In this document: positions 1-64,000 of the stretch, one piece after another
Layout: every line of letters starts with the position of its first letter
How positions within the stretch are numbered: the first letter of the stretch is position 1
Source: Acholoe squamosa
Lineage: Eukaryota > Annelida > Polychaeta > Phyllodocida > Polynoidae
Reading direction: 5' to 3'
Assembly: GCA_949317995.1 (NCBI GenBank)
Contig: OX439048.1
Location: 22,387,495 to 22,451,494 of the forward strand
Length of the DNA stretch: 64,000 nt
Position numbers and translations under genes: made by a program
Notes under the pieces: generated by a model
What the model was told of the DNA's origin: nothing
Database searches by the model: none
The model's input: the letters and a program-made list of their open reading frames with translations, nothing else

Positions 1-75
1 GTGGAAGTGAAAGAATGTGCCTTGCAGGAACTCCAGTGGCAGTGGGGCAATGGCCATTCTGTCAGTCTGTGGCAA

Positions 76-440
76 AATATTACCCTGCACAAAACTCTCA
101 TTTTCTCTCCAGTTAGTATACAAAATGACAATCTCTCTTCAAATTAGATAGATATTGATCATAGGTATGAGAAGAGATCTTACTTGTAAAGATCAGTTCA
201 GAATAAGTGGTGGAAACTTTATATAGAAGAGGAAAGTTTTCAGTGTGAGGTCAGCAAAAGTGATGGCCATGGTTGCGAATTATTACCCTGCACATAATTC
301 ACATTTTCTTGCTACTTACTGGGCAAAATTTAAAAAAATCCTCAGCGTAGACAGATATTGATCATAGGTATCAGATGAGATCATATTTGTTAAGATTGAA
401 TGAGAATAAGTGCTGAAAACCTTAGGTGGAAGATGAACGG
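76..440. repeat. imperfect direct duplication, unit about 200 bp
   Basis: Two diverged copies follow one another: TATTACCCTGCACA occurs near 86 and 282, and GATATTGATCATAGGTAT near 152 and 356, each followed by similar sequence ending GAATAAGTG. The offset is about 200 bp. No coding sense is visible. Confidence 0.7.
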
Positions 441-545
441 TTTGCCGTGTGATATCGGCAGTATGGCAATGAGTAGGAGTGTCTTGTTTATATCTGGGTA
501 CTTCCAAAATGGCCGTGCTGGCAGAAATACACATACAGTGGGCAC

Positions 546-662
546 GCTCTATTGTGAAGGGACGGAAGACCCACAGATTGATCAGTATTGTGGAGGGACG
601 GAACACCCACAGATTGATCAGTATTGTGGAGGGACGGAACACCCACAGATTGATCAGTGCAT
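546..662. repeat. 39-bp tandem repeat, 3 copies
   Basis: Three head-to-tail units of about 39 bp carry GGGACGGAA and CCCACAGATTGATCAGT. Because 39 is divisible by 3, they open reading frames on both strands that I do not regard as genes. Confidence 0.85.
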
Positions 663-2500
663 TTACCACACAGCAGTCAGTGCTGGCTGCACGAGAAGCC
701 TGCAGAGTGCTGCACAGCTGTCTGCCACGGCTTCAATCAATCATAGTAAACTCTCCAAACACAGCCCAGGTCTATGCCCTATAAATATGTCAACTGTACA
801 AACATCTGCTTGGAGATTCACAAATGTCGTCTGCTTCAGAGAGACTTGATAAAAAAAATTGATTAGTGCTACTCTGGGGCTTCTGGAGGCTCCGATCAGA
901 TTTTGGGTGACTGAATTGCCTGCTTGCACATACTTGGGATATGATTGGAGAGTGGGGCCTCTGGCGCCAGACAAATGTCGTCTGCGTCGTTAACTGCGTC
1001 TGTGAGCGGTCTTAGTGGTCCATAGTGGCGTCTGGCGCCTGTCCGACAGCGCGGACCCGGGGGGCCAAAAGGAGGGTTGGGGGATGGGGGGAGGGGCAGA
1101 TCCACTGGGATATACATCAGTTTAAACGCCCCGGCGCTTATACGGTAGGTTTCTACGGATTTATACCCCCCGTGTATATATGAGACCAGCGCTTATTTGA
1201 GGTAGTTTTCAGTAATGTAATAATGATAAATTTCAATACCTCCTGCCCCCGGCGCTTATTTGAGACTTAAACGGGCCAATACAATACATGTACCTGTAGG
1301 CCTAAATGCATTTGTACGCAGTAAGTGTTTTTTATAATTTCGTGTCAGATGGCTGTTTGAAGAATGGTCGAACGACTGTCTCCTCTGTTGTAAATTGTAT
1401 GCACAGATCCCAGTACATACATACATGTACATGTAGAATATTGGTAGTCCACTAGTCAATGTATGGTTTTGTCCCCCCCCCCACCCCAAACCAGAGCCTT
1501 GTTTGCCCAGCCTATGACGTAGTAGCTAAGTCCATGTAGCTATCAACCCTTTCTAGGAAACCCAACGAGGAACTACCATAGTAAAGAGTGGGGCGCCAGT
1601 AAAAGGGCCGTGGAAGAAGGCAATGACTTCTAAATTATTTGGAAAAGTGAGTCAGCAAGATGAACAGCCCCGGGTGAACAGCTCACCCGATGTGACCAAA
1701 AAGGGGCTGGGGGGTGGGGGGGGGGGTATCAACAGGCATCTCCTATGATCTTAGTAGTGTATTTACCGATCAAGAAAACCTCGCTTATTATGGTTTGTAG
1801 GACCTTCCCAAATCAGTTTGTGTCTTGTATTGAACTGCTCAAATCAAACCTAAGGTTCACTGTGAACTTTGGGTCTGATAGCTGTTGCTTTAAATCTGGG
1901 TGAGCATTGAATATGCGAAATGTGCCTTTTATGGCGATCCACATATCTGTCAAAGAAACAATCTGTCGTTATTTATACATTTGATAGTCAGAGATGCCAC
2001 CCACTGGCCCCAAAAAGAGGCAAAATGAAAGATACTTTTAACATCTTTTCCCAGAATATTGAAAAACAGAAGCAATGCAGAAATTTCTAAAAAAAAAAAA
2101 AAAAAAAAAAAAAACCTTGCAAACCAGGAACAATGTACCTGTGCTTGCCACTTCATTTCTTATTCGATGCTTCTCATCCTGGGGAGAGTACTGCATACTA
2201 AATTTTTCAAACACCGGACAGGGAACGGTAAGGCAGGGACGGGGGAATGTGGTCTAATCTACACAGGCTAAATAAGGGCTATCACTGAACGGTAGGCCAG
2301 CCGTCCAATATGCTAGTTTTAGATGATGACCAATCACTGATCTCCATTCAGGCGAGCAGCAGGCGGCATGACTCAGATTGTCCCATTACCCCCCCCCCCC
2401 CTTCCGCCACCTTTACATCTATCCGGCCCACAAGCCCTTCCTCCTAACCAGGGACACATACTGGGTGTAGAGAGCATTATTTATCAGTCTCCCACACAAA
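663..2500. other. gene-free stretch with element fragments and homopolymers
   Basis: No exon-like sequence is seen. It holds a GGCGCCAGAC/GTCTGGCGCC inverted pair (about 962-1040), a fragment at 1115-1270 rich in 'cgcttattt' and related to the TIR element at 54025-54223, poly-G/C runs near 1472 and 1720, and a 25-nt poly-A run near 2090. Confidence 0.6.
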
Positions 2501-2504
2501 TACT

Positions 2505-2910
2505 GTCCAACTGCTGTCTCTTGCCAACCACCAATGGTGCCTTACACCCTCACCACCCTCTACTGCCCCCACCACTGTATACTGCACCCACCACCTTTGG
2601 CTACTGCCCCAACCACCACTGTCTACTGCCCCAACCACCAATGGTGCCTTACACCCTCACCACCCTCTACTGCCCCCACCACTGTATACTGCACCCACCA
2701 CCTTTGGCTACTGCCCCAACCACCACTGTCTACTGCCCCAACCACCAATGGTGCCTTACGCCCTCACCACCCTCTACTGGGCATCTACTGCCCCCACCAC
2801 TGTCTACTCCCCCCCCCCCTCTACTGTCCCTAGCACTGTCTACTGCCTCCACCACCCTCTACTGCCCCAACCACCACTGTCTACAGCCCCTAACCAATAC
2901 TGCCCGCCCC
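2505..2910. repeat. C-rich minisatellite, first block
   Basis: Irregular tandem repeats based on CTACTGCCCCAACCACCACTG, including a near-exact duplication of about 120 bp (2530-2650 against 2640-2770). Proline- and threonine-rich open frames here are by-products of the repeat. Confidence 0.9.
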
Positions 2911-3600
2911 CTCCCTTTTGCCAGTAGTTAAGGACGAGAGCGGCAGGCGCCTAGCGGCCATTTTGGGAACTAGTGCATTCTCCTCATTGAGAGGGATCTG
3001 TCAGTTTTTGAAGCAAGTTCCTATCATTATTAGTTCAAACGTTATGTCTAGTGATATAAATGTGAATTTTTATCAAGTTTGAAGAAGTTTTGCTAAAAGA
3101 CTACAATCCCCCCTCTACCCCCCTCTGGCTGTGGTCCATAGGCTTATGCATTAGGTTTCCCAACCCCTTGCATACATACTCATCTTGTGCAAAAAGTAGC
3201 ATTGGAACCATTTGATTTTACATTTCTATCTCAATTAACACAAGTCAATAAACATATTTGTAGTTTTTGAGAAAGATTGTTTGTCCAGTTTCGGAATTAT
3301 TCACCAATATACCTCCGAAATCCAAAATGTCTAGGTATGAGCCCATTGGACTCACTGCAAAAGCATCCTACAGAAAATGGCTGCCACTGAAGAAAGTAGC
3401 GTTGCTACCCCAACTTTATATTCCACATTTCCATTACACATCATGTAAGGAACAAATATTCCAAGTTACAAGGAAATCCTTTGTCAATTAATTTTTGGGT
3501 CACCTGGAGCCCTTGTCCTTAAGAGTTTATTTGCCTTTTGTGCCCCCAAATATAGGCCAAATGTTGGTCTTAAACAAGGGGCACGCCCCCTCCTTTTCAA
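2911..3600. other. unique spacer inside the minisatellite region
   Basis: Non-repetitive AT-moderate sequence between two blocks of the same C-rich minisatellite. Short open frames are present, but no splice-site pairs or recognisable protein were found. Confidence 0.5.
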
Positions 3601-5560
3601 AATCCTGGATCCGCCACTGCCCACCACCACTGTCTACTGCCCCCTACAACCACTGTCTACTGCGCCCACCAATACTGTAACCGTTGCCATTGGAAAAGTC
3701 CAATCCCAACCGGGACTTGAACCCGGTTCCTTCGAGGTACCAAGCGAATGCTCTAACCGCTGAGCTATCGGGACGGTGCTTTACCAAGGCAAGGTTATCT
3801 GTGTGGATCATGGCGGGGTAGGAGAGAACCAGACAACAGTGGCTCCACCTGTTTTACCAGACAAACCTAGCCCGTTACAATACTGTCTACTGCCCCCCAC
3901 CAATACTGGCTACTGCCCCCCACAACCACTGGCTACTGCCCCCCACCAATACTGTCTACTGCCCCTAACCAATACTGTCCCCTAACCAATACTGTTTACT
4001 GCCCCTAACCAATACTGTTTACTTCCCCCATCACCACTATCTACTGCCCCCCATCATCACTGTCTACTGCCCCCCACCACTGTCTACTGCCCCTAACCAC
4101 TGTCTACTGCCCCTAACCAATACTGTCTACTGCCCCCCCCCCACCATTACCACTGTCTACTACCCCCCACCACTGTCTACTGCCCCTAACCAATACTGTC
4201 TACTGCCCCCCACCATTACCACTGTCTACTGCCCCTAACCAATACTGTCTACTGCCCCCGACCATTACCACTGTCTACTATCCCCCGCCACTGTCTACTG
4301 CCCCCACCACCACTGTCTACTGCCCCCCCCCCACTGTCTACAGACCCTAACCAATACTGTCTACTGCCTCCCACCATCACCACGGTCTACTGCCCCCCAC
4401 CACTGTCTACTGCCCCCACCAATACTGTCTACTGTCCCCGACCACCACTGTCTACTGCCCCCCACCAACACCACTGTTTATTGCCCATAACCAATACTGT
4501 CTACTGCCCCCACCACCACCACTGGCTACTATCCCTAACCAATACTGTCTACTGCCCCCCATCACCACCACCCGTCTACTGCCCCCACCACCACCACTGG
4601 CTACTGCCCCCCACCACAGTCTACTGCCTCACCATGGTCTACTGACCCTAACCAATACTGCCTACTGCCCCCATCACCACTGTCTACTGCCCCCCCCCCA
4701 CCAATGTCTACTGCCTCACCATGGTCTACTGACCCTAACCAATACTGCCTACTGCCCCCATCACCACTGTCTACTGCCCCCCCCTACCAATGTCTACTGC
4801 CTCACCATGGTCTACTGACCCTAACCAATACTGCCTACTGCCCCCATCACCACTGTCTACTGCCCCCCCACCAATGTCTACTGCCTCACCATGGTCTACT
4901 GACCCTAACCAATACTGCCTACTGCCCCCATCACCACTGTCTACTGCCCCCCCCACCAATGTCTACTGCCTCACCATGGTCTACTGACCCTAACCAATAC
5001 TGCCTACTGCCCCCATCACCACTGTCTACTGCCCCCCCCCACCAATGTCTACTGCCTCACCATGGTCTACTGCCCTTATTAACCAATACTGCCTACTGCC
5101 CCCATCACCACTGTCTACTGCCCCCCCCGACCAATGTCTACTGCCTCACCATGGTCTACTGCCCTTATTAACCAATACTGCCTACTGCCCCCATCACCAC
5201 TGTCTACTGCCCCCCCCCCGACCAATGTCTACTGCCTCACCATGGTCTACTGCCCTTATTAACCAATACTGCCTACTGCCCCCATCACCACTGTCTACTG
5301 CCCCCCCCCCCCATCACTGTGTCTACCCCCTCTACTGTCTACTGTCCCCACGACTGTCTACTGCCTCACCCCTGTCTACTGCACCCCCCATCGCTGTGTC
5401 TACCCCCCCCCCTACTGTCTACTGTCCCCACTAGTCTCCTGCCTACTACTGTCTGCTGCCCCTAACCAATACTGTCTACTGCCCCCATCACCACTGTCTA
5501 CTGCTCCTCCTGCCAACTGCCCCCCACCACTGTCTGCTGCCTCATCACTATCTAATTTTT
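3601..5560. repeat. long C-rich minisatellite with higher-order unit
   Basis: About 1.9 kb of repeats built on CTACTGCCCCCCACCACTGT and CCTAACCAATACTGT. From about 4615 to 5300 they resolve into a higher-order unit of roughly 85-95 bp: CCTCACCATGGTCTACTG, then CCAATACTGCCTACTG, then CCCCATCACCACTGTCTACTG and a poly-C run of variable length, about eight copies. A tRNA-like unit interrupts the block near 3680-3880. Long Pro/Thr/Ser/Tyr frames here are artefacts of the repeat. Confidence 0.92.
3703..3774 (-). tRNA. tRNA-like sequence, Thr(GGT)-like, probably pseudogene or SINE head
   Basis: Read on the minus strand it is 72 nt and folds as a tRNA. A 7-bp acceptor stem pairs GTCCCGA with TTGGGAT. 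The D arm is GCTC/GAGC with an intact A box (TAGCTCAGCGG). The T arm is CCGGG/CCCGG with an intact B box (GGTTCAAGTCC). The anticodon-loop position would read GGT, but the anticodon stem (TTCGC against CTCGA) pairs badly and there is no encoded CCA. It sits as an island inside the minisatellite. I therefore infer a tRNA pseudogene or the head of a tRNA-derived SINE, not a working tRNA. Confidence 0.6.
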
Positions 5561-6660
5561 AATCGCCCTCAAGCCTTCCAGCAATTCTCACCTGTATCAT
5601 TTACCTGACTGCATTAGGTGTGAATTTTGTGTACTTGCTGACACGTCTATTGTTACCGTTATAATATTTATGAGTTCATGGAATCCTCTCGCAGGCAGTG
5701 GAAGCCATTTAGCATTGACAGAAAGGAAGTACTGCAGACGACCTGGCCGTGACGTCATGACAGAGCAGACGATATGTGGCAGCTAATCCTGCTCAGTGCT
5801 GACTACTGTCCAAACTTTAGTACAAATGCCTACCAATTCTGTCGAGTTTTACATTGTTTCTCACTTATATTTGTATTTGATTTTCATTTTTACATTTGTT
5901 TCATTGGACTAACGCTGCGAACATGGGTTTATGAATATTAGACCAAAATGCGATGTGTGCGCTTTTATCATAAGGTTCAATCATTGAATCTGAAACTGAA
6001 GAATACATACATAATCATTGATATTTCTGAGACAGAAATGTTCAAGTATCACTCTATCTTTTAGCTTGTCACATAGTGAAACCCCATCCCATATGTATTC
6101 TATAGACATTATATTGCTTCCCCCTGCCCACGTTCACATCGTGGCTAGGTAGGCAACATAAACTACCAGCCCTACCTCCATGTAACTCCTCTTATACACT
6201 GGTCTACAAAGTGTAGCTGTTTTTATGGCCTCTTATCTTACAAAATTCTAAAGGTAGCTTCTTTCTTTTTCTGCCATGTTTGTTGGCCGAGGGTGTCTAC
6301 AGCGGCTGGATGAATGTCAAGACTGCCGTATTTCCGGTTACCATGGTAACTGCCGGAAGTCAGCTGACCCCGGGCTACCCTTCCCGGCAGGCCTCAGTCC
6401 AGCAGGGTGATTCCACTTTCTAATATTAAACTCGGGTACTGGTAGACTGGTTAGAGTGGGTGGGGTGGATGGAAGTCGGAAAGACCTGGGAGTTGTCTGT
6501 TTGTTTATCGCTATCAGATTCATTTAACATTATATTATACCACAGGTTGTGGTACTAAGAGAATCAGTTTGCCTTTTTGGCTACATGTCCAATCTTATGA
6601 ACTGCTTAATATACTCTTGAGTGGCATGATGCATGCCAGTGCTTGTGGGTAAATTGCGGA
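5561..6660. other. gene-free stretch
   Basis: Low-copy sequence. A short exon-like frame follows a CTCGCAG acceptor-like site near 5697 and ends in a stop at about 5785, and a GC-richer patch lies at 6300-6415. Neither has a convincing partner exon. Confidence 0.45.
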
Positions 6661-6663
6661 TGC

Positions 6664-6772
6664 TGCATTGATGCATCATCCTGACTGATGTTGTGATGCA
6701 TCATCCTGACTGATGTTGTGATGCATCATCCTGACTGATGTTGTGATGCATCATCCTGACTGATGTTGTTGG
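6664..6772. repeat. 25-bp tandem repeat, 4 copies
   Basis: Four nearly identical head-to-tail copies of TGATGCATCATCCTGACTGA plus TGTTG. The palindromic core TGATGCATCA recurs in a dispersed repeat family elsewhere in the window. Confidence 0.93.
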
Positions 6773-7310
6773 TTATGGGGATTGATGTCTGTATCAGCCA
6801 TGCCCTGCCGCACCATGCTGACCCTAGTCATGCCCTATGCCCTTAGTGGTGGGGCCTGATGCCTGGGTTAGCTATGCTCTTTGGTGACATGGGCATTCAA
6901 ACTGTCCCTTAGGACCTTGGGAGGATATTGGCCCTTAAGTCTTGGCAATGGGAGTTATATGCCTGCATTAAAATGCCTTTAGATCTTAGCAATGTCAAAA
7001 AGATGCTAGGCCTTTCCGATCCCTTGGGCCTTGGCAATGGGGGCTTTGATGCCTGTATCAACCATGCTTAGACCCTTGCCAAAGATGGGGGGGGGGAGGT
7101 AAAATGACTGCATCAGCAATGCTCCCTAGATCCTTGACAATGGGGATTGGGATCATGCATCAACCCTAATGCCCTTGCCAATGGGGGGGGGGGCTATGTG
7201 AAATTGCTCTTAAGTCTTGCTTGGCAATGGGGGTAGGTACCTGCATCGAGCATTCTTACCAATGGAGGCTGGATGCCCGGGCCTCGCTTGTGACAAATGA
7301 AACCCTTTCT
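6773..7310. repeat. degenerate tandem repeat
   Basis: Diverged units of about 60-70 bp share 'cttggcaatggggg' and 'gatgcctg(c/t)atcaacc', with several poly-G runs. No coding content. Confidence 0.6.
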
Positions 7311-7596
7311 AAACTGGCATTTTATAAGGGAGGAGCCTTACTCAGATGTCAATCAAAGTGCAAACAGAGTGCTTTACATCAAATAGTATGGTAGGCAGGT
7401 TGTTACATGTATCTGGCAGAGAGAGGTAGTGGTGGTTGGTTGGCACATTATCTGTTTGTGCTATACATGTATCATGATACTTATAGAGTGCCGACCCAGA
7501 CCACTCAGGCCCCAGACATTGTAGGAAGTTGGCCCCAGTTTGAACCTTTTGCAATATTTATAAATCATACAGCCAGTTCACTGTGCTTCATTACAG

Positions 7597-7682
7597 GACC
7601 GGACTGGTTCCCCAGGGTCCACATGCATGCAGACATCAGCGACTTCTGGACCTGATCTCGTGGACACACCTGATCCCGGCAG
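7597..7682 (+). CDS. candidate internal exon of an unidentified gene
   Basis: Weak call. A good acceptor (TTCATTACAG) precedes 86 nt open in phase 0, ending AG before a GTCAGA donor. The conceptual peptide starts DRTGSPGST and ends DTPDPG, rich in Ser, Thr, Pro and Asp as in the disordered tail of a regulatory protein. Its end phase joins in frame to the candidate terminal exon at 9866-9929, giving ...DPGRFADDETNFLSSG... I do not recognise the family and see no further upstream exons. Confidence 0.3.
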
Positions 7683-7880
7683 GTCAGACAGTTTTGAAAG
7701 TATGGCACCAGTCTGACTATCGTGAGATATTCCAAGATCAAAACTGTCATAGCTGCACACACAGAAAAACAAGAAACCTCGCTATATATCTCTATGGAAT
7801 AGACTTTGAAGACACCCCTTGTGTCCGTCCCACTGTGGCAGGGCTGTGTGTATTGGCCAGTAGGAAAAATGCTGTGCCGC

Positions 7881-7915
<35 letters not shown>

Positions 7916-8086
7916 AGCATCAAAAACTAACACTACTAGTGTCCCTATTCCTAGACCAGACCATATTTATTCCCTCTATCTGCCCCTGGCCACTATACAA
8001 AATACATGTCCTAGCATTTTGTGTCTACAAACATGTCACCAAATGTCCTTCTATGGGGTCTTTCTACGCTGCTGCTATGTATTACA

Positions 8087-8344
8087 TACCGTAATCTCTC
8101 GCGTAGAAGGCGCATCTTATACGCCAGACAAAATGCTGCTGGGTCTTATATGCGGGAGGGACATTGCCTTGAGTTGGGGGTGCGCCTTACACGCGTTTTT
8201 TTTTTATTATTATAGAAAAGTACTAATCTTACAAAATTCAGCCTTTATGCCCATATGGGTGTGCCTTCCACGTGAACCAGCCTTATCTGAGTTGGGGGTG
8301 CGCCTTCTACGTGAGCTGCGCCTTCTACGCGGGAGATTACGGTA
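8087..8344. mobile_element. TIR element, TACCGTAATCTC family, copy 1
   Basis: The ends are inverted repeats: TACCGTAATCTCTCGCGTAG at the left and CTACGCGGGAGATTACGGTA at the right. The interior has repeated 'gcgccttatacgcg' motifs. At about 260 bp with no coding capacity it is a MITE-like element. Other copies are at 8346, 30944, 32551, 45859, 48003 and 50975. Confidence 0.88.
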
Positions 8345-8345
8345 G

Positions 8346-8639
8346 TACCGTAATCTCCCGCATAAAAGGCGTGTCTTATACGGGGGGTTTTAGTTCTCAT
8401 TGGATCCACAAGGGGGACACCAAGACATTTCTTTTGATATCTTACATGCCCCCTTGGTCATAATAGGACATAAGGGGGCCAGGAGGGTCCGGGGTGGCCC
8501 AAGCTACACATAGGTTTTTGAATTTTGAAAATTCATTCAGTAGAACCAAAGTTATGAATTTTCATTTTTTTGAGAATTTTCCAAAACTCTAGGTGCGCCT
8601 TATACGCGGGCTGCGCCTTATACGCGGGAGATTACGGTA
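8346..8639. mobile_element. TIR element, TACCGTAATCTC family, copy 2 (long interior)
   Basis: Starts TACCGTAATCTCCCGCATA one base after copy 1 ends, and finishes TACGCGGGAGATTACGGTA. The interior ('ttggatccacaagggggacac', 'attcattcagtagaaccaaag') is shared with the copies at 32551 (inverted) and 50975, defining a subfamily. Confidence 0.88.
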
Positions 8640-9865
8640 CGTTTTTACCAGAACTGCCTGTTTTTAGAAGTATCTGTAGCAGGAAATTTCACAGCTGCTC
8701 CTTTGTAATGGGCTTACAAGAAGAAGCACATAAAAGACTTAACTCTTACAATATGATGGAAATGATATATTGAGCTTCAGTAGCAAAGGAATATAGTATT
8801 GAGACATTTACATCACCTAGACTCTCTTCATCTTATCATTTTGGGCCGATCCATAAAGTATGTCACACCGGAGGGTGGGGGTAAATTTCTATAGTAAAAG
8901 TGGGTTGGGGGGTGTCCAAAAATGCCTAAAAAGGCGAATTTATGGATCAGCCCTTTTGGAAATGATCTTGTGCAAAATAAATATATATGCATGGAGTCAC
9001 AGTAACACACGGAAGGACCAAACCACCTGCCCCCTACACTTAAGCCGGTGACATTATTGGTGAACGTTCCCTGAGATGTCTATTAACCACAACATGCAAC
9101 TTAAAAAAATGAAGGAAATGGACCCTGGACAGGAAACAAAACACTCGTGACCTATATTTTTAATACCAATTCCAGCACAACAAGTGTTTTATATGGTGTA
9201 TAGCCTAAAGTCCATGGACCTCCTGTGCTTGTTACATTATCTAATCTTAACCCTTTAAAGGCCGCATGTTACCTCATTTACCATCATGATCTACCGAAGC
9301 CTGCAACCCATCTGCGCTGAAATCAGGGACAAAAAGTGACATTTTTTATCAATTAAAAAAGAAGAAATATTTTAAAAGACATCCCCTGAATAGTGGTTTT
9401 CACGGACTGATTTCCATTCAAACCTATAAAATAGTCAGGGAATGACTGCGTTGTGCCGACCCTCCAGGGATGCCTTAATCCCGCCAGGTTGTTATGATGA
9501 GTTTCTTGTATTGATGCTCCTTGCATTCATGCTAACAACGGGCTTTGGTGAAAAAAGTCTAGTGAATTCACTAGGTCTACTTGATATTATGTGGCTCTTG
9601 CAAGGGTTAAACATCGTTGGGACTACCAGTACTGCGTGCTACGCTGTAATCTTCCCTTTTAATTTCCCTTTTTTTTGTTAAGCTCGGTTTATATGGTGAT
9701 CTGACCAGTAAGAAGGGGCTCTTAGATGGAGCAGAGATTGAGGCACAGCCAATTTTATATTGGTGTTTAAAATGGGTGGAGTGTTTGCTCTCCTATGGCA
9801 TACATGGACATATATGGACTATCACATCAATAATTCTGTATTTTGTCTCTTCACTTTCCCCTTAG
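8640..9865. other. no gene recognised
   Basis: Low-copy sequence, including 'cggagggtgggggtaaatttct' near 8870. If the candidate exons at 7597 and 9866 belong together, this is part of their intron. Confidence 0.4.
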
Positions 9866-9929
9866 GTTTGCAGATGACGAGACTAATTTTCTCTCATCAG
9901 GACTAAAACTGGAAGATGTTCTTCTGTAA
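9866..9929 (+). CDS. candidate terminal exon of an unidentified gene
   Basis: Weak call. A pyrimidine-rich acceptor (CTTTCCCCTTAG) precedes an open frame that reads (R)FADDETNFLSSGLKLEDVLL and then TAA. The acidic-hydrophobic peptide looks like a conserved C-terminus, perhaps an activation or docking motif, but I cannot name it. A possible 3' UTR follows, with AATAAA at 10623-10628. The exon joins in phase to 7597-7682. Cross-species comparison would decide. Confidence 0.33.
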
Positions 9930-11183
9930 ACCTGGACACGTTTATTTATTGGAAGATTCACAAATCAGATGCCAAGTTTGTCAACTAATATAGCGTACCA
10001 CACCACTACTGGAAAAGGGGAGCATATGTTCTACCCCATTTTAGAAAATTTCATTAGGCCGCACATGGGTTTTGACTTTTTGTTGTCTTATTATTCTTCT
10101 AATACACCTGTGCCTATTAGAGATGTAGTGCAGCAATTTGAATTGCTTGTAACTCAAAAAGCCATTCTGTTTTTATCTTTAATGGTGTGCTAAAATGAAC
10201 TTTGATTTTGATTTGAATGGAGTAAGTACTCCATGTAAATGTTAATTTGTTCATGAAATGCAGTATTGTATAGGACAGAGGGCTATTCATGGCAGTCAAG
10301 CAATTCTTTTGAGATATGAACGTGTTTGAAGAGCTTGTACAATGAGATCTCTTTAATCCGCCATCCAATAGTCCGCCTGGATAAACAGGAGGACTATTCT
10401 TGTCCGATTCAATTGAACTGTCACTCAATAATTTCATGAAAAAAGCAAAATCATTAACTACACATTCCTCTCCAGCACTTTCATCAATGCCTTACATTTG
10501 CGTCATAGAAACCCTATGACAATTTCAGAAAGATTCCCGAAAACCCACAAATGGTTTCAACATATGAAGTGATCCTGCACGACCTACACATGTGTTAGAA
10601 GTACCTTAACACTCATTTGAGAAATAAATGCCTGTTTGTAAGCCTTTATCACACACAATTCCAATCTCTTCCTGGAGCTGTTAAAATCTGCATCACCTCC
10701 TCGTCTACTATAACTCGCTTTTCGAGTTAATTAGAAGAACATCTGTATATGAGAGCTCTCTTTGAACCACGTATATGTAAACAGATAAGCTGTGTTGTAT
10801 ATGCAAGTTTAGCGGTATTTGTCGAAAGTGCGTACAAATGCAAAACACTAGAACCATAAGAGTTCTACCCTCTGACATCATTCACAAAAGTTCCTCACAC
10901 TAAAGAGTCATGACGTCAATCACTCTTATGATTTTCCTTCTTTCTTTTTTGGAAATTTTAGGAGTTGAATACATACACCAGTTCCCAGAACCAGGATAGG
11001 GGACCACTTTACCAGGTTCATTATGATACATGTATTGAACTCTTAATTTTTTTTTCTGCTTTTTTACCCCTTCGTTTTTTATGGTCAATTCATTACATTG
11101 CCTACCTTTGACGTGCCAAGTACCCGCGTCTGTTCCCAAATATTTATAAATGTGTGTACATCTACACGATGTAGGCTCTATAG
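9930..11183. other. no gene; possible 3' UTR then intergenic
   Basis: AT-rich sequence with AATAAA at 10623-10628 that could end the candidate transcript above. Nothing else is recognised. Confidence 0.4.
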
Positions 11184-11462
11184 GAGTGAGTGAGTAATGG
11201 TTGTTTAATGCCAAGCCGACAGCTAAGGTCATATTCATGGCGGAAAAAGTACATTAGACATCACGTCACAAAGGAATACATGTGCCTGTGCCCGTGCATA
11301 TGGACACCAGACATATGTAAGAAAGAGGGGACAGGAAAGAGGAGATTCAAGGAACGAATATGTGCCAGTGCCCGCGCATATGGACACCACCCACACTCAG
11401 AGAGGATAGAAAAGCAAGACATAGACCCCTTTTAAAGATGGCCTGGGGCTGGGGAGGCCCGG
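11184..11462 (+). mobile_element. SINE-like repeat, copy 1
   Basis: About 275 bp starting with GAGT repeats and a 'ggttgtttaa(c/t)gccaagccgacagc' core, ending near 'ggcctggggctggggaggccc'. An almost identical inverted copy lies at 14724-15000, so the frame open through both is repeat-derived, not a gene. The TTTAACGCC...TTCATGGCGG core resembles conserved SINE domains of marine invertebrates, by recall. Confidence 0.8.
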
Positions 11463-11929
11463 GGCTCTATAGGAACCCGTGCAACTCTACAATAGTTCTA
11501 GGACAGAAGCATATTAGTATCGGTAATGTCGGATGGACATAAAGTATAAAAACGTTAGCTATCACACAAGTACATTGTGTATTACGTACATAATACAAGT
11601 ATGGTTTAGATGAACCTTCACCCCTACTCTTCTGTACACATCGTTCTGTACCATATCAAAGACCTTATAAGGTCTCTGACCATATGGACCTACTAGCTCT
11701 AGCCACAGGAACCCTCCCTTAAATTCAATATAATCGGCTGGGTGTAGAGGATAGTACCTCACTGTAGGATAAAGGGAAGAGAAAAAACTCACCAGCATTT
11801 ATTTAAGCATCAACAGAAGTGATACCATATTGAGTAGAAATACCTTAAAAATCTTCAAACTTACCCCAGTACTCGCCAACACTGGCGCATCATGATGCTT
11901 AATGAACAAAAAGTTCGGACTATCATATC
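11463..11929. other. no gene recognised
   Basis: Low-copy sequence. Short open frames only, without splice context. Confidence 0.4.
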
Positions 11930-12101
11930 CAGGGATGTAAGGGATGTTTGAAAAATTCTGAAGACACATTTAGAAATCCTGCATTTAGTGTAAAACATTA
12001 TCAAAACTGATGCAAAAAAAGGAAATTTGGTTAAATCTATTAGAAACGTCTAGTTCAAAAAATTCTGAAATCAGACAAAATTCTGAATCCTTACATCCCT
12101 G
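11930..12101. mobile_element. short TIR element, CAGGGATGTAA family
   Basis: Ends are CAGGGATGTAAGG and CCTTACATCCCTG. The interior has 'aaaattctgaa' at both sides. A second member is at 15619-15804. Confidence 0.75.
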
Positions 12102-13323
12102 CATATCATCCTTGAACTGATAAGATATTGTTGACATTTGCCTCACCACAAGTATGTGAGTGTAAGCTATCGCTGACAAACCAAGATAGGATATTTAACC
12201 CCCAAAGGACAGCATGATGCCTCAAAGCTTTGGGTTGATATTATGATGCACCCATGCAGTGCCGGCAAGTATCATGTTCACACAGTACCGGTGCATCATG
12301 TATGCTTAAACATGTATGCATTAACACAACTTTAATTCAACAGGAAGCACCAATGGTCGAATTGCTTGTCAAAAGTCAGTACAATATTCATATATCTTAT
12401 CTATCAGATCTTATCGACATTTGAAGGTTTAAAATATACCGGTAGGTAAGGCAATGAAGGGAACATTAGCAATTCGTCTCTATAGTGGGGAAGAACTTTG
12501 GAGACTCACAGAGAACGTTCAGAAGAGATCACTTGCCATTGGGACATCTATCTTTTTTTGTGACCCCCCCCCCCTCTCCATTAATTTTTTTGTACTTGAG
12601 TAACGACTAGTTGGCCCCAGACACAACACACCAAGCCCTAACACGATGACGTCATTGTGAATCTACACCCGCAGGTGACACCATTTGTGAATGTTCCCAA
12701 ATTTTAACTCACAAGTCCCAGCCGTCCTAATGTGGCATTATTCTAATATTTCTTGATGTGTTCCTTTCTTTTTAGTGAGTGCTATTTTCAATACATACAA
12801 TAGGCCCAGAGGCGACCAAATCCACACTCTTGTTGATTTAATATTTTAACATCATAATGGTGGTGTATAATGGCCTTGACGCTTTTAGCATCTCAACCTA
12901 GTCTAATTGACATAATGCATGGATATAGCCAAGGATTATAAAGGTACAAATTTAGCCCTTTGGTGCACCATGATGTGGGCATGAGCATGGTCTTTTGAGG
13001 GGGAACAATGAGAAGGGGGAGGGGGAGGGCCTCTCAACTCAACACAAGGTTCTAGCTTTCCAATCCCTCAAATTTAGAACGTGATGGCAGATTCATGCTG
13101 CCATTGTTTATGACAAGAAATAAAAATCAATAAACAAAATATTCTCCTTTCCTCCCTCCCTCGTGGGCCTGAAAAACATCCCACCCTCTGGACAGGAAAC
13201 GGATATATTTCTAAGGGTGGCCTGTGTGTGTATTGACCTGATGGTGGGCATGGTGCATTTAAACACAGTGGTACCACAGCTTAAAACTGGAGAATAGCAT
13301 GTCTGACAACATTAGCCTATTGC
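12102..13323. other. no gene; element fragments
   Basis: Contains a GCATCATG-type palindromic repeat (about 12210-12310), poly-C near 12567, and at 13140-13230 a one-ended copy ('gacaggaaacggatatatttct', 'aagggtggcctg') of the TIR element complete at 61028-61329. Confidence 0.55.
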
Positions 13324-13462
13324 TACCGTAAAACCCCGGTCATAAGCCGGGAGTAAAAAAAAACGGTCATAAGCCGGGGGTAGACTTTGGGAGAAATTTA
13401 GAAGCCGGTTTTGGTCAAAAATAGAAAAAAAAAATCTGGCTTATGACCGGGGTTTTATGGTA
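13324..13462. mobile_element. palindromic TIR element, TACCGTAAAACCCCGGTCATAA
   Basis: A 139-bp near-palindrome begins TACCGTAAAACCCCGGTCAT and ends ATGACCGGGGTTTTATGGTA, with 'cataagccggg' repeated inside. Same logic as the TACCGTAATCTC family, but a different end sequence. Confidence 0.85.
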
Positions 13463-14611
13463 TATCCCAGTGCATTGGCCATCAATCAATATAGACAACG
13501 CAGTATTGAATAGAGTATAACGCACAAACAGCACAGCACTTACCAAAATCAGATCACTCTGACTGGAGCATTTTACTCCATAAACACTGGTTAGTTTCAC
13601 ATGGAGAAAAAGTTTTCGGCAAAATCCGAATTTCACATAAAATGAGGCGGGCGCAATCCATAGACAAATATATTTTCAAATAAAAAAAATTGATTTCCGA
13701 AAATATGGTGCGGGAAATCCGTAGACCAACTTATTTTTTTGGTCTGGCCTTAGAAAAGAGATCATTGCTGCAGGGGCTTAGGAAAAGGGGGGGGGGCCCA
13801 ATCATAAAGATGGTGGGGTGTGAGTATGTCTGCCCCTCCCCCAAATTTGCCAAGAACTCATTACAAAATTGAAAAGAAGCTAAAACTTTGCATCTCAAAT
13901 TAGATTAATATGGTGATGGGATAGGGAAATTGGGAGAACAAAAATTATTTTTCTATACAAATTGTATGTACATATGTATAGGCTTCATCTTGCTTGAGCC
14001 AACAATCCAAGGTGGTCGCTATGGGGCCCTTGCTGCCCCCCACCCCATAATGAAGATTTGCTTCCTACACCTCTGGGCTGGCCCTTGTGATCAGTGTTTT
14101 ATTGCCTCACAGCGGCAATGAAGCTTTCTGCTGGTGTCATTTTGGCTGACTCACTGGGCTAGCGCGCTCTGTATGATGTTCCTACGAGTGACTCGCCAGT
14201 ACGCCATTGCTACATTATGAGGACAAATGAACAAATGCATCCTCAATACTGTACAAGTGTCTGGGACCAGGTGCAACAATTGATATACAAAATGTATACA
14301 GCAGTCCATTATCAATAATTGACCACTTGTCACTGTGATTACTACTCGCACTTATCCAGGCACACCTGGTGGGAGGGAGTAGACATCATTGATTTTATAG
14401 TTCTAGGAAACACTCTCAAGTGTTTTTCACTAGAAATGTTCACTTTCCTCAGGTGGTGCATGAGGCCAAAAAAAAGTTGTTTGTTTCAGGTCACCCGACC
14501 CTACATAGCAAAAGAGGGCCGACCCTGATATTTTTTTCTTAAATTCTAAAGAAACTGGATATTTTAAGCCATTTTAGTCGTCATCGAGTCATGTTATGTA
14601 ACATTGTTAAA
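13463..14611. other. no gene; element fragment
   Basis: At 13690-13765 it carries 'ccgaaaatatgg...aaatccgtagaccaactta', shared with the element at 56305-56566. Poly-G near 13790. No exons recognised. Confidence 0.5.
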
Positions 14612-15119
14612 TCAGGGCTCGACAAATCCCTGTGTCCAGTGCCCGGGACACAAAGATATTTCTCTGGACACAGCTTTTTTCCAAGCTGTGTCCATTGGAC
14701 ACAGGTGCAAATCTAAACTTCACACGGGCCTCCCCAGCCCCAGGCCATCTTTAAAAGGGGTCTATGTCTTGCTTTTCTATCCTCTCTGAGTGTGGGTGGT
14801 GTCCATATGCGCGGGCACTGGCACATATTCGTTCCTTGAATCTCCTCTTTCCTGTCCCCTCTTTCTTACATGTGTCTGGTGTCCATATGCACGGGCACAG
14901 GCACATGTATTCCTTTGTGATGTGATGTCTAATGTACTTTTTCCGCCATGAATATGACCTTAGCTGTCGGCTTGGCGTTAAACAACCATTACTCACTCAC
15001 TCTAAACTTCACTATTGAGTATAAAGGCAGGGCATACAAATAAACTGCTGGACACAACCTGGTTTTACCTTTGTGTCCAGTGGACACACCAACACCAAAG
15101 TGATTTGTCGAGCCCTGAC
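14612..15119. mobile_element. TIR element with a SINE inserted inside it
   Basis: Outer ends are TCAGGGCTCGACAAATC and GATTTGTCGAGCCCTGA, with inverted 'gtgtccagt' and 'ggacacag' motifs inside each end. The middle is occupied by the SINE copy at 14724-15000. Removing it leaves an element of about 220 bp. Confidence 0.88.
14724..15000 (-). mobile_element. SINE-like repeat, copy 2, with target-site duplication
   Basis: Inverted copy of 11184-11462, flanked by an exact 12-bp duplication TCTAAACTTCAC (14712-14723 and 15001-15012). That is the expected mark of LINE-assisted retroposition, and it shows the SINE landed in a pre-existing TIR element. Confidence 0.88.
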
Positions 15120-15618
15120 TGTTTAATTCCCCTTCCATCGGATGGTACATGATACCCCTTCCATCACCATCCTGTGGTGTGAGGCGATTCCCTTCCGTCA
15201 TTGCCCTCAGGTGGTATACACTTCCCCTCAGTCGGACACTCAGTCTCTGGCCCTTGATAGATCTGGTACATGATTTTTACTTCATTCTCATGCCTCGCAA
15301 CCTACACATGATTCCCCTTCCCTAAAGTGGTACATGTACTTGATTGCCGGAGATTGACTGCTGCGAGTTGGCTGTGTTATAGGTGTCAAAATGTACATCA
15401 CTAAAAAGGTCAAACTTGAGGCCTACTGCCCCTTACAGAAGTCAAAACTTTGTAAAAGAGGGCATGTGGCTTATTGGCTGGGTAAAATTTTATTGACTTT
15501 GGCTAAAGTGACGAAAAATGGCCCTCACATGTGCCTTCTATGTTACAGGCCTGGCTTAAACTCAGGGTGCGTCTTATGCGTGGGGTCGCCTTATACATGG
15601 GGTACTACCATGAATGTG

Positions 15619-15804
15619 ATATATCAGGGATGTAAGTCAGGAATAGGCAAAAATCAGGAAGCCATACATTTACTTGATATAAAAGCCCTCTATTTTTCAC
15701 AAATAGCCCTCCTTACCACTCATGTAAGGAAAATAAATGTCATTCAAAAATTTCAGAAATCAGGAAATCCTGATAAATCCTGAAGACTTACATCCCTGAT
15801 ATAT
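15619..15804. mobile_element. short TIR element, CAGGGATGTAA family, copy 2
   Basis: Ends ATATATCAGGGATGTAAGTC and GACTTACATCCCTGATATAT form a near-perfect inverted repeat. The interior repeats 'aaatcaggaa'. Confidence 0.87.
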
Positions 15805-15904
15805 GATGAATAGACTTGAACGAATGCCTTTCAGGGGAGGCACGACGTGAAGCGGAGTGCCTCTATGAAGCCCCTGAAAGGCATGAGTTCAAGTCTATTC
15901 ATCA
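15804..15904. repeat. hairpin-forming inverted repeat
   Basis: Left arm runs from TGATGAATAGACTTGAAC into GAATGCCTTTCAGGGG. The right arm is its complement, ending GAGTTCAAGTCTATTCATCA. Arms are about 36 bp with a loop near 30 bp, directly abutting the TIR element on its left. Confidence 0.85.
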
Positions 15905-16059
15905 CACATTACATTTATATCATGGTTTCCATATTTATTTCTATTTATTTACCTTTAAAATTGATAGAATCCATTGATTTCTGTTGAGAGTTGACAAGAC
16001 GGCCCTTTGCCATATTGGTTTCTTGTCCATTCAGTCAACACTAAACCTAGTCCATTCAC

Positions 16060-16686
16060 TAGGCCTAAAAAAAATCTTGTGTTCAGGTAACATAGCTCAA
16101 AAAATTATGGTAGGTAGGTCGATTTTTTTTTTTTTTTTTTAGTTCCTGAAAGCCGAAAACTGCCAAAAATGATATAAAACATGGCTCAACACATCAACTA
16201 AATTAAAAAAATATAAAAATGTTGGTTATTTCAAGCTAGTAGCATTCGTGAGATTGTTGGGCTTTAATTTGATACCAACATGCCTATATCATACGTGCCA
16301 ACCCTCCCGGATTGGCCGGGAGACTCCCAGATTTTGACAATTTTTCATGCTTTCTCCCGGCCTGGATTTATCCCTCCATTTCTCCCGGTTTTTCACCAAT
16401 CTCCCGGTTTTTGAAACATTTCTGCACTTCCAGCTATATAAAATCTCCCGGGATTAGATATTTTGAGGCTTTGTCAACTTGGAAGATGCACAGAAAATGC
16501 TCTTTTTGAGATAGAGTTTTTCAAAATTTTCTGTGGGAATGCCCTTCAAAATCACATTATGGCCAATACTCAAATAGGTCTCCCGGTCTGGGGCCGGGAA
16601 ATGTTTTTACCAAAAATGTCTAAAAATTTTTTTAAAAAATTAGGGTCGGTCGGGATACCTGAACACAACTATTTTTTTTAGGCCCT
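16060..16686. mobile_element. TIR-ended repeat of about 630 bp
   Basis: Imperfect inverted ends: TAGGCCTAAAAAAAATC...GTGTTCAGGTA on the left, and TACCTGAACACAAC...TTTTTTTTAGGCCCTA on the right. The middle (16295-16600) holds repeated TCTCCCGG motifs. No coding capacity. Confidence 0.65.
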
Positions 16687-18889
16687 ATACACCAGATGGC
16701 GTGACAGGTCTTACAATGCCTCTATCTCACTCTAGAGGGGTCAATACTATCCAGTTTGGGCACCCAAAATCGTTCCGAAACTCGATAACCATGATATAAG
16801 CTGTATTATGGGAACCAGACCAAGGTGCAGCTTTGCCCCATGAAACAGTACCTAACAGTCTAAACCTCGTCTTTCTTTTTGTCTTAGGTGCGGTTTATTG
16901 TAATATATAGCTTCCCAAAGTTGGGGCTGCGTCTTGATATAGTAAAGTATACATCTATGTAGGCCTACACAGGAATATATACAATGTGCCTGTCTCAATT
17001 TAGCCATTTCATACACATTTATAGACAGACAGCTGGGAACAATTACCATGACGTAATGGGATTGAAGGTCCCTGGCCCTGACCCTGGGCGGTGACCCCAG
17101 GCCATCAACCAACATTGTCATCCAACCTCCCCTTCCCCAGTCTTGGTGCTCAATATAGGAGATAATTTGCATAAAATGAATGAGAGGGGAGGAGCATGTA
17201 CCTGGTTACCAAGTGGTTATTTTGTGTTGGGAAATTGTTGATTTGAAATGTATTGCACTTTAAGGATATTATAGTGTGTCCAAAAATACCAAAAGAGTAT
17301 TGGAAATATGAAATGTTAGACGCCCCAACCGGCTCCTCTGTGCTATGAGACCTATCAGCTCCTTGTTCTGACTCCTGTTGCAACCAGAAGTTACAAGTAG
17401 TTTGTTTACAAGTGTCTCACCGATATATTTAGAGATACACCAGCATTCTCTAGAAAAGATGGGTGACAGAAATGCTATTATGTACAACTCATCCAAAAAT
17501 TGTAACTAAATTCATCATATCTATTTAGGTACAGCAATTATAACATCGCCGAGTAAGCCTTGCATATGCGATGGTGTAATATGCAAAATGTCGCTCCGTG
17601 AGAAATGTTTCCGCAGAAAATCAAGTTACACTTTGCATTAATCATACTTCTACGGCTTAGGGGCAGTATCATTAGGGTCGTTGTTTTTTCAATTTCTATA
17701 AGAAGAGAGGGATATTATCATGGTTTCTTCCTTTCTAAACAAAAACTATTTGTTTCGAGATTAAGCAACCTTTATCACTTTCCAAACATCTTTTAATCCT
17801 AGTGCCATACAATTTAGAGGTTGCAAAGTCTGTTAGGAGAACACTGGAAACATTTTGCATGGTGGCGACATTCTGAATGCGACAACGGCCGCCATCTTGT
17901 TTTGAAATGTTATTTTCGTATCTTCTGCAAAATGTTCATGCATTCATGATGCGAGTCGGAGAGTTTAAGCAGGGACAGAGAGGTTTAAGCTGAGACGGTT
18001 AAAGCAAAGACAGAGTCCTATCTTTACCCATTTCATGATTCTATGGCATAGGGACAGTATCACTAGGGTTAGGGCTATCATACAAATTCTATTGGTCTGG
18101 ACCAAAAGCAATGATTTGTTTACAGGGGGTGCCACCCTGCACCCATGGCATACATACTTTGGAGGGGAATAACAAACCAGTTCCCACCAATGGCAACATT
18201 GGCAGTCTATCATCCACATCTTAGGGGTGCAAGAAATATCATTTTTCTCTCAAACTATTCCATCAAATTATCAGGGACTTGTAGCGAGTCACCTTAACAT
18301 ATGAATGAATGTTATGTGTGAATATGAAGTAATTTCCCTTGGTAGATTTTGATCAAATGAATTTTGAAATCATTACTCCATTGCAACTCTCACCTGCCAT
18401 TCCCGCACAATTCATTTCCCTACTTTCTTTAATAATTAATGGCAGTTCTACTCAAAATACCATCACTAAACTTTCAGCGAGTCATCACCTTATTGTAAAC
18501 TAGTGTGTGAAGTTTGAGAGCATTCTGAGTAGGGGAAGTATCTAAATACTGAATTTAAGCCAATGGTTAGTGACAGCCTTTCAGTCCCCCCATGGCGGCC
18601 CTGCACAAGGGTTCACCTCCATAAAATGGAGGTGCTACCAGTTGCAACAAGGTGTAGACAACTTTTCCCTCATTTAGCTTGGTTTTCGTCCGTACGAATA
18701 AGAAGAGATGGATGTTATCATGGTTTTAATCGTTTTCAATGAATTATTTGTTTTCAATGATGTGTCAGACAGAGAAAGGGGGCCTAAAATGTGTCCCTGC
18801 TTCAACCATGTCTCAGCTTAAACTCTCCGACCTGCGTCATGGACTACTCAAAATGTTTGTTTTTTCCTAACTTTAACTGATCGAATGCA
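16687..18889. repeat. old dispersed repeat, shared with 27.2-28.0 kb
   Basis: Blocks here match 27180-28010 in the same order: 'ttacaa(g/a)tgtctcaccgatata', then 'ggccgccat(c/a)ttgttttgaaatg'. The matching end motif 'ggcagacggtgtgga' is at about 19556. Divergence is high, so these are old copies of a long element or segment. No gene recognised. Confidence 0.5.
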
Positions 18890-19395
18890 CCATGGCTCGA
18901 GATCGAGTGTACACTCTGAGGTGTACACTCTGAAGTGTACACTTTCAGGGTTAGCGTAGTTACATATATAGGGAGTGGTCATTTTTTATAAAAAAAAGAA
19001 AAGGGGGAGGGGTGGCACACAAATTTTTGACTGCCATCTAGGGGGGGGCTCTAAAAAATTTCTGCACAACTGTTTGGATGCCACTTGCCAGCTGGGTCAA
19101 TGAAAACATTGCCATTTGGGATTAATAGTGAACCGAATCATCATACTCCAAGCTCTATGGAACTAGAGACAATTAAAGGGCTAAGGATACTGTCCCTACG
19201 CCGTAGAACTATTTTTGCCAAAAATGTCTTTGCATCGAGGCTATTTGCTTTTTTTTAAAGGACAATTGCCAGTTTGCACTACACTACTTGAGAATCCTGC
19301 CCGGGAATCCCGACTTGCATTTGTACACGTCCCCTCCAGAGTGTACACCTGAAAGTGTAAACCTCAGAGTGTACACTCGAGCTCGAGCCATGCTT
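18890..19395. mobile_element. TIR element of about 505 bp, GGCTCGAG ends
   Basis: The left end has CATGGCTCGAGATCGAGTGT followed by repeated 'gtgtacactctga'. The right end mirrors it and finishes ACACTCGAGCTCGAGCCATG. Terminal repeats are about 60 bp. It sits inside the older repeat above. Confidence 0.8.
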
Positions 19396-20960
19396 TTATG
19401 GATCGTAGTAGTCCCAAATGTTCAGGAAGATTGAAGGGAGGACATATCTATTAGCACACAAATTTTCCGAGAGAAAAGGGTCCGCGTCAAGTCTCTGCGC
19501 AGGACCAAAACATTTGCTTTGGAACTATCCCACACCTTACAGAGCTCCTTGAGTGGCAGACGGTGTGGAATCCCCACACTATGAAATGTTGGCACATCAT
19601 GTTATGCAGATGCCCGACTAAGCACTTTGACAGTTTATTTTATGTGAATAACTTCTTCCCGTAGAGATAGCATTACGGAGCTGATCCGCACAGCCCCAGT
19701 GGCGTAACGTGTGCCGATCCACCACAGTGGCCGATCCACCACTGCAGCCTCGTTCTGGGTGCATGTAAACATTCAAAATGGCGGACCGGCCCTTTTATGG
19801 GGAACTACGGTACCGGATTTTGATAATTTTTCCTTATTTAAACCTCTAAAAACATAAAATAAATATAGAACTAAACTCCCCTGGTGTCCTCGGTGGCTGA
19901 TCCACCCCTCGGGCTAACGCCCTCGGGGGAGACCTCCCCCTAGTGGTGGATCGGCCACCTCGTACACCACGGTCGTTTAGTTCTATCTATTTATTTTCAG
20001 ATCAGCTGTTCCAGAGAGGAGAGTGGGGGAAGGGGGGGGGATAAATAAATGCACGGTCTGGATCATGTCTAGGCTAGAATAAGGAAAGGGTGTAGTCTGT
20101 CGAGGATTTAAGAGAACGTGCATTTGTTTTGTTAATAGAGCTACTAGTGCAGTGGTGTTTGCACCAACTAGGTCTATGTGTATTTGCGTGAGGTTGTGGA
20201 GAGGGGGAGGGGGGGGGGGGGGGGGGCAGAGCGAGACGGTGGGCCCAGACCGTCCGCCCGGACTGCGTGCTAGAATCGACCGTGTCTATGGCTAGACTGG
20301 TCCGCCTGGATGAGAATAAATAATTTACAAAGTCTGTCCCTAATTGAACCATGTCTGAGCACTGTCTCAGCTACAGACACCGGCGAAACATCAACATGCA
20401 TCTGTAAAGTGCAAATAGCAGGTAGGATACATCTGAAAGAAATGGTCAAGACTGTCAACAATAAAAAAAAAAAGACGAATGAAAATAAGTGAACTGACAT
20501 GAAGACACAGTGCAGTGCTATTCTTTGGCTATAAAGTAAACGATGGTAAGATTTTTTATCAACTGTCCCTCAGACAAAAGCGAATATCTCAGCTTTGCCT
20601 GGGTATTTTTTCGTACTTAAAACGGGATGTCAAAGGAAATTTACCTGGTATAGCCGCTATGAGGGCTGTTATCGCACAGACAAGCCCTAAAGTTGTCATT
20701 TTGGAGGAGTAAGGAGACGACTAGAACTGCCCTCAGAGCTAAACCAAAATGGCTGCTTGGCCTTGGGTAGGAGAACTGTCTGGCGACGACAAAACTAGCA
20801 GGCTCTAGCTCCGTCCTCGGGCGGGTATTTCTCCTTCTAGTCCCGCTCCTTGATTATTTCCCTGTTACTTGTACTGCTCCATAATTATTTTCTTCAATCT
20901 ATCAAAATATGCCTCAATATTAGCTGCTTGAATATTCCGTCTATGCGACAGTTCTGAGGC
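19396..20960. other. no gene; one inverted-repeat element
   Basis: A perfect 17-bp inverted pair, GTGGCCGATCCACCACT (19727-19743) and its complement (19942-19958), with a 'gccctcggggg' hairpin between, marks a small TIR element. Poly-G near 20030 and 20205. No exons recognised. Confidence 0.55.
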
Positions 20961-21860
20961 TGACCCATATGGTTTCGGATGAGTCTACTGCTCTAGCCAG
21001 GGGTGGACGGTCGGTAACTGGGTCATTGCTTTTGCCTGGCGCCAGACGAGTCCACTCAAACCAGACAGGGGCGGTAGATAGACCTGTGGCGCCTGAGGTG
21101 GGAGGGGGTGCCCACTGGCTGATATTGATAAGGGAGTGGTCATTCATTATCAACGGGAGGGGGGGGGGCGATCCTGTTGGGCATGGCGAAAAATGAATTA
21201 ATAAAGATCATTGTTTGTTTGATTGTTTGATTGATTGAGACTTTTGAAAGTGAAAACAGGGGAATCATAAAAGGCTAAAATACACCTGCAGTGTAGGCCC
21301 TACAGTCATTTATTGCCAGCTGGGGTGGGGGGGGGGGGGGGGGTGATGGATTTTGGCCGATCAGGAATTTTTTCTGATTCCCCCACCAATGTCCCCCACT
21401 GAGAATTGATTTTGTAAATAGCCCCCCCCCCTAAAAAATAATAAATGAATAAACAGTTTGGAATGATGCATTGCAAGTACTTGAATTGTCCAAGTTTAGT
21501 TTTTAACCCCCCCCCCCCCCCAAGTGCGTTTATTGGGTTTTGCCCCATCCCCACTAAGGGAGCCACTCACCTGGCAATATTAAAATGACTGGGCCCTAAG
21601 TTCAAAGTGGGAATAATGCTGAATAGCCCCTCCCCCTGCCTCTGACACTGGGGCCGCGGGAATGGGGATTTTTTTTCTTTTTGGCGGGGGGGAGGGGACT
21701 GGGGGGAGGGGGTCATCTTCGGCATGAACAATGTTTTACCTGACCGAAATATTGACTTAACTGCATATGATTGATGTAAATTACAAGAATAATTGATAAT
21801 CACAATTAATAAGTTTCACATACAGAGAAGCTATTTAGTTGCAAAAAGAAAGGCAGACTG
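20961..21860. other. no gene; G/C homopolymer-rich stretch
   Basis: Poly-G or poly-C runs of 8-17 nt near 21166, 21330, 21422, 21508 and 21680. A partial 'gggagtggtcatt' end near 21133 belongs to the element family at 54564. Confidence 0.55.
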
Positions 21861-21861
21861 T

Positions 21862-22441
21862 CAGTATGGAGGCCTAGTGTAGCCACCATCTTGAATTTCG
21901 CTGGTTGAGCTAAACCCCACCGATAAGGCATACCATGATAGGTAGGCCCTACGTTGTCCCTGGTTATCACCCCCTTCCTGGGACATGCTGGTCCCATCTT
22001 ACCAGTTCTTATCAGTGTGTGTCGCCAGAACCAGCTCCAGCTCCAGACAAGCTAGTGGCCAATAGGATTCAGTATGGAGGCCTAGTGGAGCCACCATTTT
22101 GAATTTCGCTGGTTGAGGTAAAACCTACTGATAAGACATATACCATGATGGGTACTTTGTCCCTGGGAAACACCCACTTCCAGGGACATGCTGGTCCCAT
22201 CTTATCAGTGTGTGTCGCCGGAACCAGCTCCAGACCAGCTAGTGACCAATAGGATTCAGTATGGAGGCCTAGTGGAGCCACCATTTTGAATTTCGCTGGT
22301 TGAGGTAAAACCTACTGATAAGACATATACCATGATGGGTACTTTGTCCCTGGGAAACACCCACTTCCAGGGACATGCTGGTCCCATCTTATCAGTGTGT
22401 GTCGCTGGAACCAGCTCCAGACCAGCTAGTGACCAATAGGC
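21862..22441. repeat. 187-bp tandem repeat, 3 copies of a dispersed family
   Basis: Copies begin near 21866, 22072 and 22258. The last two are nearly identical at a 187-bp offset; the first is more diverged. Hallmarks are 'atggaggcctagtggagccaccat', 'ctgataagacatataccatgatg' and 'gacatgctggtcccatcttatcag'. An inverted copy is at 29668-29858. Related fragments lie at 25960-26150, 26970-27125 and 59690-60050. Confidence 0.88.
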
Positions 22442-24155
22442 CCTATACAAGAATGTACGCAGCAGAATGTACAATGATGGGTATAAACAGATGAATGAAT
22501 GAAGGTTGCGTGAGGGTCAGTTTTTTGTCAGGGCCGGGGGTCAGGGTCCCCCCTGGATGAAAATAATCAGGTAAATGTTCACATTACTCTGGAAAGGTAG
22601 GAGGGTATTGGGGTGGGGATAGGGGTGAGTGAATCAAGGCGGTTTGGTTAGGGGCGGCGGAATCATTAGAAAGTTGGGGGGGGGGGGGGGGGCAGGGCTC
22701 TGATATTGGCTCATGGGTCATGGTGTGGTGGGGGGTAGGCAGTACAAGGATTAAGGGGAGGGGGGAGTAGCATTGGAATTTCTAGAATCATACCTGCCAT
22801 GTCTAGATAGGGAAAAGGTGAGACATTGAAAGAAAAAATATTCTAAAAATGTAATGAGAATCCTGGTCGATATTTGATGAAAATGAAGAAAGGGGGTCAA
22901 TTTTGAAAAGTGTAAGGCCAAAAGCTGTATTCTAGTGCATTTCGAGGATAGTTGACATCTTAATTAGCACCTGTATAATGATGTTTCTACAGGGTAATAC
23001 CTCTTGCAAAAGGCTATTTCTTTTTAGAATCTATAGAATAAACCTAAATGTCCATTCTAATTCACTTTGGCAAACATTTTCCACTCCCACTTACCCTAGA
23101 TACACTGGACTTAATGGACTCTTCTTTATATCCCATTCACTTGGGGCAGTGTTCATCTTAAGTCATCTCTGTATAGGCTACCCAGTCCTATTAGAAAAAA
23201 AAAAGGATTTTTGAAGTGATTTGATTCATTTTGGCGAGTTTTGAGGGCATGACTGAATGTTCTTTTTGATCTAAATTGAAGGCATTTGAATGGTACAGAA
23301 ATATCATCCTATAATATCAAACAATTTCTGGGGGGCATAAAAATAGTCTTCCCCTCCCCCAACATGGAAGTCGAGGGGGGACATGCCCCCCTCCTGCCCC
23401 CCACCCCCAGTTCCGCTGCCCTGGCCCCTTCTTGCTTTTAAAATTAAAACCGTTTGTCTCTTGCAAGATTCGTACCCGGTACCAGGTTTTTTTCTTCAAC
23501 ATTATTTTGTTCTGATAATTTTTCTGCATTCCAAATGAGTCACTCCTTGATAGTAGAGTGTCTTGCTATAAAGTATATTTTTGTGGTGCTTTAAGGCCAT
23601 CAAGAAAGGGGCAGTCACCTAAAAAAATCCATGGAAAGCACATGTTTTTGAAAATAATTAAAGATCGAGGATGGGGTCAGCTTGGCTGGTGAGTGCGGGG
23701 ACTGGGTCCAGCCCAAAAAGAGTGGTCATTTCTGTTCTTTTGATCTTGAAGGCTAAAAAAAAACAACAGATTTTTCTGAAAAAAAAATAATTTAAAGTTC
23801 GACCTCCATACCTAGCCTCCATGCTCAAACTTCCAAGCACAAGGGGGTCCGGGAAGGGGGGGGGGGTCACTTATCATTCATGTTCTCCTCTTTGCTGAAA
23901 GCAGAGGCATAAAGATTTTGGAGAATTCAAAAGCCTATGACCCCCGCTATGACCGGAGAGGCGGGCCGGAGAGGTAGGGTTGGAAATTATCGGTTCATCT
24001 CGTCATTGATCCAACAGAAGTTGAGGGCGCGAAAAAAAAAAAAAGCAGCCGGACGCCCTCGGACGCCCTCGCAGCGCAGTGTCGGCATCTGACGGCTCAA
24101 AACAAAACAATTTTTTGTCTCTGGTGCCATCTATTGGCGAATCCTGGAAAACAAG
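22442..24155. other. intergenic and VPS16 upstream region
   Basis: Homopolymer runs near 22676 and 23860, low-copy sequence, then a GC-rich 150 bp before the VPS16 start ('cagccggacgccctcgg' region). That stretch is the likely promoter and 5' UTR. No TATA box is evident near 24100. Confidence 0.5.
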
Positions 24156-27100
24156 ATGGCTCTGACGGGAGATTGGTGCCCCTTGGGCGAAGTGTTTTAC
24201 AGGTTTGTTACATTTATTACTCCACTAAGAACGACATTTAAAATGCTGTTAGGTACCCAATGTCACAGTGTACTAACAGTATTAGTCAAATATGTTCATT
24301 ACAGTCCAGAATACATGGTTGAAGTCCCAAAACGAGAGCCCCTCCCCTCAATGATGTTAAATTCAGGTGTTATCGCTCACCTTGTTTTCCTTGAATGAAT
24401 CTTGATCTCAACACAATTTCATTAAAAGTAGTCACTGTGCGCGACTCAGTTAAGGAATGAGTCGCTGGGACTGCCCTAGCTAAAACTTGCAGGTGCTCTA
24501 GAAACAGCAAGTTTCTAAGAATAACATTTGACAGAAACAAATCCCCAACAATCAGCTTATAATATTGACAAGAGTACCACTTTAGTTTTGCTGTCTGTGA
24601 GTGGGAAGAGCGTCTTTTGTTGGAAACCTTTAGATCGCACCTTTTTCCAATGTTTGGCACATGCTGTGTGGGCTGCAACAGGTAGCTATCAGCAGGTGCA
24701 TTTTCTGCCAGACAGGAAGTCAATCTCCACTCACCAAGCAGATTCTCATGGATAACATTATTTCATGAATAACACCTCTGTTGTGAGACCTGAAACCACT
24801 TCCATCATGGCCGACCATGGCAGCTAAACTTGATATGAAGGCTAACAGATTTGCAAGAACCAAATAATCTGGGCCCCCGTATGAAAGGTTTCTCACAAAA
24901 TGGCAACAAACATGTCTTAGGAAGCCATCCTTAAGAGGAAATTGACATAGAAAAATTATGTCCTACAATTCCAGCCACCTGACAAATTAGCCCTATGCAG
25001 GAAGCCTGACTCTCCCGTTAGGTAAGAGTCAGCGCCCGCCGGACAAATTAAAAGTAGCCTATATGTAGGAATAACACCCCTGCACCCACTCCCGCGAGTC
25101 CCTATCTGTCACTTTAGTAAATCAATCAGTATGATTTTCTATTTTAGGGCTCTTTTCCACTGTCAACATTAACTATTTTCATGTACCAGAGGTAAAAATA
25201 ACCAAGCCAAGGGCAAGGCAAGGAATCAGAATTTGTGGGTCATTCTACAGTCATTGATTTAATATATTATCGGTTCTCAAGGGGTATTGGTGTGAACAGA
25301 CTGTAATTTCTATAAAACCTTAAAATATACAGAGCTCTCAATTTTTGATGAAGCCAAAGAGTAAGACTTTGCCGGGGTGCTCAGAAATTTCCAAACATTA
25401 GGGGAAATGTCACAATTTAATTAAAACGGGGGGGGGTTTGGGGGGCATGCCCCCAAGAAAATTTTGAAAAAAATAAAGACAATTTGGCTGACTTTCCTAC
25501 ACCAAACAGTGAGGAAAGGGTCAAGTTCACTCTTCAAGCCTATACTGATTTTTTTTTTAGTCTAAAATGTGTGAGAAAGGGGCTCCTCTGCGTGAGAGAG
25601 TGAGATTAGCCCCAAATGCGTGAGACTCACGCCAGATGCATGAGAGTTGAGAGGTATGAATATAAAATGCTGATATTTTTTTGTTAAGTCTTAGTCAATT
25701 TTTACATTTGAGACCTCTATTGAAAGCTTAAGATATTATCAGTTACCATAGAGGGAGAAAGAATGAAATATCTGGACAGATTGTATATATTTCAGAAGAG
25801 TTTTGACTTAAATCCGAAAATATCAAAACTAAATATTTGTGTAATTTTTTAAAACTTATATGAGATAACCACAAAAGTGTGTACTTTTAGGATCTTTAAT
25901 CAGCTATTTATTATCTAGCCCAAATTAGCCCAAAGCTAAAGAGTATACAGACTTAGCAGGTTTACTTATTAGCCAATGAGAGAACTCGAATCTATTCACT
26001 GTGATCCTTCGGGGGCCAACTGGTACCCATCTGATAAGTCTTATCAGTAGAAATCGCTGGTAACAAGCTCCAGCAATGGCGGCACCCATGGGACAACCTG
26101 CTACCTTGGAATAGGAGAGTTGAGTAAAAAATCCAAGAATTTCAGGTCTGCTTATCACACTGCCATTTATAACATTTTGACTTTCCAACATGATCTATAA
26201 TACTTATCTTAGTTCCTTTTGATGCAAAATATAGCCCATTAATCCCCAAACTATTGTGCTTACAGTGATGTAATTGGTTACCCTCTATGATCATTCAATC
26301 AGATTTAATTTGAGATTAAGTAAAACAAGGTCTGAAATGTGTGAGAACCAGTGCAGCCTGTGCACAGTGGGCAGAGACTGATAAGACCCACACTGGCTGG
26401 AAATCCACTGACAGAAAGTATTATAGAAATTTCACATTCAATCCCTCATAACTTCTGTTCTAGTACCATTATAAAGACAATTTAAACACCATTAAATTAC
26501 TCAAGTTGCCAGCTTCCCGGTGATGTAAAATTATCCGGGTAAATCCAAAATAAAGGTTTGGCATGTTTTCCCTACTATATGCCCTTAATTATATGAGTAT
26601 TTATTATAGAGTTTTCCCATATATTGTTTGGAAAGCCATGTAGCCTACATAGGGAGTGGTCAGGCCGAGATTATCAATTATTGCATGGCTTTCAAGCGAC
26701 TTGTTGTGTACTAGTAATACTACATATGAATATTTGGATGTACATTGAGGGAAGTTGGTGGAAGTGCTGGAAGCATAGCCATATTACCTGACACTAGGTA
26801 CATGTACTTCTATTAGAACTGGGAACTCTGTCAGATTGGCTGACTAGACAGACTGCCATTAGACACCTTTGGTCTCAGAGTGAGGGTCAGGACCCTCAGA
26901 GGTCGTCGGAGTAGGGGTGGTAGGGGTGGTCCCTAGGCATATGATGTTAGGGACCGGCCTCTCTCCACTATACAGACTTAGCAGGATTATTTATTAGCCA
27001 GTGAGATAATCCCTACGATTCACTGTTGTCCTCTCGGGGGCTGACTGGTACCCATCTGATAGGTCTTATAGAACTCGCTGATAACAAGCTCCAGTAATGG

Positions 27101-30100
27101 CAGCGCCCATGGAACGACCTGCTAAGTCGGAATAAGAGCTTTCAGCTGCTGGTGCTGTATGGATTAGGGACCAAATGTTGAAACTACCTTGTTTACAAAT
27201 GTCTCACCGATATACAACCATTTCAGCAGCTTTGATACAGCAGATGGGGCTAGTGGCGACCATGCCACTTTGCTACTCTGACAGGGGTATGGCTGGTTTG
27301 GACTCCAGTACTTGTAATATGCTCACATGTTTGTAATGATCTGCCTAATTTGTTGCTCATTATTTTCTTTCAATATTGATAGTGAATAAAACAGCACTAT
27401 TTCTCTGTGTGCAGCTGTGATTTCTAAAACATGGAGTTGTATTTTTTAAATTGCAAATGGGTATTTTAGTGAGGGGTGTCTGTGCTCTAAGGGTAAGCCT
27501 ATGGTGCCCTGGGAGTGGATGCTGGATATGCCCATGTAAGCAGTGGGGCTACTGGAGCGCCATCTAGTGTATCAAACTGGTTAAAATAATGTATACTTAG
27601 AAGTTAATCTGAGTATTGTTAAGGCTAGGAGGGACAGCTTTTGTACATTTCTACAACATTTAAAAAAATAGAAACAAAATTCACCATATTTATTTAGATA
27701 GAGCAGAAAGAACTTGGCCGAGTGAGGCTTGCCATTTCTGACGGCCGCCATATTGTTTTGAAATGTTATTTTCAGCAAAATGTTTGTTTTCCCTATCTTA
27801 GAATTATCGCAGCTTCCCCAAACTTTCAGCAAGGGGGTAGGATGTATGTGTATTTAAATTTTCAGAAGGATTCGTTAAGAATTGATTCTATGAGAGGTGC
27901 TTGAGAGTGCTCCTGCAGGACTGAAACATTTGCCATTATAAGTATCCCACACCGTACAGATCGATCTTGGAGCGGCAGACGGTGTGGAGTCCCCACACTA
28001 AAAAACTTTTGACCCCTCATGAGTAAGGGCATAAAAAACTTTTGACCCCTTCTGAGGGGAACATAAAAAACTTACCCTCGTTTTGAATATACTAACCTTA
28101 ATGTGCTTTCCTTCCTCTTCTCCCCAGGAAACAGGAGTTGTACCAGATGGGATGGGGTGACCAGGTAGACCTAGGTCGGTTTGTCGTAGCAGCTGCGCCA
28201 TATGGAGGCCCTATAGGTAAGCACTGTCACCCCAATTTACTAGAGTCTACTAGTACTCATTTTTATGTTATGGCTAACACTGGTAATTTCAATTTAAGCT
28301 CTAAAGGATGTCTTACTGGTGGTGTCCATATTCCATTCTTGCTTCTACAGTTCTACTTATAAAACAGATATTAAACTCAAAATATACATATATCTTTCAG
28401 CCCTCATTCGTGATGAGAGTCTACGTCAGACAGGCACAACTACGCGTCCCATCATTTACCTCTTCTCCTCAGCAGGAAAAGAACTGGCAGCAATCAGGGT
28501 TAGTCTTCTTACTTTATGCACTATTAAGCATGTAAAATACCTAAGTCTCTGTTAGATATGTACTGTGAATGTTTATACCACAAGTCTTATATACAAACAT
28601 ATAGCATTTTTGACCACTTCAGTGCACCAGACCTGCGCTTACAAATTTCAACCGCCTAATAACCCTGGCACTTGTACAGTATTGATGCTCGATTGAGGCC
28701 TTTTAGAGTGATCCTCCCGTGTTCCGGGGTCTGGTCAAATGAGATATGTGGTATTAAATATGGAGGGAAAAAAATCCATAAAAAGACAGACTTTACTATG
28801 CAGTCATTGAATATGCCAAGTAAAAATTACTCTGGATGTTTCAAAGACCATTTCTAAGCTGTGTACTATAAGAATCAATATAAATACTATGTTTCAGTGG
28901 AACAGCGGGCGTGTGCTGGCTCTAGGCTGGTCATGTACAGAGGAACTGCTATGTGTGCAGGACGATGGGACGGTTCTTGTGTACGACATTATGGGTGTCT
29001 TCAAACGCACCTTTAGTATGGGGCAGGTAAGTAAGGCCCGACAAGTATTGGGCACTAGAATAGCTTGCCCAGTTCTCGGACAGGTCCAATTCTCGGACGA
29101 TTTTTCGGAGCCAGATAAATGTTATTTCAGACCATAAAACTTATTTTATCTAAGTTTCCTTACTCTTATGACCAATAGACGTCAATTCCCAATTGTATAT
29201 TGATGAATTTCAAAATATGTGGTGCCCTCTGTTAGTATCACTTGAAAACTGTGTCCGAGAATTGGACCATAGGGAAATGTGGTGTCCGGTAATTGGGCAT
29301 GGTGAGATGGCTATTTCCTGACAATTTTGATAATTGATATTTCAAAACTAAAAGTGAAGTAAAAACACTAGCAACAACATCAAGACTTCTAGTTCATCAA
29401 TATCTAATAATGGTGGTGAGCCTGCTTCAGTGTGTGAAGCTGTCTTTAAAATACAGAGTCTGTCCGAGAACTGGGCACTTTGAATTTCTATACAAAACCC
29501 CTCATAACAAATATAAATACATGTATTAGGATTCAGGAAGGCAGACTTTTTATTATGGAACTAAGGGGCCCTATCCATGCATAATGCTGATTCAAGATGT
29601 AGGAAACCGAGTTGGGCCAGTTTAACAGTCTCCCAAAAGTAAAACCCTCCGAGAACTGGGCAAGTTACCCTAGCTGGTCTGGAGCTGGTTCCAGCGACAC
29701 ACACTGATAAGAACCGATAAGATGGACCATCATGTCCCTGGAAGTGGGTGTTAACCAGGGACAAGGTACCCATCATGGTATGTCTTATCAGTGGGATTTA
29801 CCTCAACCAGCGAAATTCAAAATGGTGGCTCCACTAGGCCTCCATACTGAGTCCTATACAGTAAGATGTACATACCCACACTATGTGTATTAGCTCACTA
29901 GCCATGCAGAATTTATAAAATTGTTTGTCATAAGGGTGCATAAGGTCACATCTGCTTGGCTACTTCTATGTGAACAATGCCAGAAACTTTTTTGTCCCAT
30001 CTTTAAAGTCATGAATTTATGTAGGGGAAAAGTCACTTTGTCATAGTTTTCCCTTTATTGTTTGTAGGAAGCCAAAGAAACCAAAGTGATTGAAGTAAAG

Positions 30101-33100
30101 ATCTTCAACAGCTACAACGGGACAGGCATTGCTATCTTGACTGGAGCTTATCGCGTCTTTGTTGTTAATAACGTGGATGATCCTCGTAACCGCCGCCTTG
30201 CAGAAATTCCAGGTAAAGCTATATTATTCACAAAATTATAGATGAATCTACATGTATTTGAAAGCTTCCCTTTGTGGATGCCCTGGTACAGTGGAGATTT
30301 AATCAAATACATATGTGTTTTAAGACAGAGGTTTTTCATCAGATTCAGTTCTTTCTTTTTTTTGGTATTGGTTCTCTTCTGTGCTCAGTGGGTCTTAGAA
30401 TCACCATTTTCATACATGCCAGATCAAGTTTTACCATTATCCTATATCAAAATAACATTCAAGAGTTGACATTTGGCCTACAGGACTAGTGGCGCCCCCC
30501 AGTAGCTGGGTGATCCTAAACCAGGACCGACAATCACGTGCGCTGGTAGCTAAGGACGCCCAACTCTTCCTTCTTGACCACGGGGGTCAGTACCAAGAAC
30601 AGGTAAATACAGGCTTATTTAAATATATCAAACTTTACTCAAAATATTAGGGCGTCTCAACTTCTTATTGCTATTACTATCTAGCTGTTGGAATCTCTTG
30701 CTTTCAGAAACCACCACTGACAGGTGCAGTGTTCGCCTTCACAGAAATGGCCGTGTCCTTCAACAATAAGTATCTGGCGCTATTTGCAGATACAGGTCTG
30801 CTCTGGATCGGTTCATCAGACTTACAGGTATGGTTACAAATGACACATAGTAATACCCTTCAAGGCAAAATAATTTTTAAAAAAGATGCAGAAAATAACT
30901 CATTCAACAACAATTGTGCGGTTTAGGTTTTTAGGTAGATGAGTACCGTAATCTCCCGCGTATAAGACGCGTCCTCTAGGCCAAACAAATGCCTTGTGCG
31001 TCTTATAGGATTTTCTGAAGTTGGGGGTGCGTCTTATACGAGGGGTAATTTTACCATAGAAATGTATTAATCTTACAAATTTCAGCCTTAAAATGCGTCT
31101 TATAAGAGAAAATGCCTTTGCTGAGTTTGGGGTGCGTCTTATACGCGCAACGCGTCTTCTACGCGGGAGATTACGGTAATTGATATGTGCATAGCTTGTA
31201 TTCATTATGTTTTTGTATATTCTTTCAGAAAGTGTATTGTGAATTTGATACCAAATGTTCAACTCGCCCACAACAACTAGCATGGTAAGTAAATCCTGCC
31301 CATTCCAAAAAAAGCAATCCTCCATCTGATAAAAGATTCATAATTCATTGCCTTGGGGATTGATTCTTGAATCTAGGTGATAAACCTTTCAGTAGTACCT
31401 TTATAACTAATTACGATGCTAACTGAAACTGGTTATATGAGATTGATCTGATACGACCCAACTCACAAAAAAGATCAGTGTGCAGAAATCTATTGCTGGT
31501 GAATTACTTGTTAAATGTATTAAAGTGTTTCATTATGACAAATGAATATGGATTTAGATTACAAAGTATCTTGCTGTTTTAAGGTGCGGTACCGGCGCTA
31601 TCTGCGGCTACTGGGACAATATACTCCTCACAGTGGGGCCCCAAAAGGACTGGGTCAAATATCCTTTTTGAAGACAAAGAAGCAACTTAAAATGTAAGGT
31701 GTGAACTGTAGCATTCGTTGTGACAAAAAATCTTACATTTTACCTTACTAACCTACAACCTGTCTAATAGAAAGTGCTGCTTTAAAATATATGTTAAAAT
31801 CACTATTTAGGAATTTCAATTCTTAAAATACCAACTGTTTCATCTTTGAATACTGCTCCCGAAGTTTTAGACTTAACCATGCGCACACACTCATATGACT
31901 CAGCGGTTCACCTGGTACCAGAGGTGGATGGGTTACGCATCATTACAAATTACACACACGAGTTCTTCCAGCGGGTGCCGGCCGTGGTCGAGGATATCTT
32001 CAGGATCGGGTCCATGGCACCGGGCGCCATGCTGTATGAGGCATCCAAACAATTCCAGGTATCTTATTTTTTTTATTAAAAAAGAATTTTTAGGGAAGCA
32101 AGATGTTCTCATTTGACAATATTAAGCATGATCAAATTTGTATTCAGGAAAATTTTGGATTTTATTAGTGTTGACCACACACACGATCTCAATTTCATAG
32201 ATGATTTTGATGTATAAAAGAGGAAACAGCAAGGACTGAATGAATTCATATGTCTGAATTTGTCAGATTTAATTTATTATTGTAGAATCAAAGACTATGT
32301 GCTGGTTCATTACAATAGAAAAATTAATTACCATATGTACCAATGCATTAGAGTAGCAATAAAAGCTCTATGTGTTTTGTCTATTACAGAAAGGCAGTCA
32401 GCGTGCAGACGAGTACATCCGTATGATAAAGGACAACCTGGAGGTAGCCGTAGAACAGTGTATTGAGGCGGCGGGACACGAGATAGAACCGTCCACACAG
32501 AAGTCACTACTCAGGGTAAGACCTATAAGCACATCTATGAGTTTTACAAGTACCGTAATCTCCCGCGTATAAGGTGCACCCCACCTATAAGGCGCACCTA
32601 GAGTTTTAGGATTTGGCCAGAAAAATGAAAAAATCATAACTTCTTTTCTACTGAATGAATTTTCAAAATTTAAAAAGCTGTGTGTTTCTTGGACCCCATA
32701 TGCTGCTGATTGGGTTACATAGGAGTGTCACATATTAAAAGAAAGGTCTTGGTGCCCCCCTTGTGGATACAGGGAGAACTAAAAAAAACCCGTATAAGAC
32801 GCGCCTTATATGCGCGGGTTTGCGGTATATCTTTATATTATTGCAGTACAAACTCGCGGGTATTGTTTCCTCTCTGTTATAGATATAATAATATCTTCCT
32901 TTAGATATACAGGTACTCGGTACATTGTTTCTTTAAACAATCATATAATATCACATATTGCTTTGCTCTAAAATATGATATATCTGTACATGTAATAGAT
33001 AAGGTTGATATGAGCTGCCATTGGTAACCATAGAATCTAGACTGCTGTACTGTCTATGGATGAGGGAGGTAGTACAATGTTACTGAATGAATGTATAACA

Positions 33101-36100
33101 AAATTAAGTTGCTATGGATGATGCCTACAACCGAGATCAGCTCTTGAATGTTTTACTCTCCATAGGTGAGGGAAGTCAGGCAAAAGTAGAATAGAGAATT
33201 TGGGGTCGGGTACTATTCAGTCTATTGCAGTATTGGTGAACGTTAAATGCAATCTGTATTGTATGGTATCGGGTGCTAAATTTAGAATTGCAAACAGCCT
33301 GCAATCATATGTTAGCAGTATGACATATGGCAGTCAGTCCTAGGGCTGTGTTTGGATGGCGAGATGAGGGCGGGTATGACAGGCGAGCCTTAAGTGAAAT
33401 GTCACTGTCAAACAACACATTGTTGACAGACAACTTTGAGTTTCTCACGTCAAGCAGACGACAAACTGTCCACGCCAGCGTCTGTTGTCACCTTGATGGC
33501 AAATCACAGGACTTGTAGCACCCTCTATACGACCATCTTCTCAGCCAATGACGGCACAAGTAAATTGTTCCATGGCACCTGTTGAGCCATACAATAAACA
33601 AGTTCTGTAAGATAAAATCTGAAACGCTACCTATTTTCTAATCCCAAAGTGAGAAAGGAAATCAGCAAAAAGGTGATTCTTTTTCTGGTACATTGCCTAG
33701 CCGTAGGCTAGCCTAGCCTAGGGCCTAGGTAATTTGACCCTTTGCCATGTCCTTAGCAAGCAAGTTCTGCTCCCTAGAATAGACTATACATATATCGCCA
33801 AGAAAAGACTCAGAAATGTGTCAGAATCGTTCACACATATAATATACATTGCAGGGGCTGGTGCTTTAGCATTAAATGCCCCAGTAGGTGTTTGGTACTG
33901 TATAATAAGGGCTGTATTGTATGTTCAGTGGCACCATATGGGTGTGCGGGGTGTTTAGTGACTTGTCACCTGGGTAGGTGCTGTGCAAAGTGTGAACATT
34001 CATGTACCATACTACTGCACGCTGCTAGACCATCAATATGTTTACTCAGCCGTGACGGCCGCTGACCCCGGGCGCTGATCAGCACAGGCAGGTCCCAGCC
34101 TCTGGGGCAGGGGGTTGTGGGTGGTGGGGGGGGGGGGAGGGGTGCCATTGGTTAACTCAGGTTTGGATATGCGGGTATGGGCAGTACAGGGACTGCCTTG
34201 TGTGGCGCTCAGGGTCAGGTGAGAGTAGAATCAGTGCAGATTGATTGGTTCCTGAGTACCATCAGTGTGTGAGTGGACACAGGGGGTGCTGGTCAGTTCA
34301 CGGGGAGCTCAGGCTGAGAGACAGTGGTTTGAAAATGCCGCCAGCCTTTTAACTCCTCTCTGTGATTTACATAGTTTAATCACTGATTGTTCTGCCACAG
34401 TACTGTAGGACATAGCCCTTCTTGGATAACATTACAGGCGCAGCGGACTTATGGTGCTTTTAAACTAGCAGAGGCTTTTTATATGATATCCATTTTGTGG
34501 AGACTATATATATAAGTCAGTGAGAGACTGTTGCTTAACCTATCATCACTCAAATCATGGCGAGTATCGTGGAGCATCTCAACTCTTATATGGCGCCCAA
34601 CTCTTATGACCTTCTGCGGCTCTTCAACCACCCCATGTTTAGTGACCTTCAGGCGACCTTGAAGAAGGATGTTAGTCAGACATCCATCCCTTACTCTCTG
34701 GTTGACAGGAGTCTGGCTGGAGACGCGCAGAACTCTCAAACACAACTCCCTCCTGCGAAAATGAGCATGGTCGTCGAGGACGCCTCACTACAGGCCGAGT
34801 TCCGCCAGTTGGCCTCCCTCAGCAACCCCAAGATCTCAGAACTAGAAATGTTTTATCAAACTCAGAGTGCCTCCATCGTTACCCAGAGGGCTGATGCTAT
34901 CTTGAACCTCCAGACGAGCTTCACTGGGACACCAGAGCAGTTCTCAACCAAACTCTCGGAGATTAACGCCTTCTATGACGGCCAGCAGAGCCACCTAATG
35001 GGACGCATCAACACCAGCCTCCAACTGGTTAAAGCCTCACTTCCGGTGGGAGTGGCTCCCCCAGGCGGCAGGCCCAAGAAGTCGAGGACCCGGATGTTGT
35101 CGTCTGCTGCAGTGGACATGATGAAGGAGTGGTATGAGAGCCACATTGACAACCCTTACCCTACTGACGATGAGAAGGCGTCCCTAGCTGACCGTGGCGG
35201 CATCTCAGTGGCACAAGTTAAAGCTTGGTTTGCTAACAAACGTAACAGGACACTCAACACGCGCCCCAAGCGGCAGATATACAAACTACAGCAGCAGATG
35301 GTGACCAATCACTGTGCTAGTCTGGGACTGGACGCTGATAGTGGACCTGGGGGCAATGGACCCATGAGGGGCGCTGATGTAGCCTATCTCATTGATGAGA
35401 TCTCTGATCTCATATCATTTAACCCAACAGCAGACCAAAAGGTGATCAACCCAGCAGCAGCAGACCACAATGCTCTCTGTTCTACAGTAGACCAGAAACC
35501 TTTGAATCCTGCAATGGGCCAACATTCATTCAACTCAACAGTGGACCAGAAAGCTTTCAGACAAGTGGTTGAACTTCATGCTTTCACCTCTACAACGGAC
35601 CAAAATTCCTACCGGTACAACCCAACTGTAGGTCAGAAACCACTGAGCCCTACAGTGAATCAGAATTCATTCAGCCCAGCAGTGGATCAGGAGTCTTTCA
35701 GCCAAACACTGGACCAGAATTCCTTTAGCCCAAAACTGGACCAGAACTCTTTCAGTCCTACGGTGGACCAGAATTCTTTCAGTCCAACACAGGATCAGAA
35801 CTCTTTCAGCCAAGTTGATCAAGATTCTTTCAGCCCAACACTGGACCAGCATGTCCCAGAGACCTTTCAGACGCCTACATTTGATGATGTGGTTTCGGCA
35901 TTTTAGGGCTTGTAATTAAAGGGAATTCCGAGATAATGTCAAATGAGTAAATCTTTATCAGAGAGTTGAACTCCTAGGTTTTCCTCTTCGTATACTACAC
36001 TGCTGTAGATCACTATCTTTCCCCTGCCAGTACAAGTAAATGCAACTTTCGATAACGATAATATATGAACGTGTATACATGGTATGTTGAGAATGTTATA

Positions 36101-39100
36101 ATTGATTATTGAATATCAAGAATAGGCTCATGTATATAGATAGGCTATAAGACTTCTTTGTAAATATTTTTCCATATAGACAAGATTGAAACGTTGAATT
36201 AACACAATTTTAATGTTTTAAGCACTGATTTAACGTTTTACTTCTTTTTTTTCTTAGAGTTTTAGATATATTTTCATATGTGATGATTGACCAATACGTG
36301 CTTAAAGTATGTTATAATGTATAAATGTAAGAAAATTTGAATCAATCTTTTGTTCTCTTGCTGTATGATGGAGATGACACATCACAGACTCCAATAAGAT
36401 TGATTTTTAAACTCCTAAATGTTCATGATCCTGTGGTTGTCGTGATGTATCAATGCAGTGCTAGTGAATTATTCGCAAGTTCTGGATTTGCTGCATTAAT
36501 GCATCATGAGGCCTATGGGGCATAATCCATTGACGCTGACATGTTTCGCGTCCCTTCGATGATTTATCAACTCCCTGACTGTTGCTGATATAGAACATTT
36601 TACCAAGCAGATTATCTAACCGGTATATCATTGTGTTGAAATACCATTTTACTACTGGTAATAGATGTCAGACATCTTTGTCACGACTTTTCAACAAATC
36701 ATGAGGATGCTTACTCCATATGAAAATTCTATCATAAAGACGGATTGTGTACATTTGTGTGCAACTATACTGATCGTTCTTCATTATACAAAGACATCAC
36801 ATTACGTTTCAGTCGCGTGTTTGTAAATAAAATGTTAAATAATTAGCTACTGTTTGTGAGTTTTGAATCTGAGCGTGGCCTTAGTGCAAGAAGGTTGTGA
36901 CTGACACTTTGACAACAATTTTTTTTAAATTCTGTTTCTCCATCTATTTACCCGTAACTAACTACATGTACTACGCAAGCACTGAGGCTGCTTAGAGCCC
37001 ATTGCAATATTGCTGTATCCACGTGGTACTATACTAAATGAAACATTTCTTTTGACTCTCATGCAAAACTTGAAAAATTTAGTTACAACCTTCTTACACC
37101 ATGGCAACGAGGGGTAGACTCTAACGCTGGCTTGGGAGCAATGGCCGATACTAGTAATTCTAGCTATATTCTGGTCCGTACACCAAAAATGAGTATACCA
37201 AAAATGCAGAGAAGAAATCAAAATGGCCACAAGGATGAAAGTCTTTCCAGGATTTTGAGGCCTCCATTTCTACATTTCAATAGATTTCATCTGTAATTGT
37301 AACTATACGACTCCTATTCTTTCTCATTCTGCAGGCTGCATCATTTGGCAAGTGTTTCCTGACAGATTATCGCCCAGAGGCATTTGTCAACATGTGTCAG
37401 ATGTTGCGTGTACTGAACGCTGTGCGCGAGTTCTCGCTGTCCATCCCCATCACCTACACTGAGTATCCTTTACACAAGTTGTCTTGTTCAGTTCAGCCAT
37501 TAAGTAATGTAACCATTTAAATGCTACTATTAAACATCAGTTCGTCCCTATATCATAGAGTAAGTCTGGACTCTCTAAAAAGGGCTAGTTGGGCTTAGGA
37601 TGTAATTTCTCAAATCAATAGGCTCATGTTATTAAACAGGGATTAATCGATGAGGGTGAGATTTTATGCAAACATCACCTGTCTTTAACTCATCCATAGA
37701 CTTCAAGCACTTACACTACCAGTTTTGCTGGACCGGCTCGTTTTACGGAGACAATACTTCCTGGCTATTCAGATTTGTCAGTATCTGAACATGCCGGAGT
37801 CTGAGGGAGCTAGCCGCATCTTGGCTCACTGGGCATGCTATAAGGTAGGTATGAACATATTTCTGATTTATATCTTTTACATGAGCTAAGTATCAAATGC
37901 AAAGAAATAACAGTACTGAGACAATAAAAATATATCACAATCATTACCCCTGTGGAGTGGGGACCTTCATGAGAGGGCATGAACGAGCAGAATAACTTCA
38001 TCAGGAGTCCACGAAGGAGTAGTCCCCTTCCATACTAACAGTGGGCATACCGGATTCGTAAAAGGTGACAAACTCGAGGTTCCTTGTGACATGAGGGGAG
38101 CATGTGGGCAGCTGCTGTCCATATGCGTGGTCCCAGGCCTATATACTTGACTTTTTTCATGGGTTTCCCCCTCAGTGACCCACGTCTGAGTGATCAAAGG
38201 CCATGGTTTGTCTGGCCCTGCCTATGGGACCAGGCAAATAAAAGAACACTTGCTATCCTTTGAGGAGAGTAGGGGGATGAGGCCCCGGTAGCGGGTTCCC
38301 CCTCCCCCCTCCTCAGAGATTCGATCATTCATCTCATAGATTTGGTCATCCATAGATGCAGTCACCACTGTGATGGAAAAGCAGTGTATGAATACCTGTT
38401 TAGCTGTATGGACAAGCAGCTTTTGAATACCTGTCCAAAACTGAGAAAAACGGACTTAATGTCTGTAAAATATTGAGGCAGTCCCATGAAGTGGGAATCC
38501 CACTTTTGGACGTTAAACAAATCAATCAATCAATCATATCACAATCATAGTTGAGATATAATCTATACACAAATATGCCAATTAGGTCATCATCTCCCAG
38601 TGTTCATATTGGGGGAAATTTGCACAGAACGTTCCTACAATGTCGGATATACGTACATAATCAGAGGTGGTGTTCAAGATTTCATCTAATTTTCAGGTAC
38701 AACAAAAAGAAGTTGATGATGAACAAGTGGCACGGACAATTGCCCAGAAGCTCGGGGACACCCCAGGCGTCTCATACTCCGAGATTGCCAACCGAGCCAT
38801 CGAGTCAGGACGGTCAGAGCTTGCCATCCGACTGCTCGACTTTGAACCAAAGGCAGCAGAACAGGTACCGCTGTTAATGAAGATGAAGAGAGACCAACTG
38901 GCTCTGTCCAAGGCCATAGAGAGCGGGGACACAGACTTAGGTAGGTCGTACTTTAAGCTACAAAGAGCTAGAACACAAGTGTAAATGTCTAAGGTTCTGG
39001 GCTCAGTACAGAAGGTAACGAGGTCATACCATAATAAAATTACCTGTGGAAAGGAAAAGGATTCAAGTAGACTCCTTAATGATATGTCAGTGGATATTCA

Positions 39101-42100
39101 TAACTATCATATAAGTTACTTTGCTGTCTTATTTACTGGAAAATTTTACTTATGGTCTCCTAATTTCTAAAACCTAGTCATTTCATATATTCGTAGAAGA
39201 GACTGTAACATGCATATTTGCCTTTCAGTGTATACGGTGCTACTCCACCTAAAGGAGACTATGAACTTTGGGGAGTTCCTGATGGCCATCAGAAGCATGC
39301 CCACTGCGCATGCGCTCTTCCTGCAGGTAGGTCCCGACTCCTGTTGCACAAAGGTCATAAATTGTCAAAACCCTCTTAGGTGTCTCTCATTTCTTTACCA
39401 TCTCCGTTGGCATATTGGTACGTTTGACAATCTGTATTGTAGGCTAGCCTTACTGCTACCTTCAAATCACCACTGTTTAAATATCCTGAACCAGGCTGAA
39501 TATAATAATCAAAACCCTGATATGTCCTTGTTGAAGTACTGTCGGGAGCAGAACCGGAACATGTTACGTGACCTCTACTACCAGGAGGATCTGTACCAGG
39601 AAGAGGCCAACTGTAGGGTACAGGAGAGCTATGACGAAGAGGTAGGTCAAGGTTAAACCAAGGGTAATGTGGGGTACAGGAGAGCTATGACGAAGAGGTA
39701 GGTCAAGGTTAAACCAAGGGAAACTGTTGGGTACAGGAAAGCTATGACGAAGAGGTAGGTATTAAAGGTCATACTAAGGGTAACTGTAGGGGTACAGGAG
39801 AGCTATGACGAAGAGGTAGTTCAAGGTTAAACCAAGGGTAACTGTAGGAAGAGGTAGGTATTAAAGGTCATACTAAGGGTAACGGTAGGGTACAGGAGAG
39901 CTATGACGAAGAGGTAGTTCAAAGGTAAACCAAAGGTAACTGTAGGGTACAGGAGAGCTATGACGAAAAGGTAGGTATTAAAGGTCAAACCAGGGGTAAC
40001 TGTAGGGTACAGGAGAGCTATGATGAAGAGGTAGGTCAAGGTTAAACCAAGGGTAACTGTGGGGCACAGGAGAGCTATGATGAAGAGGTAGGTATTAAAG
40101 GTCAAACCAGGGGTAACTGTAGGATACAGGAGAGCTATGACGAAGAGGTAGTTTAAGGTTAAACCAAGGGTAACTGTAGGGTAGAGAAGAGCTATAAGGA
40201 AGAGGTAGGTATTAAAGGTCTATAACTGTAGGGTACAGGAGAGCTATGATAAAGAGGTAGGTATTAAAGGTAATACTAAGGGTAACTGTAGGGGTACAGG
40301 AGAGCTATGACAAAGAGGTAGTTCAAGGTTAAACCAAATGTAACTGTAGGGTACAGGAGAGGTATGACGAAGAGGTAGGTATTAAAGGTCAAACCAGGGG
40401 TAACTGTAGGGTACAGGAGATCTATGATGTAGAGGTAGGTCATGGTCAAACCAAGGGTAACTTTAGGGTACAGGAGAGCTATGATGTAGAGGTAGGTCAT
40501 GGTCAAACCAAGGGTAACTGTAGGGTACCGGAAAGCTATGATGAAGAGGTAGGTCATGGTCAAACCAAGGGTAATTGTAGGGTACTGGAAAGCTATGATG
40601 AAGAGGTGGGTCAAGATCAAACCTAGAGTAATTGTAGGATACAGGAGAACTATAAAAAAAGGTGGGTCAAGGCCAAACCAAGGGTAACTGTAGGATACAG
40701 GAGAATTACGGTGAAGAGTTCAGCTATGAGGGAAAAGTAGATCAAGATTAATGCAAGATTACTGTAAGAGTAACTGTAGGGTAGAGGGGAACAGCTATGA
40801 GGAAGAGTTAACAGTAACCTTCCGAAGTTCTGGTGCAAGATTTCTGCTGAAAATTTAAAAGGTTGAATCAATGTTTAGAAAACATGCGTATAAGACTAGA
40901 AATACTGAACCTGCATGAATCACACTTGATGTTTTTCAGAGGATTGAGTCGCGTCTTAGTCAGCTGGCATCGGCACAGGATGCCTATACAAAAGGCAGGA
41001 ACGACTGGGCTGCCAGGGTAAGGACAATTTATAGCAGCTGTTTTTAACTTATGTAGCAGGATTCCACAAACCATCTTTGACAAATGATGGCCTCATATGC
41101 CCAGGGTGTTAGCTAATACAGGCCTAGGTCAGTCGTATCTGAAACCTCCCCAGCCGGAAGGGGGATGTGGGCAGAGGCAGTGGGGCTCTAAACCCCTGAG
41201 AAAATTCTCTCCCATTTTCTATTACTCAAAGTCACAAAATCATTGATAAGTCATAAGAAAAATTTACAGAAAATCTAAAACAAATCAGGAAATGACTTGA
41301 TGAAATATAGAAAAAAAAAAAAAAAATCAGCCTATTTAGTAATAGAAATTACCTCTTTAAGAAAAACAGAGAGATTTGTAAACCAGGGGCCAGGAGTAGA
41401 AGGCCTCAATTGGACCCTTATCTTATCTCTTATCTCTGATCTTCTCAAAACTACTCCCGACTGACCACCAACTGAATACACCATTCTGTGAATACACCAT
41501 CATCCTTATCAATGAGATCTTAGAGCTGGGACCATAGTAGCATGGTAAAGCTATGTTACCATTTTATTTTCAAGTATTTTCTAACCAAATATGTAAACAT
41601 GACTAATGTATTTCTTACACATTGTTACAACAGGAGACAGAGGATGAGATAAAATTGTTGAAGCGGCAGCGGCGGTTAGAGGAGGAGCTGAACCGGTCAT
41701 ACCTCAACCTCTCCCTACACAAAACTATCTACCAACTGACGCTAGAGAACCAACACAAACATGCACGCCAACTACGCAAGGACTTCAAAGTACCCGACAG
41801 AAGGTCAGTGATTGTCATCTATAGGGGATATAAGTTTTGTAATGTTGGGAGGCCCTTACCTATTTCTTATTGGCTCAGGGACCACCCTGAGTCTATACCG
41901 CCGGGTAGGTGGTGGCATTGGAAAAAAGTCAGTTTTACAATTTTCAATCTCAATTTTCTACAAGAAACAAAGCATGTAAACAAACAAAATTACCATACAT
42001 GAGTAGTTCATATATCAGTCTTTAGTTACAGTAAAGAAAAAAAATCAAAAAACCATCCATGAGTTCATACAAAATTAAGTAAAGAAAAAAGTCATTTCAC

Positions 42101-43403
42101 AAAAATATCTTCTCCAATCCAGTCCTCCATAGGTTTACCTCCGGGCTGGACTTTTCTCTCTTTGTTCCTATGTGTTTCAAAAACAGCATCTAAAAGTGAG
42201 ACGGTTTGGACGCCTTTCAAAAAACGCGGGAAAATTAACCCTGAGCCCTCTGTGCCAATGCACGTCGTTGAATTTTTTTATCTGAAACATTTTAACACTC
42301 ATACTGGAGTTATAAGAATTGCAGCACAAGCTATGCATCTAAAGTATAAATAAAAGAATTTACATTCATGCATACCTACTGTACACCTTGGGAATTGGGT
42401 TCAGTTAGGTTGAAAAGTTAACCTCATTGATATGCATTGTTCGGCAATAAAAATGTTCCCTTAATAACTACATGATAAAGGGACCCTATTGATAAATGAA
42501 ATCTCATGCTCCTCCAAAGAGGCCATCACCATTCATGAAGATTACACTTATCTACACTGCAGGTTCTGGTGGCTGACAATAGAGGCGCTGGCAGAGGCTG
42601 GTGACTGGACAGAACTAGACCGATTCTCAAAGAGCCAAAAATCACCAATAGGATATGAGGTAAGCTGATGCCATTTTCCCTGCTATTTCAGGAATTCTTT
42701 CTATTTTTTGCAGAGATTTCCTGACTTTTGTCAGTCCTTAGATAGCCACGAGTTTATAGATGAATTCTTATTATTTTCAGCCATTCGTAGATGTTTGTAT
42801 GAAACACAACAATCGATTTGAGGCCCAGAAATACCTCCCAAAGGTCTTACCCAAGAATAAAGTCAAGTGCTATATCAAAGCAGGGTAAGTAGCCAACAGG
42901 ATCACTGGACTACTTAACTCTTTGGGAATCGCATAGTGTATAAATGCATAATCATTTAGTGCACTTTAGGTGTTATAAATGCATGAATACAGCCCTTGTG
43001 AGTAACTCGACAGTGCTCATTTATGCATCATGCTGACTGTACAGGGCTGATGCACTCTTAACTAAGGAGTTGGCTTGATGCACGAGTGTAATGCTGGCAG
43101 GTGTCATTGGTGCATCATGACCTGGGCATATAGATTCGTCATGCGGCATCTATAGGGTTAAATAACACTATTCCTAGAAGTCCCAATGCATGGTTGCCAG
43201 CCTCAGGAAATATATAATTCTATATAAAAAAAACTGTGATCTTTGTTCTCCTTTTCAGTCAAATGGAGGAGGCAGCAGAAATAGCATTCCAGCAGAGGAG
43301 TGACGAAGACCTTGTCCTTGTCTTAAACAAATGTTCAACGTCAAACCGAACCTTAGCGGAGAAAGTACAAACCATGCGTGCCCAACTACCCACCAAACGA
43401 TGA
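24156..43403 (+). CDS. VPS16: VPS16, HOPS/CORVET tethering-complex subunit (21 exons, 829 aa)
   Basis: Core subunit of the HOPS and CORVET complexes that tether endosomes and lysosomes before SNARE fusion. Coding exons: 24156-24202, 28128-28216, 28401-28498, 28898-29026, 30068-30212, 30484-30602, 30708-30827, 31229-31284, 31584-31658, 31887-32058, 32390-32515, 37335-37462, 37700-37844, 38697-38940, 39229-39326, 39537-39641, 40940-41017, 41634-41803, 42563-42659, 42781-42884, 43259-43403. All junction phases agree, giving 829 aa (human about 839). Family landmarks read clearly: [95 protein letters not shown]. The first half is the beta-propeller, the second the alpha-solenoid. The ATG sits in AAGATGGC, a TISU-like start. 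Introns 9 and 12 are U12-type, and intron 16 opens with a minisatellite. Poly(A) signal at 43978. Confidence 0.97.
24203..28127 (+). other. VPS16 intron 1 with dispersed repeats
   Basis: A 3.9-kb intron. It holds diverged members of the 187-bp 'cttatcag' family at about 25960-26150 and 26970-27125, an old repeat shared with 17.2-19.6 kb at about 27180-28010, and a short 'aaaaaacttttgacccct' repeat just before exon 2. No nested gene is recognised. Confidence 0.6.
29668..29858 (-). repeat. inverted member of the 187-bp repeat family
   Basis: Reverse complement of the units at 21862-22441, including 'ctggtctggagctggttcca', 'catcatggtatgtcttatcag' and 'aatggtggctccactaggcc'. It lies in VPS16 intron 4. 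Confidence 0.85.
30944..31178. mobile_element. TIR element, TACCGTAATCTC family, in VPS16 intron 7
   Basis: Left end TACCGTAATCTCCCGCGTAT, right end CTACGCGGGAGATTACGGTA, 235 bp. Its interior 'ggccaaacaaatgcct' matches the copies at 45859 and 48003. It ends about 50 bp before the exon 8 acceptor. Confidence 0.9.
31659..31886 (+). other. U12-type AT-AC intron (VPS16 intron 9)
   Basis: No usable GT donor follows exon 9 before an in-frame stop. Instead ATATCCTTTTT follows GTCAA, the canonical AT-AC U12 donor. The 3' end has a branch-point match GACTTAAC (31870-31877), about 10 nt before AC. Splicing GTCAA to ACACTCATATGAC restores the frame (WVK-HSYDS) at the conserved VPS16 segment before LVPEVDG. 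Length 228 bp. Minor-spliceosome splicing is strongly implied. Confidence 0.9.
32551..32827. mobile_element. TIR element, TACCGTAATCTC family, in VPS16 intron 11
   Basis: Left end TACCGTAATCTCCCGCGTAT, right end degraded (TGCGCGGGTTTGCGGTA). The interior is the reverse complement of the long subfamily at 8346 and 50975 ('ctactgaatgaattttcaaa'). Confidence 0.85.
32828..34500 (+). other. VPS16 intron 11, upstream of the nested gene
   Basis: Low-copy sequence with one poly-G run near 34122. It probably includes regulatory DNA of the nested homeobox gene, but no specific sites are called. Confidence 0.4.
34504..34515 (+). promoter_or_regulatory. TATA-like box of the nested homeobox gene
   Basis: CTATATATATAAG lies about 45-50 bp before the ATG at 34557. 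With a start site about 30 bp downstream, the 5' UTR would be about 20 nt. A dedicated TATA promoter supports independent transcription from inside the host intron. Confidence 0.5.
34557..35906 (+). CDS. intronless TALE-like homeobox gene nested in VPS16 intron 11 (449 aa)
   Basis: Predicted DNA-binding transcription factor encoded in one uninterrupted frame. The homeodomain spans about residues 172-238. It has the TALE-type three-residue extension ([14 protein letters not shown] at 200-202) and a recognition helix with WFANKRNR at 224-231, keeping the invariant W, F, N and R. Residue 50 of the domain is Ala rather than the Ile usual in TALE proteins. The N-terminal part has two related helical segments ([10 protein letters not shown] at 94 and [10 protein letters not shown] at 134). 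After the homeodomain, residues about 290-430 are repeats of a 9-12 residue DQNSFSPT motif. Candidates are the amphioxus-specific TALE family (I recall it as Atale) or spiralian SPILE genes; I cannot decide between them. The lack of introns suggests a retrogene origin. Poly(A) signal at 36827. Confidence 0.9.
   Translation: MASIVEHLNSYMAPNSYDLLRLFNHPMFSDLQATLKKDVSQTSIPYSLVDRSLAGDAQNSQTQLPPAKMSMVVEDASLQAEFRQLASLSNPKISELEMFYQTQSASIVTQRADAILNLQTSFTGTPEQFSTKLSEINAFYDGQQSHLMGRINTSLQLVKASLPVGVAPPGGRPKKSRTRMLSSAAVDMMKEWYESHIDNPYPTDDEKASLADRGGISVAQVKAWFANKRNRTLNTRPKRQIYKLQQQMVTNHCASLGLDADSGPGGNGPMRGADVAYLIDEISDLISFNPTADQKVINPAAADHNALCSTVDQKPLNPAMGQHSFNSTVDQKAFRQVVELHAFTSTTDQNSYRYNPTVGQKPLSPTVNQNSFSPAVDQESFSQTLDQNSFSPKLDQNSFSPTVDQNSFSPTQDQNSFSQVDQDSFSPTLDQHVPETFQTPTFDDVVSAF
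35430..35860 (+). repeat. 30-bp coding tandem repeat in the homeobox gene
   Basis: Imperfect repeats of about 27-36 bp built on GACCAGAATTCTTTCAG(C/T)CC encode the DQNSFSP repeats of the C-terminal tail. The last eight or so copies are the most regular. Confidence 0.88.
36827..36832 (+). terminator. poly(A) signal of the nested homeobox gene
   Basis: AATAAA about 920 bp after the stop codon, in an AT-rich 3' UTR. It is the only clear signal before VPS16 exon 12. Confidence 0.55.
37463..37699 (+). other. U12-type GT-AG intron (VPS16 intron 12)
   Basis: The donor reads GTATCCTTT, the exact U12 GT-AG consensus. The 3' end has TCTTTAAC (37682-37689) about 10 nt before AG, with no polypyrimidine tract. 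Splicing joins ACTGA to ACTTCAAGC (TYTE-LQAL), matching the family. Length 237 bp. It is the second minor-spliceosome intron in this gene. Confidence 0.9.
37845..38696 (+). other. VPS16 intron 13 with an inverted SINE-like repeat
   Basis: Towards its 3' end (about 38470-38539) it reads 'cccacttttggacgttaaac' then (AATC)n. This is the reverse complement of the repeat at 63165-63250. 'agctgctgtccatatgcgtgg' near 38110 may be part of the same or a related SINE. Confidence 0.55.
39642..40815 (+). repeat. exon-tail plus splice-donor minisatellite (VPS16 intron 16)
   Basis: About 19 units of 55-62 bp start right at the exon 16 donor. Each repeats the end of exon 16 (AACTGTAGGGTACAGGAGAG, CTATGACGAAGAG), its donor GTAGGT, and the first 20 or so intron bases (GTCAAACCAAGG). 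Units diverge towards the 3' side. Many keep a usable GTAGGT. Read on in frame from the exon, the intron soon meets a stop (VGQG, then TAA), so the array is not coding. Confidence 0.95.
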
Positions 43404-43977
43404 AAAAAAAAATTTAACATGTTATACCATATGAATGTCTACAACCATGAAGCCCACTAATAATTTCTAGATATGAAAGTCAAATTCGCTTGAATGTTTG
43501 TACACGTATAGTAAACTACCGTGAAACTGAAGGAGACCCACAACCTGATTGGGCCATTCTGTGCAGTTGAGAAGGACCTGGCAAATCTTAGTGTAAAAAT
43601 GAATAATCATGGTGCTGAATGAATGTTAAGTCTGATGAAGGAGAATCTGTATAAACTCATGAATATATATAAGTGGAGGCAATGGAATCATTCTGTAAAA
43701 TCTACTGAACGCCCCTCCCTTGTTATTCGCATGAAAGCTGTACCCATGAAATGGTACCCCACAAATAATGAATAATAACTTTATCAAAACCTGCTGTAGA
43801 ATTAAAATTGGAATTTGCCCTGTTTGGCCTGCTCTCTTTAGCTACATAAATGTGTATAATGCATGTACAGATGAATGTATGGATAACCTTAATTGTTGTA
43901 TACTTGTGTATATATTGAGTTCTATGAACCATGTGCAATATTTGTGAGATTATTTCTAAGATCATGCTACTACTGTA

Positions 43978-43983
43978 AATAAA
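43978..43983 (+). terminator. VPS16 poly(A) signal
   Basis: AATAAA 575 bp after the VPS16 stop codon, with a T-rich stretch downstream near 44040. Confidence 0.7.
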
Positions 43984-44200
43984 GCTGTGATCAAATACAC
44001 TGAATGGTCTCATTTTCCCACACACTTATACTTTTTCCATTTTTTTTTTTCCTTTTCTTAGAATAAGAAATATTCCCTCAAATTCTGAATTTTATCGCCT
44101 TGATTATGAACAAATGAGGATTATAGTGCAACCGACGTTTCAGGCTTTGCTGCCCTTTAAAGCCAAGGAAAAGTCAGTTTAAAGGATGTTTTATAAGTAA

Positions 44201-44404
44201 TAGGTAAATTCTCTCGTATAAGCCGGGGCTAGTACCAGAACCCAAATCAGTCTGGCTTATAGGACCAGCCCAAGGAAGGGGTGTGACTTACAGGAGGGTA
44301 TTTGGCACTATAGAACAATACTAAACTTGCAATTTTCAAGCCTAAGGTGCGGCTTACAGCCCATTCCAAAGTCAGGGGTGCTGCTTATACGAGAATTTAC
44401 GGTA
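44201..44404. mobile_element. TIR element, TAAATTCTCTCGTATAAGCC variant
   Basis: Ends are TAAATTCTCTCGTATAAGC and GCTTATACGAGAATTTACGGTA, with 'ccttataag' motifs between. A diverged relative of the TACCGTAATCTC elements, between VPS16 and the KCNMB-like gene. Confidence 0.72.
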
Positions 44405-45015
44405 GTATTTCTCAGCTCAACTTTTGATAAACATTGGTAACCTTGACTATATAGGTACAATGTATATTTTGCCCTGAATCTATGACCTCTACATGCATCA
44501 AGTCGCATGTAGGTCAGGTATGTAAGGTCAGGGAGACCAGACCTATAAACCTGTACAAGGGTAACTTAACAAGGACAGCAACAAGCAGGGGGACATGGAG
44601 TTAGCACCTGTAATGTTACATTAACACTGATTTAACATGCCAAAATTGTAGTTGCAGTGTGGCCTACAGTGCCCAGTCCGTATGCTTGTACCATACACTG
44701 TATACATGTTAGACACTCGAATTTTTAATTGGAAGAAATATGAGACTGTAGAAGAGGCCGACTTTGGAACAGAAGGCCCTCTGTCTGATACACACGGGGC
44801 CAGGCGGATATGGCCACAGGATGACGGGCATAATGTAAAATAAGAATTCTCAACCTAATGCCACCTAGGCATCTAAGGATCTGGACTAAGTAAAACTACA
44901 AAGAACAACGCATTTTATGGGATCAGATATGTGACTTAAATCCGAGGCTATCATACCCTTGTGTATTGTCAAGGGTGTGAATTTGCACCTTAAAGTTTTC
45001 CACTGTAAAAAAACC

Positions 45016-46487
45016 ATGATGAGTGAGGCACTGACCAGGTTTCCCTATGGGTGGATAACGGTGACAAGCTTCTGTCTGGTGCTCTTCAACCTTATCGCAT
45101 TATGCGCTATGGGATACTTCATCGTCAAACCCAACCTCGCGGTCAGCGACTTTATCCCTGCTAGGTGTTCCTATCAGAAAGTGAGTGTTCAGATCCTATC
45201 ACATTAAGTACTACCAGTAAGGACAAAACTAATGATGCGATATTATGCTTTTCCCCTGGGTTAGTAAACTTTGTCATTCTACAAAGATTTAAGTATCTAT
45301 GAGGGAGACAATGGTTGTTAAACGCCACTTATATGGCTAGGGTCATGTTCATGGCAAGGAAACCTTACATTACACATCAGTCCTTAGATGAATTTGTCTG
45401 AAATTGTCTATAACTTCATGCTACGGCTTATACACAGGGTTTTACGGCAATTATTCTAATGCTTCAGACCATTGACTTGGGCCCATACCCGTGTACATGG
45501 TGTGAGGGGTCTGGACGTCATAGCGCCTGTCACCAGTCCACGTTCCCTTGTCGACAAGTCTGGGTTTCTGCTAGCACCAGGGACAATAATACTGCACCAT
45601 TTACTGCATATTTACATGCCAACATACGCCATCTCCACCTGAACAAGGAGGTACTTGTCTCTTTGTGTTATCAAATAGATACAGTTTGAATGCAGATTTA
45701 TTGTTAAGTTAAAGCTGTACTTGTACGTCATTTTGATCCTATACTGTATAGGGTCGATAAAATTCTAAATCTCATTATAATGTATTTATGCATTATGCAG
45801 ACCTTAAAATGCTAAGTGTCTTATCATTTAAGTATTTGGGAAATTGATCAGGAAATGTTACCTTTAATCTCCCGCGTAGAAGACGCGTCTTCTACGCCAA
45901 ACAAATGCCTGGTGCATCTTATAGGATTATCTGAAGTTAGGGGTGTCTTGTACGCGGGGTAATTTTACTATAGAAAAGTATTAAACTTACAGAATTGTGC
46001 CCTAAGAGGTGCGTCTTATACAGGAAACAACCATTGGCAAGTTAGGGGTGCGTCCTCTACACGCACCGCGTCTACTACGCGGGAGATTATGGTAGTTTGG
46101 TTTTTGACATTCCAGTGTTCATACATGGCCTGCGACAAATATGGTAGTGAAGCCAAAGTTGTATCCGGTCTCCATCACTGGATCGAGAGTCCAATGACAA
46201 CCTGCTTCATTAAATCGGATGGTTCACATCGGATTCTCGGGACACGTGATTATAATGAAAACGCAGTCATACACAGCCTTCTGTGGCCCACTCTCGGAGT
46301 AATTGTTTGCACTATTACATTGCTATTAAGGTATCTATATCACAAGAAGAATTTTAGTTCCATTAACCAATGGCATATGTGCGAGTCCTACACTATTGTA
46401 AATAGATGCAGTTGTTGTGACACCGAGCCAACCCTAAGTACAATGGAAGGCAAAGGCCACCCACTAGACACTTTTCAAAGATATTAA
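45016..46487 (+). CDS. BK channel (KCa1.1) auxiliary beta subunit, KCNMB-like (3 exons, 239 aa)
   Basis: Auxiliary subunit of large-conductance calcium-activated potassium channels, modulating gating at the plasma membrane. Exons: 45016-45180, 45468-45650, 46116-46487; all junctions are phase 0 with GT-AG sites. The protein has two membrane segments (about 13-37 and 169-193) around a large Cys-rich extracellular loop (Cys at 51, 64, 67, 76, 83, 117, 122, 146). Family marks are RCSYQ after the first segment, CSYMACDKYG for the vertebrate CSYIPKCG, and VIHSLLWPT leading into the second. Length fits vertebrate KCNMB1-4 (191-279 aa). The N-terminus is short, with no inactivation-ball sequence. 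No upstream in-frame ATG was seen, so the start is the first of two adjacent Met codons. The paralogue cannot be assigned. Confidence 0.9.
45295..45392 (+). mobile_element. SINE fragment in KCNMB-like intron 1
   Basis: 'caatggttgttaaacgccactt', 'aggtcatgttcatggcaa' and 'ttacattacacatca' align with the 5' half of the SINE-like copies at 11184 and 14724. Confidence 0.65.
45859..46094. mobile_element. TIR element, TACCGTAATCTC family, next to KCNMB-like exon 3
   Basis: Left end TACCTTTAATCTCCCGCGTAG, right end CTACGCGGGAGATTATGGTA. The element ends only 21 bp before exon 3, so almost nothing but the polypyrimidine tract and AG lies between it and the exon. The intron 2 branch point may therefore lie within or at the edge of the element. 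Confidence 0.88.
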
Positions 46488-47313
46488 CCAGTAGAATACA
46501 TTCCTGCAAAACCTCACAATTAAGTCAAAACTTCATGAAATAGACTTACGGTGTAGGAGCTCCCATGGGTTGAATGCCGCTTATGTCTAAGATTTGGCTT
46601 GTATGCAACCATAGATATTATGTTTGTGTCTCTGATCACTAATCCAATAACCTTGATTTCCATGTAGACAGGAAGTTATCGTCGATCTTTAGAATTATTG
46701 TCCCACTTTTATACGATTCTTTTCCCATGATCTCCTAAACCACTTTTCCCACTTACCGGGTATATAATCCTCACATGTTAAGGTCTAACCACTATCAAAT
46801 GTTCATATATCGACACAACACTATCATCCATATTTTCGCTTATTTAATTTTTCATCTTAAACTTGCACACTCCTTACAAAAGTAGATAATATAAAGTACG
46901 TCATAACTCTCATTCATGTTTCATGCCATCCATACAAGAGAGCGTAAACTTATGGCATAGATGTATTATGATTGATCAGAACAAATGAGAATTGATCGAT
47001 GCCTCCAAATACAAAACACAAAATGACAAGTAAGTTAGACGCCACAAGATGATTTCAATAAATATTACCAACAGAACATATAGATTCAGTAATATATCAC
47101 TTCTTGTGTGTTCAGCTTCTCGAGTCATACCGATGACGCCATCACATGTGACGTAATGATCAGCCGTATGACGTCATCACAATTCAAATAGTCAGTTAGG
47201 GCGTCACTCGCAACCAACAGCGCCCTTTGTCCACAGGTTTGGTATCTATTACAGTGTATCCTGTCCTGAGAACTCTTTTCTTGGGCACTGCCAGTTAGCG
47301 ACACAAAAGTTAA
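46488..47313. other. convergent 3' ends of the KCNMB-like gene (+) and CCT5 (-)
   Basis: 826 bp between two stop codons of genes that converge. It should hold both 3' UTRs. No strong AATAAA assignment was made for either. A cluster of TGACGTCAT-like sites lies at about 47130-47180. Confidence 0.5.
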
Positions 47314-50300
47314 TTAGATGCGGTCTGCGGGGGCACGGATGTCATCAATCTTGAGGATCATCTTGACGACTTGTGAGGCCAGCATGATCTGCTGCTTCTT
47401 GGAGAGAAGTGTCTCGATGACGTTCTGCGCCTTCATGTCTGTAAATTGACACAAACTGATTTATCCATCTTTTCAACCTCAGGGGAAAGAAGCAAAATTA
47501 TGCCAAAATGTGGCTTACATGCCGGTGTAGCTTATACACAGCTTTAAGCAACTTCAATCTGACCTTCCTTTTATCATGTCTATACAAAATAAAGTACGGG
47601 TTGTGGAATAACAGGGTACAATATTTACATTTTCTCAACTAGATGTAGACACCAATGCCATTTTCAAATATCATTTAAGTGAGTTATAAATGCCAGCCTA
47701 TCTCAAAACCAGAAAGCCTCTACTTACCACTGTTACCAGTCTGCATACAGTCTACACCCAGTCTGGGGTTGTTCTCTAGGACCTGGCGTGACTTGACATC
47801 AGCGACCGTGTTGATTGGCGCTAGACCGCTGTTTTCTGCTAGGGCCATGGGGATGGCTTCCAGAGCCTCACTGAATGCACGCATGGCGTACTGCTCCAGT
47901 GTAGAAACCTGAAAGACAAAAATGTCATTCCTATACTATGGACCAAAATACAGGTCGATGAGTCTTTAAAATGCCCCAAGTGTTTAGCTACAGACTTGGG
48001 CCTACCGTAATCTCCCGCGTAGAAGGCGCGTCTTCTACGCCAAACAAAATGCTGCTGGGTCTTATACGCGGGAGGTAAATTGCCTTGAGTTTGGGGTGCG
48101 CCTTATACGCGGGTTTTTCCAACATCTCATTTGGGAAAATGCGCCGATGACAGCTTGAACTCATAGCGCCAGCACCGCGGCAGACCGGGAGGTGTCGATG
48201 CGCTCGACGGGGATAAGGCCCACCATGCGCCGATGACAGCTTGAACTCATATAGCCAGCAATTCGGCAGCCAGGTCGCTGTAGATTTGCTCGGCGGGTTT
48301 GACACCGACCGTCACACCGTGTGCTGATGACAGCTTGAACTCATATAGCCAGCACCGCGGCAGACCGGGAGGTGTCGACGGGTGCTCGGCGGGTTTGACG
48401 CCGACCATGTGCCGATGACAGCTTGAACTCATATAGCCAGCACCGCGGCAGACCGGTCGCTGTAGATTTGCTCGGCGGGTTTGACACCGACCGTCACACC
48501 GTGTGCCGCTGACAGCTTGAACTCATATAGCCAGCACCGCGGCAGACCGGGAGGTGTCGACAGGCGCTCGGCGGGTTTGACGCCGACCGTGTGCCGATGA
48601 CAGCTTGAACTCATATAGCCAGCACCGCAGCAGACCGGTCGCTGTAGATTTGCTTGCCGTTTTTTTACGCCGACCGTGTGCCGATGACAGCTTGAACTCA
48701 TATAGGGGGGTGGGGAGGGGGGGCGCCTTCTACGCGAAACAGCCCCCCTGTGAGTTGGGGGGGCGCCTTATACGGGGGTTTTTCCGGGAATTGATCCAGA
48801 AGAGGTATGTGCGCCTTCTATGTGAAAAGGCCTTCTCTGAGTTGGGGGGGCGCCTTCTACGCGAGCTGCGCCTTCTACGCGGGAGATTATGGTATCATAC
48901 AAAATATTCTATTTCCAAGCTATATATCTATTGGTTGCATAAACGCGGTCTTCCTCTTTTTTTTTCTAATACTAATATTCCCTGTGGACTGCAACATTTC
49001 AGTGTATCAGTATACTTTTAAATTCCAGTATGTCACTTACCTGGTCGGCCTTTTTGCTAATAGCAACGGAGCAGGCAATCTCTGCAGCTCCACCACCGTA
49101 CACAATCTTGTTCTCACGTACTAGATTCCTGATGACACAGAGAGCGTCATGAAGACTCCTCTTGGCTTCCTCAATGATCTGTATTAAAAAGTGTTACATG
49201 TCATATATACTTGTTGCATACAATGTAGTTTAAAGCAGCCAACCACACTTTCAAGAATTTTAATTCAATGGTTTCAAAACAAATCCTGGATACAGATATA
49301 TTTCTTGGTTTTGATTTGAAAAAAGAAATCTAGCAAAATGTAGAAGTTCATAAGCAAAGGTTCACGAGTGTAGATTACAGCGAGTGTTTTCACAAATGCA
49401 GTTTGGCTGCTGTATCATATGATGCCCATAGGGCGCAGTGCAATGTCTCAATCATTGTAAACAACTCATGTCTAATGCTATGGAGATATGACTGAAAAGC
49501 AAATAGCTTACCATTTTGTTTCCACCACGGATAAAGATTGTGACAGCTCTGGAGTTCTTACATTGTTCGATAACCAACATTTTATCCTTTGTCGTACCAA
49601 ATGTCAACTCGCGTACAGTGCCAGCATGGCCCAACTTGTCCTCTGAAAGCTCCGAGAACCTGGGTACAATACGGCCTCCTGTGGCGATGGCGATCAACTG
49701 TGGAAAAAATACAGATTCTCAGTTGTTTTTTATTGTTTTAAGTAGCAGTGTGCAATAAGTGGGCCATAATATACAACACAATTACAACGTAACAGCCAAT
49801 TTCTTTCTGTGGTACATCTTCAGTTTCAAATTTAGAAATCTAATTGCTATAATACAAGGAAATGCTGCAATCTTTACCTCGATCTCAGGTCCTCCGACCC
49901 ACCGCACGGCAGGAAGGCTCTTCTGTAGTAGTAGATGGTTGGCCTCGTCATCAAAGCCCCATTGACAAATTACTAGATTAGCACCCTTGTCCTTTACCTG
50001 TAAAAAACAAATTAAATTTTTTTTTAGTTTTCTGCTCATGTAATCATATAGTGATAACATGGCCATTTGATCCATGTGCTTGAGTATTTGCATTGTCAAA
50101 ATAGTGCTGTCTCATTAGCTGTCAGATATTACTTACGTAGTTAACCATTTCATCAAACTTCTCCTTCTCGTATTCACGGAGTTTGCGGTATTGTTCTATA
50201 GATGAGACATCCAACTTGTGCTTGGTCTTGGGTTTTGGGGGCTCGAATGGACAGGTGAGGATAGCGATCTTAGCATCTTTCACTTGCTGTTAGAAAGCAA

Positions 50301-52922
50301 GAAATGCAGAAGGAATTAGATAATCACATAAATGCTTGATCATACATATACGAGTGATTTTTCGCAACCACTTGCTTAAAAGTCTAAATAAAAGAAAGTC
50401 ATCAAAGAGACATTTTATATCATATATTTTCATTCATTTCTTCATCAGGTCCTCCATGAATTGCAAACCTATGTAAGATACTTACCTTTGGCATTTGTGG
50501 ATGGGAGAAGTCCTTGTCTACAATAACACCTTTGACTAGCATTGTATCTTCTAACTTGCCCCCCACTTTGCCTTCCATCTTGATGAGTTCAAAGTTTACA
50601 TCCCGCGTCTTCATATCAGCAACGGCCAAGATGGCGTTTACAGCGATCTCAGCCATTTGACGATGGCACTTGTTTACACTGTAACAAAATTGAAAATTTT
50701 AATTCACATTCTTTTTTAAGTATGTACAAAATGATTTGTAAAACTATGAGGAGAACCAGAAATTCATTGTAGCTTAGATGATGTTCACAAAGTCTGGTAT
50801 ACAAAATTCTAGAATACCACACTACGAACTGCTGAAAGTGAAAACCCGAGCTGTGGCCTTTAAGTAGCATATTTGCAAAAAGTCATTACAGCTCCTTAAT
50901 TCTTTTCATTTATTCTATTTATCATTATAGAGCTACGATGAAGTCAGGCTTATACACAGGGTTTGAAATCTATATACCATAATCTCCCACGTATCAGTCG
51001 CGTCTTATACGAGGGGTTTTAGTTCTTCCTGGATCCACAAGGGGGACACGAAGAGCTTTATTTTGATATGTTACACTCCCCCTAAATCAAAAAATAACAT
51101 AGGGGGATTCAAGGGGGTGTGGGGGGGGGCCTAGCTACACATAGCTTTTTGAATTTTGAAAATCCATTCAGTAGAACCAAAGTTATGATTTTTTTGACAA
51201 TATTCTTCAACTCTAGGTGCGCCTTATATGCGAGGTGCGCCTTATACGCGAGAAATTACGGTAGTACCCCTGGTAGTACAGAATGGCAATCACCATAGGC
51301 CCCTGGTGCAGCTTATAGCATCTTCCAAAAGTCAGGGTGCCGCTTATTTCGGGGATTACCGAATTACTTAAAATGATATCAAATGAAATAGAAAACTTAC
51401 ATTTTTGAGCTGAGTGTGGTCATGGCAGTTTTGATGAGAGGCTCTGGGTTGTCGAGATCTACAGGGAAGGAGTCAGCAATGCGGTCCAACTCCTCCATGG
51501 CGGCAAGCGCTGCCATTTCGTAACCATCTGCGACACGGATTGGATGGATACCGCGGTCCAAGAGCTGCTCGGCCTGCTCCAATAGAGCGCCAGCCAAGAC
51601 TGAAAATCAGGTAAACAATTGTTCTTTTAATTTTTAAGTGCTGATCAGCAATTGATGTTCATCCAGGCATGTGTTACAAGTTGACCCCCCCACCCCACCC
51701 ATCTCTATTTCAAAATACAGATATTCTCACAACATAGCCTTAGCATCATCTTCTGGAAAGACTCAAACCTAATATGAAATCTGTATAACCAAATTGAGAG
51801 GAAATGATAAAAATACACACCCACTACACCGGTGGTGCCATCTCCAATCTCATCGTCCTGACTTTGTGAAAGCTGCACCATGAGTTTAGCGATCTGGTGC
51901 TGTACGTCCATCTGTCCCAGGATGGTAGCTCCATCGTTAGTGATGGTGACATCCCCATCAGGTCCAACCATCATCTTGTCCAGGCCCTTTGGTCCCAGGG
52001 ACGTCCTCAGGGTGGAGGCTATCGTCTTGGCAGCCAGAATGTGGGACTAGGGAAGATAAGGGGTGACAATGGTGAATTAGAAAGTAAATTAAAGGATCGG
52101 CAGGTTCATCAATTTCACATCTTCAAACAGAGGATCGAGGGTGTGAGGTATCAATTGGCATGGAGGCCTACTAAATAGGCTGAAAAATTCGCCCTGTTGC
52201 AATCCAGCAAAATAGCGTCGAAATTGGACAGCGTGTTACAGGAAAGGTGCATGTACTATGATGTAGCCTTGTAGGGGCTTTGAAAGACTGTGAATGATTG
52301 AAGGAACGATGATCCCAGCTTTTGTGGAACTATAATCCCATCCCAAAGAAATGATGTCTATATTCTGTTTTTGGAGTGGCAATCACTAATTCAGGTGTGT
52401 ATTCAAACAAAGCTTCAAAGTTTAGATTCACAAGATGTTGATCTTAACTTAAAGTCTGTTAACAAGTTATATATATTATTGGTTGATTCTCTGGATATCG
52501 ATCCCAGATACAGTTTGCAAAGTTTTCGATTCTATGACTGAACATTCTAGATAGATCTTGATCACTAGTATACATTTTAAGGGTGCATGACTCAACACGC
52601 AGACACATTCTGTTTGGACCTGCCATTTGTCTAGAGTGTGCTTCCAATGCTCCAGATGGTATAAGAAACATAATATGGAAGGCATTTCTACGAACATAGG
52701 TCTAAGTTCATGTCAATTCTATTCAGTGTCCCCAAGACATTCAGGGGGACTGTGAATACACATTTGTTTTCATCCACACAGAACTGTAAAACGCTGAGAA
52801 CTGTCAAAACAACCAACTTTCTGAGCCTCCAACCCGGTGAGCCGCTTCTGGTTTTCCTGGTCTCTGACGATAATGAACGGCCGTCCATATTCATCAAAGG
52901 CAATGGTGCCTACAGAAGACAT
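47314..52922 (-). CDS. CCT5: CCT5, chaperonin TRiC/CCT subunit epsilon (10 exons, 540 aa)
   Basis: One of eight subunits of the cytosolic ATP-dependent chaperonin that folds actin, tubulin and other proteins. Exons in transcript order: 52818-52922, 51821-52046, 51401-51599, 50486-50678, 50137-50286, 49878-49997, 49512-49697, 49041-49178, 47728-47908, 47314-47438. Phases all fit and give 540 aa (human 541). Motifs seen: AFDEYGRPF at the N-terminus, [27 protein letters not shown] (ATP site), [58 protein letters not shown], and a C-terminal KIDDIR. The intron 1 donor is unusual (GTTGGT), though the frame and the homologous K-SHIL junction support it. Divergently transcribed with SPMIP11. Confidence 0.97.
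48003..48894. mobile_element. large TIR element carrying a satellite, in CCT5 intron 8
   Basis: Ends are those of the TACCGTAATCTC family (TACCGTAATCTCCCGCGTAG at left, CTACGCGGGAGATTATGGTA at right). The element is 892 bp instead of about 250 because a 90-bp tandem repeat fills its centre. It occupies most of the 1.1-kb intron between exons 8 and 9. Confidence 0.9.
48141..48705. repeat. GC-rich 90-bp satellite inside the TIR element
   Basis: Seven units of about 88-91 bp share 'ccgatgacagcttgaactca' and 'tagccagcaccgcggcagac'. They alternate in their second half ('gggaggtgtcgac' against 'ggtcgctgtagatttgctcgg'), so the true period is about 180 bp. Rich in CpG compared with its surroundings. 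Open frames on the minus strand (MSSSCHRH...) are repeat artefacts. Confidence 0.9.
50975..51263. mobile_element. TIR element, TACCGTAATCTC family, in CCT5 intron 3
   Basis: Left end TACCATAATCTCCCACGTAT, right end TACGCGAGAAATTACGGTA. The interior matches the long subfamily at 8346, same orientation ('tggatccacaagggggacac'). Confidence 0.87.
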
Positions 52923-53222
52923 CTTGGAATATTTCTAATATCCCGGTTAAGAAATAGGTTGCGGATAAAGAAGGATGTCGGCCGATTTGTTTAAGATGCC
53001 GGCTCCGGCATGAGCAGAAGATTCCAGAGTTTTATGATGGCCGCCGGAAGTCACGCAATTTCTCGCCGGGTCTCGCCTGGTACGAGACTACAGATGTAAA
53101 CATTGGCCATAGCAACTGGGGGAAGGTCCTGTAAGACCGAGTTTGTTTTTTTCAGTTCTTACAGCGTTTTAGTTTACTTTTCTCCCTCACATTGTATCCT
53201 GAGTTAGCTTAAGATTGTCAAG
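52923..53222. promoter_or_regulatory. divergent promoter between CCT5 and SPMIP11
   Basis: Only 300 bp separate the two start codons, which point away from each other. It contains GGCCGCCGGAAGT near 53038 (ETS-like GGAAGT next to a YY1-like GGCCGCC) and no TATA box. SPMIP11 starts in AAGATGGC. A shared, CpG-containing bidirectional promoter is inferred. Confidence 0.6.
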
Positions 53223-55690
53223 ATGGCATTTTTCGGTCTTTCGCAGCTAGGTTATCAGGACACGATACGGGAACACTTGCACAAGCCAGGGTTTTCTCCA
53301 CAACACTTGTACCGGAGCGGAGAGTTCCGCAACCCTGATGCTGTCAAATTGCCGCCGATTGTATCTCAGTCTGACTTGCCACAAGCCTCCATCGTCCCAA
53401 TTGATCAGGTGTCAGGCTATGGCCCAGGGCCACAGGGTTCATATGTGGAGTACACAAGGCAGAGAACAAAGCACATCAGGGCCCCCAAAGGTAAGCCAGA
53501 TATTGCCAATATTGTTGGGGAATGTTTATTGTAATTTCAATTTGCATCTTCTTCTTTTCTTTTTTTTTCAAACTTCTTTATTTTAACCTGGTACAGGAAT
53601 GCTCATGCCGGAGCCGGCATCTTAAGGAATAGGTTTAACTGACTTTTAACTGACCAGTGGCAGTGGGACCCTGTTACCGGGTAGTGCATCCTGCCCATGC
53701 CCATCATGGCATTGGTCGTCATAATGCATGAATGCAGCCCTGCTGATTAACTTGCAAGGGCTGCATTCATGCATCATGCCGACCATATCAGCAGGGCATT
53801 ATGCCTTATGCCATGGGAATGATACATTCCCAGAGGGGTCAGCATGATGCTCCAATGAAGTGCTGGTGAGCAGATTCCCCGGCACTTCATTGGTGTACTG
53901 GTAGAGCACCCAAGCGGGCTCACATCCAAAAGGCTGAAGAGCGTCCCCCAAACTATATTAGCGTGGGTGTGCTAAAACAAGCCAATGTGGATTATGGTAT
54001 ATCTACCGTACCATAAAACCTCTCTAACCGTATCGTCATGTTTAAGCGCCAGGATTTGAATAAGTGCCAGTCGCAAATAAGCGCCGGGGGTACAAGGGCC
54101 ATGAAATCTTTCTTAAGCACTAAAACTACATTCTGAATGAGCACCAGACTTGTGTTAGCGCCGGGGGGAATGGGGCCGCCAAATCAAAGACAGCTGAGAC
54201 GCTTAAACACGACAATACGGTAGGCTTAGCCTTAGAAGCCGACCAAAATTTTTTATCTTAACCCAAATTTAGCTTAAAGCATTTCCTCAGAGAAGAGGGT
54301 TGGTTGGCTTCTGAGGGAGGGGAACTAATGCACTTTAGCGCAGGGGCGGATCCGACCCCCTGAAAATAGCCTTAGTATGACTCTTTAACTAGGCAATGTG
54401 GCACAAGACTCAAGCTGCGCCCCCCCCCCCCCGACCACCCCTTCTGGATCCGCCCCTGTAGCGGGTGCTATTGCTAACCCTTTACCTACTAACCCTACCC
54501 TAACCCTTAACGTGATGCAATGTATGGTATTCTGCGATGTGCGCCCGTTAAAGTGCCTTCTACTTAGGGAGTGATCATTTTTTAACAACAGGGGGGGGCT
54601 GGTGGGTTTGCGCGCGGATGCGCGAAAAAAAATTCGACCCCCCCCTCTCGAGGGGGTAAAATTTTTTCGACCCCCCCCCCATAAGGGACAAAAATCACAC
54701 GCGAACGTCCCCTTTTAGCCTATAATAACGCGCAGGGTTTTCCACTGAAAACAGGTGAAATTATTTTGACCCCCCCCCATCAGAGGTATTGAAAAAATTC
54801 TGACCCCCCCTGGTCAAGGGGTTGAAAAAATTCTGACCCCCCCCCTCAAACCCACCAGCCCCCCCCCCCCCCCCCCCCCCGTTGTTAAAAAATGATCACT
54901 CCCTTATGGGAAGTTTTGCAATAACCATGTTTACCATCATCTAAGAAAAGTTGCAAACTATCAAACCAGTGGTTCACAGTAGCAGACCCAGGGGATGGTC
55001 CTGGGGGGGGGGGGGCATTACCCTGGCCTTCTTATTTTATTACATATTATGACATTGTCATGTTGGTCCCCTGACCAACGCACATCACCTCTATGACATC
55101 ACTGTTGTAAGTTGGTCCTCTGACCATCACCATGAACTATTGTATATCTATGGTATATCTGAATTGATGACAAAACATGTTAATGACGTAAATGATACAT
55201 TTCCTTCTCCAGAGCCCAATGACATTTATCGGTATCCCTTGGTAACATCGCATGAGGTTGCCCGCTGGAGAAAAGATGAACCAGTACACAAGAAGGAACC
55301 CTGGATGTGTGTCCCCCGATACGCTCATGTAAACAGTGAAATGACCAGGTAAGAACATTTTATACACTCCAGACTTGAGTGTTTGCATATGCTACCACCT
55401 ACCTAACTATCTCTTGTTTTAAACACATCTTAAAAGGAAAATTCTGGATGTACCCCTGTAATGTTATTCAGTGAAGATATGCTTTATGACAGATATGATT
55501 TCAAATTTGTCAAAAAATATGAAATAGCAAGTGATGCAAAAAAAAAGGGTTACATTCATTTCAAAATATGCAAATTATAAACATTTTAACAGTTTGCAAA
55601 ATATTTGTAAGTTACTCATGCCAACCCTTGTAAAATTCCAGATTCGTGGATGAGATGAGTCTTACAAACAGGGAATTCTCGCTCTTCTAA
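53223..55690 (+). CDS. SPMIP11: SPMIP11 (TEX49), sperm microtubule inner protein (3 exons, 150 aa)
   Basis: Homologue of vertebrate TEX49/SPMIP11, a small protein inside axonemal doublet microtubules of sperm. Exons: 53223-53490, 55213-55348, 55642-55690, with GT-AG sites and matching phases. Recognisable blocks: the N-terminus MAFFGLSQLGYQ (vertebrate MAFFNLYLLGYQ), KLPPIVSQSD, the region around IYRYPLVTSHEVARW, the PWMCVPRYAHVNSEMTR stretch, and the C-terminus FVDEMSLTNREFSLF. The alignment rests on recall of the human protein. Length is close to the mammalian protein. The start is the first ATG, in AAGATGGC. AATAAA at 55915 may end the transcript. Confidence 0.85.
53695..53895. repeat. GCATCATG-type dispersed repeat in SPMIP11 intron 1
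   Basis: Palindromic motifs 'cataatgcatgaatgcag', 'ctgcattcatgcatcatgc' and 'gtcagcatgatgc' recur here. The same vocabulary appears near 6592-6790, 12210-12310, 36430-36525, 42920-43140 and 57205-57550. Confidence 0.7.
54025..54223. mobile_element. TIR element, TAACCGTATCGTCATGTTTAAGCG
   Basis: Inverted ends ACCGTATCGTCATGTTTAAG and CTTAAACACGACAATACGGT, with 'aagcgcc' motifs repeated inside. A relative of the fragment at 1115-1270. In SPMIP11 intron 1. Confidence 0.85.
54564..54906. mobile_element. long-palindrome TIR element with poly-G/poly-C arms
   Basis: The left arm reads TTAGGGAGTGATCATTTTTT then AACAACAGGGGGGGGCTGG. The right arm is its complement with a poly-C run of about 23 and ends AATGATCACTCCCTTA. 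Arms are about 50 bp, and repeated 'aaaattctgacccccccc' lies between. One-ended relatives ('tagggagtggtcattttt') are near 18970, 21133 and 26650. Confidence 0.9.
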
Positions 55691-57834
55691 AATATTCAAA
55701 CAAAACGACAGATCTACCAGGAAAAACAAGTTCAATATTATGAATCATGTACAACTGAGCGACCACCTCACGTCATCGACTGTGCTGATAAAACCCAAAG
55801 CAATGACTGGACTCTTATTGATACATAAGTATCTAAAACTCAACTGAGAAGTTCATGGTGCACATGCTTAGTTTTATTTTTTAATCATTTTTTTTAATAG
55901 GCAATGTCATTAGAAATAAATCATATTTAGCACATGTATTTTGTATATAGTAGACTTTAGAGACATACAAATAATCGTTGTTCAAAAACGATTTTTGGAA
56001 ATCATTAAATGGATGGATTTAGCAGATACATAAATCTTCAATGCCATTTCACACCAAACACTGTGATAGATAGACAAAGACCGACCTCATGTTTGTGCCA
56101 CAAAGAAGAATGAATGCTGTTTGAATGAATGGGTTGTATAGATGATGGTCAAAAGCTATTATGTGTTAAATTTTCCGTTATAGTTTGATGTGAATTGTAC
56201 ACACCACTGAAAGATGCATATAGGTAAAGAGTAATAAATATATGACAACCAAAGATACAGGTCTGTTTTTATCTTTGCGTAGTAAGTTTTAAAGTGTTGA
56301 TACTCATTAGGCCAAACCCAAAAAAAAATTTTTTTTTTTTAAGATTTTCTTGGCGTCCAATGATTCCTTGTTCGAAAAGTGAGGCGAGCGAAAAAAATTT
56401 ATTTTAAAAAAAATTTGCCAAACATCACAAAGAGAAAACTTGTAGAAAGTGAAGCGAGCAAAATCCGTAGACAAGATTTTTTTCAAAGAAAAAAAAATTG
56501 TATTTCCGAAAATATGGAGAGGGAAATCTGTAGACCAACTTATTTTTTTTTGGTGTGGCCTTAGATCTTTACATCTTTAACAGTTATATTATTTGTAATA
56601 CTCCAGTTCTAAGAAACCTCAATGTATGTGTTTGAGTCATGTATTTAAAAGACTTAAACAAATTGATCAATCATCACATTTCTAATTCAAACAAAAGACC
56701 TCATTTCAAATAGGTACACATCAAGTAAAATCTTAATCTGATTTACAGTATACAGCCATATAAAAATTACGGCGGATTTGAAATATACAAGTATAAATAT
56801 AGATCTTTATAGAAAAAAAAAAAACAATTCTACAGACGTATATCACATGTTTAACATACAAGAAACATACTACTGTACCATAATTACAGACTTATCTATA
56901 GTCATTATACACTTCATGCATTGTTTTTCTGATGATATCCCTGAGCATTGAGCACTCTTTTTCCATATTTGGTTCTACCATACAGTTTGGAAGTCATCTG
57001 ATTGTATATATACATACAAAAACATTTCAATGTTAACATTCATTTGTTTACTATCATCCTGGTAATAATTCATTAAAAACTAAATTAACATAGAGTAAAC
57101 TTTACATAATACTTGAATGGAATATGCAGTTATGTTGCATTGATACAACCTTGACAAGTATAAATTGCCAGTATAAATTAAATATGCATCACCCGTGACT
57201 CTTTAAGAACTGATACATTCCTCCGATGGATGGCATGAAGCATTCATACCACATCGGTGCATCACGGCAAACAAGGATCAAGCCAAGATGTCTCATGCCC
57301 TGTGTTAAGGGTTAAAGAGCGATTACTTTGTACATAGCCGTGACATAAACCCATAATGACCCAACCTACATTGAAATACACCATCATAGTCATGTATTCT
57401 ACCATCACAGACACTTCTTTACATAGCCCTTCATCGAAAATTCGCAGAATGCCTGATAATTAACATTGATTGGTGCATCATGCTTACCATTCAATCCAGC
57501 AGGGCTGATGGGGCCGCATTCATGCAAATGTAATGACTCAAGAGCGCAGAACATCAAAGCACTATGCGGCACGTAACAGTCTAAAGATTAACTGAATCGA
57601 TGACTTAAATGCACTAAAGCCGTCATGTAGTCTGGAAGCCTTTAATATGTATTAGTTATTAAGAATACACCACTGACCAGCAGATGTCACCTTCTGCTCT
57701 TTCACTTCTGCAGAATCCTGTTTAGGCTTTACAGAATTTACTAAAAACCTACCAGTAATACATTTTTGGTATGATCATTATCTATGGTTACTTTAGACAA
57801 AGCATCATTGACTTTTTACAAAGGGTAAGTCAAG
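55691..57834. other. convergent intergenic region, SPMIP11 (+) and AGMO (-)
   Basis: 2.1 kb with both 3' UTRs. AATAAA at 55915 and 56233 could end SPMIP11. A repeat at 56305-56566 ('ccgaaaatatgg', 'tagaccaacttattttt') is shared with 13690-13765. GCATCATG-type repeats at 57205-57550. No coding sequence. Confidence 0.55.
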
Positions 57835-60800
57835 TTAATCAGTCTTTTTAGCATTGACCTTGATGGACCGGAAGCAATGAAGCAACATGGCAATGACAGA
57901 AAAGAAGAATATGCCGCGTACTAGATACAGTGATGCTGGGCATGCAGAGCCGACCACCGAGCACACATAGGCATCAATCACCAACATCAGCACACAGCGG
58001 GCAATCTCCAGCAGCGGTGCATACCACCTGAGACAAAATGGACACAGAGTTTTAGTTTAACATTTCTAAATAAGTGTTAACACTCTAAATCTAATAAGTA
58101 GCCATACCCCCACACCCATGAAATTATATATCCTTCTGTGCCTTACACAAAATCGGCAAAGTCAGGGTGCACCTTAAAGGCGGGGTAAATTAAATTAAAT
58201 TGTGATGTGTCTTAAAACACCTTCTCTATTTTCGCGCCAAATATATCACAAAATTTTATTTGGAGATTAAAAGATTTATTTCTATCTTGCCAAAACAGAT
58301 GCCGCAGACCGGCGACTATAACTCATTAAGACCCTGAGCCAACAAGGTTCTTTGGTAGGTGCCACGGCACTTACTTTCATAAATAAACCCAAAATGTGTG
58401 CCTTATACAAGGTTCACCTTATACCTGGGAGGCCACTCACTGAAAACCTTTGAAAATTCGGAAATTGTCGTTATTTTCTCAATTTCTAGTAGAAAATGCT
58501 TACAGGAATTACAGCCCAAAATTCGGAATTTCTGAAAAATTAGGAAAATGGCATCTCTGGCCTTATACACAAAGCTTAGGGTAGATGCATGGCACTGGTG
58601 ATAATGGTAGTCCCACTTACTTGTGTTCAAACAGATAGCCCAGGTTGGTGAGTGTCCACAAGATGTACAGAGTGAAGAAGAGAACCGTCCACTGGGACAG
58701 ACCCTATACACAAAAAACATTTGTATTTGTAGGTGAATCTTGAATGGTTATCATTGAAATCATATGACATTAGTGGTAGTCGTTTTACACGAAAGTTGGA
58801 GGACCTTCCAGGCACAAAACTTTGCTTAAAATACTGGAACTAAAAGTCATACTCTAAATTTATATAATAAATGTCTAATGTAAATGTTCTTCATAGGTTT
58901 GAGAGTCAGTCATTCAACTCATTGTAGCCTCCTCCCCCTATGGTTCTAGACGGCTTTTCCCACACTTAGCGATATAGAGCCTTTGAAATATAATAGCACT
59001 ACTCACTGACTTGGCGGCGTGTGTGAGTGTGTCTTGTCCAATGACGGCGAGAACCAGGTGCATGTAGCAGTACAACTTACCAAACAATGGCAGTGACTTG
59101 TCATACTTAGGCTGTGGTGACTTGATCTGGAGGGAAATGTATACTGGGAGTTCATCAATTACATGAAGTTGGCATGATGCAAGCATTCTGTACTGTAATA
59201 GCCTGAGATATATTCATGCATCATGGCCATATAAGAGCATTACAAAGGGTATTGGCATAGGGGAATACATCATTGATCGATCATAAGTATGCTAAATCAA
59301 AAGGATTACTTAAAATGTATATCAGCTCCACAAGAAGTATAAAACTTTCATCCCTTGATATAAATTAATTATAATAAGAAGCAGAAGCAGAAATTATATT
59401 CATTCAGCGGACAATAGCCGTGTATTTGTAAACATTTAGGGACAGAAACGATGAAGATATTCAGTAAATGGCTCATTACCAGTGGAATATCCTCAATCTC
59501 GCCCATTCTTGGCTTGCCTGGCATCCAGCCGGGACCTTTGACGAAGACGGAAACCTTGTTACCGATACCCTCCATAGCCCACGCAGTCGTTAAGATGTGC
59601 TTCCAGTGACACAGCTATACAGAAAATGTGAAAAATCAGAAAAGGTGAGAAATATTATTTGATATGTCCCGAAATCTATTGATCAGCCATATCACACACC
59701 AAACTTATACCGAGGCAGTGGATTGTCATTGCTGAAGCTGGTCACCAGCGATTATCACTGATAACAGTTATCAGATAAGTACCATCTCCCAAACCTTCCT
59801 CCCACGAGAGGTCCACAGAGAATATTTGGGACTTTTTTATTGGCTGATAATTAATCCCTCTAAGTCTGTATATGGTTCACCCGGGATATATATTATTAAC
59901 CAATCAAATGGTTCCCTGTATTCACTGCAGAATTTTTTGGGTACATTATGTAACACATGGTACCCATCATTTTGGTTGTTATCGGTGCTTATCTAGCCAG
60001 GTGCCGGATTAAGCAATGGCCGTTCCACTAGGCGTCAACACTAAGTCCTATACCCTCACCTGTGTGTAAATAGGGTCCCAGGAAGACAGCGGATGGACAA
60101 GCCCATACACAACTTCTTCTGACTCGGGTTCAAAGGTGCCAAAGATGCGGTCCCAGATGATGAGAACTCCTGCATAGTTCTTGTCGATACAGTAACGGTT
60201 ACGGCCATGGTGCACACGGTGATGGGACGCTGTGTTAAGGATGTATTCCAAAGGTCCAAGAGTTCGCACAATCTAAACAAAACAATGTCATTCTAAAGGA
60301 CACTGACACCTGCAGCACATGCTTTCACCCAAAATATGCTTGGGCAGTGACTATTATCTTTCAGCATGCTCTCCTATATAAGATGTACTTATGTGAAAAT
60401 GTGCTGTATTAACTCAGACAAGTGCAATGAAATACCAGTAGTCACATGATGGGCTACTGTGTTAATGGAGGACTGGTAGAAGAGGTTAAACTGGACGTGT
60501 CTCACTCACCTCTGTGTGCATCCTGAACTGGTAGAGGAGGTTAATTAAACTGGACATGTCTGTCTCACTCACCTCTGTGTGCATCCTGAACTGGTAGAGG
60601 TTAAACTGGATGTGCCTCACTCACCTCTGTGTGGATCCAGAACTGGTAGAGGAGTTAATACTGGAAGTGTCTCACTCACCTCTGTGTGGATCCAGAACTG
60701 GTAGAGGAGGTTAAACTGGAATTGTCTCACTCACCTCTGTATGAATCTAGAACTGGTAGAGGAGTTAATACTGGAAGTGTCTCACTCACCTCTGTGTGGA

Positions 60801-62978
60801 TCCAGAACTGGTAGAGGAGTTAATACTGGAAGTGTCTCACTCACCTCTGTGTGGATCCAGAACTGGTAGAGGAGTTAATACTGGAAGTGTCTCACTCACC
60901 TCTGTGTGGATCCAGAACTGGTAGAGGAGTTAATACTGGACGTGTCTCACTCACCTCTGTGTGCATCCTGAACTGGTAGAGGAGGTTAAACTGGACGTGT
61001 CTCACTTACCTGTGTGGATCCAGAACTCAGGCCACCCTTAAAAATATGTTCGTTTCCTGTCGAGAGGCCTGGTGAAATTTTTTTGTGAGAATGGAAATTT
61101 TTTTTCCTGAGTTCTGAAACAAGATTTATTTTTTTTGCCTTTAGCACAAGAAACTAGGTTTCTAATCACAAAATTTTAAAATGTAATGACAAATTCATGC
61201 CGTCCCCCTTTCGAAGTTCATAACAAATAATAATATTTTCCTTAAAAAATATTTTTTCTCCCCTCCCTCATGGGTCTGAAAAATCCCACCCTCTGTACAG
61301 GAAACGGACATATTTTTAAGGGTGGCCTGGTAGAGGAAGTTAAACTGGACGTGCGTCACTCACCTCTGTATGAATCCAGAACTGGTAGAGGAGATTAAAC
61401 TGGATGTGTGCTATAAAATGGGATGGCGGCACAAAGAAAGCCATTGGCAGGTAGAACATCTGAAAACAAAGAACAAAAACAGGGTGTTCTGAATAGTGAG
61501 CATACTCCTGTAGTTTTGGTCCAGATTAGATTTTTCACATACCAATCAATCTAAATCACTCTGCAGATATTGGATTATGTTTTGGATTTAAGTTCACTAC
61601 ATGGAGTGTGTATTCCTATGGATGCGGCATCTAATAGTTGGGTATATCATTTAGATTTAAGCACGGGGATTTAAGTGACATGGGCATTACTGAAAATAGA
61701 CCTGTGAAATTTTAAAGCTTGACTTACCCATGAGGAGTAGCGCTGTAGTACTGACTGTCTGAGGGCCGTGCCCAGGTTATAATCCTCTGAGCTGTGATGC
61801 ACCTGGTGAGCCGCCCACATGAAGTTTATTTCTGTATTGTAGACAAGAAAAGAGGTTATATCAAAGTAAGTGAAGACTAATACTTGGCATATAAGACACA
61901 CTCTGAGATTAAGGAAAGGCTATAAGGCATCGATGTGGCTTAATCTGCGTAGATGTGGCTTGATCTCGGGACGTTTAGTACTTATCTAATGTGAAAATAT
62001 CCTCCCTCCGCTGCACACCCTGATGTTGGCCAAAGACACGACTACGGGCTATCCTTGTATGTAAGTTGTGCTTTATGCGCAGGGTTATGGTATATTCCTA
62101 TTAGATAAAGAGACCAATGTATGCTCCTTTGCCTCAGCCCACCACCTAAACTCTTGTCACCAACTCTACCAAGCAACACAGCGAGGAAGGGCAGTACCTG
62201 ATATGGGAAGAGGGGAAATTTACAATGTGCAGCCCTGTGCACCCAGTAGGTAAGAAGTGAGGGGACTTACCATGTGCAGCTCTATACACCCAGTAGTAGC
62301 CCAGGTCCACCAGTAGTAAGGCCAGTAGCACAGTAAGAAGTGAGGGGACTTACCATGTGCAGCTCTGTACACCCAGTAGTAGCCCAGGTCCACCAGTAGT
62401 AAGGCCAGTAGCACAGTAAGAAGTGAGGGGACTTACCATGTGCAGCTCTGTGCACCCAGTAGGTAAGAAGTGAGGGGACTTACCATGTGCAGCTCTGTAC
62501 ACCCAGTAGTAGCCCAGGTCCACCAGTAGTAAGGCCAGTAGCACAGTAAGAAGTGAGGGGACTTACCATGTGCAGCTCTGTGCACCCAGTAGGTAAGAAG
62601 TGAGGGGACTTACCGTGTGCAGCTCTGTACACCCAGTAGTAGCCCAGGTCCACCAGTAGTAAGGCCAGTAGCACAGTAAGAAGTGAGGGGACTTACCATA
62701 TGCAGCCCTGTGCACCCAGTGGGTAAGAAGTGAGGGGACTTACCATGTGCAGCTCTGTACACCCAGTAGTAGCCCAGGTCCACCAGTAGTAAGGCCAGTA
62801 GCACAGTAAGAAGTGAGGGGACTTACCATGTGCAGCTCTGTGCACCCAGTAGTAGCCCAGGTCCACCAGTAGGAAGGCTACTATCCAGGTAATGGGGGAC
62901 TCCCAAGGAAGCTCATACATGCGGTAGTTGTTGTAGATGTAAATATATGCAGCTGCCTCAATGTTCCTCAGGAGCAGG
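57835..62978 (-). CDS. AGMO: AGMO, alkylglycerol monooxygenase (C-terminal 364 aa; 5' end outside window)
   Basis: Membrane-bound, tetrahydrobiopterin-dependent di-iron enzyme of the endoplasmic reticulum that cleaves ether bonds of alkylglycerols. Exons in transcript order: 62827-62978, 61728-61831, 61364-61459, 60060-60272, 59480-59614, 59007-59126, 58621-58703, 57835-58027; phases fit throughout. The His clusters of the fatty-acid-hydroxylase superfamily are present: HRAAH, HQVHH ([15 protein letters not shown]) and HHRVHH ([15 protein letters not shown]), followed by FKGPGW-type [13 protein letters not shown]. Hydrophobic segments include [17 protein letters not shown] and several near the C-terminus. 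Human AGMO is 445 aa, so about 80 N-terminal residues are missing and probably lie beyond 64000. The start of the first exon seen (62978) is the likeliest of two acceptors. Two introns open with exon-derived minisatellites. Confidence 0.95.
60470..61027 (-). repeat. exon-tail plus splice-donor minisatellite (AGMO, after exon 61364-61459)
   Basis: About ten units of 54-60 bp. On the minus strand each repeats the end of the upstream exon (AACCTCCTCTACCAGTTC, then the GGATTCATACAGAG-like tail), its donor GTGAGT, and the first intron bases (GAGACACTTCCAGT). Most copies keep CACAGAG followed by GTGAGTGAG. The array is separated from its source exon by the TIR element at 61028-61329. Confidence 0.93.
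61028..61329. mobile_element. TIR element, CAGGCCACCCTTAAAAATATG
   Basis: Ends CAGGCCACCCTTAAAAATAT and ATATTTTTAAGGGTGGCCTG are inverted repeats of about 32 bp that continue into GTTCGTTTCCTGT/ACAGGAAACGGAC. It interrupts the minisatellite exactly within a unit ('ccagaact' | 'gtagagg'). A partial copy is at 13140-13230. Confidence 0.92.
62221..62826 (-). repeat. exon-tail plus splice-donor minisatellite (AGMO, after exon 62827-62978)
   Basis: An exact 130-bp higher-order repeat made of one long and one short piece. Each piece repeats the end of the exon (CTACTGGGTGCACAGAGCTG then CACATG), its donor GTAAGT, and intron start CCCCTCACTTCTTAC. The long pieces also copy about 40 bp more of the exon. 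In the long copies the catalytic-motif His codon CAC has become TAC (HRAAH to YRAAH), while the real exon keeps His. No acceptor AG precedes the copies, so they are probably not exons. Confidence 0.95.
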
Positions 62979-63164
62979 CTTAAGTAAAGAAGGATGGCAA
63001 ATCAAAAAGATGAATTTTTGGGGTCTGATGCCACCATTATTTGGTGGGCTGTAAGAAATTATCAATATATCAAATAACTCACATCGAAAATCCCACATGA
63101 AGATTGACTTCTCATTTTTGTGAGAGAAAAAAAAAAGAAGAATATGAACCCACATTTTTTTTAT

Positions 63165-63250
63165 ACATTGATTGATTTGTTTAACGTCCAAAAGTTGGAT
63201 CCGCACTTCACGGGATTGCCCCATTAGTTAACAGTCCTTTATTCTATAAG
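63165..63250 (+). mobile_element. SINE-like repeat head
   Basis: (TTGA)n followed by TTTGTTTAACGTCCAAAAGT and 'tggatccgcacttcacgggattgcccc'. The inverted counterpart at 38470-38539 reads the same after complementing. TTTAACG is shared with the other SINE family. Confidence 0.65.
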
Positions 63251-63689
63251 ACATTGAGGTGAATGGAATTCAATGGCAATTGGGCGTTACTTATCAGAAA
63301 CATGTAAATCGCAGGAAAAGAATTGACAGAAAAATTGCTGATAGGTAAGGAAATATTATCAATTACTGTTCAAAAGGGTTAATCCAAAGTCCTCGTGCTA
63401 TTACGTGCAATATCTCCTTAACCTCCATTGATAAAGTTCAATTGATTCTAGATCAGCTCTATTTATATCCTGTAATGACTTTGGTATACATTTATTGTCA
63501 TTATATTGTCTTTGTTATTAATAGGTGTTATTATCACAGTAGCACTCGATCATGTATGGTGTCATAAGCACTTCGGTCACAGGTGATAAGATGTTGGTCA
63601 TCGCTGAATTAAGAAATCACCTTATTCATGGACGGAAGGGCTAAAACATACTCATACTTGTTTTAGGTAACCTAAGAGTACCTAATTAA

Positions 63690-63790
63690 GCCATTGAGGG
63701 CTAGCATTGACTATAGTCGACACCATGGCAGGCCTAGTGTCAACTATAGTCAACACCATGGCAGCCGTAGCATCGACTGTAGTCGACGCC
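63690..63790. repeat. about 40-bp tandem repeat, 3 copies
   Basis: Imperfect units share 'cgactatagtcgacaccatggcagg'-type sequence (ACTATAGTC is itself palindromic). Near the right edge of the window. Confidence 0.8.
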
Positions 63791-64000
63791 CATTATATAG
63801 GATTAGTATAGGAATTAAAAATAGGCTCGTCCTCTAGGAACTATACTTTTTTCAGAGGCAATCCCCATGGCCAGGGCAACAATTTTTGCTCTGCCCTTAA
63901 AGGGTTAATTAAGGCCGACCTTAACCCTTTCCTTACCAGCCTCCTGGGGGGTAATTTAGCGAAAATATGTACGAAATTCAGAAGTCCACCATTTCGTTAC

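Follow-up and report, generated by a model that had tools for sequence, protein, structure and literature searches.

Minisatellites spanning three donor splice sites of VPS16 and AGMO in the annelid Acholoe squamosa

Within a 64,000-nucleotide stretch of the Acholoe squamosa genome (here called the window), one intron of VPS16 and two introns of AGMO carry tandem arrays whose repeat unit joins the end of the preceding exon, its GT donor and the first bases of the intron. These three arrays are mirage-type minisatellites, a known kind described from amphioxus, whose structural features they share. We consider it probable that they arose by chance tandem duplication across the exon-intron junction and have been tolerated since the first donor is the one used. 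The identity of both genes is backed by homology, which for AGMO reaches 67 to 68% at best and 61% for Capitella among the matches listed. CCT5 is located between the two genes and is likewise backed by homology, with a top identity of 96% among 120 listed relatives, the next values in that list lying near 85% (Capitella 85%, Paralvinella 84%).

Arrays built from exon ends and their donors

The VPS16 exon ends at 39641 with GACGAAGAG, and the donor GTAGGT begins at 39642. The unit of the array that follows consists of the last ~33 exon bases, the donor and ~22 intron bases, and the two most distal copies are degenerate. In AGMO, the exon end at 61364 reads ATTCATACAGAG and continues into GTGAGT, followed by one partial unit, a 302-bp element and the 55-bp units; since the element splits a unit, this array probably adjoined its exon without a break in the past. 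The other AGMO exon end, at 62827, reads GCTGCACATG before GTAAGT; units of 83 and 47 bp come next. In each of the three arrays the first unit is the parent exon's own end, and by eye the three repeat units are mutually unrelated (Table 1).

Table 1. Exons, arrays and inserted element at the three junctions (positions in the window)
Feature	Position	Strand	Basis
VPS16 exon, 3' end copied in array	39495..39641	+	Exon scan; junction gap-free against P0001
VPS16 donor-spanning minisatellite, 57- and 60-bp units, ~19 copies	39609..~40820	+	TRF score 1190; unit lists
VPS16 exon beyond array	40940..41017	+	P0001 alignment and decoy frame check; end read from sequence
AGMO exon downstream of 55-bp array (IVRTLGP...)	60060..60272	-	Read from sequence; homologue alignments; decoy frame check
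AGMO donor-spanning minisatellite, 55-bp units, ~10 copies	60472..61027	-	TRF score 838; unit lists
302-bp element with 21-bp terminal inverted repeats, within first unit of AGMO 55-bp array	61028..61329	.	Sequence analysis
AGMO exon (...FWIHTE), 3' end copied	61364..61460	-	Unit lists; homologue alignments; donor G at 61363
AGMO exon downstream of 83/47-bp array	61728..61831	-	Splice-site scoring; homologue alignments
AGMO donor-spanning minisatellite, 83- and 47-bp units (130-bp higher-order unit is their sum)	~62220..62852	-	TRF score 1012; unit lists
AGMO exon (...YYWVHRAAH), 3' end copied	62827..62978	-	Exon scan; unit lists; donor G at 62826

An earlier sequence-only reading had placed three such arrays at or very near these positions, as the TRF scores and unit lists confirm, and the geometry it proposed, exon end plus donor plus first intron bases, is borne out unit by unit. 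Its view of the three repeats as mutually independent is upheld by their unrelated units, and the array it described as lying "one transposon away" from its exon is the AGMO array broken by the 302-bp inverted-repeat element. The unit lengths it gave (57, 55 and 130 bp) need partial revision: 55 bp stands, the VPS16 array has units of both 57 and 60 bp, and 130 bp is the sum of 83 and 47 bp.

The parallel which that reading drew, with amphioxus mirages, is correct (PMC3087553, PMC3902484). Mirages are described as minisatellite-like tandem duplications of exon-intron boundaries, on 5' and 3' sides, in which many but not all units keep the AG/GT splice signals; splicing is reported as undisturbed, and haplotypes differ in length (PMC3087553). 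PGBD5 was added as a mirage in a report that also cites Adh and troponin C (PMC3902484), and the amphioxus cases in these two sources comprise Adh3, the globins BflGb6 and BflGb9, troponin C and PGBD5, with units of 10 to 72 bp in Adh3 and 150 to 160 bp in the globins (PMC3087553, PMC3902484). As in amphioxus, the units in all three arrays span an exon-intron boundary and most copies keep their donors (12/18, 9/9 and 8/9). The present arrays differ in their annelid host, in having ~10 to 19 copies, in lying only at donors within the window and in being known from sequence alone. Amphioxus has both 5' and 3' kinds; here we observe three donor arrays and, outside the window, one candidate acceptor array with little or no exon sequence.

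We found no annelid mirage in the open-licence literature. Intronic minisatellite clusters of earthworm metallothionein genes resemble the present case in placing large tandem arrays in annelid introns, but units holding an exon end and its donor are not described in the available text of that source (PMC12783039). The Rogers model, in which introns are gained by tandem duplication of AG/GT-containing exon sequence (cited in PMC3087553; PMC4974935), likewise involves duplication together with splice signals; here, in contrast, the duplications enlarge existing introns, and no new intron is seen.

Donor choice and the state of the decoys

Joining the exon-proximal VPS16 donor to the acceptor at 40940 gives a product that aligns to P0001 (63% identity) without a gap. 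Among homologues covering this junction (22, from 38 listed), 14 show no gap within 8 residues; the remaining 8 have a gap there and are not counted as support. The two AGMO array junctions are free of gaps within 8 residues in 119 and 118 of 120 listed homologues, and an AGMO control junction without an array is gap-free in 117 of 120. The first donors give an open frame in all three introns, while splicing from a decoy would bring a premature stop in every one of the 33 decoys tested (VPS16, 16/16; AGMO, 9/9 and 8/8). Because all tested decoys bring stops, only the first donor gives an open frame among the donors examined; that the exon-proximal donor is the one used we infer from protein conservation.

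An anchor search, which misses shortened copies and so yields minimum counts, finds at least 18 downstream copies in VPS16 and at least 9 in each of the two AGMO arrays. Donors that match the true one in score persist in 12 of 18 VPS16 decoys, in 9 of 9 in the AGMO 55-bp array and in 8 of 9 in the 83/47-bp array. Diversity in the donor window is below the unit mean in each case (0.042 against 0.113 in VPS16; 0.000 against 0.073 and 0.014 against 0.040 in AGMO). Both features would suit a scenario in which extra donors are kept by selection, be it for U1 recruitment, for firmer exon definition or as a buffer against mutations of the donor. However, when windows are ranked for low diversity, ties counted, the donor window comes 10th of 52, 12th of 47 and 17th of 39 (16, 9 and 8 decoys), and the tested decoys cannot serve as backups because each would bring a premature stop. 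We therefore regard selected decoys as quite improbable, and the proposal of the sequence-only reading that selection for splice-site redundancy shaped the arrays does not find support, as conservation in the donor columns does not clearly exceed that elsewhere in the unit. The strong donor in every AGMO 55-bp decoy, which redundancy selection would also lead one to expect, counts against simple tolerance. As a candidate process acting on the decoys, selection was rejected: the donor columns are unexceptional, and many other windows are equally conserved. The decoy pattern looks like ordinary minisatellite turnover, with neither purging nor clear retention.

Similarity to the exon falls with distance in VPS16 (rank correlation -0.49, p = 0.04, counting the two degenerate copies at the distal end), and neither AGMO array shows a significant distance trend (-0.49, p = 0.18; -0.12, p = 0.75). 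The divergence among copies, with the distal VPS16 copies the least exon-like, and the element interrupting the AGMO 55-bp array both argue against an assembly artefact, in which long-read repeats would have been collapsed or expanded; we find no positive point for this explanation and give it scarcely any credence.

Local repeats at donors, acceptors and in introns

The comparison of donors, acceptors and introns that the sequence-only reading called for was run locally, a junction 36-mer being scored as duplicated when a copy matching at least 27 of 36 positions lay within 4 kb. The first set, which is not a random genome sample, comprised 42 predicted or hand-read exons lying in the window or in the neighbouring stretch to its left: from 39 predictions, 6 were dropped by eye as low-complexity, lone or transposon-like, and 9 hand-read exons were added. 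Several of the 42 are ab initio predictions from a predictor trained on the window's own genes, the splice-site matrices are generic animal ones, and some hand-read exon ends are 1 to 3 bases off, here and in the 22-mer comparison below (these include AGMO 61364, 60060 and 60272 as well as the VPS16 exon at 40940), although the offset end at 61364 is still detected as duplicated.

In this set a local copy is present for 3 of 42 donors and for none of the 42 acceptors, whose best match is 23/36. Local copies also occur in 5.1% of 3000 random windows and, once the three arrays are left out, in 6.1% of intron windows (334 of 5443), a share that rises to 12.7% (759 of 5998) with them; these background windows are not independent, many of them coming from a few arrays. 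Exon-interior windows have copies in 16 of 918 cases, and the donor rate lies above this value. In a second set that is again not a random genome sample, covering 44 of 79 listed myosin-head exon places, the same test finds no copies at donors (0/33 and 0/11) or acceptors (0/32 and 0/11). With intron-side 22-mers, and with myosin junctions of splice score 4 or lower dropped (79 donors and 71 acceptors left of 86 exons), copies are found for 3 of 79 donors and 0 of 71 acceptors, against backgrounds of 7.4% and 7.0% of 1948 windows. Local repeats are thus no commoner at donors than in the intron background; acceptors may be depleted of them, on small numbers and windows that are not independent. 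A search of 329,309 local bases for triple donor patterns spaced 30 to 60 bases apart gave 9 matches, which derive from 2 arrays (a neighbouring 51-bp array and the 55-bp AGMO array) and are too few to use; the same search gave none for each of three control motifs, nor for an acceptor motif and its control. The donor motif of the 51-bp array (window-relative 142818-143062) was not accepted as exon-derived, since it resembles a dispersed element and not an exon.

That three unrelated units all sit at donors within 24 kb could be read as mutational targeting, in which donor junctions would be hot spots of tandem duplication, for instance because breaks at the 5' splice site, linked to R-loops or to transcription, seed arrays there. 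A fourth, weak array in a myosin gene (L031) would fit, as its ~4 units of 22 bp begin exactly at the donor GTGAGT, although they cover the intron side only and stay below the test threshold. Against targeting stand the donor rate, which does not exceed the intron background, the absence of copies at the 44 myosin donors in the spanning test, and the occurrence of such arrays at acceptors in amphioxus as well (PMC3087553), and we hold it to be unlikely. The suggestion that such arrays are a genome-wide habit at this density is not supported by the same counts. Nor is the rule "always donors, never acceptors" supported: with only three cases its one-sided sign probability is 0.125 (simple arithmetic), amphioxus has both kinds, and ~64 kb outside the window there is a candidate array at an acceptor.

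This candidate, in the neighbouring stretch to the right, is an array of 69-bp units (L009, ~4363-7919, window-relative 128363-131919; TRF, 25.9 copies of a 138-bp dimer). It ends exactly at ...TTCCCTTACAG, directly ahead of a 71-nt exon-like segment that has one open frame and a strong acceptor and donor. The unit brings along a decoy acceptor but scarcely any exon sequence, if any, and a look for exons next to the 71-nt segment on the same strand gave none. From these features we class the array as a candidate acceptor-decoy array at an apparent 3' splice site.

The introns might also have grown through a donor-carrying transposon or introner. A dispersed element in the genome does contain GTGAGTTACTCGCCA-like stretches, and one of its copies has a 15-mer in common with the myosin donor array. 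However, the three units, unrelated to one another, each include the coding end of their own gene, positions 40000-41000 in VPS16 matched only their own locus in a whole-genome DNA search (1.48 Gb, very common words skipped), and only the AGMO interruption at 61028-61329 looks transposon-like. We accordingly give an introner origin very little weight.

Probable origin and tolerance of the arrays, and their meaning

The probable origin, chance tandem duplication across the junction followed by tolerance, would begin with a small duplication, by replication slippage or unequal exchange, that happens to span an exon-intron boundary; the duplicate would then grow and homogenise like any minisatellite. 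If the spliceosome joins the distant acceptor to the donor nearest the exon, the first one to be transcribed, a duplicated donor would be tolerated because later copies leave with the intron. A downstream duplicate donor would spare the mRNA if the first donor is committed first, and an upstream duplicate acceptor that is used first would not. Duplications across acceptors or within exons would probably be harmful more often, and should a larger survey reveal a donor bias (the present numbers being too small), selection alone could account for it, without donor-directed mutation. A strict filter of this sort would not predict the candidate acceptor array nearby, which counts against the tolerance view.

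More tentatively, and with considerable doubt on our part, junction-spanning minisatellites may recur across distant animals, with co-transcriptional, first-come splicing filtering the survivors: donor arrays would drift freely and acceptor flanks would be kept free of repeats, so that a map of such arrays would show which splice site commits first. A genome-wide count of donor and acceptor arrays would part mutation bias from selection. Introns in which near-identical decoy donors, numbering at least 9 to 18, each come with a stretch of exon are natural tests of donor choice, and an amphioxus-type array in an annelid suggests that such arrays are not a cephalochordate oddity.

Splice-site repeats at a candidate exon and in myosin

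In the right-hand neighbour of the window (L009), the units of a long tandem array contain decoy acceptors, and the array stops exactly at a strong acceptor of a 71-nt exon-like segment, a candidate exon. In the C6 myosin gene (L031), the donor GTGAGTTATT is the exact start of short tandem units, one of which shares a 15-mer with one copy of a dispersed element.

Tandem arrays, open frames and dispersed element copies
Feature	Location	Strand	Period or length
C-rich array, large, diverged (CTACTGCCCC...)	window 2524-5554		17 to 255 bp
Stop-free frame between VPS16 exons	window 34539-35903	+	455 codons
Dispersed element	window 42997; L023 3201; L030 1374; others		
CCT5-intron tandem repeat (GCCGATGACAGCTTGAACTCATA...)	window 48143-48705		88/182 bp
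Long open frames	window-relative 70979-81876 (L003 to L004)	-	
Tandem array	L009 about 4363-7919 (window-relative 128363-131919)		about 50 units of 69 bp
Myosin-intron tandem repeat (GCCGATGACAGCTTGAACTCATA...)	L029 1241-1638		86/172 bp
C6 myosin donor array	L031 1418-1494	reverse	about four units of 22 bp

Open frames

The stop-free frame between VPS16 exons has a 27-bp repeat inside it. The minus-strand frames look like a putative retroelement polyprotein.

Dispersed element and intronic repeats

The dispersed element carries a GTGAGTAACTCGCCA-like stretch between TGCATGAATGCAG and the complement of TGCATGAATGCAG, and it contains donor-like sequence. The CCT5 and myosin intron repeats resemble each other, as if carried by a dispersed element.
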